Assembly: GCA_037951105.1 (NCBI GenBank)
Contig: JBAMJV010003299.1
Span: 62,001-126,000 of the forward strand
DNA from: Echinarachnius parma
Taxonomy: Eukaryota > Echinodermata > Echinoidea > Clypeasteroida > Echinarachniidae
Length of the DNA: 64,000 nt
Direction of reading: 5' to 3'
Shown: positions 1 to 64,000 of the stretch, piece by piece
Position numbering within the stretch: the stretch's first letter is position 1
Layout: each line of letters begins with the position of its first letter
Position numbers and translations under genes: made by a program
The notes under the pieces: generated by a model
The model's input: the letters and a program-made list of their open reading frames with translations, nothing else
Database searches by the model: none
Told to the model about the DNA's origin: nothing

Positions 1-702
1 TTCACGAAACCAAAATGAAATAATATACACTGCATTGTAAAACAAAATCTATCACTGAAACCATACAAAGTAAATACAATTCACGAAACCAAAATGAAAT
101 AATAAACACTGCATTGTAAAACAAAATCTATCACTGAAACCATATAAAAGTAAATACAATTCACTAAACCAAAATTAAATAATAAACACTGCATTGTAAA
201 ACAAAATCTATCACTGAAACCATACAAAGTAAATACAATTCACTAAACCAAAATTAAATAATTAACACTGCATTGTAAAACAAAATCTATCACTGAAACC
301 ATACAAAGTAAATACAATTCACGAAACCCAAATTAAATAATATACACTGCATTGTAAAACAAAATCTATCACCAAAACCATACAAAGTAAATACAATTCA
401 CGAAACCCAAATTAAATAATATACACTGCATTGTCAAACAAAATCTATCACTGAAACCATACAGAGTAAATACAATTCACGAAACCAAAATGTAATAATG
501 TACACTGCATTGTCAAACAAAATCTGTCACTGAAACCATACAAAGTAAATACAATTCACGAAATCAAAATTAAATAATATACACTGCATTGTCAAACAAA
601 ATCTATCACTGAAACCATACAAAGTAAATACAATTCACGAAACCAAAATGTAATAATGTACACTGCATTGTCAAACAAAATCTGTCACTGAAACCATACA
701 AA
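1..702. repeat. 79-bp tandem satellite, about 9 copies
   Basis: Head-to-tail copies start at 1, 80, 160, 239, 318, 397, 476, 555 and 634, a period of 79 (once 80) bp. Each unit contains the phrases CACTGCATTGT and CTATCACTGAAACCATA and is AT-rich. Copies differ by a few substitutions, with sub-variants shared by neighbouring units (copies at 476 and 634 share TGTAATAATG), which points to local duplication. The array is cut by the window start, so its true length is unknown. It ends where GGAACAACG begins at about 702. There are no unique spacers, so it is not a CRISPR array. Confidence 0.95.
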
Positions 703-1780
703 GGAACAACGTGGAGAGAAGATCAATATCAATCATGTTTAAAGCACTACAAGTGAAACAATGAATCCAACTTAACAAAAATAATACGTAATACTCAATC
801 ATAAACAATTGATACATATTGTGCAAAGACAAAACAATCTGTAATTATAAATACAGTCCTACAGACAGTAGGTTTGTACGTCGATAGTTTAACATTTTGA
901 GTGTAAGGATTTATTATGTAAAATACGTTAAACGATTTTGTTTTTATTTTTATTCGGAGGGTAAAGGTACCATTATAATACAAAATATTAGTTGTTATTT
1001 TTATTTAGTCCTTACTCATTGCATGTCAAGGTTTATGTTTGAAGATATGATTACAAAATAGTATCTATTTTCGTATTTTGTTCATTGATTTAGGTCCCTC
1101 AATGACTTTTATTGTATAACACAGGTGATATTTTAGTAGATAAACAGTTTTCAGCAGTATTTTGCACCATTCAATCAAATGTAATGAATACATTTGATAT
1201 TCCCGGTAAACGATTTGAAATGTGGGGAAAAAACAGTTTTCATTACAATTATTAACAATGCTATCATTAAATTTAATTATGCAATTTTATATTCCTGCAA
1301 GCTAAATACGTTTTGGTTATATTTCGTTCTTACATGCATTGCTTTCAAATACATATGTGTCATTTGTTTAATTAGCAAAATCTCATCACCTTTGATTTGT
1401 GCGCATAGTTCAAAAAGCATGTCGTTGGATAAGTTTATATTAAAGCAGATGTTGGCAAAAAGAAATGGAATGTGTGTTTACAATCTACGTAACATCAAAT
1501 GTTGCTTCAGTAATTAATAAACCTATTTTCAAAGTAATTGTTTATTCTAGACAGATACATATATTTTGTACGAGTTATATACTTATGAAGTTTAAAATAT
1601 CTTATATACAAGTCATATAACTGATAGGATTGTTGCTGCTTTAATGTAGACATGTTTTGTTGTTTACCCTGCCTCATGTCACTTTGTAATGGTTTATTCA
1701 TTTCGTTCGTGACAGTGGACCTGGGTCTCTATTTTTGCATCTTTTGTTATTCGATTGAATTAAATAAAGATGATATATAG
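703..1780. other. AT-rich stretch without recognised gene
   Basis: No conserved protein, RNA gene or clear repeat is seen here. An open frame of 107 codons at 1194-1517 (+) has no recognisable motif and AT-rich codon use like the non-coding flanks. I treat it as chance. Confidence 0.5.
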
Positions 1781-2506
1781 GTTACAGTCCGTTATTCCGA
1801 AGGTTCTATATTCCGAAGGTTCAGTTATTCCGAAGGTTCGTTATTCCGAAGGTTCGTTATTCCGAAGGTTCGTTATTCCGAAGGTTCGTTGATCCGAAAA
1901 CGTTATTCCGAAGGTTCGTTATTCCGCAGGTTCGTTATTCCGAAGGTTCGTTATTCCGAAGGTTCGTTGATCCGAAAATAAAATCGGGTTCGTTATTCCG
2001 AAAATTAAATCGGGCTTGTTATAATACTAAAGTTTGTGTTTTGTTTATTTAATTTACAGCCTGCATTAAGCATACCCCTCCCCCTTTCTCTCCCTTGGCC
2101 AGACCAATCAAACATTTAAGTTTATTTTATCTCTTTATATGAAATTATAGCATTATAACAAACCCAAATTCATTTTCGAATTAACGAACCCGATTTCATT
2201 TTAGGAATAGCGAACCTTCGGAATAACGAACCCTCGGAATAACGGACCTTCGGAATAACGAACCTTCGGAATAACGAACCCGATTTCATTTTAGGAATAG
2301 CGAACCTTCGGAATAACGAACCTTCGGAATAACGAACCTTCGGAATAACGAACCTTCGGAATAACGAACCTTCGGAATAATGCAACAAATGTTCGGATTA
2401 ACGAACCCTATTTCATTTTTGGATTAACGAACAATCAGGTATAGGAAATTTGCGTGTTCGGATAAACGAACCTTCGGAATAACGAACCTTCGGAATAACG
2501 AACCGG
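1781..2506. mobile_element. Foldback (TU-like) element with 16-bp tandem units
   Basis: The left arm (about 1788-1980) is a run of the 16-bp unit CGTTATTCCGAAGGTT and the right arm (about 2205-2506) carries its reverse complement, AACCTTCGGAATAACG, so the two arms form a long inverted repeat. Occasional variant units (GATCCGAAAA, and AAATCGGG/CCCGATTT blocks) occur in both arms. The middle, about 2000-2165, is unique and AT-rich. Long inverted repeats made of short tandem units are the hallmark of Drosophila FB and sea urchin TU foldback elements; assignment here is by structure only. It has no coding capacity of its own, so it would be non-autonomous. Confidence 0.75.
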
Positions 2507-3737
2507 CAACTATGAACGATCGAAGCATCAACATGCTTTTTTTATTCAATCTTAAATATATCCCCAATTACCGTATGGAGACTTTTGTCAAATGATGACA
2601 CATTTTCTTCTGCGACTGCATAAGCTAAGTATCACAGTACAAGAGAAGTAAAACGGCTCCAAGTGATTTTTGTGGAGCTTGACAAAGTTAATGGATCGCT
2701 TTAACTGAAAGCATCGCTAAAACCCATCGCTATGAAACACACGAACCCACGCAAACGTATTTACTGGTGCATAACTAAACTCTTGATATTGTGCGAAACA
2801 TTTCGCAATCTGTTTCTGAAAGCTTACAGTTACCGGAATGCGCAATTGGCCTTAGCGGCCTCATGTCGAGGCACGGTGTGTGGTTAAGATTATGTTTAGA
2901 TATCTGAAGAAGAATACATTTTATCTTGCCGTTTTATCATTGGCACATGTGTGCATTATACAGTGAGGTTCCAGTTTTCCTAATGAGGCTAATAATTGCA
3001 CTTCCATACATCATGTACATACACTTGTTGCGGTATTGTATTAATGATAGAACTATGTGTTACACGCACGTACTTACACTGTTACGCGCGGAGTGCGAAG
3101 GGTTCGATTAAACTGCCATCTTTGAGAATGCATCTCGACACAAGTCTCCAGCATAATTTTGTTATGATACTAGCGTCTACATTCAGTGTGTGTACCCCTT
3201 ACTTCAACAAAAATATGTTACATTTCTTACTAGTTATTGCATCAACATGCATGTTCAATCTATTAATAACGGGGGACATTAGCCTAATCAGCTCTACAAG
3301 AAATAATTCACACAATAAAGCTATAGTTCAAACAACGATGACAAACTATTATTATAATTGTATGCATGTTTAATGTAACACAAGGATTATGATATCCACA
3401 TTATTTTGAAATACTTACGAGTGTTATAAAGTGTTTTAAAGTACAGAATGCAGACAACCATTAAACGAAACACATTTCAAGGTATTTTAGAATAAATAAA
3501 TGCATATTTCATGCTTGTACATATCCAATTAAAAGGCTTAATACAATTTTGTTAATACATCATCTGGATACAATTATAATAAATGTCAGATCATCTGAAA
3601 TACTTTGTTTGATTATAATCGCTAATATAAGAGGCACATTAAACCCACAATAATTCCTACGGTGATTGTAATTGGTAATTGGTAAAATATTTAAAACAAA
3701 CGTGTAGTTAGGCAGATTTGAAAATGTGGGTTCGCCC
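2507..3737. other. 3' flank of the minus-strand gene, no gene seen
   Basis: This lies downstream of the last exon of the F5/8C-lectin gene. Overlapping frames at 2926-3111 and 2996-3373 (+) lack any recognisable domain and are not joined by plausible splice sites. No RNA gene or clear repeat was identified. Confidence 0.45.
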
Positions 3738-3743
3738 TTTAAT
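3738..3743 (-). promoter_or_regulatory. Candidate polyadenylation signal ATTAAA
   Basis: On the minus strand ATTAAA lies about 90 nt after the stop codon of the terminal exon at 3834. ATTAAA is the common variant of AATAAA. This would give a very short 3' UTR. It is a single hexamer match in AT-rich DNA, so RNA evidence is needed to trust it. Confidence 0.4.
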
Positions 3744-3833
3744 AAGTTATAATTATACGAATGACTGGAATCTTAAGCCTCCCCCATCTTAAGTTGTATT
3801 TTGGTTGTTGATTGTGTGTGTCTTTAACATTAA

Positions 3834-4528
3834 TCAAATCATCACGTATGTAGCCCCCTCTCTGTCGCTGGTCAGTAGGAATGGCTTGCTCGAATCGATG
3901 AGGGCACACTTCTGATAAGTTGACGAGTACCAGAATCCGCCGCATCCGGCTAACCCACCGCATTCCATGGCGCAAGAGAGCAGCGAACCCACGCCGTCTA
4001 TGTGCTTCATTACGCACGACGCCACAACCGAGCCCTTTCCGTGGATCATCTTGAACCCCATGCCTCTTTTACCAAGTGCACGGTTAGCTGGGGGAGATGC
4101 GTTTGGCGCGATGGTAGTTGGATTGGCTGTAGTTGGTGTGGTGGTAGAAGATTTTGTTGTGGTGGCACCGGCATTAGTGGTATAGTTGACTGTTGTTGAT
4201 CCAGGGGTCTGGGTGGTTGTAGCCGATAAGGTAGTAGAAGGTTCAGTGGTGGTGGCGGTGGTGGTGGTGGCAGTGGTTGTAGCTGGTGAGGTGGTAGAAG
4301 GCTCAGTGGTGGTGGCAGTGGTTGTAGCTGATGAGGTTGTAGAAGGTTCAGTCGTAGTGGTGGCGGCAGTGGTTGTAGCTGATGAGGTGGTAGAAGGTTC
4401 AGTGGTGGTGGTGGTCGCGGTGGTGGTGGTGGCAGCGGTCGTAGTCGTAGTGTGGATTGTTGAAACTCCCAGAGGTGTGGTAACAAAGGTAGTGGCAGTT
4501 GTTGTACCAGGGTCGAGTGATGTTGTAG
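3834..4528 (-). CDS. Terminal exon: Thr-rich mucin-like region and PAN/apple-like domain
   Basis: The acceptor TTGCAG precedes 4528. Two bases complete the codon begun by the exon at 5916. About 155 residues follow that are dominated by Thr with Ser, Pro and Ala, in repeated TTTEPSTTSSA-like blocks (about five), typical of a heavily O-glycosylated stalk. Then come about 76 residues with five cysteines: a C-x14-C-x3-C-x5-C spacing, an aromatic GGFWYSS segment and a last C before ALID, resembling PAN/apple domains. The frame ends with TGA at 3836-3834. A Gly-Lys-Arg just before the PAN-like part could be a processing site (inference). The repeats encode long open frames on the other strand and in other frames; these are shadows. 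Confidence 0.85.
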
Positions 4529-7500
4529 CTGCAATTGTATTTTGGAAAATAAATTGAAAGTAATGTAGACTATGTAATTAATTCAATATTAAACCACTGG
4601 GGGTGTTTCACGAAGATTCTAAGCTGAACTTAAAGGGATAGTTGAGTTTTGGGATAGAGGGCGCTACACAAAATATTTTTTTTGTGAGATAATGACAAAC
4701 TGAGTAACAAATTTGAAAGAGAATACAATTTTAATGACATCATAAACTTTATTTGATCAGAATCGGTTCAGAAATGGCTGAAATATCGATAATTTGGGAC
4801 CAGCCGTTAATTTTTTTGTTTAAATGCTTTCTCGTTTCAAAAATGTATAAAGGTTTTCAAATAGTTGTTGATTATCTCTCTATCTAATCACTTTTTCAAC
4901 AAAGCCTCACCTGCACAATATTTAATTCAAAATGATAGAAACCAATGATTGTTTAGAGAGCGCTCTCTTGAGTTTTAACGGCTCTTTTTGAATGATAACA
5001 GGCTTTTTACTTAGTCATTTGTAATTTTGTGTACCTTTCGAGCATGGTGGAGTTATAACTATTGATTTGTTATGTAATAGTGCAGGTTTTGGTTACTAAC
5101 TCTACCAAAACTCAATTATCCCTTTAAGTGTAGGTTGTACCTTACAATTAATGAAAGTCATTGATGGCTTGGGACTAGAACATATTCTAAAGCCAAACAA
5201 AAATACAAGTATTTGAACATTCCAACCTAAAATTATATCAATAACTTCAAGACTGCTTGACTATAAAACTATTATTAATAGTTTGTTTCTTATACGAAAA
5301 GGTACCTTTTAACATAATTTTCAAACAATGTTACACAGAAAGTTACGGCCTTAGAGTTAAGTTCAAATTTTAATATTTGTGAAACACCCCCTGGTGTGCA
5401 GCTTAGAACTCCGTCTAGCACATGTGTACACTGATAATGGTAAATATGGATTTCATCATCCCTTTTGATCCTCTTTTATGTTTTACTCACATATCGTGAG
5501 TCATTTCTAAATAAATGGCGGGGTGATGTGTTTGTGATGTACTCATCTGGGTAATAAATACATTTGGAAAAAATTGCATGGCAGAGAAATCAGTAATTCG
5601 TTTGAAGTGAAATACACCCATACATGTTTTGTTTAACCGATCCTGACTATCTTCAATGACACTATTACATGGCACACACTCGTCCATTGTAATTCAATCA
5701 CTCGTTGCTACTGAAATCATTTTGATCTTACATTCACTACATTGATTATTCTAAATTTACAAGAATACAAACATTTTAATTATAATCTCTCATTCATTTT
5801 AATTGTCTCCTTTTAAAAATATATATTAAGGAAATGTATACCAAGTTTCCTTTGCTCTTTGTAAAAAAAAAAATAAGGCACTGTCAGTAAGACCATAGAC
5901 CCCAGTTATACTTACAGGCGTTCAGCGGACTATGGCACAGGTAAAAGTGACTCGCCTCACACGATTCGGGGATCAACTCAGAATCATTCGTCACGATGAA
6001 ACAAATGCTGCTGACCTGAATAGCGTAAGGATGCAAAAGTGAAAAGAAATATATACAATTATTACCTATAAGGTTTTTGATAATGATGTTATATATGTGC
6101 TCTCGTTTCAAGCTGTTGCTTCAGAGATATTGTTGCAAATTTTGTCAATGTGTGTTATTGAACAGATTTGGAAATAAATGCATTATGATACCCATAGTGA
6201 TTTAAACACGTTACTCTCGGTCTTTTGTTTGATTACGTCGTTGATATATTCAGCTATTTTTGTTATTATTATATTAAATTAAAAACATGGCAAAAAACAG
6301 CTACGGTGAGTGAAATCATATATACGGGCGAAGGATCGTAAATCGGAAGATTCGGTCACAGCTACCGCGTATTATTTAAAGGGCAATGCAACTCAAGAAT
6401 AGAGTTTATCCTACTTGATATATCGTAATATGCCTTTTTATTATACATAAAATAACTCCGACTCAGATTTCTGCTTTGGGAGAAATATGTGAAAACTCTA
6501 TCGGGTTTACCACTATTCATGCGAACACTGGAGAAAGCCATTATTAGGTGTGTGCGGACTTATGGTCAGTGATATGCACTAATGCATTTCAATAGCATCT
6601 ATTGAAACCATTGTCTGAATACTTGTAGATGCTTTGACGAGTCCGTAAATCAGTGAAAAGCTTTTTGTTCGGCCCGTAGCACACTCGTCATAGTTTGCAA
6701 AGCATGTCGGGCAATTACAAGAACATGGCCCCCATCACCTTTTGCCGCCGTAAGAATTAGTAAAATTTTGGGTATGTTCACGTAAGGATTTCATGGGATC
6801 CAGGAGGCCAAAATTGCCAAGTTATGTATCAAATAAAATGTCTGTTCACCCTCTAAACGATAATAATAGCCGAAAGCCGTTTCATTGCCCTTTAAGACAA
6901 CAGCAGGACAACTTACAGACGGGACGCCAACGGAAGCATTGCTCGCCCAAAGTGGAAATAGATCTGCGGGGTAATTCAGGCTTTCGAGCGCGCTGACCAG
7001 TAGGTCGACGTCTTGCTGGGTTTCGAACTCGGCGATGGTGACGGCGTTACCGCCCCCTTCCTGACACCCCATCTCGGCCTCCAAGCCCCCGACGGGGGAG
7101 TCTTCGTTCAGCTCGCCCCCAGTCGCCCAGTAACAGGTGTTGCCGACTTTGAACATCCCAGCGTGTGGACAGTCTGTAAGGAGAAATGAGTTGTATAACT
7201 AAAATTAGCGTTAAACGTTTATACTTATTTCAATATTATAACAAGGCGTTTAATATTCGTTGGACGGTTCAATAATTGCACGAATTTCTTGCTACTGTTG
7301 TTTTGTATTTGGATTTTAACTAAATACAGTCAACATTGGTCAAACTTGTACTAGTACTACTACTACTACTACTACTACTACTCTAGCCTTTAGTCAAGTC
7401 TCTATATGGCTGGGAGTTCGATCCTTCATACAAGCTGTGATTGTCCCACTTGTACCAAAGATGGTAGAGCGCCGTAGGCGCAAGATAGCTCACTCTGCGG

Positions 7501-10500
7501 AAAATACGTGCTGTGGAATGAAGTACATTTTAGGTACGCACTGGGCCGAAACGGCCGCCATGTTGGTGAGCAAGATAACCCCCTCGCGCGTACGTACGTA
7601 CATGCCGCGTGCATTATCCTATTGTAAATACCGCGTAGCACTGTCGTTTGAAAAAGAAATAGATAATATGTGCATGCAGTTTCTTTTCTGAGTTACCTTT
7701 CTTTGACTTTTGGGAATTTTAAGAAAGAGAGATCAGGCCTCTTGCTTTGACGATTTGTACAATTTATTGCTGAGCAATGGGCAGATGAACGAGACTTCGA
7801 CGCCATAGTAGCGTGTGCAATACAACACTAGTCGTGTACTTCCGGGTTCGGACTTGCTCAATAACATGGCGGCGGTCGGAGCCCCATTTGCGTACATCAC
7901 GAATTTACGAGAGTAAGCCATCTTGCGCCTACAGCGCTCTACCATCTTTGCTTGTATTGTTGTACCCACAACATAGGTGTATTGATTGGCTGCCATATAG
8001 AGCCTTTACTCTTTTGAACGCGGTAATGTATTCATGAGCCGAACGTATAGCATGACTAATTCATGAGATGAGATGACTAACCAATCAGATCGCAATATAC
8101 GGTTGGCAAGAACGGTAGTGTATTCCATCATGAATAAAAGGGTTAATTTTTCTAGCAAACTTTAATTTTAGCAACAAAATAGGTACAAACAAAATTAATA
8201 CCAATAGTTTAGTAATATTCTTTTAAGTCAATACGTATATTTGTGTATACAATTTTTGATCGATCAAACTGTCCATATTTTGAAGAAAAAAATATCACTT
8301 CAGAATAACAATGTACCCTAAAGTCAAAATGATTGCGTCCACAACCTCTCGCGATCACCCTTGCTTAGCTAGCATAGTCTTTGGCGGAGACCTTAAATTG
8401 ACATTCAAGTTATTTTGAACCCATTACTGTGTACACTATCGCGTGTAGTTTCAGTATTGTGATGTAGAGTGTCTAGAAAAGAGACCATGACAAGTGAACA
8501 GCTGATCTCATAAATCAAAACAGAGAACGTGTTTTTTTCTGGAACTTGGATCGAAGAGAGGGTATGCATTGTACTTGTAGTGTATAATAGGTCTACAGCC
8601 ACAGAGCTAGAGGTAATGTGTTGTTATTAGTACATCAACTGCGATATCATGGCTTTTGTCAAGCGAATCAGTGTCAATATTATGACTATGAGGGAAAATG
8701 GAGGAGACAAAAACAAAATTAGTAAGAAATTAAGAAAGACCTGAGGCTAAGAGTTAGAAACAAACTGCAACTGCAGTTCGCATATGTTGTGTTTGTGGTA
8801 GAGATCTAGTTTTGTTCCGAAAGTATACAAGAATTGATCCACAAACAGCGAACAAACTGAACACAAAAAGTGAAACCATCATCGACTTCGATCTCTACAC
8901 ACAAAATATGCGGCATCTGTAAAGCGAGAGTTGAACTGCTTGAGAAAGAAAGAAAACAGTCTTCAACTCGGGGAGTACGAACTGAAACAGTGTATACTAA
9001 AATATGCAAGTATCCCAGGTCCAGGGCAAGCACTGGACGATGCATGCGGCCCGAGCTGCGGGCGTTGCATCAATGACAGTTCCGCTCGTTGGCGTTGCTG
9101 CTGCAGCGGTGCAACGATAATGGTCGATACACAGGCATGCAGGTGCATTTATTGCCTGGAAAATTACACTTTTGCCATATCCCGTGCAAAGACTGACAAA
9201 TTCATCCTGCTCCCTCAATAACCGCTAAACGCTGCAACTTGCAATTCTCTGAACTTCGTAATTTGTAATTTCTTAGCTGCGTATTCTATACTCTTGTCAA
9301 ACAAATTTTCACTCAAGATCGTTGGATTCGCCATCATTATCGCATAGGCCTAATACACTCAGTTATATGCGAAGTCCGAGCCGCGTAGAGGCGAGGCGAT
9401 TTTTTTGGCTATTTTGCTAAGGGGGGGGGGGGGGGGGGGGGTTGACCCAATGACGATGCGGATATTGTGTGGGTCTGGACACATGATGGCGTTTTTCTAT
9501 GCACATCACATTTTCACTTGGCAGCCCAAGGGGGGGGGGGGGGGGGGGGGTTAAACCCCCCTACACCCCCCCCCCCCCCCCCCCCGTAGATCCGCGCCTG
9601 ATAATAAAGGAAACCTTTATACTAAAATAAATCATACAAAAAGAAACGTCTTCAGAGATTGTTTGAATACATTGATTGAGGGTATTTTTTGAATTTATAG
9701 TGGTAGTGAATTCCAAAGTGTGGGGGCTGATTGTGAGAAGGGTCGATTGCCGTAGGTCTGAGTATTAGTAAGAGGGACAGTTAGAAGTTGTTGGGATGAT
9801 GACCTGAGAGTGCGTGCAGAGGTGTGACAATGAATGAGTTCAATTAAGTAAGGTGGAGATATAGTATGTTCAACTTTATAGCACATAAGAAGAATGTTAA
9901 AAATAACACGTTTTTCAACTGGTAGCCTATGCAGACTATGTAAAATGGGGGAGATTGGATCTCTTGAACGAGCACCAACAATTAATCTAGCGGCTGTATT
10001 TTGAATTATCTGAAGACGTTTCAATTCCTTGTTAGGAAGACTATATAACAGCACATTACAGTTATCAATATGTGACATAACCAATGATTTAACAAGAATT
10101 TCAATGGTTGCCCTGTTGAGATATTGTCTAATTTGTCCAATTTTCCGAATGGCTGCAATTGCCGATTGGCAGGTTTTTGTAATGTGATCAGACATTGATA
10201 GATGCTTGTCCATGATGACCCCCAGGTTGCGTACTTTGTTGACAGCAGCGATGTTCACTCCATCAACTGTGACAGCCAGAGGTGCAGAAGGAGATGGAGC
10301 GTATATTTAGGTAAAATGTATAACCTCAGTCTTGGCAGCGTTCACAAGAAGTTTGTTCATGATTGACCAAGAAGTGATGTCTTGCAAACAGTTATTGATG
10401 CGACTGATAGCGATATCTCTGTCAGTTGCCGGAAATGTCAAATATAACTGTGTATCGTCCGCATATATCATGGAACTAAGACCATGGGCTTTGATGATGT

Positions 10501-13500
10501 CATACAGAGGTGCGCTGTAAAGTGTGAAAAGGAGGGGCCCTATAACCGAGCCCTGTGGCACCCCACAGTCATCATACACAGCTTGAGAAACGTGATTGTT
10601 TATATTTACTACATGCGATCGGGAAGAAATATATGATGACACCCACTTCAGAACAGAACCTACAAATCCATACCGCTTTGCAAGTCTATCAAGTAGAATG
10701 GTATGGCCTATGGTGTCAAAAGCTGAGCTGTAGTCCAGCAACACCAAGAGGGCTTCCTGTCGGTTGTCCAGGGAGAGAAGGATGTCGTTATGAACGCGGG
10801 CGAGAGCAGTCTCCACACTGTGGTGTCTCCTGTATGCCGACTGAGTGGGAGTGTTCAATCTGTGCTCTGTTAGATACTCTGTTATTTGTACCATGGCTGC
10901 TTTCTCTATCACCTTGCCGAAAAAAGTTGAGATGTGAGATAGGGCGGTAATTTGCCAGTTCTTCTTGCGATGTACAAGCCTTCTTGAGAAGAGGGAACAC
11001 AATGGCTTTCTTAAAAAGACATGGCATCAAACCAGAGCTGAGACTTGCATTGACCAACGTCGTTAAGCTGGGTAGCAGGATGTCGATGCATTTCTTTGTG
11101 AGGGTAGTTGGCAAAGGATCAAATTCACACGATGCCGAAGAAAGTGATTTGACTATGGTGCTAACATTCTTCTCACTAACCTCACCAAAGTCGTGGAGAG
11201 TAAATGGATTATTCTGGTTATTTTTTGTTTAAAGAATTCTGCGAATCTATTTGAGAGATTAAAGGGCGAGTCGGAACGTGGAAGGACTGAACCCCCTGGC
11301 GGCGATGACAGCTTATTCACCAAACCGTATGAGCTTTGTTGGTTGCTGGTCTGTATCTGGTCCCGATGGAAGTTCGTCTTGGAGCTTGACAGGAGTTTGT
11401 TATATATCTTGCACTGTTCTTGATATATTTCCTTGTGGACTTGAAATTTAGATTTGTGCATCTGCCTCTCGCAGCGTCTGCTTTGCCGCTTTGCCTCTCG
11501 ATGAATGTCGGAGTACCACGGGCTATGTGGCCGAAGTGTGACTTCCCTTTCACGAAGTGGAGCATGACTTTCCAAAGTATCTCTTAAACCTGAGCACAGT
11601 TTGGAGGTAAAGGGCTCAAGTTCAGCTCGATCAAGACGCACTGACAACAACATGCAGGATAAATCATGACAAAATGTGTCCATGTCGATGCTTTTCAACT
11701 TCCTCGAAACCACATGCTTTGTGATTTTAGGCGGCTCCTCAAAAAGCAGGTTACAGATGACTGCTGCATGATCAGATGGTAGATGGTTTTGCACCGAAAC
11801 ATTAGATACAAAGCAAGTCTCAGTTCTACTGATGATGAGGTCCAGTGTATGACCTGACGTGTGTGTTGGACCATTGTTGTGAATTTGTAAGGCATTGGAT
11901 TGAAGTAACTGGATGAAGGAATCTGCAAAACCATTTCCAGGAACATCTACATGTACACTTTGGGTCATAATGTTGGATTTTTTTTTTTTAGGTCAAACTT
12001 CATTCATTTTCCCTATTTTTGCGCCTAATGAACTATTTTAGACTAAAAATAATGATTATATAATGTTTCCATACTACCAATGTACAATGAATGGTTTAAT
12101 GGGTTTGCATTAATTAATCAAGCCTTTTGTTTTGAACTTTGAAAGGCATGACCTTTCATGATGGGCCCCTTTCCTTCTCAAAAGCGTATGTCCAGCAAGT
12201 CATCATTATATGTCATTTCTCAGCTTTGGCTTTAAAACTTTCAACCAAAATTGGCACATAGGCTCTCTAGGCTATACTCCATCCAACGCCGTTGCCTACA
12301 CGCCAAACGATGCTTGGGCTCCACCAGGAAGGGGTGTCAACAAGCAATGTCCACTGTTTCGTTGAAACATCGTAGGTTAGGATCTGTAAAATCCTCAGAC
12401 GTCATCGAGAGGAGGAGCAATTAAAGCAACGGGAATCTCTAGGACGTTCACAATTGACCACCAGGATAACTGATCGCAGATTGCTTAACCTGTGCCGTAG
12501 AAACCGGAAATGCCAAAATGGAGCCTTCGCCGTCTATGAAGAAAACACTTTGGAATCAACGCCTTTCGCCAAACTGTAGATCAGAGATCCCTCTAACATG
12601 GTTACCGAGCAAGACAAACTACCAAGTGTCCACTCTAATCCATGCAACCGAGATTTACCGGACGTCCCTGGACTAGGGAGCCCAGAATATTGCCGCCTGG
12701 ACACTAGAGAGGGGGCATCTGAATGGGTACGAGCCATAACATTCTTGACCGAACAAATGGAGGACAAAGGGTTCGTCGATTACGTGACGAGAAGCTGGAA
12801 AATTTCTGTATTCACACAACAACTTGAGGTTGTGACGGCCCAACGGTGAAATGGCCCCTACCCATTAAGATGACATATCACGAGTGTCCAGGCGGCGATC
12901 TGATGTACTCCCTAGTCCACGGACGTCCTGTAAATCTTGGCTGCATGGTATGGGCTGGACGCTTGGTATTTTGTCTTGCTAGGTGACCATGCTAGAGCGA
13001 TTTCTGATCTGCAGTTTGGCAGAAGGCGTCGATTTCATAGTGTTTTCTTCATAGAGGGCGAAGGCTCCATTTTGGCATTTCCAGTGTCTACGACACAGGT
13101 TAAGCAATTTGCGATCATTTGTCCTGGTGGTAAATTGTGGACGTCCTAGAGATTCCCGTTTCTTTAATTGACCCTTTTCTCGATGACGTATGAGGATTTT
13201 ACGGATCGTAGCCTGCGATGTTCCAACGAATCAGTGGACATTGCTTGTTGACACCCCTTCCTGGTGGAGCACAAGCATCGTTTGGCGTGTAGGCGTTGGA
13301 CGGGATATGACCTAGAGAGCCTCTGTTACAATTTTGGTTAAAAGTTTTGCAGCCAACGCTGAGAAATGACACATAATGATGACTTGCTGGACATACGCTT
13401 TTCAGAGGGAAATGGGCCCATCATGAAAGGCTCTGCCTTTCAAAGCTAAAAACAAAAGGCTACATTAATTAATGCAAACCCATTCAACCATTTATTGTAC

Positions 13501-13669
13501 ATTGGTAGTTTGGAAATATTATATAATCATTATTTCTAGTCTGAAATGGTGCATTAGGCGCAAAAATAGGGAAAAGGAATGAAGTTTGATCTAAAAAAAA
13601 AATATTTCAACATTATGACCAACAGTGTATATTAAAATCTCCTACTACTACTACTACCACTACTACTAC

Positions 13670-13702
<33 letters not shown>

Positions 13703-16700
13703 AGCAATTAAAATAAATGTTATGAATATGATACAGCTAAGTATTTCTTTTATAGCAGTATTAACATATCAAATTCAATACTCAGAGTTACAAAATAAAA
13801 AGTTATTTGATCTACATGTTTCCATGACAACCACCCAAAACAGCATAATATAAAAACTCTGTTTATTGTACACCGACATCACCGTACACCGTACTTTTTG
13901 AGTCAGAGAAAAGCGATCACGAATTTAAGAATACAACGACCTCTGCGAAGAGAAATGTATTACCCAAATTAAGTGAATGTTGGCATAGGAAGTTATGCTT
14001 CTCCGAGCAGTTCCCAGGAACCAGCGTTGCATTGCTAGTCAGCATGTAACAGACATTGTTCTGCAAAATGAAAAGAGTTTGTGAGAATACATCAAATTCA
14101 ATATTGTATACATGTTAGTTTATTCCAATGACCAGATAGAAACAAATTGGTACAATTAGTTATTGTGTCATGTTGGCATGCATGGGATATTTGTTTATTT
14201 GTGTATATTTCAAATAAAACCATACTTGTTATTCTGTTTTCTTTTCCAAGTGGAAGACACATTTTGGGTAGCATCTTGTGTGTCTTCAACTTCAACTTCA
14301 ACAAAAAATTAAAACTGTTGTGTACATTCCAAAGAACATTACAATTGTATTAATAAACAGAAATCATGTCAAGCTTACAATTAGTAACTGATTTCCACAT
14401 AAAACGATTATGTAACTTTGATGAAACCCTGTAACAAGGAAGTAACTTGTCGAATAGCATGGACTGCTCAACATACATTCATCAGCCTGTTCCTAACATG
14501 CAGTTTGAATTGGAGATTGGTATGTATATACAGTAGTAGTCATATTGGGAAACTTATGTGGCTCACCATGGTTTGTAAGAGTTTCTGTAAATTAAAAGTA
14601 TACAACAAACATACTGTTACATCTGGTTTTGGGGAGTGCTTTGGTCGTATGTGGAAGTACATTTTATAGTAAGGATTATATTTATACCAAAAAATCCCCT
14701 CGACTTGCTTGGATCTCGATGGTTCACTGTTAATAGTTTTGCACTTACGGTCGCTGATGATGAGTTGCGTGCCCAAAAGGGGTACCGATCTAAGGGGAAA
14801 CTGATGTCACCGAGCTCGTAGAGCAGGGCATCAATGTCAGCTTGGGATTCAAAGTCGGCTATGGTGATACCAAACCCTGCATGGTTGCAAACTCCTCCAG
14901 CTTCCGGTCCCGTTATGTCAGCATCATGAGTGTCGTTCCCGGATGGAAAGTAACAGTAGTCGCCAGCACGGATCATGATAGGATTGCGGCATTCTGTTTG
15001 AAGAACATGGTATCATTTTGAAGAATGTTAATTTTTAAAAAGATTTTAAGGAAATAAGCAAAGAAAATGGAAACTAAGTGGAAATCCAAAAGAAGACCTC
15101 ATACTGGATGAGTTTTCAGCGGTACGAATCACAACATGATCAATACGTTGTGTATAAATAAATATTACGCCTAAAACGTTGACATACATTGCTGCTGGTT
15201 ATAATATTGTTGTAAATACAATAAGGTTGGTTTTAATCAGATAATTGATCATATTACTTTGCCAAACGTCTACAAGCAGAATGCCACACATGTATCAAAC
15301 CAAACGATCAAAAGGCCGGGTAGTTTTTCGAAAAATGTATAAACTATAGTATTGCCTAGCGGTATCATTATTGATCGCATACATCAGCAAACAATAATCA
15401 GAACTGGCCAAGGTGGAATGTATAATTTTGGTAAGAAAATATTTATCTGAATTAGCCTCTTCAGTGATTGTATTTTCCACAACACCTCCACATAGTAGCA
15501 TAATAGCCTACTCGAGTACGTATATAACCTTGACCTATGCCTGTGTGAATTGTTGCACTTGACTCACAGACATTTGTGTAGATAGGCAGACAAAACATAA
15601 AGAGAAGTGTATATTTACCGAGGTTAAGTTTCAGTTGACACATGAAGTAATGCGTCTGGTTGCATGGTTCCGAGACCAGAGATCCATTTTCAGTCAGCAC
15701 GTGGCATTCGCCACTGACCTGTAACGAAGAAAAAATAGCATTATAACTAACATGAACTTTAATACGCTACTCCCTTGTATTCGCGAAGCAATTTTAAATC
15801 GTTTTGATATCAGCTAGGGCAAAAAGGCTTTCCAGAAAGTTGAGATGGTGCGCAGGATAAACTGCGCGAATTTTAACTGTACTAACCCTAGACCAAGGAT
15901 AATAACTTATAATGCTACAGCTACATAATTTCGATTTTCACTGCATGAAGATTCGCTACCCGAGAATAAAAACGCAATAAGTGTTTAGATTTGTCTTCTT
16001 GAGCCCACTGAGCGCTTGGAAGGAATACTCCCCAGGGAGTGGAGATGGTACACACAATGTGTGCTGGTTTGCATTGTATCCTATGACCGGGGTAATACTA
16101 AAATTGTAAAGCGCTTAGAGATGATTATCAATCGTGATAGGCGCTATATAAATAGTGGATATTATTAATATTTGTTGATTTGGGGTTGTCTCGCACAGTA
16201 GAAATATTAAACAAAATTATGACATATTTATTTCATTGAAGATTAAAAGAGGAACGTATTGGCGAAATTAATTACTTAAAGGGGCCCTGCAACCCAAATG
16301 CATGTTGACCTCTGTTCTTCTGTATTAGTGTACACATTCGATATTTGTAAACGGTTTGACCCAAATATGTTTTGTATATTTTTAAACATTTTATCATTTA
16401 TTTGTCTTCATGTTGCTAAGCCCCACCTCCTAAAAAACCCTCCAGAGCAAATTCTATTGTTGACCTGCAGTGACATCATTTGTCAATCACTGGTCAGCTA
16501 CCATGAGATTAACAAAAGATGAAAGTACAAAAAGAACATCCACACAAAAGCATGCCCTGCATACCTCCATGCAATAGCTTAGACAGTGCTTTTCTTCTGA
16601 CATAGCAACAGCTATTGTAATTGAAGTTGTGTGTGTTGGTATTCTATTCAACCGTGTGATGCTATTGTGATTAGGCTAATCACAATAGCATGGTAGCTGA

Positions 16701-19700
16701 CCAGTGATTGACAAATGATGTCACTGCAGGTCAACAATAGAATTTGCTCTGGAGGGTTTTTTAGGAGGTGGGGCTTAGCAACATGAAGACAAATAAATGA
16801 TAAAATGTTTAAAAATATACAAAACATATTTGGGTCAAACCGTTTACAAATATTGAATGTGTACACTAATACAGATGAACAGAGTTCAACATGCATTTGG
16901 GTTGCAGGGCCCCTTTAAGTAGTTAAAATAATGATTTCAGATAACCAGTTCATACTAATTTATTTTTCATTTTTTTAACATTAATCATCAACCAGTAATG
17001 GCACGATCCTCAAAAATCCAATACGTCACTGAAGTAGTACTTCTCGTAAAACTCACTGTTAAACCAAACATATTAATTCATTGTTTCCTTCATATTTGCT
17101 CGCTACAGAAATAAATAAGAACAAATAATATCAACGATGAAATACCCCCCAAATTGGTGGTATATTTTAATGAAATATTTACAATTACGACAAAATTGGT
17201 ACCTCCGCACGTGCGCCTATATACCCCCGTTTATGGAGCACACGCTCTACATAAACAGACACAACGTGAGAGAAGGTAATTTACGTCGTTTATACCCCCG
17301 TCACATATAGCGCCGACCTCGCGCCGCTCCTAATCCCCATTCATAAAATTGCTACGCTCCTAATCCCCATTCATAAATTTGGCAGTGGGAGGCGAAGCAT
17401 TGTCCGAACGATGATTAAATGACGAATGAATGGGAGGATTATCGCACATATGTGAAAGGATAGCCTCTCATGCATGGACATACAATGGCTCCCTAAACAA
17501 AAGAGTAGAACGCCAAAGACTCACGACCGCTTTCGACATGTCCAAAGCTTAAAAATTGGTCGTGGGTCGGTCGTGGGTCTTTTGCCGACCTACTGTTTTG
17601 TTCAGGGAGCCATTGTATGTCCATGCATGAGAGGCTATCCTTTCACCTATGTGCGATAATCCTCCCATTCATTCGTCATTTAATCATCGTTCGGACAATG
17701 CTTCGCCTCCCACTGCCAAATTTATGAATGGGGATTAGGAGCGTAGCAATTTTATGAATGGGGATTAGGAGCGGCGCGAGGTCGGCGCTATATGTGACGG
17801 GGGTATAAGTTCGCAATTCTTGGGTGATCAATTGACCGAACAAAATCGATTCCTTATGGCTTGGTCACACGATGCTTGCGACGACCTGCAACAGCCTGCA
17901 ACAAGACAATAGAACTTATGAAGGGCCGATCATGTTCGAAATAACTAGACGTTACATCAGAATGCAAATATCGCAATAAATTCGGTATTATTCCAAATTA
18001 TAGCCATAAATAGGATGTATGTATTACATTTAGGCTAAAGTAAACCTAACATGTTATTTACCGTGCTTAATAAGCATCATAAGCCTGGTTTTGGGTTGTC
18101 GATCGAACAATAGCACGACTGGTCACGAGGAACGCATGCGCCGTGTGTTCTCTTGCGACGGCAGGTTCCCGTCGCAAGTCTTGTCGCAAGGTTTTTGAAC
18201 ATCAAAAAGTCGGTTCAAAATCCGTTGCGATCAAAACAATAGAAGAGAGAGAGAAAGAGCAAGGTGATTGCGGTGATTGCGGTTATTGCGGTGGCTTCAT
18301 CTCACCCTATTGACCTATTGAAATTGCATCCATGGCAAATATTCATGGTTTGGTAGACAATACTTAATCCTGAATACTTCAGGCAAGTCTCGTCGCATGC
18401 GGTGACCTATTGAAATCGTATCCATGGCAACGATGCATGGTTTGAAGATTTATCCTGAATACTCCTGGCAAGCCTCTAGATATTTCTGCATTTCATCAAA
18501 AGTTATTTATTCTCATTACATACCCTTACCAATAATGAAAGGGAGGTGTTCAACCGACAGATTTGTATTATCATTATTGGGATTGGCATCCACATGACAA
18601 CGATCGAATGGGAGGGGGGGGGGGGGGGGTCTCGGCTCTTGCGCTCTTGGGGCCCACGATTCTCTTTCATGTCCCACAGTTATTATTTTTGTTGTTTTTC
18701 TACCTTGTTTACCGCGGTAATTTATATTTGGCCTATTGGAGGTCTTTGTATGAGCTAATTAAGAGCCAAAAGCTTGCACCACGTCCTATGTTTATATTTT
18801 GCAACATTTGTCTTTGCTATGGCTCCATACTCAGGCTAATTTCATATAAGCTTGGTGCACCAATAGGGTACCCACCGCTAGCATGCTCCTCAGGGAGTAG
18901 AGGATGTGTACAATGCGGGTCTGACGCTTAGAGGCTATTATAGGCGCTATATAATACGAACTACTATTATTATTAATTATTATTAAATAATATTATTATT
19001 ATAACTAGAAGGCCGACAAAGTCAGCATACCCACGCCTCCCATTAGCCCTGTTCTACCCCTTCGTCGGCCTCAACCCTGTTTTGCTTACCGATGCATCCT
19101 AAAAACATAGTTTATGTGCACGCTGGAAAACCTATGGGCGCTGCCATGTACGGTACGCGACCGGCCTTTCCCGTAACATTTTTCTTGATTTTTCTGTCGA
19201 GTTGTCTTATTGGCTTACTGAGACATCTCTCTGATTCTTTATCCAATCAGAATAGTTATAAGATGTTTTAACAAAAACGGCTACGATCAGCTGATCGTCA
19301 GCTTTCAAATGATATACAAATCAATGGACAAATTTTTTTTGTTCAAGACTTTAGTAGGCCGCGAAGATTGGGTGAAAATGCAAGTAAAAAGAGCCAAATT
19401 TCAAGGTTATTTTCAAATTTAAATATTCAAATTTCTAGAGTTTTTACATAAATAAGGTTTTCATGGAAGTAATGTTCTTTGTTTATATTTTCATCATCAT
19501 ATTGACAGTTGCAACTCTTAAATGTCAGTTTTTAAGCTACAACTTTCTGAAGTTAGGAGAAAAATATCAAATTTTCGAAAAATTCGGACAGCCGCATTTT
19601 TATTGCACTTTATATCGACCGTGGAAGGAAATACGGACATACACGATGTGTTTTAGGAAAATTAGATATGTATTTATAAATAATTCACAAACAACTTGTC

Positions 19701-22700
19701 GTTATTTTGTTTTATTTTCTAGATATAAAATTAACAATTCACTCTAAAAGCAGCTGAAGCAACATTCGTGCGCGACTCCATTGGGAGTTTAGCCATGTCT
19801 ATCGGCGTGGCTATCCTTCGCCATTACATGTTACGCAAATTCCAGCATGAATCTAAACCAATGAGTGCGCGGAACTCACTCACGCCGTCACAGAGTTATG
19901 AGCAACAAACTCGGTAATTTATTTATTATCTGATTATGAAATTACATTTAAACTAGTGAAATCGATGTCAGATTTACTATTTAATCCAGGTAAGATGTTT
20001 TATCTTCGACGGTAAATCAATGACGAGGGGCAAAGCACGTGAAATTATTCAGACCGCCGTAAGCAGCTGGATAGCGATGCCGACGCGCTCGGGTATGGTC
20101 TTACGCGCAGAACCGTATGATTTGTTGTTCATGAGATTTACGGCTAACAATTTTTCTGAGGAATTTAGCTAAAAACTGACCATTTAAGAGTTGTAACACC
20201 CATCAATGAAATCAAGAACAGGTCCCAAATATTACATTTATGACACTCGCTTTGTCGGGAAAACTCTAGGTTTTTCAATATTTCGTCTTAAAAATAGGCT
20301 TTTAATTCATCCGTGAAAGCCTTTTTGTCATATTTAACCCCTTTTTAAATGTCTTATATAAATGTGAATATTCAGTTAAATTGAATACAAACATATCGAT
20401 AAGAAAGAGTAGGATAAGAAGTTTGTTGTAAAATGATCCATATTTCTTCCACAATGCTGAATTTCTAAATAAAAGAGAAATTATGAAAGCTAGATTGAGT
20501 TCCGAGTTCAAATTGACGCAACGTTAAGCGGTACGATTGCTCGCAGAGTTTACACTAGATCATTGCACGCGCAACGCCGGAAATGCGCGACGCTGATTGG
20601 TGCCAGCAAACACTGTTGTGTCATTGGGGTATCATGGCAGCGAGCATAGAACTTCCATACGTTGTGTACAACGTGCACATACGTGCTATAACGTGCAGAT
20701 ATTATTTAGGCACACACGTGCATTAAAAACATACTCAAACTTCAAGGTTCCACAGAATTTGCAGGGGTCAACCAATCATCACCAAAATCTAATCGATTCT
20801 TCCATGTCACTATCCAAACATTCCCTGAAAATTTGGTGCAAATCCGTTCACCCGTTCTCTAGTTATCTTGTACACAAACAAACAAACAAACAAACAAACA
20901 TACGGAACCCTTTACATAACCCCCTGCCGATTTCATCGGCGTGGGTAATTAACAATATTACTATTATAATTATTATTAGTAGTAGTAGTAGAAGTAGTAG
21001 TAGTAGTAGTGGTAGTAGTAATAGTAGTAATTTGTGCATCAAGACCATATCAATACTAGAAGGCCGACAAAGTCAGCATACCCACGCCTCCCATTAGCCC
21101 TGTTCTACCCCTTCGTCGGCCTCAACCCTGTTTTGCTTACCGCAGGCTAACCAGCGCGTTTTAGGCACGATTTGGTGAAAATGCCTAGGCCAGGGTGTAG
21201 GCCGCTTGCTTGCGGCGCGGCAGCCCCATGGCGAGGCAGTGTACAAAATTATTGACAATGAGACTGCACACTGTTTTACTTTTGTATAATCAATCCATTT
21301 TCCCCTATTTTCCTGATTCTAACCAGTCTAGATGTATTCAATATGTAAAAATGAACATCTGTTCATCTTCACATTAGTGTCGGGTCAATAATAATTATTA
21401 AATAAATAAATGTATTTTTCGGAAACTTACCAATTTCTTGGCGCTTCAAAGTTCAGATCAGCGTGTTGCAATTCAATTCCGTTCCGTATTAATTAACCCG
21501 GAATCGAAAGTACCGTACCATAACATATGGTACCGTGCGCGCGATTGGATTCAGCGAGGTTACCGTACCGCGCCTATAACGTGCAGATATTATTTAGGCA
21601 CACACGTGCATTAAATACATACTCAAACTTCAAGGTTCCACAGAATTTGCAGGGGTCAACCAATCATCACCAAAATCTAATCGATTCTTCCATGTCACTA
21701 TCCAAACATTCCCTGAAAATTTGGTGCAAATCCGTTCACCCGTTCTCTAGTTATCTTGTACACAAACAAACAAACAAAAAAAAAAAAAAAAAAAACAGAC
21801 AAACAAACAAACATACGGAACCCTTTACATAACCCCCTGCCGATTTCATCGGCGTGGGTAATGAACACGGTTGTATAGCTCAGTTTATTGATACATAAAA
21901 GCATACACATACAATACAAAACAAAGCAGTTCGTGAACTGAAACATAACTTTTTTACAATTAATTCCTTACATTATAATTAAGGAATTAATTACTTTACA
22001 ACAAACACATCTATAACTAGAAGGCCGACAAAGTCAGCATACCCACGCCTCCCATTAGCCCTGTTCTACCCCTTCGTCGGCCTCAACCCTGTTTTGCTTA
22101 CCGCAGGCTAACCAGCGCGTTTTAGGCACGATTTGGTGAAAATGCCTAGGCCAGGGTGTAGGCCGCTTGCTTGCGGCGCGGCAGCCCCATGGCGAGGCAG
22201 TGTACAAAATTATTGACAATAAAAACACCTGAATCATCCAAAAATGTAAGTTTCCAAAGTGCACCCTACTTCCGATTGCTCGAAAATTTGAGATTTCAAC
22301 AAAGTTCACTGCGAAAATGCGGCAAAAAATGACTTACGGAGGTTGAAATTGGTCGAGTTTCTCGATTCAAAACACGAACCGGATCTATAATCATCGCAAG
22401 CATCTCTTGTGTATACTTCACATGCATATTACGTGGTTCAATCAGCTGTTTGACCGCATTACATTTGGAAAAATAGTATATCCCTCCACCCTTGCAATAG
22501 CGAAGTTGCATTGCCCACAGCCAAACATCGCGCAAACTACGTGTACAAAAATATGGCCCATGCGCGCACGCCATGTAACGCCGAATGACGATGCCTAATT
22601 AAATACATACTCAAACTTCAAGGTTCCACAGAATTTGCAGGGGTCAACCAATCATCACCAAAATCTAATCGATTCTTCCATGTCACTATCCAAACATTCC

Positions 22701-23013
22701 CTGAAAATTTGGTGCAAATCCGTTCACCCGTTCTCTAGTTATCTTGTACACAAACAAAAAAAAAAAAAAACAAACAAACAAACAAACAAACAAACAAACA
22801 AACATACGGAACCCTTTACATAACCCCCTGCCGATTTCATCGGCGTGGGTAATAACAGCTGAGAGATATTAACGCTCATCCTAGCCCAGTGGCGTACCCA
22901 GGATTTTTTTAAGGGGGGGGTTATTTTGTCAAAAATTCCAAGCCAAGACCAAGTACCCTCAAAATTGTCGAGACCGAGACCAAGTACCTTCAAAGTTGAA
23001 AACCTCTCTCAGT

Positions 23014-23046
<33 letters not shown>

Positions 23047-26000
23047 GTCCATTGAAAATTTTCAAAGCCAATACCAAGTACTTAAAAAAAATTCGAGACC
23101 GAGACCAAGTACCTTCAAAGTTGAAAACCTCTCTCAGTGGGGGGGGGGGGGGGGGGGGGGGGAAAGGGGGGGGGGGTTTCGTTGAAAATTTTCGAAGCCG
23201 AGACCAAGTACTTTAAACAAAATTGGGTCCGAGACCGGAGATCTTTGAAAAATTTTGGGCCCGAGACCGGGGTTTAGTCGGTCGAGCCCAGGTTTTAGTT
23301 GGTCGAGACCAGGTTTTAGCCGGTCGAGACCGCTTGAAAGTAGTCTCGAGACCGGCTAAAATTTGAAAAGGGGGGGGGGGGTTTAAACCCCCCCCAAAAC
23401 AGTTATTTTTGGTCAAAGGGGGGGGGGGGGGGTTTGAACCCCCCAAACCCCCCCCCCCCTGGGTACGCCTATGTCCTAGCCTATCTAATAGGCATCGTGC
23501 TGTCTGGCAGGTTCTACCGGCAGTGTACTAACCGCGATATGCCTAGTTTGAACGTGCAGCGCGAAGCCTATCACCAGTGATGAACGTGAAAAGTTTTTAT
23601 TTTCTTTATTTGAGTTGATTTACATTGATTCTTCGTAGCATTTCTACGAACCCCCCGCAAAGCTATTTCATGAATATTTATGTGACATGGACCAAAATAG
23701 GCCAATGAGCGATGATGCTGTAACGTCATACGAACTCTGCAGTGCATGCAGTGGTACGGTCAGAGAACTCGTGCAGTTACACACAGTCACACACAATCTC
23801 ACACAGCACAGTGCGCCATGCGCTATGCGACGTCTCTCTCTCTTCCTCTCTCTCTCTCTCTCTCACACAATTTATCTCTGACTACGGGAACTGGTTGGTC
23901 TGAGTGCAAAGTTTATTGCGATTTCAGAATCATGAAGGGAATGGGTTAAAGTTTAGGCCATAACTTGCGGTCGGTACAAGCGACTCTGTTACTTCACGTC
24001 ATACATACAATAAACATATATGAATAATGATGAGTAAATGACTGATGATAGGCGGATGCGCTCCGCGCATCGGGTTCGAGATCACCGGTTTTTCGTCTCC
24101 ATAACGCGATTAGTACTTGCCAGAAAGCTCAGACGCATATCGGATAGGCTACGCTCATCCTTGAATTGCGGAACATTTTGTGAGTGTTTATATTGTACAT
24201 CTGCAGTGAGTTTGTACAGGGCGGTGATGTATTACAGACTTTGGTAAAATCCGCCTTTCATATGTGCACGTGACCAATCGCAAGCTGTTGCAGGTCGTCG
24301 CAAGTATCGTGTGACCACTCCATTACCTAAAACAAGACCAGTTTGTATCGGCCAAGAAATCAAATTGTGTGTATGTATACACTCTTGTCCGAGCTTTGGC
24401 GTATTCACGATCGATACGGTACGGCAGGTCACAATGTGTAATTGTGCGCGAACAACGGAGTACAAAGGCCATGCGTGTACGTAAAGCGAGCACACACACA
24501 TAGTTCTGCTGCAATAACGTCACAACATTCGAGCAGAATGTGTTCATAATGGAGCAGTCAGGCGGGACATGCGACGACCTGCAACAGCTTGCGATTGGTC
24601 ACGTGCGCGTATGAAAGGCGGAAAATGTCAAAGTCTGTAATACATTACCGCGTTGTACAAACTCAATGCAGCTATACAATGAACACTCACAAAATGTTTC
24701 GCAATTCAAGGATGAGCGTTAATATCTCTGCTCTTATATTGATATGTTGTATATGATGCACAAATTATGAAAAAATACTACTACTTCTACTACTACTACT
24801 ACTAATAAATTATAATTATTAATATGATCGACAACAGTACGTGGAATTAGACAATATTAAATCTGAGTTTATGACTGTTAGATGTGGAGTGCCTCAGGGC
24901 TCAATACTTGGTCCCTTATTATTTATTGTTTATATTAATGATATGTGCAATATTTCAGATGTTTTAAATTGTATTCTTTTTGCAGATGATACCAGTGTTT
25001 TTATGTCACATAAGGACGTGCAATATTTACAAAATTACTTTAATGATGAAATTGATAAACTTATAGATTGGTTATCAAATAACAAATTAGTCTTGAATTT
25101 GGATAAGACAAACTTATGGTTTTTACAAATATGCAGGTAGACAACAAAAATATTGTTGTTAAAATTAAAGACACTGAAATAAAACGAGTAAATAGCCTAA
25201 AGTTTTTGGGAATAATGATAGATGATAAACTTACATGGAATGAGCAAACTGGTGTTATCTGCAATACACTGTCAAAAAATATTGGAATTATGAATAATTT
25301 AAGATTTTTCCTAAAGAAGTTTTATTAATGTTGTACAATACACTGGTATCAACTTATTTGAATTATTGCATCATGATATGGGCGAATTCTAGTAACCAAA
25401 ATATGAATAGATTATTTAAATTACAGAAACGACCTATTCGAATTATTTCCCACAGTTCGTACTTGGCTCACACTGCACCTTTATTCTCTTGCCTCAATAT
25501 TTTAAATATTTATAAATTATATGAATTCCAGTGTGCAATATTTATGTATATGTGTCATAAGAATGTACTTCCCCCGTCTCTTTTGATGTATTTCGATGTA
25601 AATTCAACTGTGCATAATTATGAAACTCGCAGTGCTAAAAATTATCGTCTACCTCTTATAAGGACTACAGCTTTTCAAAAATCTATATTTTTTAATGGTC
25701 CAAAAATATGGAATGAAATACCAAATGATATAAAGTCTAGTTTATCTTTGAATGTTTTTAAGAAAAAGTATAAACAACTTTTACTTGGAAATTCAACTGT
25801 GCAATAATCATACTGTTTACAGGCATATGTGTATTGTTTGTGTGTGTGTGTGTGTGTTTTGTGAATTTGAGTATGACAGGGCAATTATCATGTAATTTTT
25901 TTTTTTTTAATGTTTTTACTGAGGTGATAGTTTTATGAAAGATGCAGCTTTTATATAAGGCTCTGCCTTTCTGCTGCATCTCTTTGCATTTTCATTGTTT

Positions 26001-29000
26001 TTTGTTTGTGTAGTATTCCTATTTATTGTTTGTATTTTATATGTATGTTTTTATGGAAATGCTGAATAAATTGAAATGAAAATGATAATATTAATTATAA
26101 TAGTAATAATGATAATAATAACAATAATATTTAATAATAATTAATAATAATAGTAGTTCTTATTTATATCGCGCCGAATAGCCTCTAAGCGTCAGACCCG
26201 CACAATTACCTTGTACACATCCTATACTCCCCGGGGAGCATACTAGCGGTGGGCAAACCTATTGGTGCACCAAGTTTATATGAAATTAACCTGAGTATGG
26301 AGCCATAACAAAGAAAAATGTTGTAAAATATAAACATAGGACGGGGGTCGGGGTGCAAGCTTTTGGCTATTTAGCTCATACAAAGACCCAAAATGGGCCA
26401 AATATAAATTACCGCGGTAAACAAGTTAGAAAAACAACAAAAATAACAACTGTGGGACATGAAGAAGAATCGTGGGCCCAAGAGCGCAAAAGCCGAGACC
26501 CCCCACCCCCTTCGCTGTCATGTGGATGCCGATCCAAATCATGACAATACAAACTTGTCGGTTGAATACTAGACCGGCAGGTCAGAGGTCTTTTGTGCAT
26601 CAAAAAGCGTACTGATTGTTGAACATATGAGTATTTAGAGGAGAATGTAACAAAACCAACAATATGAGTCTCCCGGGCTGTACCTGGTGGGAAACAAGTC
26701 CTTTGCGCCTCCAAAGTTTGACCCCTGGGGTTTGTCCGATGCTTCTATTTGTTTGCGAATTTACTGTGTTCAACATCGTTCGCTACGGGGAAAGCGAAAT
26801 AGCGGGGACACCTATTACAAAAGAATCGCTGATGCGGATCTGCAAATTTCGGAACATTTTACTTTGCCTGTTTTAAAAGACGAAATACACGTCGATGCAT
26901 TGGGGATTATATCCATAACCTTTTGCAACTTAACAAATAGGTCTTACAGATTATAGAATACATAATGATAGCACGTTTGCATATGCCAAAGGCCATATAA
27001 ATACCTTTGAATGAACCCCATCACCTAAACAACATCAGACATGGCTTCCACTTACAAATGAATTTCACACATTAAAACAACACCCGTGTATAAATATACA
27101 GGGATGAAAACTAAAGTAAATAGCTGAATGCAGAGGAACCAATATATGAGCGCATGGCATAGCGACGGAGGGGGGGGGGGGGGGGGGGGGGGTTGACAAA
27201 TGTGGTGACAATAGAGAAATGTATCAATAGAGCCTTTACTCTGTGCAGTCATGTTCAGAGTGCCAGATGGTTGTCATGGAAAATCTTTTGTTCTTTCATG
27301 AGAACAATTTTACAGCCATCGCATCAAGGAATTTCTAATCGATGTAACAAGTAACCATTCAGTCCTTTCAATTTGATGAATACACGTCTTTCTCACTCGA
27401 CCGTAGTATTGCACATGCGCAAAACGCAACTGTAAACTGGTGTATACAGTATTGACCTCTACATGCAGCTTGGATGCCAATACACACATATAATTGCCCT
27501 TTGTCTGACTTTGTGCAGCGATTTTGTTTTTCACTCTACGTACATGACGTAGGGAAATGTGGAAGCTCTGCTTTTTAATACATAACTTTTGCGAGTCGAC
27601 TTTCAATATTCAGAGGCATCTACAGGGTAATTTAACGGATGACATTTGTATCTAATATGTATTCTGTAATCTGTAAGACATATTTGTTAAGTTGCAAGAG
27701 GTTTTAGGTATAATCCCCAATTCATCCACGTGTATTTCGTCTTTTTAAACGGCCAACGTAAAATTTCACGAAGAAGGCCTGATACGGACCACTGATCCTT
27801 TTGTAATTGTCTCGCTTACCCCGCAGGTACCGATGTTAGACACGGTACTTCGCAACAAAACAGAAGCATCGCACAAACCCCAGGGGCCAAACTTTGGAGG
27901 CGCAAAGGACCCCTTTACCACCGGGTACAGCCCAGGAGACTCATATTTTTGGTTTTGTTACATTCTCCTCTAAATATTCATATGTTCAACAATCAGTACG
28001 CTTTTCGATGCACAAAAGACCTCTGAGCTGCCGGTCTATACCTCCCTTTCAATGATGAGGGTGTGTAATGAGAATAAATAACTTTTGATGAAAAGCAGAA
28101 ATATCTGGAGGCTTGCCTGGAGTATTCAGGATAAATTATTGTCTACCAAACCATGCATCGTTGCCATGGATACGATTTCAATAGGTCACCGCATGCGACG
28201 AGACTTGCCTGAAGTATTCAGGATTAAGTATTGTCTACCAAACCATGAATATTTGCCATGGATGCAATTTCAATAGGTCAATAGGGTGAGATGAAGCCAC
28301 CGCAATAACCGCAATCACCGCATGTTCTTTCTCTCTCTCTTCTATTGTTTTGATCGCAACGGATTTTGAACCGACTTTTTGATGTTCAAAAACCTTGCGA
28401 CGGGAACCTGCCGTCGCAAGAGAACACACGGCGCATGGGTTCCTCGTGACCAGTCGTGCTATTGTTCGATCGACAACCCAAAACCAGGCTTATGATGCTT
28501 ATTAAGCACGGTGAATAACATGTTAGGTTTACTTTAGCCTAAATGTAATACATACAACCTATTTATGGCTATAATTGGGAATAATACCGAATTAATTGCG
28601 ATATTTGCATTCTGATGTAACGTCTAGTTATTTTGAACATGATCGGCCCTTCATAAGTTCTATTGTCTTGTTGCAGGTCGTCGCAAGCATCGTGTGACTG
28701 CTCCATTAGCATATGTAATTACAAAAACAGGTAGCCTACTTTTGAATAACAAATGCAGACTTTATTGGAGGTTATACATTTGAAATGTTTGTATAGATCA
28801 AAACCTTTGATGGTATATTATAATCATTATTATTATTATTAATATTATTATCATGATCGTTATTGATATTATTATTTGCAATAATCATTCATGATAGTAT
28901 TATCATATGTATACATACATATGTATTACGTATAATGTGTAGTCATATACTCGTTCAAAGTAGCGTATTTTAAATAACCTCCCTTATTATATTTTATTGT

Positions 29001-32000
29001 AATGTTTGTAGTTGGGGGAAAATAAATGTATGTTGATAATTTCTGCTTACCGAGGGGCGACCTATGGTTGCATTTTGTACCCAAATTGGATAAGATGCCA
29101 GCGACTTATTGACAAGCCGGTCCATGACCATTTGCAGTTCAGCTGCGGAGTTGAATTTGTCGAGTTGGAGTTTCCAGTTATTGCAAGTACTCTCGGCATC
29201 AAAGGCATTGTGCGTTAAGTTGAAGTAGCTGGAGACCAGATGACACACGTTATCGACAGGGAACGTCCATGGGTCGCTGCAAACTGATAAGTTAGTCATG
29301 CACGGAGAACACGTTCAGTAGGTATGTGAAGAAAAAATAGATATGATGGAACATGTGATCACGTAAAATACTTACATAGTAAATAACATAGTGGCGAAGC
29401 TATTTTTTAAAGGTTTCAGGAGACAGGGCGCATCAATTATGGTCACACCTTATTCCTCTATGTTAATGAAGATTAATTTGATAGTTGTGTTTTGTTTTGT
29501 TTGTAGAATGTTAATGTATGTACGTGATATGTCAATATAAGTGTCTGGTTATAAAAGAGGACTCATACTTTCACAAATATTAGTCTTTAACGTTTAAACT
29601 ACAACTATACATATCCTCACTAACTGTATACTGCTGCATGTATACATATAATTTGGTACATAGTAGAAACAAATATGTGTCTGTTTTTAACTACATGATG
29701 TTTGTTATTGAGGATCATTTTTCACAACGTCTCTTTTCAAAATATCATTGTATTATTGAAATTATTTGTCAATATAATGTATTATGATTTGTTTGCCTTA
29801 TCTCGAGAAATATGAGGGGTTAGGCGGCAGGTGCCAGGAGGTAAAAGCTTCCATCTTAGCCAGTACGGCTAAGATCTAAAAATTAACGATCGTAGGTGTT
29901 GTGTTCTTTCCTGGCCACCCTGTATAATGAATAAATTAAACTTACTACAAAAACATAGACGAATATTTTAAAATCATACTCACATCCCTCTGGTCCAGTT
30001 TGTATGGAGTTGTTAATAGTTGCTGAAAAAGAAAACATAATTATGATTTCAAATTATCACATATTACTACAAACAGAAAACAATGTGTTATGTTGTACAC
30101 AAAATAATTAAAATGATAAACTTTAGTGATAAACTATAATGTCTACATGTCACTTAACAACATCCCTTATTATTTTCCCAAAAGTAATATATGAGACTTC
30201 AAGCAGAATACCAATTTCATTGTAAGATTATTGAGATAATAATCATGTGAGATTTCTTATGATAGAAAAAAAAACATATTACTGTCTTGTGAAAATAGAA
30301 CAAACCAAATGTCTGTTTGTATCTCCATCGTTCGCACGAAGCATCCGAATTCGGTTATGCATGACTATGGTCGAAAGCGTCTATAGACGCTTTCAAATTC
30401 AATCGCATATATCTCCATCATTAGGGAGACATTTTCAAAATCAAAACCCACTTAATCATTTTGTCACCATAAGTCAAATTGTATTGTACAAGGAAAGTCT
30501 GGAAGCTTCACGTGATTTTGGTTGAATTTTAAATATAGTTAGAGGATATCTTTAAAATGCAGAAAACTGATATATTCCTCATAAAACAACGATAGTCTTA
30601 GCAAGTAAAACATAAGTACTTGCTAGGTCTAAATAGAATATTAACCTCAGTCTCTTTCTAACATTGGTTTTCAACTGATACGGTTTAGAGCGCCTGCAAT
30701 ATGGACTACCCGAGTAAAAGAATAAAATAAACCATATTAGATAACTCAATAAATGAATACATACAATAATGAATCAGAGGAATGAAACTAAACTAAAGTC
30801 AAATCAATAAATAACTGAACAAATTAATGCATACTAAGGAAGTTGATTAAAATAAATGGAGTATACATAAACAAATGTCAACAAAATACATAAAGCATAC
30901 CTAGATAAAACCCGAACAAATACATACAAAATACATATCGAAAGAATGTACACACGTGGATACACGTGTCGCAGATGGGGATTGAACCCTCGACCCTCGT
31001 ATTGATAGACGGGTGTCCGAACCAACATACCACGATACTTCCACAATGTTATCCTATACTGAATTGTACATGATACAATAATGTATAAGTCACTAAAAAA
31101 AAGTGCAATGACTTACGTGTATACAATTGTTGCTGACAAATGTAGTTGTGGGTCATGGAACAAGATTCAGGGATCAACTCAGAATTGTCAGTGAGTACGT
31201 AGCACGAATTCGTCGCCTGTAAACAAGATATTTAAGTATTGGCAAATAGTGAATATTCCATAATTGGGCAAGGATTCGGAAATGTGTCTGTTTTATTTAT
31301 TTTTTATATCCTAAGATCATCATGATTTGAATTAAACTGCTTTTAAAACGTACATGTACATAAAGCGATTACGAAAAAGTATAGTTTATCAATGCTTACA
31401 TCCCATCTGTTTTATTGACAATGGTTTGATATCGAAAATAAATTAAAATTGTTATGTTTGAAAGATTGAACGAAAATAATATATGTTTGAAAGATTGAAC
31501 GAAAATAATATAACAAAAGCATAATCATGTGTCAATTCTATACCAACTATTCGTCATTCTCTTCTTATGAAAATATCAATATAATTGTTTTAAAATATAA
31601 TCAGAATCATTGTAAACACACCCAGCTTATAGTAGTAATACTAATAATAACGACACTACTAGTATTAATAATACTAACAGTACTAATACACTGTCGCCCA
31701 TAAAGTTGGAATTTTTTGTTTACCAAGGTGACCAAGAGCACCAATGTAGAAAATATGGGATCCACGTGACTACTGACACGCCATAACTTCACTAAACTTC
31801 ACTAAACCTTATTATTGAGTCTTCTTTGAAGAAAATAATATCAACCATCTAGTGGAATGAACTACTAACTATTGTGACTGCTATTGAACTGTGCAATCAT
31901 GATCTAAGCAGAATTCCGTCAGATTTGGAGGAAATTATGTGAGTTATTTGTTCACGGACTGAACCATATATTACAACCAGCAAGCACCATAGTCCCACAC

Positions 32001-35000
32001 GCTGATTATTGAGTATATATACGACACATTAACTATATATATACTTATACGTGAACGCTTTATTCAGCCTATGTTTTATTGTCACGAACTACTCGACTGT
32101 AACTGCTACTGAACTGTGCAATCATGATTTAAGGGCCGGTCATACTTACGGTAGGGGACGTAGTGATCCGTAGGGTAATTTAATGTAGGTCAGACGTGGT
32201 GTAAGTACGTTAAACTAGGTTAAACTAAGTTGAACAACGTGGAACTACGTTGAATTACGTTAAGGTACGGTGGTTGGCCACGGAAGCGTACGGATAAGTA
32301 CGTGTAAGTACATTAAACTACGCTGGACTACGCTAATGTGGGTACAGCTTGCTCACGGACAGGTACGGAGTGGTACGTCTGACTACGCTATAGTACGAGA
32401 GACTGCGGTAGCCACTACGCTGGACTACGCTAAAGAACGTCAAACTACGGTAAATAGCAACCCCGCACGGAGTATAACAACCAGCTGGTGGTGTGGTACG
32501 GCCATTGTGCGCTTGTTTTTCAAACATAGCAGTTCTGTGAAATTTGTCTATTTTTTTGCTCAAACATGTCTGAATCATGACTGTCGATGCTGGTTTTGTG
32601 CACGGTACAGTACGTTAGAGTACGCTATAGTACATTTAAGTACGTAACGAAGTACGTTAGACTACGCTAGACTTCGTTAGACTACGCTAGACTACGTTAA
32701 ACTTCGGTTTAGTACGTTATTACTACGGATGCCTTTAACGTACCGCTCTTTTGAACATGTTCAAAAATTAAATCGAAGATCACGGCTCCCCCGAGTTAAT
32801 ACCAAGTTAGCATCACGGACAACTACGGTACGATACGGATGCTAGTACGTTCAACTACCTTCAACTTCGTTTAACTACGATCAACAACGTTAGCCACCAC
32901 TACGTTCAACTACGTCCATTACCGCAAGTATGACCGGCCCTTTAAACAGAATTCCGTCAGATTTGGAGGAAATTGTGTGAGTTAAAGTGACCGTAAACTC
33001 GCAAATCATGGGGGATTGAATCGTGGCCCGACTCGGATATTCGGATAATATTCGGAATTCTCCGTACATCTTCGGTAAACGACAGCGCAAATGCGGTGAT
33101 GCAGGCATCCCGTACGTATGAATAGACCGCTTCTGTAATGTATGCAAATAATATGCGTATGACATAAGACTCTCCGTTGACAAGCTTAACAATAGTAACT
33201 AGGTCCGGCAAGCTAAGTTTGCCGGAGCTTGCCGGACATAAGGGTCGGTCATACTTGCGGTAATGTACGTAGTGATCCGTAGGGTAATTTAATGTGGGTC
33301 AAACGTGGTGTAAGTACGTTACACTAGGTTAAACTAGGTTAAACTACGTTGAACTACGTTAAGGTACGGTGGTTGGCCACGGAAGGGTACGGATAAATAC
33401 GTTTAAGTACAATCAACTACGCTAGACTACGCTGATGTGGGTACAGCTTGCTCACGAACAGGTACGGAGTGGTACGTCTGACTACGCTTGAGTACGAGAG
33501 ACTGCGGTAGCCACTACGCTGAACTACGCTAAAGAACGTCAAACTACGGTAAATAGCAACCCCGCACGGAGTATAAGAGCCAGCCGGTGGTGTGGTACGG
33601 CCATTTTGCGCTTGTTTTTCAAACATAGCAGTTCTGTGAAATTTGTCTATTTTTTTGCTCAAACATGTCTGGATCAAGACTGTCGATGCTGGTTTTGTTC
33701 ACGGTAAAGTTCGTTAGAGTACGCTAGAGTACATTTAAGTACGTAACGAAGTACGTTAGACTAGCGAATGACATTGAGCGTACACGGATTGCGAGCGGAC
33801 GCTCCCTTTAATTGTTCACGGACTAAACCATACATTGCAACCGGCAAGCACCATAGTCCCACACGCTGATTATTGAGTATCATTGACTATATACTTATAC
33901 GTGTTTTATTGTCACAAACTACTCTACTGTAACGTATTCATCAACGCACCAAATAATCATGTCGACCAGTAGCGCATCAGTTGATACCAGGAAATCAAGC
34001 AGGGGAAAGAAACTCGACAAAAGCAAAAATTACAAATCTGAAAAAGAAGGAGAAGCTGAAACCCCGGCTGAAACCCCGCCATTGTCTGCCCTCCTCCCCG
34101 AGTACGAACCAGTCATCAGGCAATTGATGATGAACCTCCTGAAAAGCAAAGAAGTTATGGAAGTTCTGAAGGAAAAATTGAAAAGGTGGTCAGCGAAAAG
34201 TGTGACAACTTACAAAAACAAATTGAGCATGCTCGAAAGCATAACAAGGGAGGTGCAATCTCTCAAGAATCAAATGCATGCCGGTTCAACGAAAACAGAA
34301 GGAGTTGAGAATAGACAAAACGACCTCGAGCAGTATACCCGCCGAAACCGCTGCATACGTATCTTCGGCGTAAAGGAACAGACAAACGATACGGACCAGA
34401 TCGCCGTCGATCTCGCCAACGAGAAGCTGGGCTTCCAACTGACCAAGCAAGACATCGACCGCTCGCACCGTGTCTAACAAAAGGATCCGCGGAAGTTAAA
34501 GCCGATCATCGTCAAGCTGTGCTCGTATCGAAACAAAAGCTGTTTCATGAGAAAAAATAAAAAGTTTAAAGGCACCAGAATCTCCATTCAGGAAGACCTG
34601 ACCTTGCCCAACCCGATCTTGTTGCAGAAAACCAGCAAATGCGACAAGGTCAACGCAGCCTGGGGTGCCGACGGTCGCATTTTTGCGGCAGTGAAAACGA
34701 CTAATGCCAACGTCACCTTGAAGCGCAGAATCTTCAGAGAAAGTGATCCGAACAACCTATAAACTAATCAGCAAAATCACATACACAAACTATGCAAACT
34801 ATATATTGCTGATGAAAGACAAATTAAATGCTGATTATCTACATAAACATGGATTAACTGTGTAAAAGACAGATCGATATTATCAAAATGAACTTCAATA
34901 TATTAATACTTATTAATATGTTATTGTTCCTCCGAATCTCGTATTACTTTCGTATTTATTGTTAACTTGATTTATATTTAGTGTCATAGATAGTACTTTG

Positions 35001-38000
35001 AATTTTGTATGTTAAAATATCTTAACATTCAAAGGTATTAGTTTTGTTTTTGTTCTGTTTAATTTGTTGTGCCTTCAGGCGTATTCTTGATGTTCTTGCT
35101 GTTGTTTTGGTATGCCTTTAAATTACCCATGCATTTTTTGTAGGAAATTGGTCAAGAATAACCAGAATGCAATGCGCTGCTTGCATTGTAACTTATGGGG
35201 ACATTTTAACTGCTCAAATATGTCTAACAACAAATCATTTCAAAATGGACCACTGCTAGTCCATATTTTTTTCATATTATTACCTAGATTGAGTATGTAT
35301 GTATTAATATAATTTAATGAAGACATTCTGCATTATTTCTGGTTTTTATCTCATAATTCTTACAATGCTTACACAATAGAAAGAACAAACAAGTGTAAGA
35401 ATTATTTGCAGTTGTGCATATATTTTTGTTTGGATCCAACGTTGATTGGATATGCGATACTTGCTTTTTCGATGAATTGCCCTTGTCTGAATATAATTTG
35501 TCTCATAACAATGATACATCATTTGATGATCCGCCAAGTCAGCCTGGCACTCATAATGCACCAAACGCTCCAACAAACATTGATCATGATGACCAAAATT
35601 TAGTTGATAAAATGAAATGTAAATTAAAAGAACATCATGGCCTCAAGGTAGCACATTTGAACTGTGTTTCACTCGTTAAGTATTTTGATGAAATACAACA
35701 ATTTATTATTGATGTTGATTTAGATCTTATGACACTGAGTGAGACCCATCTTTGTAAGGATATTGATAATAGAGAAATTGATGTCCCTGGTTATTGTCTG
35801 ATAAGACGTGATAGAAATCGATTTGGTGGAGGGGTCGCTACATATATCAAAAGTGATATTGATTTTGTTTGTAGAGAAGATTTGATAGTAGGTGAAAAGT
35901 TAGAAATGATTATTCCTGAAGTTAAGCGAAGTTAACAGAAACCAATACTCATAATAGATTGGTATCGTCCACCTAAAGCTAATAATGAGATATTTAATGA
36001 TTTTGAAAAAGTGGTTCACAATATTGATTCTTTGAATATTGATTATTTTATTATAGGAGTTATGAACTGTGATGCATTAAATCTAGTTAAATCTTCGCAA
36101 ACTCTTAAATTGTTTGATATTATTAATAATTGTAATTGTTCACAGTTAATTAACGAATACACAAGAGTCACGCCTAATTCTGCTACAGCAGTTGATTTGA
36201 TTTTTACGAATTGCCAATCTAAATGTAACTTAAGTGGTGTAATCGAATTGTCATTATCTGATCATTATATGATATTTTGTGTGGTTGGTAAACAATGTCA
36301 CGAATCCCCTAGAGACCATAAATATAAAATAAATCGTGATTTAAAACATTTTTTGAAATAATCATTTCAGATTGATGCTGACATGATTTGTTGGGATCCC
36401 GTTTATCAGTGTTACGATCCAAAAAAGGCTTACGATGAGTTTATTTCGTTGTTAGTAAATGTCATTGATAAACATGCGCCATTACGTAAGCGGAGAGTCA
36501 AACAAAAATAATCTCCATGGATGACTAGAGACATTCTTAATTTGATGCGCACGCGAGACCGTTTAAAGGCTAAAGCTAAGAAAACTAAATCTATAGATGA
36601 TTGGGAACTGTATAAAAGTGCACGCAATAATGTCAAACACTGTGTTAGACAGGCTAAACGCAATTTTATTATTAAGAAGGTTGAAGATGCACGAACAAAC
36701 TCTAAGGATTTATGGAATTCACTAAGATATATGATCACTGACAAGAAAAGTAATTCTCCAATTTCTAATAATGTTGATAAGTAATGAATTTGTAAAGGGT
36801 GAGAATCTGGCAAACGCTTTTAACGATTCTTTTTAATGAAGTAGGTGTTAAAATACAAAATGAAAATGTTGATAGCAATATCAATATACCTACGTATTTT
36901 GATCAAGTTGAATACAATTTTTGTTTTAGAAATGTTAATCAAGAAAGTGTTTTGAAAATATTATTATCATTACAACCTAATAAGGCAACTGGTCCAGATA
37001 CAGTACCAGCAAAGTTGATTCCATTCTAACCCTCGCTCATAAAATTACCCCACCACTTACATATGTTATAAACCTTTCTCTTCGCAATGGTTGTATACCG
37101 GGCCAGTGGAAACTCGCTAAAGGGGGTGATAAAAACGTATTCGGTAATTACCGCCAAATTTCTGTTATCTCTGTCATAGGCAAGGTCATGGAGAAGGTTG
37201 TGTATGATCAGGTTCATGAATATGTATGAGAAAATAACTTACTTACTTCTTGCCAATCAGGATTCACACCTAAACACTCCACCCAGAGTGCATTCCTAAA
37301 TGTAACTGATAAATGGACGTCCGCTATCGATAATGGGGATTTAGTTGGCCTAGTAATGACTGATTTGAAGAAAGCTTTCGATTGTGTAGACCACTCTAGA
37401 CCACTCTAAAAAAATAGCACTTTATGGTTTTGATACTGCAGTAGTCAAGTGGTTTGAAAATGATTTATGTTCAGAGAGAATAACAATATACATGTACTAA
37501 TGGTATGTCATCTGATGTGAGAAATGTAAAATGTGGAGTGCCACAAGGTTCACTACTTGGACCAGTGCTATTTTCACTATATACGAATGACATTCCTAAC
37601 AAAGTTAATAAATGTCAATAGTCTTGATATGCAGACGACACGTGTTTGTTTTGTTCTGGTAGTGATCCCCCCAAAAATTGTGATACTCTGAATGATGATT
37701 TAAAGGCAATTTCTGTATGGCTCAAAGAAAATAAGCTAGTTGTTAATGCTAAGAAGTGTGAAACTATGATTATAGGCACTAAACCAAAACTGAACAAATG
37801 CAATAATCATTTTAATGAATAGTTTGTTTATATAGACTCTATAGTTGTAAAACGAGTGTCTGCTTGTAAATATCTAGGTATGTATATTGATGAAAATTTA
37901 GTATGGAACAAACAAATTGAACACTTAAAATCGAAAGTTGTTAAAAGCTTATATTTACTTAAAAGAATTAGACAATAATATTATATTGATGAAAGAATAG

Positions 38001-41000
38001 CCTTGTTATTTTATAAGTCTTCAATACAAGCACATTTTGATTAGTGTTGTGTAGTATGGGGCAACACTTGTAAAACGTATTGTAAACAGATGCAAATCTT
38101 GCAAAATAGATCACTGAGAATTGTTATGAAAGTTGACTATTTATTTTCTACAAATCAACTTTACGCATCATTACATTTGGATAAGCTTCATACACGTAGA
38201 ACAAAACAATTAGCTAAAATTATGTATCAATCTGTAAAAAAAACTGGCGCCACCGTGCTTGAATGAACTTTTTATTAGGCGTGAATCGCATTATCAAACA
38301 CGATCCGGTGAAGCCCAACTTGAATTAAATCGGCCTTAAACTAATTATGTCGAGAGACGTTTTATCTATCAGGGTGCCAAATTATGGAATTCTCTAGTAA
38401 ATCGCATATCTTATCAGACTTCATTAGTTGTCTTTAAAAAATGCTTGAATAGATTAATTGTATAAATCAAGCGCTTGTATAATTGTTGTATTAATATGAT
38501 ATGACCGTTGTTGTTTTTGTGTATGGGAAGGGGGGGGGGATCTACTCCATTTGCCTTTCTTTTATTTTTGTTTTGTCCTGAAATGTTCAATGTACATAGC
38601 GTAGGAACTGTATTAAGATGTATTACTGTAATGTAAAACGATTTAATTGTGTTATGTATTTTTTGTATTGTAAGGAACCTTACGAAAACCAGCCTGTGGC
38701 TGATAGGGTGTTCCGCCCATGAGTTTGGAAAAAAAAGAAGGACAAAAAGAAGAAGTTAAATCTGTCACTGTGAATTATTCATGATGTTTGGTGTATTTGA
38801 CAGGAACACTTTATTCATCGAGTTCTTAAACTCAATCACAATTAAACTTAAGTACAATATCCTTTGCAAAATGTATATTACATATTAGGGGTAAAACAAA
38901 AAAGGGGGCAAAGGATTGTGTTACAATGTACATCTTTGGTCAGCATTCAAGATGACACATGTTGGAGCGGATCTTTTGCGTGAAATTGTTCAATATTCAA
39001 GTGTCTATCAGCCAGTCAGTCACTGATTTGGCCACCACTGACAAGGGTCCGTGCTTAAGACGTCGCATGATGTTGTCATCGAGCTTGTATACGCTGTCAA
39101 AAGACTGCTCGTCCCACTCTTTGGTCAAAGCCCAAAGCCTCTGCCATCGATGTTCGGGCTAGGATACCCCTGGCATGCTCAAGAGGACTCGTATCAGGGT
39201 AAGAAACATGCCATGGTAATTACTGCAACCCCTCCTCATCAAGCAATTATGTAACTGCAACTGCCCTCTGGGACATAGCGTTATCGGTTCCATGACATAT
39301 GCTCCGCCGACATATGCTCCGCCGACATTTGCTCCGAAAAATGCGACAAGTGCTCCGCGACAAATGCTCCGCGATATTTGCTCCGCCGACAAATGCTCCG
39401 CCGACAATTGCTCCGCCGACAAATGCTCCGCCGACATTTGCTCCGCCGACAAATGCTCCGCCGACATTTGCTCCGCCGACAATTGCTCCGCCGACAAATG
39501 CTCCGCCGACATTTGCTCCGCCGACATTTGCTCCGCCGACATATGCTCCGAAGCTGCGACAATTGCTCCGCGACATTTGCTCCGCCGACAATTGCTCCGC
39601 CGACAATTGCTCCGCGACAATTGCTCCGCGACATTTGCTCCGCCGACAATTGCTCCGCGACAATTGCTCTGCGACAATTGCTCCGCCGACATTTGCTCAG
39701 CCGCCAAATGCTCCGCAGACAAATGCCCAAATTATATTTTTTAAATGCTTGCACTTTTTCAAAAATTTTCAAAATCATTTTTGGAATAGTTGTTGATGAT
39801 CTCTCTATCTAATCATCATTCCAATAAAACACCACATGCATAATTTTGTATGAAAATGGTTGAAACCAATGCCTGTTTAGAAAAGCGCCCTCTTGTGTTT
39901 AAATGGCTCTTTTTGAATGATAACAGGCGTTTTACTAAGTCGTTTGTAATTTTGTATACCTTTCGAGCATGGTGGAGTTATAACCATTAGTTTATCAAGT
40001 AACTGTCCAGGGTTGGTTACTAAAGTCCAGCCTTACCAAAACTGTACTACCCCTTTAAATAAAGATCACATCGTCTAGAAGACAATCTATTCTTCACATA
40101 TTAACAATAAAATTGATCACATATTGCTTTTTATGGAATATGACGTCATAGTCACTAAAGGGGTGAAGTGTCCATCTTACCTCACTGTGGAGGTAAGAGG
40201 ACCCCTCAATTCCTTAGATTATTGAATTTCAAATTTCTGCTAATTCCTGCCAATCCTTCCGTTTATAAGAATGCAAAATGCATTGGAAGTTTGTGCTTTT
40301 CTGTTGGACAATAAGGCAGCCTTAATCGTTTACGGGGTGGGGGGGGGGGGGGGGGGGGCGTTTAGAAGTGTCACAAATTGGGCCCTCGTTGTTCAGTGAA
40401 CGATGAACAAATCTAAACAAAATTGGAACTCCGAAAATTTAACAGTGGGTGAAAATAACGTTCTTTGAATTTTGATAAAACGTGGATAAATTTTGAACTC
40501 ATGCGGAACAATTTCTTGATTCATAAAGAGTCTGAGTAATACAAATACAGTGATTATAAAGACTTTTCTTTTTTCTATTCATGATCGATCTTAACACCAG
40601 TATCATGCCCTTCGCTTGATGATTGCTTGGAACAGTATACCATTCATCACAGCATTTTCGGATACTATGAGGGTCCGTGGTTCGACTCCAGTCGAACCCC
40701 AATGTAACATCAAAAACTAAAGCCAGTGTTGTGTGTTATTGCGCCTCCCCTTCTGCTACTAGATGCAGGCTGCAGGGTTACGCATCCTTACAACACTGGG
40801 CTTGACTGCCACCCCCCCCCCCCCCCCACCCTGTATAAAGAAACGTGAAACAAACAAACCAGCCAATAAAATATTTGAATGAATCGATGGTTACTGAATC
40901 GATTGTACTCCAATTTCACAAGAGATTCGCATAACATATAAAAGCGCACTTCATACCAAATTTACTTGAGAATTCATTCAAGAGTTTAATCTTCAGCGCA

Positions 41001-44000
41001 GTAAATGTCGGTGGAACAATTATGGTTGAGGAACATATGTTGTTTTTGGACCATTTGAAGTACTGTCATCTTCAGAGCATATATTTCTGCGGAGCAATTG
41101 TCACCGGAGCAAATGTCGTATCTCCGGAGCATATTTTGGCGGAACAATTGTCGGCTAAGCAATTGTCGCATATTCGAAGCATTTTCGGCGGAGCAATTGT
41201 CGCATCTTCGGAGCATTTGTCGGCGGAGTAATTGTCGGCGGAGCAAATGTCGGCGGAGCAATTGTCGGCGGAGCATATGTCGGCGGAAGCCGTTAATTCC
41301 ATACTGTCTTCTTCACAGACGGCGAAGGCTCCTTTTTGGCATTTCCGGTTTTTACAGGCCAGGTTTGGCAGTTTGGGATCATCTATCCTGGTGGTCAATC
41401 ATGGACGTCCTACAGATTTCCGTGGCCTTTATCTACCCTCTTTTTGATGACGTTTGAGAAGTTTACAGACCCTAATCTGCGATGTTTTAACAAAATATAG
41501 GACAATGCTTATTGACACCGGTCCCTTCCTGGTGGAGTAGCAGCACCGTTTGGCGTCAAGCCAATAGCGATTGATAATGTATTGCCTAGAGAGCCTCTGT
41601 GCAAATTTTGGTTGAAAGATTTATAGCCTACTCTGATTAATGACCCAGAACAATGACTTGTACATACGCTTTGGAGGGGGAAATTGGCCAATCATCAAAG
41701 GTCCTGCCTTTCAAAACAAAAGGCTAAAGTAATCAATGCAAATTTGTGTAACCATTCATTGTACCTTGGTAGTTTGGACACTCTATAATAATCATTATTC
41801 TTAGTCTAAACTGATTCATGGAGCGCAACAGGAAAAGGAATGAAGTTGGATCTAACAAAAAATATATTCCAACTTTATGGGCAGCAGTACGTGTACTATT
41901 AATACTACTATAAATTATAATATCGATTTAGTTAAACAAATTAATTATTACAAACACACGTACATAATGGGGTGATGTTACGATGGTTACATACAAAACT
42001 CACCGACGGGAGTCCTACGGACGCGTTGGTTGCCCATCATCTTCACCAACGGTAATTATTTGCTTTTTATAAGTAGGAGTAGTAGTAGTATAAGTATTAT
42101 TATTAGTAGTAGTAGTACTAGTAGTAGTACATGTAGTAGTAGTAGTAGTAGTAGCTGTAGTATACTTGTATCATTATAATTAGGAGTATTACTATTACTG
42201 AAGTATATACAGTGTACCCAAGAATTATTTGGACACCTTGAAAAAATCACTTTAATTTAATGATGCTAGACAAAATTTTGAAAAAAAATTTTTGGTAAAA
42301 AGCTGCCTAAAATTCATTGTATGTGTTTATTAGATGCTGCTTTGTTGAAATCAAGATAACATATAAGACAATTTTTGAAAAATTATCAAAATGGTTAGTT
42401 TCCTATTTTTCAGGGTGTCCAAATAGTTGTTGGTTACACTGTATATGCTAGCGATAACTCACGGATGGCGACGAGTTGGTCGAGTTGCGCACCCAGAACG
42501 GAAATGAGGTTAGCGAATTGCTCTGCAACGCGCTGACCATTAGAACCGGATCCACGACCACTGCCAGTGATGATGACATGCCTGGAGCAATGGCGGTGCA
42601 GCCACCCTCCACCGCATTGCCATTCTGCTCATCTGTGCCATTCGAGGCGAAGTAACAGATGTCAGGTATGCTTGAGATCTGGAACGTCCAGGGGCCTGTG
42701 CAAACTATACAATACATAATGGTGATATTAAATTATTGCATCTATAGTAAGACTCGTAATTCGGTTATCGTCGCAAATGTCAAAAGACCGTGACCATACC
42801 CCCTCAAGGCAGAGTAACATAATCACGCCATACAGTTTGTATCGCTCAGATGCTCAGTGGACATATCAGATCATACAATTATATATGTTGAATGATACTG
42901 AAAGCAATACTGCAAAATATTTAAAGGAATCTAGTAACATTGTCCAAATCCACAAATCTTACCTAGAACTCTGGTGGTTCCCTCATACTGGAGGGATTTT
43001 CATTACCAATACAAGCATGGCACAGTTTTCGGCTTTTCGAATTTCCTTTTCGTTAAAATGATATTTACGTTTGAAGTGTTCTGGATATTTAATTACCCAC
43101 GGGAAAGTTAAAACTGAGAACAAACTCAGTGCAATAAGTAAGCAAATATTACTGCATTTCACTCATTACTTGGCTATAATGATATCCATTTATCGTGACA
43201 TGTTTACACATTTCTTAGTGGACATATCAGCTCACACCACACCAAAACACATTTTTATCACACATTGACCTGTTTTGCACATGTCAACACAGTTACTGAA
43301 TGTCTTTAAACAAAGCTTGAACAGTTTCAAAGTGTCATCAATTCAATTTGAATAAAATGAACCTCTGTTTAATAAAAATGATTTAGGTACATTTAAAACT
43401 TAATAACAGTTTATAAACAGTTACGAAAAACAAGTACATTGACCCAACTATTTGGAAGTGTGCAAGAACTAATTGTAGATGGCAAAATATAAACCTTTCA
43501 TCATTATTATGCAGAAAAAGGCCGGGCTCAAATTGAGCAACTGATGACAATTCGGGCCTTTGAATTCCCCGCCTTGTGCTGCATTTTCCATTAGCGTGCC
43601 ATGGGCGGAGTTATTTCAGCGTCCGTACCGATTAACTTATTTCGAACATGTAAGATTAGTAAAATATTAAATATAAAGCTATTAATTGCTCAGCTCTTAA
43701 TATTAACATTTAATATATGATATATAGTTTGTCACTAATTTGAATAAAAGATCAAACGATTGGCAAGATTTGTTTCCAGTGGATTCCCCAAATCGCTTTT
43801 ATGTTTCTGAACATTGAGGTTTACTTTTTGTCCGTCTCATGAATAATCACGGCTTTAAGGCCGTGGAAATAGTAATTTTAACTAAAGGATTTAACATATT
43901 ATATAAACTTTTTGTACACATATCCATTTAATGAATCAATGAATGCTTTCATGATTACTAATATGGCATTTCTATATTTTACGTTGAAATATTAATGCGT

Positions 44001-47000
44001 TCCGTACCTTTCCCAATAGTGCTTTTCAGATTTAAAACATCAGGATGCGAAAATTGGATAATGATAACGTAATGAACAAAAACTCACCGTAAATAAGAAC
44101 AAGAAGATTCGGACAAAGATCGTATTTCGAATGAGGTAAACACCTACATAAGATAGGTAGTTCACAAATTTGACAAAATTGTCCAAATTATTTCATTCCA
44201 GTTAGTTCAGATATCAGGATCAAACCAGACATTGATTCTCTGTTTTCCGCACTAGATACACTTTATTCATGTTCTATGTAATTCGTACATATCATTCTCA
44301 AGAATCTGAAAATTAAATTGGTTAATTATAGAAGTCTTAAACATCACTTTTAAGGAAGAATGTAAGTTATCGGATCACTTTTTTAAAAGCATATAATACA
44401 AAAAGCATGGGTATAATGCAGGTAAGGATTATGCATAAATAGGAACATATACAATTAGGCCTACTTACATGCGTTGGCTGGACTAGAGGCTGTTGAAGTA
44501 CTAACGGTAGTTGTTGCTGCATGAAACGAAATAGAAATAGCATAACACTACTTTCATCGAGACAGTTACGTTATAAAGAGAGACTGAATCAGATTAACCC
44601 CATACCTACGGGAGCCTGGTTGCCTGTAGAACCAAGTCTGTGTAGATCTTAGAATCACCAAAGATACGGGTTAACCAAACATTGGTTGCATAACCGTGCC
44701 ATAGACATGATAGAGCTCTCGTGATTAACAGATACTGGGTTTTGAAACTCTTGTCACTTTTTATTGCCATTATTTAATTGAATAGATTGTATTTTTGGCC
44801 CTTCATCGACGTAGCTTTAAATTTGTATGATCAATACATGTTTCAGCCAATTGGCTGTGAAAATTCACAAGCGGACTCGGTTGGGATCGCCCTTGTGATA
44901 TAGCCACTAATCATATAAACACAAGGCTACCTAGATCATTCTTTGGTTAGGGCAGCAATGACTTGCATGCAGTGTGCATTAACTTTCAAGTTACGTTTCT
45001 GCATTGGACAATAATAAACGGATTTATATGACACCTCAGAATGTTCTCGCAATGTGATTGGTTGCCATTATTTAATTGAATATATTGTATTTTTGGCCCT
45101 TCATCGACGTAGCTTAAAATTTGTATGATCAATACATGTTTCAGCCAATTGGCTGTGAAAAATCACAAGCGGACTCGGTTGGGATCGCCCTTGTGATATA
45201 GCCACTAATCATATAACCACAAGGCCACCTAGATCATTCTTTGGTTAGGGCAGCAATGACTTGCATGCAGTGTGCATTAACTTTCAAGTTACGTTTCTGC
45301 ATTGGACAATAATAAACGGATTTATATGACACCTTAGAATGTTCTCGCAATGTTCTTTCAAATATGTGTACCATCGCACTCATAAACATTCATTATTTGT
45401 ATAATTATTCTTCTTCTTCCGATACTGTGCAGAACCTCCTAGGAGTATACTCGCACAAGTTGATGTTGAACTCTCAGTTGGTGCAGACATGAGTCTCAGG
45501 GCATTAACAAAACAAAAATGATTGTCCAATATATTTACAAAATTAAAAACAGTCACAGCAAATGTCTAATTTCCCAGGATGACATCTTTCAGCCTGTCTC
45601 TGAAGATGTCTGGAGAGGTGGCATTGATGGTTTCCTGGGAGAGGGAGTTCCACAGACGGATGGTGTCTGGGAAAAATTCCCCTCTCAGCAACGATGTCCT
45701 CGTCTTGGGGATGGCAAACCGTTGGTTATGGCCTCTTGTTGGTGATTGGATGGGAATCAGCCGGTCGGAAGGAATGTCGATGAGCTTGTTCTGAATTATG
45801 TACATCATGGTGACTTTGGCCATGGATCTTCTATGCTGTAGTGTGTCCCATTTCAAGTCCTTCAGCATTGTGGTGACGCTGCTCTCCCACAAGAAATTGT
45901 TCTTCACATAGCGTGCAGCATGTCGCTGGACTGACTCCACCTTGGCCACATTCACCTTCGTGTTAGGGTCCCAGACGCAGCTGGCGTACTCAAGAATAGG
46001 CCGAACAAGGACCTTGTAGCATGTGGCTTTGATGTCTTGTGGGCACTTGCGCAGATTTCGACGAAGAAAGCCGAGAGTTCTTATTCCTTTCTTGGTGGTG
46101 CTGTCTATGTGCTTATTCCATGACAATTTGTCACAAAATTAGCATCACAAAATCCACAAAACCTGCTTAAATCTCTAGCGGATCCTTTATACCTCAGCTT
46201 GTTCGTATTACAGCTTTTGATATTCTGAATTTCTCTTTTACTGTTCGGACAGCGCTGGTATGCCTATGGTGATAGTAAGGAGAGGGATTCGTGGTTGGAG
46301 GGGCTCGACGTTTCGAACAGGTTGACTGTCCATCGTCACTCCTTTCATTTTGCGAAAGGAATCCCGATTGTAAGGTCAATAGATCTACTAGAAATTGCGA
46401 AGTATACGAGTTTAATTATTTTTTTTTTCATTTTGACGTTTTTTTAAATGCGTGTGCACAATACACGGTGACATACGCAGGGTACATTCAAACATGAGTT
46501 ACAGTTTATACTTTAAATACAATAGCTAAATATCATGTTTTGCATACCACACGATAACACATAACTGTATTGATTACCTTCCAGGAGGCCGTGTCCGTAA
46601 AGCTCCATTCTCATGCTGATGTAAGAGTGCCAGGTAACAGGGCGCACACGCACGAAGCGGCACACTAGCGGGGTGGGAAAGGCGTTCCATACCACGGTAT
46701 GGTGATCAGAATTGCCTGAGAAGACCTAAAAAGATACGCCCAAAATGTACATAATCTAAATTGAATACAAGCATGACAAACAAGCACAACACAGTCATTA
46801 TAGGTGCTCATTGATATAAAGGGAGTCAACATCTGTCCAAGTCGATAACAAAACTGAGGCATTAATAGGGCGGAGGTAAGATGAAACAATGTCAAAGACC
46901 AAAAAAGATAATGACAAATGTTCATGTATTGATTTAGAAAAAGGACATGAGAGATTGATTTTCGTAGAAAGAAGGAACAAAATGCTATTTACAGGATAGT

Positions 47001-50000
47001 AGGCACCATCCTTTATTATAATTATCATCAATATTACCATTATCATCGTCATCATCATTATCATCACAATATCATGAAAATATAATTAGAATTAAAGCAA
47101 ACATGTAAAATAAGATAGTATTTAGAATCACGATTTAGGGAAAAGATTGACAAAGTCGAGGGTGTAATATTTTTGAAGCCCTCCAAAAACACAAAATAAA
47201 AGGTATATCTATACTAATGTAACTATAAAACATAAAATAGCACTCACCATATCTGACCCATTATTGCTGTTTTGAACCGTGTAAAATGTCACACCGTCCG
47301 TGCTGTAGGTTACCTTGTAGCTCGTCACCCATTGGTCATTATCTTGACGTCCTTGTGTCGCCAAGGCAACGACTTCGTAGGTAGAAACGAGATCAACCTG
47401 GAGAGAGCAGACAATCGAAAAGTTTCCCAATGTTGATTTTACCGTAACAATAAAATGGTGTTGCCTCTGTTTGACTTTTTGTTCACAAAAAATTTTTCTA
47501 CTTGCATTGTCAAATCCACTGCTGATTTTCATGTTGGTATTTACACATTTGTAACTTATAACAACTGTGTAAAACTGACATGCATGTGTGTCCTTCAGCA
47601 AGACATTTTATCCATACTGCCTGCTCGCAATCCAGGGCCACGTTGCAGAATAAGATACAATCGATTGTAAGTTACGATTAATCGTAAGTTTCAACCAATC
47701 AGATTTGTGCATCTAGAACACGTGATCTGACTTACGATTAATTGCAACTTGCAATCGACTGTATCTCTTTCTGCAACGGGGCCCTGGTGTAGTAAATACT
47801 TGGCAGGAATGTATTCCCTAAAATGATCGAGCGCTTGACTGAGGCTGTTCGGCTAAAGCGAAGTTAATAATGCCCCGACCGCTTCGAACCCATTTTCATT
47901 TTTATTTATCATTTATCCAAAAACGTATCATTTTTAGTAGTCTATTCCATCAACACATTCAGAAAAGTAATATTATTGCAACTCGCATCACCATACCAAT
48001 GCATGTGTTTGTTGGTATTCACACGAAGACTTCATTTTGTCAAGGACAAACGTATGTTCCGTGATTATATTGTCTCATAAAGTACGCCTGAATATAACTG
48101 GCTTACTGGCAGATGTTCCGCGCATACTGAACCATAATATAAGGCAATATTGGTTCCGTCATTTTAGTGGTCGTAATGAACAATTGTTTATACGTTACAC
48201 AACCCTTGGCAACGTGTTGGGCATATATTTAATATCACATAATGGTACTTAAAATATAATTATGTATAATTATTTACTAAAGTGCCAGATTATAAAATGG
48301 ACAATTATTATAAGTAGTAGAATCCTGATTAAAAAACTAATGCCAGGAATGTAATTTCGACATGTTAAATTAATACACATTTCCACAACCGTCAAGAACA
48401 ACAAAATGTGACCTAAATTAGTATGCCGTATACCAGTAAATTCAAAAAGATATAAATGTAAGGATGACATTGAATAGACATAATTAATTGACCTCTTCAC
48501 TTACAATTTGATCTCGATGTCGATGGTACTAATTGTAGTATCTACTGCGCAAAGTATGTATGACATTTTTAATATATATCTACAAGTAACATGCATAATA
48601 GTTTTGCTAGAATTGTTTACACTTATGCTACCTGTTACCTTTCGATGCTTATTTGAATTCGTATACATAATCTAACCTGGATCCATTGGTTAGCGTCATT
48701 AGTGCCTGCGCCCCAGGCTCCCGTCCCGTTAATAGAAGCAGCCACATTTAACCGTCCCCGTCTGGCTCCATGTTGCGTACTATTCTCGCTCGAAGCCGTC
48801 AGACTCGAATCAGGGATGGCATAAGACTCAAGTCCAAGTCCTATGATCAATACATAAACCGTATAGTGCGTAATATATTGCACATCAATTCATAGATGAT
48901 TTTATCTCAACATCGGTAAATTGATAATTTTCCCAAATAATGCTAAACAGAATGCATTATTGTCATTGCGTACTCATAACCATTATTGTGTACGCATGGT
49001 TGAAATGATCCCTTGGCTTTTTTTTAATATCAAATAAAAACATTATAAAACATTGTTGTTTTCAAACATCGTTTAACAAATAATTTGAAATGTATTAATT
49101 AAAAAAATAATTACAATATAGAGAAAAGAAAATCTGAATAACACAGAGAAGATAAACAACACAAAATTAGTGTCATAGTTATATTAGTAAGAGGAAATCA
49201 ACCAGACATGAACGAATCACTGGAGATACAAGTTAGTTTGGTCGATTCCGACACAGTTACTGGATATAGAATCGAAGAGTTAATATGCCAAAATCGTTAA
49301 ACCTAAAATGGCCAGGCTATATTTGAGGTCTGTATACGTGAAACGGCCAATCACCGTGAACATTTGCACGCATGTCAAGTGAAGTGTATAATAATATTAT
49401 GATAATTTAATTTTTTTTCAAATCACTCATTTGCATGTGTATGGTAATTTTTGCAGATAAGGTTATTAATTTTATATTTTAGCCATAAATTATATATTTT
49501 TCATAATAAAGATGAGTGGTTTTCACTTTATATATTGTTTAGACTATTTGGATTATATAATACAATAATCATTTTTTGAAGGGTGAGGTTATTCCTCATG
49601 CTTGTATATATGTATTATGATATAATATAATAATGTATTATATACTATATTCGTTTGATAATGTGTTATGTATTTATTATTCTTTGAATGTTTACTTTGT
49701 ATTGTATTGATTTGTTTGGTTTCTGATATTTCTCCCAATCGAACACGTAACATTTAAACAAGACCAACTAACCAATCATATATACCTTTTAAGGTAATCT
49801 GATATTTCCATATGTTTTGTACACAAATTACGAAAAATTAACGATTTTGGGGCTGACATGCAAATACAAAAGGTCACGTGACTTCATAACGGTAGATCCG
49901 ATTTTCGGAAATGTTGTTAAAGGGGATAAAGGGGATAGAGGTTTGGTCAAACTGAATTTTAGTAACCCAAGCCTGCACCCTAACATTTCAAGGTAGAAGT

Positions 50001-53000
50001 TATTACTCTACCATGCTCGAATGGTATAACAATCAGTTCTGTGATCTTTTAATGCAATTTTACCAAAATAAATGTGCTGCTTTAAATTAAGGCACATGTT
50101 TGCCTAAATACAATTCATAATTATGTAAAACACCTGATCGTTATTGTTTTAATCGTGGGACCCGTAATAATCCATTGATTTTTGTTGTTGTGAGTAAAAT
50201 ACAATCATAAATTCATTCCTATCCTGAATGCCGCGCTTTGCCTATGTAAAACTGCATATGTATAAACTTTTAAAAACAAAAATAACCGTTAAAGTTGGTG
50301 ATAATATTGTAAACTAACAAAGGTTTGATCAAATGTCAATTTCTGATATTCAGATATGAGATATGAGATATGTTCACTGAGTAATATATGACACTTTCTT
50401 GTTATTTGATTTTGTTTTAATCTCGTCATTGAATATATAACTGTCAACTAACAAAATAGGCCAAGGTCATACCATTACAAACTGATATACAAGTGGTACA
50501 ATAATATTACACACCGAACAGATAATCACAATGCTATGGATACACGGCTAAGTCAGGAGTCTGTTATCATTACAAAAAAACAACCGCTAAAGTACAAGAG
50601 GGCGCTCTGTAAGAACATTTTGTTTTAAACCAATTCTTTTGAACCACTTCTTATGAAAAATTGTTACTGTGTTATATTGTTTAAAATGTATTCCCTAGAG
50701 AGATCATTAATAACAATTTAAAAACCGCTTCAGCATTTTTGTCAAATAATGTTAACGTATTATATTAATATTTTTCTTGAATTATCAAATGAAGAGCTTA
50801 ATTCCAAAAGGCGCTAAATCCACTTTTTACCAAAATGGAGTTATCAGTATGAGTGCATACCCATTGCACATGTGCATTTAAATCACCATTCATTTTATTA
50901 AAATAATTTTTAGAAATATGAAAAAAAATTATTTGAAAAATTTGTTTAGTTCCAAAATGCGCTAAATCCAAATCTGTTTAGTTCCAAAAGGCGCTAAATC
51001 CACGATTTGGGGGCTTGGCCTGTTTTGACCAATCACAGCGCAGTATTGTTCCAGTGACCGGATATAGAGTGGTGAAGTGTGATGTCATCTATGACGTCAT
51101 AAACATTTTTCGGGGAATTTAAAAATTGAACTTCATGTTCAGAAACAGCATAACAAATAATGTCCAAATACCGAAAATAAATTGAATATGTTGAGTATTG
51201 GACGAGATATGCTCATCCGAATGAATTTTACTTCAATGGGCAATCAGTGTTATAGTGCACTGGTTCATAAAGTTATGAACCAGAGCTGCAGTATAACACT
51301 GATTGCCTATGGACAACAACATCATTTGGACGGGCATATCTCAGCCAATACTTAACATATTCAATTGATTTGTTGTATTTAGACATTATTTGTCATGCTC
51401 TTTCTGAAAATGAAGTTCAAATTTGAAAATTCTACAAAAGGATTTTTATGACGTCATGGCTTCTGTACTCTATTGACGACATCTTTTACCCTTGTTACTA
51501 GTCGTCACCGTCGATCATATTTCACAGTTTTACAGTATTTTGAGAGTCCTCAGCTAATATAACACCATGGATGAGAGAGGAGAGCCTGTTGACATAATCT
51601 ATAATCCTAGAATAAGGAAGCACAATGGCAGTGAGTGTGCAAAACACAAGATAAAGACAGTGAAATCGAGAAATCCGGTAAGTTCAGTCCCACCTACTTA
51701 TTTTTGTGTGTGTTGAGTTCAACGCATATGAATGTATTGTAACTTACAATTTTGCATGTAGTATCATGAGACATAACTGAAATAAATTGCCAGAAACAAA
51801 GTGTGTTATTAAAGTGATATAAGACGTGCATAACTCATCAGTACAGTTGAAATTTTAATCTAGCGCCGGCCGCGACTCGTACTCGTAGACATCGTAGGTA
51901 GTCGTAGTCGACGTCGGTAGTCAGACAGTGGATGTAGACTTGGCAGCGCTAGTTTACAAGTGAATCCATACTTCTATGGCCCATGGGTTGGCGCTTAATC
52001 AGTTACATACTCCACGTCTTAAATCACTTTTAACACACTGAAATTGGTTCCTATTAATCAATTAACTGTTTTCTTAAATATATTTTCTTGAATATGAACA
52101 ATATTTTGACAACTTTGTGTGCGGCAGCTCCATAAAGATGTCTCTTGCATTTTGTAAAATGATATACACCTTATAGCGAGCAGCTATATTGCTAGCTACC
52201 ATTGAATTGTGAGTGGCGAGTACAATAACCGTCGTGGGGCAAGCTTCAACGTAAACGGATACATCGGCCGGGAGTCTCGCTCCATAAGTATGGTACTTTC
52301 CATTCACAATTCAATAGGAAGCTAGTAGCTTAGCTGCTCGTGTCAGACTATTGGTACATTTTCAGTCTAGCGCCGACATGGCGCATGGATGGTTGCGTGG
52401 AGATGTGCGTTACAAGTATCAACATGACCTCTATTTGCCCTGGTGCAGTAGAGTATGGATAAAAGTTATAAGCCTACATTACATCATGACATAAAATTAT
52501 TTTGGTGTCTATTAACAAAATATCTGCAGAGTGCAAACTAATTTTTTTTAAAGTATGTAGGAAACATTGTCCCTTGTTTTCGTAGAATACCCGATGTTTA
52601 CAATGCACTTTTGACTTTGTTTTATCAATAGGGAAAACGTCAGCCATTGGATGTCAACACATGCCTCACAGCAAGGAGACATCACAGAAACTTTCCGGGA
52701 CTGAGCTACAGAGACTCAAACAAGCTTCGTTCATCATGTGCCAATCCTGTCATGCGCCATCGAGTCAGGACATGGTCTGCAACCAAAGAAAAGGGCGGAA
52801 CTTTGCCCCAACATTTCACGTAAGTTTTCATTTGAGTCTTTGAGTGTTTTAATTGCAGACCCGTAGCCAGGATTTTTCATGGGGAGGTGCCTAATTTACA
52901 AAAACGGTACCGAGACCACTTACCAAAAAATGTTGAGGCCGAGACCACAGGCTGAGAGTCGTGTCAGCCGGTAACTGAAAAGTGGACTCGAGACCGGCAA

Positions 53001-55678
53001 AAAGTGGCCCTTTCTGATTTTTGTATTTTTGATTTATTATTATTATTTTTTTTGGGGGGGTGCATGTTATACGCACCCAACGCAACTCCCCTGGCTACAG
53101 GCCTGAATTGTAATTTGTGGGCAAAGAAGATTGTTGATATAAAATATCTCATTGCATTGATGTTGTATTAAATTGAGTTTTGTAGATGTTTAGGGTATTC
53201 TTGCTATGGTGGTGGGGGGGGGGGGGGGGGGGGTTAGTTCATGCTTATTATTCAAAACTTGTTTATTCAATACAAATTTTGAAAATAAAATTCTACTATA
53301 ATAAATCTGTCATGTATGCTTTGTGTGATTAGGTTTTTTTGTTTTGATTATCTTTTATGAATAATACAGGTAGCTGAAAATGAAGCAGTCTTCTCAGCCA
53401 TGTTAAAAAACAACCTTATTACATTCAGTTAATAACCAACTTTCCATTTACAATGTTTCACTTTCAATTAACAGATTATGACACTTGTGGAGGTGTGCTC
53501 GGTGAGCTCCCAGGCCATCCTTGCATTCGCCTCTTGGCAACCTGATGAAATGACGCCTGGCAGAACAACAGTAACCCATAACCAGAGACGAGGAGGGCGC
53601 CATGAAAGGTGAAAACTTCAATGAACAGAAGGAGAAGATCAGGGACCACATCAAAGCATTCTGCTGCTGTTCGTCTATGGCAGGAACAATACCCCAAACA
53701 AGCGATACCTGCCAGGCTCCCTTACATTTCCAGAAAATGTGCAGGCCAGTAGGCAGGAATTTTCTCGGGGAGGTGCATAATTTACCAAAACGGGACAGAG
53801 ACTACTCGCCAACAATTACGAGGCCGAGATCTTAGGCTGAGAGTCGTGTTTAACAAGCCAGTCGACTCAGACCGGTATAAAGTGGACCCGAGACCGGCAA
53901 AAAGTGGATCTTTCTGAATTTGGGGGTAGGGTACGTACGCCCCCCCCCCCCCCCCCACCCCCTGGCACCTACTGTTAAAGGCCTGTAGCCAGGAATTTTC
54001 ATGGGGAGTTGCGTAATTTACCAACACAGGACCAAGACCACTCAGCAACAGTTTCCGAGGCTGAGAGTTTATAGGCTGAGAGTCATGTAAGCCAGTTAAG
54101 ATGGTCCAGACTAATACAAAGTGGACTCGAGACTGGTAAAAAGTGGACCCGAGACCAGCAAAAAGTGGATCTTTCTGAATTTGGGGGTGGGGTACGTACG
54201 CGCCACCCCCCCCCCCCCCCCACCCATCCACTGGCATGTAGGCCTACTGTAAACAAAAACCTGTTAATTTACAAGATTGTATGGAAACTTAATTACATAC
54301 AAGTGTTTGTATGTCTTGATTAATTCACCTTTATGAGATGAGATGATGAGTAAAGCAAATTTGCAAGATTTTCAAATTTCACACGATAATAGTCTTAACT
54401 GCTTGTTTATTTTGTCAATATTAGAAATGTGCTGTTTTCATACATAGTGCTCTTCAGTTAAATAGTGAGAACATTATCATGATTGAAGTTGCCCATGCAC
54501 TTACCTTTTGTAAAATGTGTTACATTTTGATTGAAAAAAGCGTGGAGCAAAAATGTCTTGAATGATAAGATGTGAGAAGTATGTTCAACATAATGCTGGC
54601 TGTCAATGTGTTTAATGGAATAGATATGTGTGTGTTATAACTAGAATTATGATTTAAAGAGTATTGTTTCATATCAGACCATTAACAAAATGAAATTCTT
54701 TGGAAACAAAAGGTTGAGATTTTGAAATGTGGAATGACGCGTCAACATTTTAATTTTCAAAAGGCGCTAAATCCTTGTTTAATTCCAAAAGGCGCTAAAT
54801 CCCCCAAAAATTAAAAAAAACAAAAAAATATTTTAAAAAAAACTACTAAAGCAGGATTTCTTTAAACATCATTTTAATTATGTTTGGGGTATATCTTTGA
54901 ACTGTGTAAAAATCTTGCAGTTTTGTTGAAGCAAAAGTGGTCTATCAGAAAACCTTGATTTACTCGAAAACACTAAAAGTGGATTTAGCGCCTTTTGGAA
55001 TTAAACTCTTCAAATACATGTATAGGGCCTACATGTATTGTCTCTCTAAACGCAAACTGAACTATCCCTTAAAACAAAACTAAACTATCCATTTAACGTT
55101 GATCATTTTACACACACTGCTTTGAAATTTACAATTTTAGCACAGAAACGAATGTTCGAAATAAAAACCATATCGATTCAATATATTCGCACATGGACAT
55201 CGCGTTCAAAACAAATATCCGCGCTGCACATGAACTGATGCTGATTGAGCGTGTACCCACAGCCCATAGATATAAATACCTATCGAAGACAGTGAACAGG
55301 CTGTTATATTTTAGCACAATTGTGGCAGTGTGCATAAACATTCAAGTTATGTTTCTGCATTGAAAAGTAATAAACTAAAATTAAAATTAGCATCACAAAA
55401 TCCACAAAACATGCCCAGAGTCTCTAGCTATTTTGATTATTCAAACATGGGTAACAGTTTATACTTAAAAAACAATAGCTGAATATCCTGTTTTATATAC
55501 CAAACTTTTACAAATAAATGTATTAATTACCTTCCGGGGGGCCATGTCCGTAAATCTCCATTCTCACGCTGATGTACACTTCCCAGGTAACAGGGCACAC
55601 ACGCACGAAGCGGCACACCAGCGGGTTGGAGAAGGTGTTCCATACAAGAGTATCGTAATCATAATTACCTGCAAAGAC
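3834..55678 (-). CDS. F5/8C - C-type-lectin-like x4 - mucin - PAN modular protein gene (3' part)
   Basis: Fifteen exons join in frame: 55678-55531, 48840-48677, 47397-47248, 46725-46578, 44516-44469, 42704-42463, 31216-31117, 30022-29984, 29283-29051, 15718-15619, 14993-14749, 14060-13964, 7173-6917, 6015-5916 and 4528-3834. They total 2,766 nt, or 921 residues plus stop. Rough residue layout: partial F5/8C 1-49, full F5/8C 50-203, linker 204-219, lectin-like domains 220-333, 347-457, 458-571 and 572-690 (13-residue linker before the second), Thr-rich mucin-like 691-845, PAN-like 846-921. Module borders are phase 1; internal borders in the F5/8C and lectin-like domains are phase 0. The signal peptide and first exons are outside the window. 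The domains suggest a secreted adhesive or recognition protein, which is an inference. Splicing is predicted from sequence; no stop or frame break interrupts the chain. Confidence 0.8.
4595..5396. mobile_element. MITE with CACTGGGGGTGTTTCAC ends, holding a nested MITE
   Basis: The left end CACTGGGGGTGTTTCAC (4595) is mirrored at the right by GTGAAACACCCCCTGGTG (ending 5396). The inverted similarity continues inward for about 35 bp (AAGCTGAACTTAA against TTAAGTTC). No coding capacity is seen. It was later split by the TTAA element at 4634-5123. The target duplication is unclear. Confidence 0.6.
4634..5123. mobile_element. TTAA-flanked MITE (490 bp)
   Basis: TTAA copies flank it at 4630-4633 and 5124-5127. 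Terminal inverted repeats are AGGGATAGTTGAGTTTTGG and CCAAAACTCAATTATCCCT. TTAA target duplications fit the piggyBac or Kolobok superfamilies, and the ends alone do not decide which. Related sequence recurs at 39775-40060 (3' part, same orientation) and at 49917-50720 (reverse orientation, diverged), sharing phrases such as TTTCGAGCATGGTGGAGTTATA. Confidence 0.75.
5916..6015 (-). CDS. Exon 14: second half of lectin-like domain 4
   Basis: The acceptor ATTCAG and donor T|GTAAGTAT bound 100 nt. It encodes VSSICFIVTNDSELI then PESCEASHFYLC, the C2, C3 and C4 cysteines of a C-type-lectin-like fold (C-x14-C-x7-C). It enters in phase 0 from exon 13 and leaves in phase 1, joining directly to the mucin exon at 4528 with a matching phase. 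The overlapping frame at 5487-5687 is not needed to connect them. Confidence 0.85.
6917..7173 (-). CDS. Exon 13: first half of lectin-like domain 4
   Basis: The acceptor CCTTACAG precedes 7173 and the donor TCT|GTAAGT follows 6917; 257 nt. The product starts CPHAGMFKVGNTCYW (the two extra N-terminal cysteines of long-form C-type lectin domains), then has the C1 cysteine in EMGCQ, a GGNAVTIAEFETQQDVDLL helix-like stretch, and LWASN in the place of the WIG motif. An N-glycosylation site (NAS) lies at the end. The upstream half is GC-rich compared with the intron. Confidence 0.85.
7395..8010. mobile_element. Palindromic (foldback) MITE
   Basis: The left arm, about 7395-7590, and right arm, about 7850-8010, are inverted copies. 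Both contain CTCTATATGGC, AAAGATGGTAGAGCGC, TAGGCGCAAGAT and GCCGCCATGTT. Arms are about 80 percent alike by eye, so it is an old element. The open frames inside are by-products of the palindrome. The superfamily is not recognised. Confidence 0.6.
8020..9420. other. Intron sequence, no gene recognised
   Basis: Several short overlapping frames on both strands at 8806-9221 lack known motifs and start in unrelated places. A mildly GC-rich patch lies at 9010-9120. I see no conserved exon of the flanking gene here: exons 12 and 13 join in phase across it. Confidence 0.4.
9421..9597. repeat. Poly-G/poly-C flanked short repeat
   Basis: Two runs of 21 G (9421-9441 and 9530-9550) and a long C run (about 9566-9585) border about 90 bp of unique sequence, ending in GTAGATCCGCGCC. 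Ends of the type G-run plus GGATCTACG are frequent in non-autonomous elements, but no matching left terminus was found. It sits at the 3' edge of the LINE that follows. Confidence 0.4.
9602..11953 (-). pseudogene. CR1/L2-type LINE fragment (endonuclease end to 3' end), broken
   Basis: Read on the minus strand: the end of the apurinic endonuclease domain (HTSGHTLDLIISR, then LPSDHAAVICNL), a linker, then reverse transcriptase with NYRPIS, VLLDYSSAFDTI, CGVPQGSVIGPLLF and the catalytic YADD (10454-10465), and the C-terminal thumb region ending near 9695. The frame shifts at least twice (near 10,950-11,000 and about 10,280). There is no RNase H. The motifs fit the CR1/L2 part of the Jockey superclade, but the clade needs a tree. 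The 5' part is cut by the Tc1-like element at 11956 and resumes only briefly at 13630-13647. Confidence 0.8.
11956..13627. mobile_element. Palindromic Tc1/mariner-like element (1.67 kb)
   Basis: TA at 11954-11955 and 13628-13629 flanks ends CACTTTGGGTCATAATGTTG and, inverted, CACTGTTGGTCATAATGTTG. The arms (about 11956-12760 and 12850-13627) are inverted copies for about 800 bp. Each arm encodes, with stops and shifts, the N-terminal half of a Tc1-like transposase (phrases like LGRPQFTTRTNDRKLL and KCQNGAFA). The element is therefore two head-to-head 5' halves with no catalytic part, hence non-autonomous. The same family appears as a half element at 41290-41887, and a related end lies at 31689. 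Confidence 0.75.
13630..13700. repeat. LINE remnant and (TAC)n/(TAA)n microsatellite
   Basis: Positions 13630-13647 read on the minus strand give the continuation (GDFN motif) of the LINE interrupted at 11953. Directly beyond are about 50 bp of (TAC)n then (TAA)n repeats, so the rest of the LINE 5' part is missing. Confidence 0.7.
13964..14060 (-). CDS. Exon 12: second half of lectin-like domain 3
   Basis: The acceptor TTTTGCAG and donor G|GTAATA bound 97 nt. It encodes NNVCYMLTSNATLV then PGNCSEKHNFLCQ, with the C2, C3 and C4 cysteines in place and an N-glycosylation site (NAT). It enters in phase 0 and leaves in phase 1, joining exon 13 at 7173. One residue shorter than its paralogues. The donor GTAATA is weaker than the GTAAGT seen in neighbours. 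Confidence 0.82.
14749..14993 (-). CDS. Exon 11: first half of lectin-like domain 3
   Basis: The acceptor CAAACAG and donor ACC|GTAAGTGC bound 245 nt. The product starts CRNPIMIRAGDYCYF, then has the C1 cysteine in GGVCNHAG, the ITIADFESQADIDALLYEL stretch and FWARN at the WIG position, followed by NSSS. It enters in phase 1 and leaves in phase 0. It lies only about 0.6 kb from exon 10 and 0.7 kb from exon 12, so domain 3 is the most compact one in the gene. Confidence 0.85.
15619..15718 (-). CDS. Exon 10: second half of lectin-like domain 2
   Basis: The acceptor CGTTACAG and donor CTCG|GTAAAT bound 100 nt. It encodes VSGECHVLTENGSLV then SEPCNQTHYFMCQ, with C2, C3 and C4 and NGS and NQT glycosylation sites. 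It is joined in phase 0 to exon 9, about 13.3 kb upstream; that intron holds the inverted transposon pair at 17.9-28.7 kb. Confidence 0.83.
16010..16165 (+). mobile_element. SINE/LINE 3' tail with GCGCTATATAAAT motif
   Basis: The sequence contains ACTCCCCAGGGAGTGG, AAAGCGCTTAGAGATGA and GGCGCTATATAAAT followed by ATTATTAAT. This is the common 3' tail shared by many L2/CR1-mobilised SINEs of deuterostomes. A related tail (TTAGAGGCTATTATAGGCGC) occurs at 18930-18955 and inverted near 26170-26200. No tRNA-like head was found, so it may be 5' truncated. Confidence 0.5.
16280..16914. mobile_element. Hairpin MITE with TTAA target duplication
   Basis: TTAA at 16276-16279 and 16915-16918 flanks ends AGGGGCCCTGCAACCC and GGGTTGCAGGGCCCCT. 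The arms 16280-16510 and 16685-16914 are near-identical inverted copies (more than 95 percent by eye), so the insertion or its conversion is young. The 175-bp centre is unique. Matching 74- and 82-codon frames on the two strands are the same arm read twice, not genes. The superfamily is probably piggyBac-like by target site. Confidence 0.85.
17291..17807. mobile_element. Hairpin MITE with TATACCCCCGTCACATATAG ends
   Basis: The arms 17291-17498 and 17597-17807 are nearly perfect inverted copies. Each carries a direct duplication of TCCCCATTCATAAA and the phrase ATTGTATGTCCATGCATGAG. The centre, about 100 bp, contains GGTCGTGGGTC twice. It would form a long hairpin and, if transcribed, double-stranded RNA. 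The superfamily is not assigned. Confidence 0.8.
19005..20949. mobile_element. Helitron-like element copy 1 (1.95 kb)
   Basis: It begins CTAGAAGGCCGACAAAGTC and ends with a short hairpin GCCGATTTCATCGGC then GTGGGTAAT. No target duplication is seen in any of three copies. On the minus strand the element ends CTAG followed by T, like the Helitron 3' rule CTRR^T, and a stem AGGCCGAC/GTCGGCCT lies near that end. The other end does not begin TC, so the assignment is tentative. It is preceded near its hairpin end by (CAAA)n. It shares about 90 bp at one end and about 260 bp at the other with copies 2 and 3; its middle (19.1-20.7 kb) is different. Confidence 0.5.
21056..21862. mobile_element. Helitron-like element copy 2 (0.81 kb)
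   Basis: Ends as in copy 1: CTAGAAGGCCGAC at the left, GCCGATTTCATCGGCGTGGG at the right. The internal GC-rich block (TAGGCCGCTTGCTTGCGGCG) at 21199-21220 is shared with copy 3. An (A)n/(CAAA)n tract lies at 21770-21815. It was inserted in a sequence whose empty form is visible in the inverted transposon copy (near 24750-24800). Confidence 0.5.
22017..22853. mobile_element. Helitron-like element copy 3 (0.84 kb)
   Basis: Same ends and the same GC-rich block as copy 2, with a different middle section (22230-22590) and a longer (CAAA)n tract (22755-22803). No target duplication. Copies 2 and 3 share more with each other than with copy 1. Confidence 0.5.
22882..24151. mobile_element. Mutator-like TIR element with 9-bp target duplication
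   Basis: CGCTCATCC lies at 22873-22881 and 24152-24160. Ends are TAGCCTATC...ATAGGCATC and, inverted, TAGCCTATC...ATATGCGTC, with TCTGGCA also shared further in. The empty site is present in transposon copy 2 (GGATGAGCG near 24715). Nine-base duplications are typical of Mutator-like elements; no transposase is encoded. It was itself split five bases from its left end by the hAT-like element. A (TC)n microsatellite lies at 23828-23864. Confidence 0.7.
22887..23473. mobile_element. Non-autonomous hAT-like element rich in poly-G
   Basis: The 8-bp duplication TCCTAGCC (22879-22886 and 23474-23481) flanks ends CAGTGGCGTACCCAGG and CCTGGGTACGCCTATG. Eight-base duplications with CAG-GGCGTA ends fit hAT. 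Inside are runs of 32 G (23014-23045), 24 G (23139-23162) and shorter ones, and repeated phrases such as CCGAGACCAAGTACCTT. Related elements are at 52856-53105, 53747-53974 and 53979-54249. Confidence 0.8.
24830..26090 (+). pseudogene. CR1-type LINE fragment, 3' half
   Basis: The plus strand encodes the reverse transcriptase palm from CGVPQGSILGPLLF through the catalytic FADD (24979-24990), then KFLGIMIDDKLTWNEQ and the thumb region, ending near 25807. Two frameshifts (about 25,120 and 25,325) break it. The 3' UTR runs to GAATAAATTGAAATGAAAATG, followed by (ATAATA)-type repeats. It is closely similar in motif content to the LINE at 57.2-60.7 kb but 5' truncated. Confidence 0.85.
26570..28038. 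mobile_element. 1.47-kb element with about 390-bp inverted arms, nested
   Basis: TAC at 26567-26569 and 28039-28041 flanks ends TAGACCGGCAGGTCAGAGG and, inverted, TAGACCGGCAGCTCAGAGG. Arms about 26570-26960 and 27650-28038 are inverted copies. The centre has a poly-G run (27168-27192). The empty site is visible in transposon copy 1 near 18550 (GGAGGTGTTCAACCGAC). The 3-bp duplication suggests PIF/Harbinger or a relative. No transposase. Confidence 0.75.
29051..29283 (-). CDS. Exon 9: first half of lectin-like domain 2
   Basis: The acceptor TTATCAG and donor TCG|GTAAGC bound 233 nt. The product starts CSDPWTFPVDNVCHLV, has the C1 cysteine in ESTCNNW, a LDKFNSAAELQMVMDRL helix and IWVQN at the WIG position with NAT glycosylation. 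The nearer AG (TTTGCAG) would break phase, so the acceptor seven bases upstream was chosen. It enters in phase 1 and leaves in phase 0. Confidence 0.82.
29984..30022 (-). CDS. Exon 8: 13-residue linker
   Basis: A 39-nt exon between TTTTTCAG and T|GTGAGTAT, phase 1 to phase 1, encoding about TINNSIQTGPEG. It links lectin-like domains 1 and 2. It resembles the linker exon at 44469-44516 in position, phase and polar composition. Tiny exons are easily missed by predictors; RNA support would be decisive. Confidence 0.7.
30950..31045 (-). mobile_element. tRNA-derived SINE head
   Basis: The minus strand shows a B-box-like GGGTTCAATCCCC (near 30975), an anticodon-loop-like CTATCAA flanked by short pairing, and a D-arm-like GTGGTATGTTGGTTCGGAC. 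The acceptor stem does not pair well, so it is a tRNA-related repeat rather than a tRNA gene. Confidence 0.45.
31117..31216 (-). CDS. Exon 7: second half of lectin-like domain 1
   Basis: The acceptor GTTTACAG and donor ACAC|GTAAGTC bound 100 nt. It encodes ATNSCYVLTDNSELI then PESCSMTHNYICQ, almost identical in the middle to exon 14 (NDSELIPESC), so domains 1 and 4 are close paralogues here. It enters in phase 0 from exon 6, 11.2 kb upstream, and leaves in phase 1 to the linker exon 8. Confidence 0.84.
31689..31730. mobile_element. Solo Tc1-like terminus
   Basis: After TA comes CACTGTCGCCCATAAAGTTG then AATTTTTTG. It matches, inverted, the right end of the half element at 41887 (TTCCAACTTTATGGGC). 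No partner end or transposase is seen nearby, so this is a remnant. Confidence 0.5.
32133..32941. mobile_element. TTAA-flanked element I (809 bp) built of TACGTTA-like units
   Basis: TTAA at 32129-32132 and 32942-32945 flanks GGGCCGGTCATACTTACGG and, inverted, GGGCCGGTCATACTTGCGG. The interior is a degenerate minisatellite of 10-11 bp units such as CTACGCTAGA and ACGTTAAACT. The empty target is preserved in the first LINE monomer (GATCTAAGCAGAATTCCG at 31892). A second, truncated copy is at 33242-33760. Non-coding. Confidence 0.8.
32986..33807. mobile_element. TTAA-flanked element II (822 bp), itself hit by element I
   Basis: TTAA at 32982-32985 and 33808-33811 flanks AGTGACCGTAAACTCGC and, inverted, AGGGAGCGTCCGCTCGC. 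It splits the second LINE monomer between GTGAG and TTGTTCACGG; the uninterrupted form is at 31946. A truncated element I occupies 33242-33760. A small hairpin TCCGGCAAGCT/AGCTTGCCGGA lies at 33212-33235 just before it. Confidence 0.65.
33959..34762 (+). pseudogene. LINE ORF1 with one in-frame stop
   Basis: It encodes an ORF1p-type RNA-binding protein: a charged N-terminus, a coiled-coil-like middle ending NRQNDLEQYTRRNRCIRIFG, an RRM-like part, then KPIIVKLCSYRNK and a C-terminal stretch ending SDPNNL. The frame is open except for TAA at 34475-34477, after SHRV; the same frame resumes immediately. Start ATG at 33959 directly follows the monomer array. Confidence 0.75.
35112..38460 (+). pseudogene. 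LINE ORF2 (zinc finger, endonuclease, reverse transcriptase), heavily broken
   Basis: In order: a PHD-like finger CIFCRKL...MRCLHCNLWGHFNC (35133-35220), a second C-x2-C (WICDTCFFDELP, about 35450), endonuclease motifs (KVAHLNCVSLV, LSETHL, RRDRNRFGGGVATYI, LSDHYMIFCVV, about 35650-36300), then RT (PNKATGPDTVPAKL at about 36990, GVPQGSLLGPVLF at about 37535, YADD at 37628-37639). At least six frameshifts or stops, including two stops just before YADD. The PHD-like finger plus endonuclease fits certain CR1-superfamily LINEs. Much older or faster-decayed than the LINE at 57-60 kb. Confidence 0.75.
38758..39293. other. Intron stretch without recognised feature
   Basis: Between the LINE tail and the foldback element. 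Short frames at 38959-39254 have no recognised domain. Confidence 0.4.
39775..40060. mobile_element. Fragment of the TTAA MITE family of 4634-5123
   Basis: It aligns by eye with 4855-5123, including GATCTCTCTATCTAATCA, TTTTTGAATGATAACAGGC and TTTCGAGCATGGTGGAGTTA, and ends ACCCCTTTAAA. The left half is missing, lost where the foldback arm begins. Confidence 0.7.
40590..40702 (+). mobile_element. tRNA-like (SINE) stretch
   Basis: GTCCGTGGTTCGACTCC (near 40672) resembles a T arm with B box, preceded by a possible A-box region GCTTGGAACAGTATACC. Stems pair poorly. Weak evidence for a tRNA-derived SINE head. Confidence 0.3.
41290..41887. mobile_element. Half of a Tc1-like element joined to the foldback arm
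   Basis: It matches the right arm of 11956-13627: GGCGAAGGCTCC, TTTGGCATTTCC, ATGGACGTCCTA, CCTTCCTGGTGGAG and AATGAAGTTGGATCTAAC. It ends CTTTATGGGCAGCAG before TA. The minus strand encodes LTTRIDDPKLPNLACKNRKCQ-like Tc1 transposase N-terminal sequence. The other half of the element is absent; its place is taken by the 15-bp repeats. Confidence 0.7.
42210..42441. mobile_element. TA-flanked MITE (232 bp) next to a splice donor
   Basis: TA on both sides (42208-42209, 42442-42443); ends CAGTGTACCCAAGAATTATT and, inverted, CAGTGTAACCAACAACTATT, then TTGGACACC in both. It is a Tc1/mariner-type non-autonomous element. Its edge lies 21 bp from the last base of exon 6 at 42463. Confidence 0.8.
42463..42704 (-). 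CDS. Exon 6: first half of lectin-like domain 1
   Basis: The acceptor TTGTATAG and donor TCC|GTGAGT bound 242 nt. The product starts CTGPWTFQISSIPDICYF, with C1 in VEGGCTAIAPG and FWVRNSTNSS at the WIG position (two glycosylation sites). The CxxPWTF start is shared with domain 2 (exon 9). It enters in phase 1 from the linker exon 5 and leaves in phase 0. Confidence 0.83.
44469..44516 (-). CDS. Exon 5: Ser/Thr linker
   Basis: A 48-nt exon between CATGCAG and T|GTAAGTAG, phase 1 to phase 1, encoding TTTVSTSTASSPANA, a likely O-glycosylated spacer between the F5/8C module and the first lectin-like domain. Phases match exon 4 (46578) and exon 6 (42704). Confidence 0.75.
44765..45352. repeat. 298-bp tandem duplication
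   Basis: The sequence from TGCCATTATTTAATTGAAT at 44765 is repeated from 45063 with only a few differences (AAATTTGTATGATCAATAC, GTTGGGATCGCCCTTGTG in both). The last part of each copy (GTTTCTGCATTGGACAATAA) is related to 55345-55375, so the duplication uses sequence from the segment shared with the 55-kb region. Confidence 0.9.
45500..46135 (-). pseudogene. LINE 3' fragment (RT thumb region)
   Basis: A 186-codon minus-strand frame (46126-45566) has LGFLRRNLRKCPQD, YKVLVRPILEYASCVWDP, VQRHAARYV and FFPDTIRLWNSLSQE, the C-terminal domain downstream of reverse transcriptase in many LINEs. The RT core itself is absent, so it is a 5'-truncated copy. It is unbroken within the fragment. It splits a host segment whose uninterrupted counterpart is at 55,370-55,400. 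Confidence 0.8.
46178..46490. mobile_element. Putative insertion relative to duplicated segment
   Basis: About 310 bp between ATCTCTAGC and AAACATGAGTTACAGT are absent from the duplicate copy at 55,428-55,445. It contains CTCGACGTTTCGAACAGG and CATCGTCACTCCTTTC. No target duplication or family was recognised. Confidence 0.5.
46578..46725 (-). CDS. Exon 4: C-terminal third of the complete F5/8C domain
   Basis: The acceptor CTTTTTAG and donor GAAG|GTAATC bound 148 nt. It encodes VFSGNSDHHTVVWNAF, CRFVRVRPVTWHSYIS and MRMELYGHG, the conserved end of F5/8 type C (discoidin) domains including the MR-EL-G motif. It enters in phase 0 and leaves in phase 1. It is 148 nt, exactly as long as the paralogous exon at 55531. 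Confidence 0.9.
47248..47397 (-). CDS. Exon 3: middle of the complete F5/8C domain
   Basis: The acceptor CTCTCCAG and donor ATG|GTGAGTGC bound 150 nt, phase 0 to phase 0. It encodes VDLVSTYEVVALATQGRQD and DQWVTSYKVTYSTDG, the conserved TQGR and WVT-Y-YS-DG segments of F5/8C domains. Confidence 0.92.
47632..47787. mobile_element. 156-bp MITE with CCAGGGCC ends
   Basis: CCAGGGCCACGTTGCAGAAT at the left and, inverted, CCAGGGCCCCGTTGCAGAAA at the right; inverted similarity continues for about 60 bp (ATACAATCGATTG, ATTAATCGTAAG). It would fold into one hairpin. It lies in the intron between exons 2 and 3. Confidence 0.8.
48677..48840 (-). CDS. Exon 2: N-terminal third of the complete F5/8C domain
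   Basis: The acceptor GATCATAG and donor CAG|GTTAGA bound 164 nt, phase 1 to phase 0. It encodes LGLESYAIPDSSLTASSEN, ARRGRLNV, GAWGAG and NDANQWIQ, matching the start of F5/8C domains. It joins exon 3 as WIQ-VDL, the expected reading. The donor GTTAGA is non-optimal. Confidence 0.88.
48841..50791. other. Intron; diverged reverse copy of the TTAA MITE at 49917-50720
   Basis: No exon was recognised. Positions 49917-50040 and 50555-50720 resemble the reverse complement of 4634-5123 (CTACCATGCTCGAATGGTAT, AAGAGGGCGCTCTGTAA), with unrelated sequence between. Confidence 0.45.
51090..51457. mobile_element. Hairpin element with TATGACGTCAT ends
   Basis: The arms 51090-51265 and 51280-51457 are inverted copies: TATGACGTCATAAA, CAAATAATGTC, AGATATGC and CAATCAGTGTTATA occur in both. 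Ends contain the CRE-like palindrome TGACGTCA. Non-coding. It lies just upstream of the ORF at 51567. Confidence 0.7.
51567..52819 (+). CDS. Unrecognised two-exon ORF inside the 4.2-kb element
   Basis: Exon 51567-51677 (ATG at 51567, donor CCG|GTAAGT, 37 codons, starts MDERGEPVDIIYNPRIRKHN) joins in phase 0 to exon 52632-52819 (acceptor TATCAATAG, donor AC|GTAAGT). Together they give about 100 basic residues, open throughout, with NFPGLSYRDSNKLRSSC and TWSATKEKGGTLPQ segments and four cysteines or so. No domain is recognised. The next acceptor (AACAG at about 53474) leads quickly to a stop, so the 3' part is unclear or broken. It may be a transposase-associated gene or a captured host exon pair. 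Confidence 0.4.
52856..53105. mobile_element. hAT-like short element
   Basis: AATTG on both sides; ends CAGACCCGTAGCCAGGA and, inverted, CAGGCCTGTAGCCAGGGGA. The interior CTCGAGACCGGCAAAAAGTG is shared with the next two elements and resembles that of 22887-23473. Confidence 0.65.
53747..53974. mobile_element. hAT-like short element
   Basis: Ends CAGTAGGCAGGAATTTTC and, inverted, CAGTAGGTGCCAGGGGG. It has a poly-C run at 53941-53956 and shares ACCCGAGACCGGCAAAAAGT with its neighbours. It abuts the next element. Confidence 0.6.
53979..54249. mobile_element. hAT-like short element
   Basis: It begins GCCTGTAGCCAGGAATTTTC and ends with a poly-C run then CATCCACTGGC and GGCCTACTG. Internal sequence is the same as in the two preceding elements. 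Together the three suggest repeated insertion or tandem duplication of one family. Confidence 0.55.
55531..55678 (-). CDS. Exon 1 (in window): C-terminal third of an upstream F5/8C domain
   Basis: The acceptor CTTTTTAG and donor GAAG|GTAATT bound 148 nt. It encodes VFAGNYDYDTLVWNTF, CRFVRVCPVTWEVYIS and VRMEIYGHG, a paralogue of exon 4. It leaves in phase 1, joining exon 2 at 48840. Its own first two exons are not found between 55,680 and 64,000. Either they lie upstream of the window or this is a solitary duplicated exon. The frame is intact, which favours use. Confidence 0.7.
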
Positions 55679-55721
55679 CTAAAAAGAGACGGCCAAAATA
55701 TACATAATTTAAACGGATTCA

Positions 55722-56780
55722 AACATATAAGGAAACAGACCAGAAATATATAATGTGATTGAACAAGAGCAAAGAAAAAAAAGGGGTTTCCAATGGGATT
55801 TGAACCCGAGACCTCCGGATTGCTAGACCGGTGCTCTTACCGACTGAGCTATAGAAAGTCCTATGACGGCGCTCGTCCCTGGAACCCCTTAATTATTCAT
55901 TGCTCGAGTGGTCAGAAGCTATTATAGACCTTACCTAAATCCGAAGGGTGGAAAATTAACTCGGGGATATATTCGAGGGATCACCGAAGTGATGCAGCTT
56001 TTTCAAATAATTAATAAAAACATATAATGAAACTGACCAGAAATATATAACGTGATTGAAAAAGAGCAAAGAAAAATGGGATTCCAACGGGAGTTGAGCC
56101 CGAGACCTACGGATTTTCTAGACCGGTGCTCTTACCGACTTAGCTCTAGAAAACCCTATGATAGCGCTCGTCCCTGAAACCCCTTAATTCTTCATTGCTC
56201 GAGTGGTAAGAAGCTATTATAAACCTGACATAAAACAGAAGGATAGAAATCAACTTAGGGATATATGCGAGGGATCACCAAAGTGATGCAGCTTTTTAAA
56301 TAATTAATTCAAACATATAAGGAAACTGACCAGAACTATATAATATGATTGGAAAAGAGCAAAGAAAAATAGGATTCCAACGGGATTCGAACCCGAGACC
56401 TCCGGATTGCTAGACTGGTGCTCTTACCGACTGAGCTATAGAAAACCCTATGACGACGCTCGTCCCTGAAACCCCTTAATTCTTCATTGCTCGAGTTGTC
56501 AGAAGATATTATAAACTTGACATAAACCCGAAGGATGGAAATCAACATGGGGATATATGCGAGGGATCACCGAAGTGATGCAGCATTTAAACAAAATTAA
56601 TTAAAACATATAAGGAAACTGACTAGAAATATATAATGAGATTGAACAAGAGCAAACAAAAGTGAGATTCTAACGGCCTTCGAGCCCGAGACCTACGGAT
56701 TTCTAGACCGGCGTTCTTACCAACTTAATTATAAACACTATGACGGCGCTCGTGCCTGCAACCCCTTAATTCTTCATTCA
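55722..56780 (-). mobile_element. Tandem array of four tRNA-derived SINE units
   Basis: Units start near 55722, 56019, 56312 and 56604, a period of about 295 bp; the fourth is truncated. Read on the minus strand each has a tRNA head: GCTCAGTCGGTAAGAGC (D arm and A box), an anticodon loop CTAGCAA (AGC, alanine-like), and GGGTTCAAATCCC or GGGTTCGAATCCC (T arm and B box). Acceptor and T stems pair incompletely, so they are not functional tRNA genes. Each unit continues with a shared tail containing GAGGGATCACCGAAGTGATGC. Confidence 0.8.
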
Positions 56781-56925
56781 ATACAAACTAAATTGAATTC
56801 AAACGAACACAGCAACATCATTACATTTGCTCACTTATATACAGGGAGCCAGCGTCTTTCCTGGTTGATAAAAAAAACTGAGACATAAAAATGGCGGGGG
56901 TAAAATGGAACAATGTCAAATTCGT

Positions 56926-57154
56926 CAACATAGCGTCCAAACTGACGATTCGATCATTCAAATTAGAGCGATATTTCTTCAAGAGCTGTTCGCTATAATC
57001 ATTTTCACTTTAAGAGCATTCAAATTCGTTAATAGGCATTTGATTTTGTACTCTTGTTTATTCAATTTAGTTTTTGTATCGTTCAAATTTACAATTTCGC
57101 GCTGGTAATGAAGAGCAACAAATCTGTGCCTCAATCAACATTCAAATTCGTTTT
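56926..57154. other. Short intervening stretch with ATTCAAATTCG repeats
   Basis: CATTCAAATTCG recurs near 57020 and 57138. Otherwise no feature. Confidence 0.4.
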
Positions 57155-57688
57155 TGATTTGATTGATTGATTTGATTTGATTTGATTTGATTTGGTTCAT
57201 TTTATTTTCAACATAATCACATAATACAAAATTATACAAAAAATACAGAAAGAAATACGTTAATTGAATACTGTAAATAAACATGTATAACTTATAGACT
57301 GATTTACATAATAATACAGTTTATAATATTGATGGATATAACAAGCATCTTTCAAAACAGTAAAATCGAAAATTATAATATTAACATAAGAGATTATGTA
57401 CGGGACCACCATAATAAGCGGGGCTTGAGGAAATGATGGTCCCTGAAAAAAATATAAAACGTTACAAACTATACAAAAAAAAAAAAATGGAGAATGGAAT
57501 GAGATGTTGGGTGCGGATGGATATGAAAGTGATGTGCGTAGATGGATGGAATGTATGAAGATGCAGCTTGATTGTGTAGCACAAATTGACAAATATGTAA
57601 TTTCATATACGTATTATATCATAAAAAGTATAAAATCAATTATATTACGACCAGTATCAATGAGGACATTGTTGAGGTACAATTAAAG

Positions 57689-60190
57689 TTAGGATGAATT
57701 ATACAATTGAACTAATTTCTTTTTCATTGCCATTCTAAACGATAACACTGACGAACGATTCTTAATATCATTTGGAAGAGGATTCCACACGTCGGGACCA
57801 GCATGTCTAATTGACTTATGGGTTATTGTTAAGGTAGGATTGTATAAATGATAGTTGGTTGCATTACGAGTACAATAGCTATGAATGTCTCTATTACAAA
57901 TGAAAAAATCTAAAAACTGGGAGGGTACTTTTCCTTTACTTGCCTTATACATGAATGTTGCAGTTTGTAACGTATAAATATCATGAACCTTTAATGTACA
58001 TAGACGATAAAAAAGTGGATCTGTATGTGCTAAATATGTGGAGCCACTGCATATTCGTACGGCCTTTTTTTGCAAAAGTAAAATCGAATTTATTTTTATT
58101 TTTGAACAATTCCCCCAAACAACATTACAATAAGAAATTCGAGATAATATAAGTGCATTATAGAGCATAACAAGTATATTATGTGGGAGAATATATTTTA
58201 ATCTATTCAAAATTCCAACTCCTTTTGCAACAGCAATAATTATACTATCAATATGTTTATTCCAACTAAGTGTTTCGTCTATCATCACTCCAAGAAATTT
58301 AACACAATTCTTTTTAGAAATGGGTATTCCATCAATATTAATATCATAATGTATATTTTGATCATACCTTAAGTTTTTACTTTTAAAATGAATATAATTC
58401 GTTTTCTGAATATTCAACGATAATTTATTACATTTAAACCATTTAGATACTTTATCAAGTCCTCGATTTAACACTGATATGAGATTTTCAAAATTACTAT
58501 CCGAATAAAAAATATTAGTATCATCAGCAAACATAATATATGAAAGAATATCCGATGAATTAAATATATCATTGACATATATCAAAAATAAGAGTGGGCC
58601 AAGAATGGAACCCTGTGGTACCCCACAAGTTATAGGAAGGTAAGTGGATTTACAAGACATATATTCAACATATTGTTTTCTATTACTTAAATAATTTTCT
58701 AACCACTTTAAAGCTAAACCGCGAATACCATAATGTTGTAATTTACATAATAAAATACGATGATTGAGCGTATCAAACGCTTTACTGAGATCCATAAAAA
58801 CCCCTACTATGTGTTCCTTTTTAGACATGGAATTAACAATTGTATCATATGTTTGAATTAATGCAAGATCTACAGAATGGTTCTTCCTAAAGCCATATTG
58901 ATTGGGATTTAAAATTCTATTTTCATCCAAAAAAACATAAATTCTATTATATACAAGTCTTTCAATAATCTTCGACAATGCTGGTAATAAAGATATTGGA
59001 CGATAATTTGATAGCATAGTACGATCATCTTTTTTATAAATTGGTATAATCTTAGCTAATTTTAGAGAGTTAGGACAAATTCCAGAAGAGATTGATAAAT
59101 TAATAATATAAACGAGTGGATAAACAATAGAATGAATAATCTTTTTCAAAAGTTCACTACTTATGCCGTCATGGCCAGTCGATTTACTTAATCTAAGATC
59201 ATTAACGATTTGTATTATTTCATTAACATTTGTAGGTTTAAAAAATATGGTTTTATCATTTCTATCAGACAAACAATCAAAATAATTAGTGTCAATTTCT
59301 TCAATATTAGCTGATAATTCAGGACCAATATTAACAAAATATGTATTAAATTCATTAACAATCTCAATAGGGTCTTCAATATTTTGGCCATTTATAACAA
59401 ATGTATCATTAAGTGATGATGTCTGTTTTTTCCCCAATGCTTCATTGATAGCTTTCCAAGTTTTTTTCATGTTCCCTTTACTCTTTTCAAATTGATTTGC
59501 ACGATACATTTTATGAGATATTTTAATAGTTTTAGTAAGTATATTACGATATTTTTTATATTCACTTAGCTTCTCGTTTGAACGATGTTTCATATACAAT
59601 TTATATAAATGGTTTCTTTTCTTAATCGATTTCATTATTCCTATAGTTATCCATGGATGTTTAATCTCCTTTTTCAATTTTCCACTTATCAACGGTATAT
59701 TTTTATCATAATAATAAACAATTTTTTTCAAAAAGATATTATATGCATTTTCAACATTATTTTCCGCATAAACATCTTCCCATGTTTCACATAATAAATC
59801 ATCATTTAAAAGCTGAATAGATTCAACATTTTCCTTTCTAAAGGTTGTTTTTGTATTTATTACTTTATTATTATAAACATTACAAGAAATAGCAAATATA
59901 GGAAGATGGTCAGATATTTCTGAGTATATCAGGCCACTTAAAAATGTATTACTTAAAACATTACTAAAAATATTATCAATTAGTGTAGCTGAAACTAAAT
60001 TTATTCTTGTAGGTTTATCAATTAAGGGGAATAAATTATTATAATACAAAGCATTTTGAAATTTATCACTGTTACTATTTTCACCTGTTAACGCAAGATC
60101 AATATTGAAATCTCCCATTAAATAGATATTTTTTATTTTCACGTAACAATACATTTTGTACAGCATCGAATGATTCAATAAAATCATCAA
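57689..60190 (-). CDS. LINE ORF2: endonuclease C-terminal part and reverse transcriptase, 833 codons
   Basis: It starts within the endonuclease: MGDFNIDL, then SDHLPIFAIS; the RT fingers and palm have SKSTGHDGISSELLK, NYRPISLLPALSKI, GVFMDLSKAFDTLNH, CGVPQGSILGPLLF and the catalytic FADD (58520-58531), then VKFLGVMIDETLSW and a thumb region ending LVQLYNSS. It would copy element RNA at a nicked target. No RNase H domain. The frame is unbroken for 2.5 kb, so the copy is recent or conserved. The true N-terminus is upstream in the shifted frame. Confidence 0.9.
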   Translation of the reverse strand: MMILLNHSMLYKMYCYVKIKNIYLMGDFNIDLALTGENSNSDKFQNALYYNNLFPLIDKPTRINLVSATLIDNIFSNVLSNTFLSGLIYSEISDHLPIFAISCNVYNNKVINTKTTFRKENVESIQLLNDDLLCETWEDVYAENNVENAYNIFLKKIVYYYDKNIPLISGKLKKEIKHPWITIGIMKSIKKRNHLYKLYMKHRSNEKLSEYKKYRNILTKTIKISHKMYRANQFEKSKGNMKKTWKAINEALGKKQTSSLNDTFVINGQNIEDPIEIVNEFNTYFVNIGPELSANIEEIDTNYFDCLSDRNDKTIFFKPTNVNEIIQIVNDLRLSKSTGHDGISSELLKKIIHSIVYPLVYIINLSISSGICPNSLKLAKIIPIYKKDDRTMLSNYRPISLLPALSKIIERLVYNRIYVFLDENRILNPNQYGFRKNHSVDLALIQTYDTIVNSMSKKEHIVGVFMDLSKAFDTLNHRILLCKLQHYGIRGLALKWLENYLSNRKQYVEYMSCKSTYLPITCGVPQGSILGPLLFLIYVNDIFNSSDILSYIMFADDTNIFYSDSNFENLISVLNRGLDKVSKWFKCNKLSLNIQKTNYIHFKSKNLRYDQNIHYDINIDGIPISKKNCVKFLGVMIDETLSWNKHIDSIIIAVAKGVGILNRLKYILPHNILVMLYNALILSRISYCNVVWGNCSKIKINSILLLQKKAVRICSGSTYLAHTDPLFYRLCTLKVHDIYTLQTATFMYKASKGKVPSQFLDFFICNRDIHSYCTRNATNYHLYNPTLTITHKSIRHAGPDVWNPLPNDIKNRSSVLSFRMAMKKKLVQLYNSS

Positions 60191-60656
60191 TACATAAATT
60201 GGGCGGTCTATAAATCACTCCAATGATATCATTTTTACTCTTGTTATTATAAACTTCTATAAACAATGTTTCTGCTTGTTTTATCTCTATATCAGTTCTA
60301 ATTTTACATTTAAGACTACAATTAACATAAAGGGCCACGCCACCTCCTCTTCCTACTGGACGGTCAACACGCATCATGTTATAATTTTCAATATTATACA
60401 AAGGAGGGGATTTTGAGTCGAGCCATGTCTCAGTTACTCCTAAGATAGAGAATGGATAATTATTGATTGTATACAAAAGTGATTCAATAGCATCACAATT
60501 TTTGTTCAAACTTCTCGCATTACAATGTAATAAACTGAGAGGGCTCTCATTTCGAAATTTAGCATTAAATTCATCTACAGAATAATATTGACAGTGTGTG
60601 TTTGATTGATTCTGGTCATTCAATATTGAGTCCGGTTCTAGTTGATCAAAATTCAT
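60099..60656 (-). pseudogene. LINE ORF2 N-terminal endonuclease part, frameshifted
   Basis: It starts MNFDQLEPDSILND and has SLLHCNARSLNKN, ILGVTETWL, DRPVGRGGGVALYV and IIGVIYRPPN of AP-endonuclease-like LINE domains. A one-base length change in the A-rich run at about 60120-60135 shifts it out of frame with the downstream ORF, just before the GDFN motif. Confidence 0.85.
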
Positions 60657-62113
60657 TGATAGGTATTTTCCGTTTGGGTGGCATCTTGATATGTAGATGA
60701 GATGAAGTGAAGGGGTGTAATGATGAATGAGAACGTGCAGGATGGGATGAAGTGATGGGGGGAGATATGATGAAATTATGATGATGATGATGATGAAGGC
60801 GAATAACGGGCAAACATTTCAGCATTTCAAAAACTACTGAAAAAAAACACCAAAAAACAAATAAAACAAAAAAACCAGGGCTCATTGAAACAATCTAAAA
60901 GCTTAAGTATAGCTTTAACTGTCAATACCATTCTTCCAAACATAGTAATAATAGTAATAATAATAATAATAGTAATAATAGTTTGCACTAAAAACATAAT
61001 AATCTTCAGGTATACGTTATAATAAGTTTTTTGTTTATAAAAGATGAAATGCATACTATACCAATATAATACATACATTTTAAATATATTCTCGAGAACA
61101 TACACACCAATACGTGGAATTTTCTGTTTTCAAAAAATAATCGAAATTAGTAGAGCATTCCACATATCTTGGACATAATTTAAGTTGAGATGTGATATCT
61201 CTTTTTCAATGTATAAGCCAAGACTAAATTAGATGTTTCATGATCAATATTGTTTCTATTGTAATATCAATAAAGGAAAACTATAACAAGTAAGACAAAA
61301 AACAAAAGCGATATAATTAGCAAATGGTCGCAGTTCAGCAGAAGTGCTGACCCACTTAAAGGGCAGAGAGCATGAACAGGTATAAAGGGGAGAGAGAAAG
61401 AGAGATTTGAAAGAGAGAGGGCGAAAGAAAGAGAGATTTGTCAGAGAAATCAATTGTAAAGTAAGTGAGAATATGTCGAGAAGTAGAGAGGGGGTTAAAG
61501 TACCATTGACAAGGATAGATACAATGTCAAGCGGAGAGCGGGTTGCGGTACAATTGACAAGAATAGATACAATGTCAAGAAGCAGAGAGCGGATTACAGT
61601 AAAATTGACGAGGATAGATACAATGTAACAAACTAATAATACAGAATAGTGGCGATTTGTTTCTTTTCCGCGTATACACTTGACGAGGTCAATGAGTCAA
61701 GAATTAAGAGATTATAATTGTTTACTACCCGTTTCCGAGAGAGTAAACCCAAATATAAACAAAATAAGAAAGTGTATACTTCAAACTATTAGCACGTTTC
61801 AGATTAATAAAATGTAAATAAATTCATGGGGATAGCAAGTTAAATACATGTAAATAAACATTACTTAATTCACGTACATAATCACATTTGTACTTAACAT
61901 ACATTTCCATGTTTCAAAAGTATGGATTTAAATCATCACAGTATACAGTCAATAAATCAAATATTTTGTTTTTTAGGAAAGAAGAAGAGAGAAAAAAAAC
62001 ATCGCCTTTTGCGAGAAATTTGTTCTTTCAAGAGTTGGTATGCGATGATAATATTGAGTTTGTTTGAATACTTCGATAAGAAGTACAGGGAGAATATGTT
62101 TCCGTTATAGTTT
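60657..62113. other. 1.46-kb spacer between LINE ORF2 and ORF1
   Basis: It contains a (GAT)n run (60778-60798), TAA/TAG-type microsatellite (60945-60985), and a minisatellite with three copies of about 50 bp at about 61,490-61,630 (ATAGATACAATG at 61515, 61563 and 61614). A GA-rich stretch lies at 61385-61440. No conserved coding. Such a long gap is unusual between LINE ORFs and suggests an insertion or that the two ORFs come from different elements. Confidence 0.5.
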
Positions 62114-63178
62114 CTAGTCACCTTTATTCCATGTCGACCACTGCTTAATCACGTTGCTGGCTGATGTGCTTCTCTCTCTAGTTTGGAGAACCACTTTTGT
62201 CCCCATTACTTTGATCCTCGTCATCAGATGCTTCTCCTTCCGAAGTTTAAAGGCCAAGGAAGCGAGTCGAGCCCTCTCTCTCTTCAGAGCAGGTGGAAGG
62301 TCACTACGAATGCTGATACGCTCCCGTGCCGTCTGCTCTGGCGTAGCTGCAGTCGTGTGTGCGCCTCGCGCATCCCGGTTTATGCGAGGGGGGCGTGGCT
62401 GCTCGTATGCGTGAAGGATCTGGTCCCTGTCGAACATTCGGGCGAATCTCACGATGATCGCGTCGGGTGCCCGGGGGCCAGGTCTGGACGTCCCGCTCGT
62501 GATCGGCTCAGCTTTGCCTCTGGATGGTAGTCGATGTGCGTTGATGAGTGGTATTTCCCTCGGGTTGCCAAGAACCTTGGTGAAAACCTCGTTTACGGTG
62601 TCGATGATGTTTTCGTTGACAGTTTGCGGGACCCCATAGATGAGAAGGTTTTGTTTTCTGTCGTGAATTTCGAATTGCAGCAGTTTCTCTTCAAATTCGC
62701 TTTTCATGTCACGAATGTTTTCTTTAAGATGAGGGATCTCTTTCGTTTCTAGATCGCTGACTCTAGTACTTGTGTCCGTTAGACTTTTTTCGATGTCGCC
62801 GATCGTTGCCTTTGTTTCTGCCAAGTCCCGTTTCAGATGCGACATATCGGCTACAACACGATCTAGCTTTTCATTCAGTTGAATTGAAAGGTTGCGTAGC
62901 ATGTCTCTCATATCTTCCACAAATGGCGTCATTTGATCGTGTATTGTTGGTTGCATAATATTGTCACATTGACTGGCCACTGTGTTCGGCATGGTAGGTG
63001 CGTTGGCTTTGTTTGCTGTCGCTGTGTTACGGGATGGGTTAACGTTCACGTATGGTATGCTTTGATCACGTATATCGTTTGTACACATACCTTGAGATTC
63101 TAACACTCCCTGTCCTTTCGAAGTTGTAACATCAATATCACTCTCAGAATTAGGCACCCTATTTCGTACATTAAGCAT
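62114..63178 (-). CDS. LINE ORF1-type RNA-binding protein, 354 codons
   Basis: Unbroken. A polar N-terminus (1-90), a long heptad-rich coiled coil (about 95-175, LNEKLDRVVADMSHLKRDL and similar), then an RRM-like part with IHDRKQNLLIYGVPQ and INAHRLPSRG and a basic C-terminal domain (LKRERARLASLAFKLRKEK). This is the ORF1p layout of LINEs, which trimerise and bind element RNA. GC-richer than its surroundings. Confidence 0.75.
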   Translation of the reverse strand: MLNVRNRVPNSESDIDVTTSKGQGVLESQGMCTNDIRDQSIPYVNVNPSRNTATANKANAPTMPNTVASQCDNIMQPTIHDQMTPFVEDMRDMLRNLSIQLNEKLDRVVADMSHLKRDLAETKATIGDIEKSLTDTSTRVSDLETKEIPHLKENIRDMKSEFEEKLLQFEIHDRKQNLLIYGVPQTVNENIIDTVNEVFTKVLGNPREIPLINAHRLPSRGKAEPITSGTSRPGPRAPDAIIVRFARMFDRDQILHAYEQPRPPRINRDARGAHTTAATPEQTARERISIRSDLPPALKRERARLASLAFKLRKEKHLMTRIKVMGTKVVLQTRERSTSASNVIKQWSTWNKGD

Positions 63179-64000
63179 TCTAATTAGTTTGGTATATAAA
63201 TAGTCCTTGTTAATATCATTTTTGCGTTTGTTCTCAATTTGTATTTATCCATTGTGATGTTTCACACACTACTGTGTTAATTCAAAGACATATATTCCCC
63301 AAAAGCATGATAAGTACACGTTGTGCATGTGAATCACATTGATTTTCATAATGAATTATAATCTAATTAATTTCAACCGATTTTATTTGAATAAATGCTT
63401 ATATATGTATATCTAATCCTCATTTAATTTATCTATCAATTTTATCACTATTCATGATGTCCATTTTTCTTTGCTTGGTTTTATTAATTTAATTCAATTC
63501 AAACATGCCGCCCTATTTTTTTCTTCTTCATTTAAGTGTACGCCCATGACGAATTAAAATGCACACTTTTTACAAAAGCTTGCCTATTGACAAATTTGAA
63601 TGCCCGAATGCCGACGATAACATTTCCGCTCTAAATTGGATGCTCTTTAAGCGACGATTTAAATTGGATGCTCCTTTTTAATTTTTATTTTGGCCGGAAT
63701 TTCCGATCGCGTGCTTTAAAAGTTAAAGTGATACCTGTAAAGTGTCAGATATTGCACAAAATGACATTTGAGACTTCAATCCTATATCAATATCATTGTA
63801 AAATACAATTGAAAGATTTGTGAAAGTTTGAAAGAAAACGAACACTGTTTACCTAGTGAAAAAAACGAATATTGAGTTCATATTTTATCACCGAATACTG
63901 ATGGTCTGCCATACATTTGTCGCAGTAATGAATGATCCGTTTGAGATATTCGCACCCGTGTATGTTTACACACGTAGTACAGAATTCATGGAATTTGCAC
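63179..64000. other. Window end, no recognised gene
   Basis: AT-rich. Tandem-like phrases AAATTGGATGCTC occur at 63635 and 63662. It could include the 5' UTR of the LINE ORF1, but there is no clear boundary. Confidence 0.35.

What the first reader, a model, noticed from the sequence alone, without database searches (positions are those of the whole stretch)
3834..55678. Unusual domain architecture: F5/8C + F5/8C + four lectin-like + mucin + PAN
Seen: 15 exons chain in frame to 921 residues with every module border in phase 1. Known: F5/8C, C-type-lectin-like and PAN modules are common extracellular binding domains and phase-1 modules shuffle easily. Inference: a secreted or surface recognition or adhesion protein with a mucin stalk just before a C-terminal PAN cap. 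I do not recall this exact order.
Basis: partly seen in the sequence, partly recalled or inferred. Interest (0 to 1): 0.7.

Follow-up and report, generated by a model that had tools for sequence, protein, structure and literature searches.

The report
Giant echinoderm gene with hypervariable modules
The window holds the back end of one very large, probably echinoderm gene for a probably secreted binding protein, one of a family whose repeated binding modules have fast-changing loops on a more conserved scaffold and share an almost identical tail, a pattern suggestive of an inherited recognition repertoire.

Summary
The module order is real, but the gene is only partly in the window. On the minus strand I recover 13 in-window exons (892 aa) in frame: end of one F5/8C, a whole F5/8C, four C-type-lectin-like (CTLD) units, a Thr-rich segment and a PAN-like cap; every module border is phase 1. 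Upstream on the same contig the chain reaches four complete F5/8C plus part of a fifth: 23 exons, 1404 aa, no internal stop, over 135 kb; the 5' end was not reached. The host is probably an echinoderm (mitochondrial gene order, recalled). Paralogues keep exons and phases. The PAN exon occurs at 15 loci; CTLDs were found at 4. C10669 joins F5/8C directly to mucin-PAN at one junction. Over 25 copies of F5/8C exon A, segments matching factor VIII spikes 1 and 2 have pN/pS 1.56 against 0.09 in the exon's framework; 5 copies not chosen by rank give 1.60 against 0.19; spike 3 does not show it. F5/8C calls are strong, CTLD rests on a profile, PAN is borderline. Best reading: a secreted, multivalent recognition protein with diversified loops; nectin-like adhesion is the main rival.

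The parts
55531..55678 (-). F5/8C unit F1, exon C (phase 0 in, 1 out); exons A and B of this unit lie outside the window at window coordinates 75851-76020 and 65064-65213
   Evidence: PF00754 E 1.4e-24 for the spliced unit
48677..48840 (-). F5/8C unit F2, exon A (phase 1 in, 0 out); carries the segments corresponding to spikes 1 and 2
   Evidence: variability
47248..47397 (-). F5/8C unit F2, exon B (phase 0 in, 0 out)
   Evidence: PF00754 7.7e-12 on the exon alone, given as 47248-47403
46578..46725 (-). F5/8C unit F2, exon C (phase 0 in, 1 out)
   Evidence: PF00754 over the 892-aa product, best stretch residues 63-196, whole-protein E 3.5e-30
42463..42704 (-). CTLD-like unit 4, exon A (phase 1 in, 0 out); no counterpart found in the fetched stretches of C436 or C9989
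31117..31216 (-). CTLD-like unit 4, exon B (phase 0 in, 1 out)
29051..29283 (-). CTLD-like unit 3, exon A
   Evidence: paralogues
15619..15718 (-). CTLD-like unit 3, exon B
14749..14993 (-). CTLD-like unit 2, exon A
13964..14060 (-). CTLD-like unit 2, exon B
6917..7173 (-). CTLD-like unit 1, exon A
5916..6015 (-). CTLD-like unit 1, exon B
4071..4528 (-). Thr-rich mucin-like segment (152 aa, 73 Thr), first part of the last exon (3834-4528)
   Evidence: acceptor
3834..4070 (-). PAN-like C-terminal cap (78 aa) and stop codon, same exon as the mucin
   Evidence: PAN_1 E 3.6e-4, 20.8 bits against cut-off 21.4; 15 loci at 91-100% DNA identity
5632..43214 (-). segment holding all four CTLDs that is absent from paralogue C10669, whose intron joins the two flanks at one junction

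Best explanation
This is the 3' part of one very large gene (over 135 kb, at least 23 exons) for a probably secreted, multivalent binding protein of an expanded, probably echinoderm family. Its layout is an F5/8C array (at least five units), an optional cassette of three or four CTLD-like domains, a Thr-rich, presumably O-glycosylated spacer, and a nearly constant PAN-like cap. Proposed mechanism: each F5/8C unit offers a binding face whose loops differ between units and paralogues while the scaffold is held, so one molecule carries several different sites. The mucin segment holds this array away from the cap, and the cap mediates assembly or anchoring. Whole modules are exchanged or lost by recombination in phase-1 introns. 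I take the target to be variable foreign glycans or surfaces, that is, opsonin-like or agglutinating recognition. Shown: exon chain, phases, paralogues, one clean presence/absence of the CTLD cassette, loop-versus-framework contrast for spikes 1 and 2, near-identity of the PAN exon. Inferred: secretion (the 5' exon and signal peptide were not found), glycosylation, the loops forming the binding face, the cap's task, and the biological role.
For: Open 1404-aa splice product with one repeated phase pattern (F5/8C A 1-0, B 0-0, C 0-1; CTLD A 1-0, B 0-1); same pattern in 9 exons of C436 and 7 of C9989; constraint on CTLDs, dN/dS 0.20-0.42. F5/8C by Pfam 1.4e-24, 5.1e-25 and 3.7e-29 for three spliced units, 2e-17 for the partial one, 3.5e-30 for the 892-aa product; one unit against the PDB 7.3e-41 to a factor V-like venom protein and 7e-38 to factor V. 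CTLD profile: 11 of 12 PDB hits at E 10 are CTLD proteins, best E 0.0018; reversed control 0 of 2; Lectin_C in 6 of 10 members at E 1, best 1.3e-4. F5/8C exons upstream of PAN on the same contig and strand at 13 of 15 PAN loci. Exon A loops pN/pS 1.56 (column bootstrap 0.99-2.58) against framework 0.09 (0.02-0.23), 25 copies; 1.60 against 0.19 in the 5 copies not chosen by rank. Exon C loop after VTW: pN 0.51 against 0.10, ratio 1.27 (bootstrap 0.62-4.09) against 0.48. CTLD cassette absent at C10669 by one junction. PAN dS 0-0.04 while CTLD3 dS is 0.36-0.80.
Against: No transcript, protein or expression evidence. The 5' end, signal peptide and exon A of the fifth F5/8C were not found up to window coordinate 159000. 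Exon A loop pN/pS exceeds 1 only marginally, so relaxed constraint is not excluded. The spike-3 stretch in exon B is variable (pN 0.24 against 0.08) but its pN/pS (0.49) does not differ from the framework (0.41), and the frameworks of exons B and C (0.41, 0.48) are far less constrained than that of exon A. The exon C loop is only four columns with a wide interval. Twenty of the 25 exon A copies were taken from the top hits to one query, some may be alleles, and some lie on contigs without a PAN locus, so they may belong to another F5/8C family. Loop limits rest on recalled factor VIII spikes, not on a structure made here. CTLDs show no excess of amino-acid change. PAN is below the Pfam cut-off, its single-sequence fold was poor (pLDDT 54) and without a relevant structural match. 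Adhesive F5/8C proteins are already known in echinoderms.
Confidence: 0.45

Rival explanations
1. Structural adhesion or matrix protein of the nectin/echinonectin kind: the F5/8C array binds galactose-type glycans or surfaces in tube-foot or matrix secretions, the mucin gives hydration and the PAN-like cap cross-links. Loop variation then reflects substrate breadth or relaxed constraint among redundant copies.
For: [quoted passage not shown] PMC7037938, passages); echinonectin is a galactose-binding matrix protein (PMC2527298, passages); sea star Sfp1 combines discoidin-type and other domains.
Against: The passages read mention no CTLD cassette, mucin or PAN cap in nectin; loop pN/pS some seventeen times that of the framework in exon A is not what a uniform glue needs; many copies.
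Confidence: 0.32
2. Gamete or allorecognition component: diversified loops track a fast-evolving partner on eggs, sperm or neighbours.
For: Diversified loops with a constant cap also fit self/non-self or gamete recognition systems (general knowledge).
Against: No egg-coat domain (for example ZP) in the 892-aa product scanned at E 1; no expression data.
Confidence: 0.1
3. The chain is not one gene: F5/8C units and the CTLD-mucin-PAN part are neighbouring genes or gene fragments, or some units are decaying copies joined only by my splice model.
For: Introns of up to 22 kb, three of them holding reverse-transcriptase frames; exon A missing for the fifth unit; at C4945 the PAN exon reads with stops in frame.
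Against: At C10669 the last F5/8C exon lies about 4 kb before the mucin-PAN exon with no CTLD between; order and strand recur at 13 of 15 PAN loci; phases fit at every join.
Confidence: 0.1

Closest known systems
Sea urchin nectin (six F5/8C) and echinonectin
   Same: Tandem F5/8C domains in an echinoderm extracellular protein; [quoted passage not shown] Echinonectin: galactose-binding matrix protein (PMC2527298, passages).
   Different: The passages read describe no CTLD cassette, Thr-rich segment or PAN cap, and for nectin only a few sequence variants, not a large family with hypervariable loops.
Sea star footprint protein 1 (Sfp1)
   Same: Large echinoderm mosaic with discoidin-type domains; its table entry also lists CTL (PMC7037938, passages).
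   Different: Also listed with vWD, C8 and EGF; none of these appears in the 892-aa product here at E 1.
Factor V / VIII C domains, neuropilin b domains (F5/8C fold)
   Same: Near full-length match of one unit; the spike loops used here are defined from factor VIII C2 (recalled).
   Different: Tandem array of at least five; 1-2 Cys per complete unit, so no terminal disulfide pair.
SpTransformer (Sp185/333) genes of sea urchins
   Same: Diversified echinoderm gene family with segmental duplications (abstract starts in search listing).
   Different: No domain or sequence relation was tested; small two-exon genes (same listing) against a giant many-exon gene; immune role known there, unknown here.
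CTLD-fold proteins such as CD93, snaclecs, CLEC9A
   Same: Profile matches over partial stretches, best whole-sequence E 0.0018.
   Different: No EPN, QPD or WND in the four window CTLDs, and by eye a short stretch between the FPFW strand and the next cysteine, so a compact CTLD without calcium site.

Membership tests
F5/8 type C (discoidin) domain, PF00754 | Profile match over the domain above the curated cut-off | tested here: met
   units F1, F0, F-1 at 1.4e-24, 5.1e-25, 3.7e-29; partial F-2 2e-17; 892-aa product with F2 3.5e-30; PDB up to 7.3e-41
F5/8 type C (discoidin) domain, PF00754 | Terminal disulfide found in many members (recalled; not required by the profile) | tested here: not met
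   1-2 Cys in each of the 4 complete units, none at both ends
C-type lectin-like domain (fold family) | Profile similarity to known CTLDs and cysteine framework | tested here: met
   11 of 12 PDB hits CTLD proteins, best whole-sequence E 0.0018, single stretch 0.09; reversed control 0 of 2; six invariant Cys columns in 10 copies. Against: Pfam on the window product is below cut-off, and no fold was predicted
Calcium-dependent C-type lectin | EPN or QPD and WND motifs | tested here: not met
   none in the four window CTLDs
PAN/apple domain, PF00024 | Score above the curated cut-off | tested here: inconclusive
   20.8 against 21.4 bits, E 3.6e-4; best PDB hits are microneme proteins that I know as apple-domain proteins, E 0.027 and 0.069; fold not informative
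Nectin/echinonectin | Nectin: protein of six F5/8C after a signal peptide | tested here: not met
   CTLD, mucin and PAN-like modules follow the array
Nectin/echinonectin | Signal peptide and galactose binding | not testable with these tools
   5' end not reached; binding needs experiment
Sfp1-type adhesive | vWD, C8 and EGF domains | tested here: not met
   absent from the 892-aa product at E 1; the upstream part beyond the F5/8C units is unknown
Germline-diversified recognition family | Multigene family with diversity concentrated at the binding face | tested here: inconclusive
   many copies; contrast met for spikes 1 and 2 and, with a wide interval, the loop after VTW; not met in ratio for spike 3; binding face inferred from recalled homologues
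Germline-diversified recognition family | Expression in immune tissue and binding to microbes | not tested
   no expression or binding data here

The most novel reading that the evidence does not exclude
An echinoderm germline recognition repertoire built from discoidin (F5/8C) domains: hundreds of units with hypervariable contact loops on a conserved scaffold, strung into giant genes and shuffled by intron recombination in front of a homogenised mucin-PAN constant end, in the manner of variable and constant parts of an immune receptor.
Probability: 0.3. Interest if true: 0.85.

Novelty: new variant of a known kind. Interest (0 to 1): 0.62.

Why it matters
Echinoderms defend themselves without antibodies. 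A large F5/8C family whose spike 1 and 2 loops change at or above the rate of silent sites while the rest of the same exon is nearly invariant would be a new kind of diversified binder. It is directly testable: loop variants can be expressed and tried on glycans and killed bacteria, and animals compared for unit content. If the role is adhesive instead, the family still extends the nectin theme with modular cassettes and a homogenised constant end, and shows module presence and absence through recombination between phase-1 introns. In the rows listed by nine literature searches (titles and abstract starts, at most 20 rows each of up to 405 papers) I saw no report of this architecture or of hypervariable F5/8C loops. 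The searches cannot take names with a slash, and cover open-licence papers only.

Tried and rejected
Sought and not found: the 5' end (no exon A for the fifth unit and no convincing first exon to window coordinate 159000; 4 weak ATG-hydrophobic candidates were set aside); a PAN fold (low confidence, 29 structural matches, none at E 0.001); NCBIfam support for PAN and two CTLDs (nothing but a chance hit at E 0.09). A duplicated CTLD-exon remnant at 41998-42036 was left out of the model because exon A of CTLD 4 already ends in a proper donor. I considered the CTLD cassette of the window as an insertion; deletion in C10669 is more parsimonious because three other loci carry CTLDs, with dS up to 0.80, but conversion into the window locus is not excluded. 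I considered the near-identity of the PAN exon as pure protein constraint: silent divergence is also only 0-0.04 and PAN dN/dS, where defined, is 0.57-1.46 on 1-2 silent changes, while 28 of 30 non-self pieces of the 3' flank are 71-89% alike (one 66%, one 98%). So homogenisation by conversion, or constraint on silent sites, is more likely. Species was not identified; a Holothuria glaberrima genome preprint was looked at by passages only (PMC13228809) and gave nothing on these domains. Whole-exon dN/dS among F5/8C copies is 0.96 (A), 0.57 (B), 0.54 (C). For the last F5/8C exon C alone, C9989 against the window gives 1.67 and C10669 against C436 0.14, so single pairs scatter widely.

Rows dropped: 28 exon C copies gave 27 distinct sequences (one duplicate). 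In the PAN count, C9675 and C4956 (36% and 27% identity) were left out as other genes. C4945 is counted among the 15 although its frame reads with stops.

Full report
What was checked. The window is contig C3298:62001-126000 of an unnamed 1.2-Gb genome in 14,790 contigs. Its mitochondrial contig has cox1, tRNA-Arg, nad4L and cox2 in a row (nad4L and cox2 recognised by eye). I recall that order as typical of echinoderms and not of chordates or hemichordates. The species is not identified.

Gene model. All parts lie on the minus strand. F5/8C units have three exons (A phase 1 to 0, B 0 to 0, C 0 to 1). CTLD-like units have two (A 1 to 0, B 0 to 1). The last exon holds the mucin and PAN-like parts and the stop. 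Every exon has AG and GT at the expected place. Spliced together, 23 exons give 1404 aa without an internal stop. Upstream, beyond the window, the same contig carries the rest of unit F1 (exons at window coordinates 75851-76020 and 65064-65213), unit F0 (106920-107071, 92989-93138, 86879-87026), unit F-1 (136391-136560, 132801-132950, 129397-129544) and exons B and C of unit F-2 (139002-139151, 138347-138494). No exon A of F-2 and no first exon was found up to coordinate 159000. A probable second haplotype, C7666, shows exon C hits with the same scores at nearly the same spacing as F1, F0, F-1 and F-2 (31,340, 40,824 and 8,972 against 31,342, 42,518 and 8,959 bases). It also has a further exon C and two further exons B upstream. 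That these contigs are alleles is inferred from positions and scores only.

Paralogues. The PAN exon matches 15 places at 91-100% DNA identity. At 13 of these 15, F5/8C exons lie upstream on the same contig and strand; the exceptions are C3348 and C3766, where no F5/8C hit was listed. The F5/8C lists are capped at 150 scored of 633, 568 and 578 candidates for exons C, A and B, so absence there is weak evidence. Some of the 15 are probably allelic pairs, since scores coincide. With one exon of CTLD units 1, 2 and 3 as query, CTLD exons were found at 4 loci only: C3298, C436, C9989 and C4945. The window has four CTLDs; I found three in C436 and in C9989, and C4945 has matches to units 3, 2 and 1. 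Nine F5/8C and CTLD exons of C436 and seven of C9989 keep the same splice-site positions and phases; the acceptor of their last exon was not tested.

Module presence and absence. In C10669 the last F5/8C exon is followed directly by mucin-PAN. Its positions 12-3037 match window 46768-43214 in five blocks of 71-93% identity, and 3039-4900 match 5632-3778 at 95.2%, so one intron joins what in the window are the two flanks of the CTLD cassette. Because other paralogues carry the cassette with larger divergence, deletion is the simpler reading.

Selection along the gene. Between the window, C436 and C9989, CTLD dN/dS is 0.20-0.42, so these exons are under constraint. dS is 0.36-0.80 in CTLD3, 0.13-0.38 in CTLD2, 0.14-0.25 in CTLD1, and 0-0.04 in PAN (there with C10669 too). 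PAN dN/dS, on one or two silent changes, is 0.57-1.46 and says little. The PAN end has been homogenised or is constrained at silent sites: 28 of 30 non-self pieces of the non-coding 3' flank are 71-89% alike.

Loops. I set the loop limits from recalled factor VIII C2 spikes 1 and 2: the stretch between TASS and GRLN, and the stretch between RLN and WIQ. Over 25 distinct exon A copies (5 from the gene and C436, 20 chosen from the top hits), loops have pN 0.266 and pS 0.170, ratio 1.56 (bootstrap 0.99-2.58); the rest of the exon has pN 0.019 and pS 0.198, ratio 0.09 (0.02-0.23). In the 5 copies not chosen by rank the ratios are 1.60 and 0.19. In exon C (28 copies, 27 distinct) the four columns after VTW have pN 0.509, ratio 1.27 (0.62-4.09), against 0.098 and 0.48. 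In exon B (26 copies) the spike-3 stretch has pN 0.243 against 0.078, but the ratio, 0.49, is like the framework's 0.41. So the contrast is strong in exon A, suggestive in exon C, and in exon B present in amount but not in ratio; the frameworks of B and C are conserved only moderately. Copies are related and pairs are not independent; the bootstrap is over columns.

Domain identity. F5/8C is secure. The CTLD call is below the Pfam cut-off for the window product, reaches 1.3e-4 for the best of 10 copies, with 6 of 10 matching at E 1, and as a profile finds 12 PDB sequences at E 10, of which 11 are CTLD proteins by name (best 0.0018 for the whole sequence; its best single stretch 0.09). The reversed profile finds 2, neither a CTLD, best 0.49. 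The four window CTLDs have six cysteines each, no EPN, QPD or WND, and 3-5 N-glycosylation motifs. PAN is 20.8 bits against a cut-off of 21.4; its best PDB hits are two microneme proteins, which I know as apple-domain proteins, at 0.027 and 0.069; its predicted fold was not usable. The mucin stretch is 152 aa with 73 Thr.

Interpretation. Shown: a single consistent exon chain, shared by paralogues; a modular cassette present or absent between paralogues; fast loops on a slow scaffold in exon A; a nearly constant end. Inferred: a secreted multivalent binder with diversified sites. I rate diversified recognition (0.45) above nectin-like adhesion (0.32), because a uniform adhesive would not need amino-acid change at or above the silent rate at just the contact loops. 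No expression data decide it.

Known relatives. Nectin is a sea urchin protein with six F5/8C domains in adhesive secretions (PMC10057474, PMC7037938; passages read). Echinonectin is a galactose-binding matrix protein (PMC2527298, passages). Sfp1 is a sea star mosaic listed with discoidin-type, CTL, vWD, C8 and EGF domains (PMC7037938, passages). SpTransformer is a diversified sea urchin immune family (abstract starts in the listing). None of these matched the order seen here as far as the passages go.

Noticed in passing
window 57692-60214 (-), 10310-11026 (-), 24823-25137 (+): Reverse-transcriptase domains (RVT_1 3.3e-37, 1.5e-23, 1.5e-13) of retroelements; all three lie inside introns of this gene model.
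   Followed up: partly
window 55717-56778: Tandem array of a 293-base unit (3.6 copies) in which two tRNA-Ala(agc) genes are called, starting 39 bases from F5/8C exon F1C.
   Followed up: no
G000:C2048 and G000:C8422: Dense F5/8C arrays: 39 exon A hits listed on C2048, and 20 hits with equal scores on C8422, mostly at about 2.76-kb spacing; other F5/8C genes of the same genome.
   Followed up: no
G000:C9675:53522-53743: PAN-like match at 36% identity inside an open frame of 2560 codons.
   Followed up: no
G000:C4945:100699-100932: PAN exon copy 96% alike in DNA but with in-frame stops when read through, about 1.5 kb from the contig end (length), so possibly a decayed or misassembled copy.
   Followed up: no
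window 41998-42036 (-): Short remnant of the 3' end of a CTLD exon A with a donor, inside the intron of CTLD 4.
   Followed up: partly
window 1-703 and 39300-39726: Satellite-like tandem arrays, period 79 and period 15; the first also occurs downstream of the C436 and C9989 copies.
   Followed up: no
window 3742-4068 (-): A second reading frame stays open for 109 codons across the PAN exon and a similar one is open in C10669; may be chance, but silent sites there are unusually conserved.
   Followed up: no
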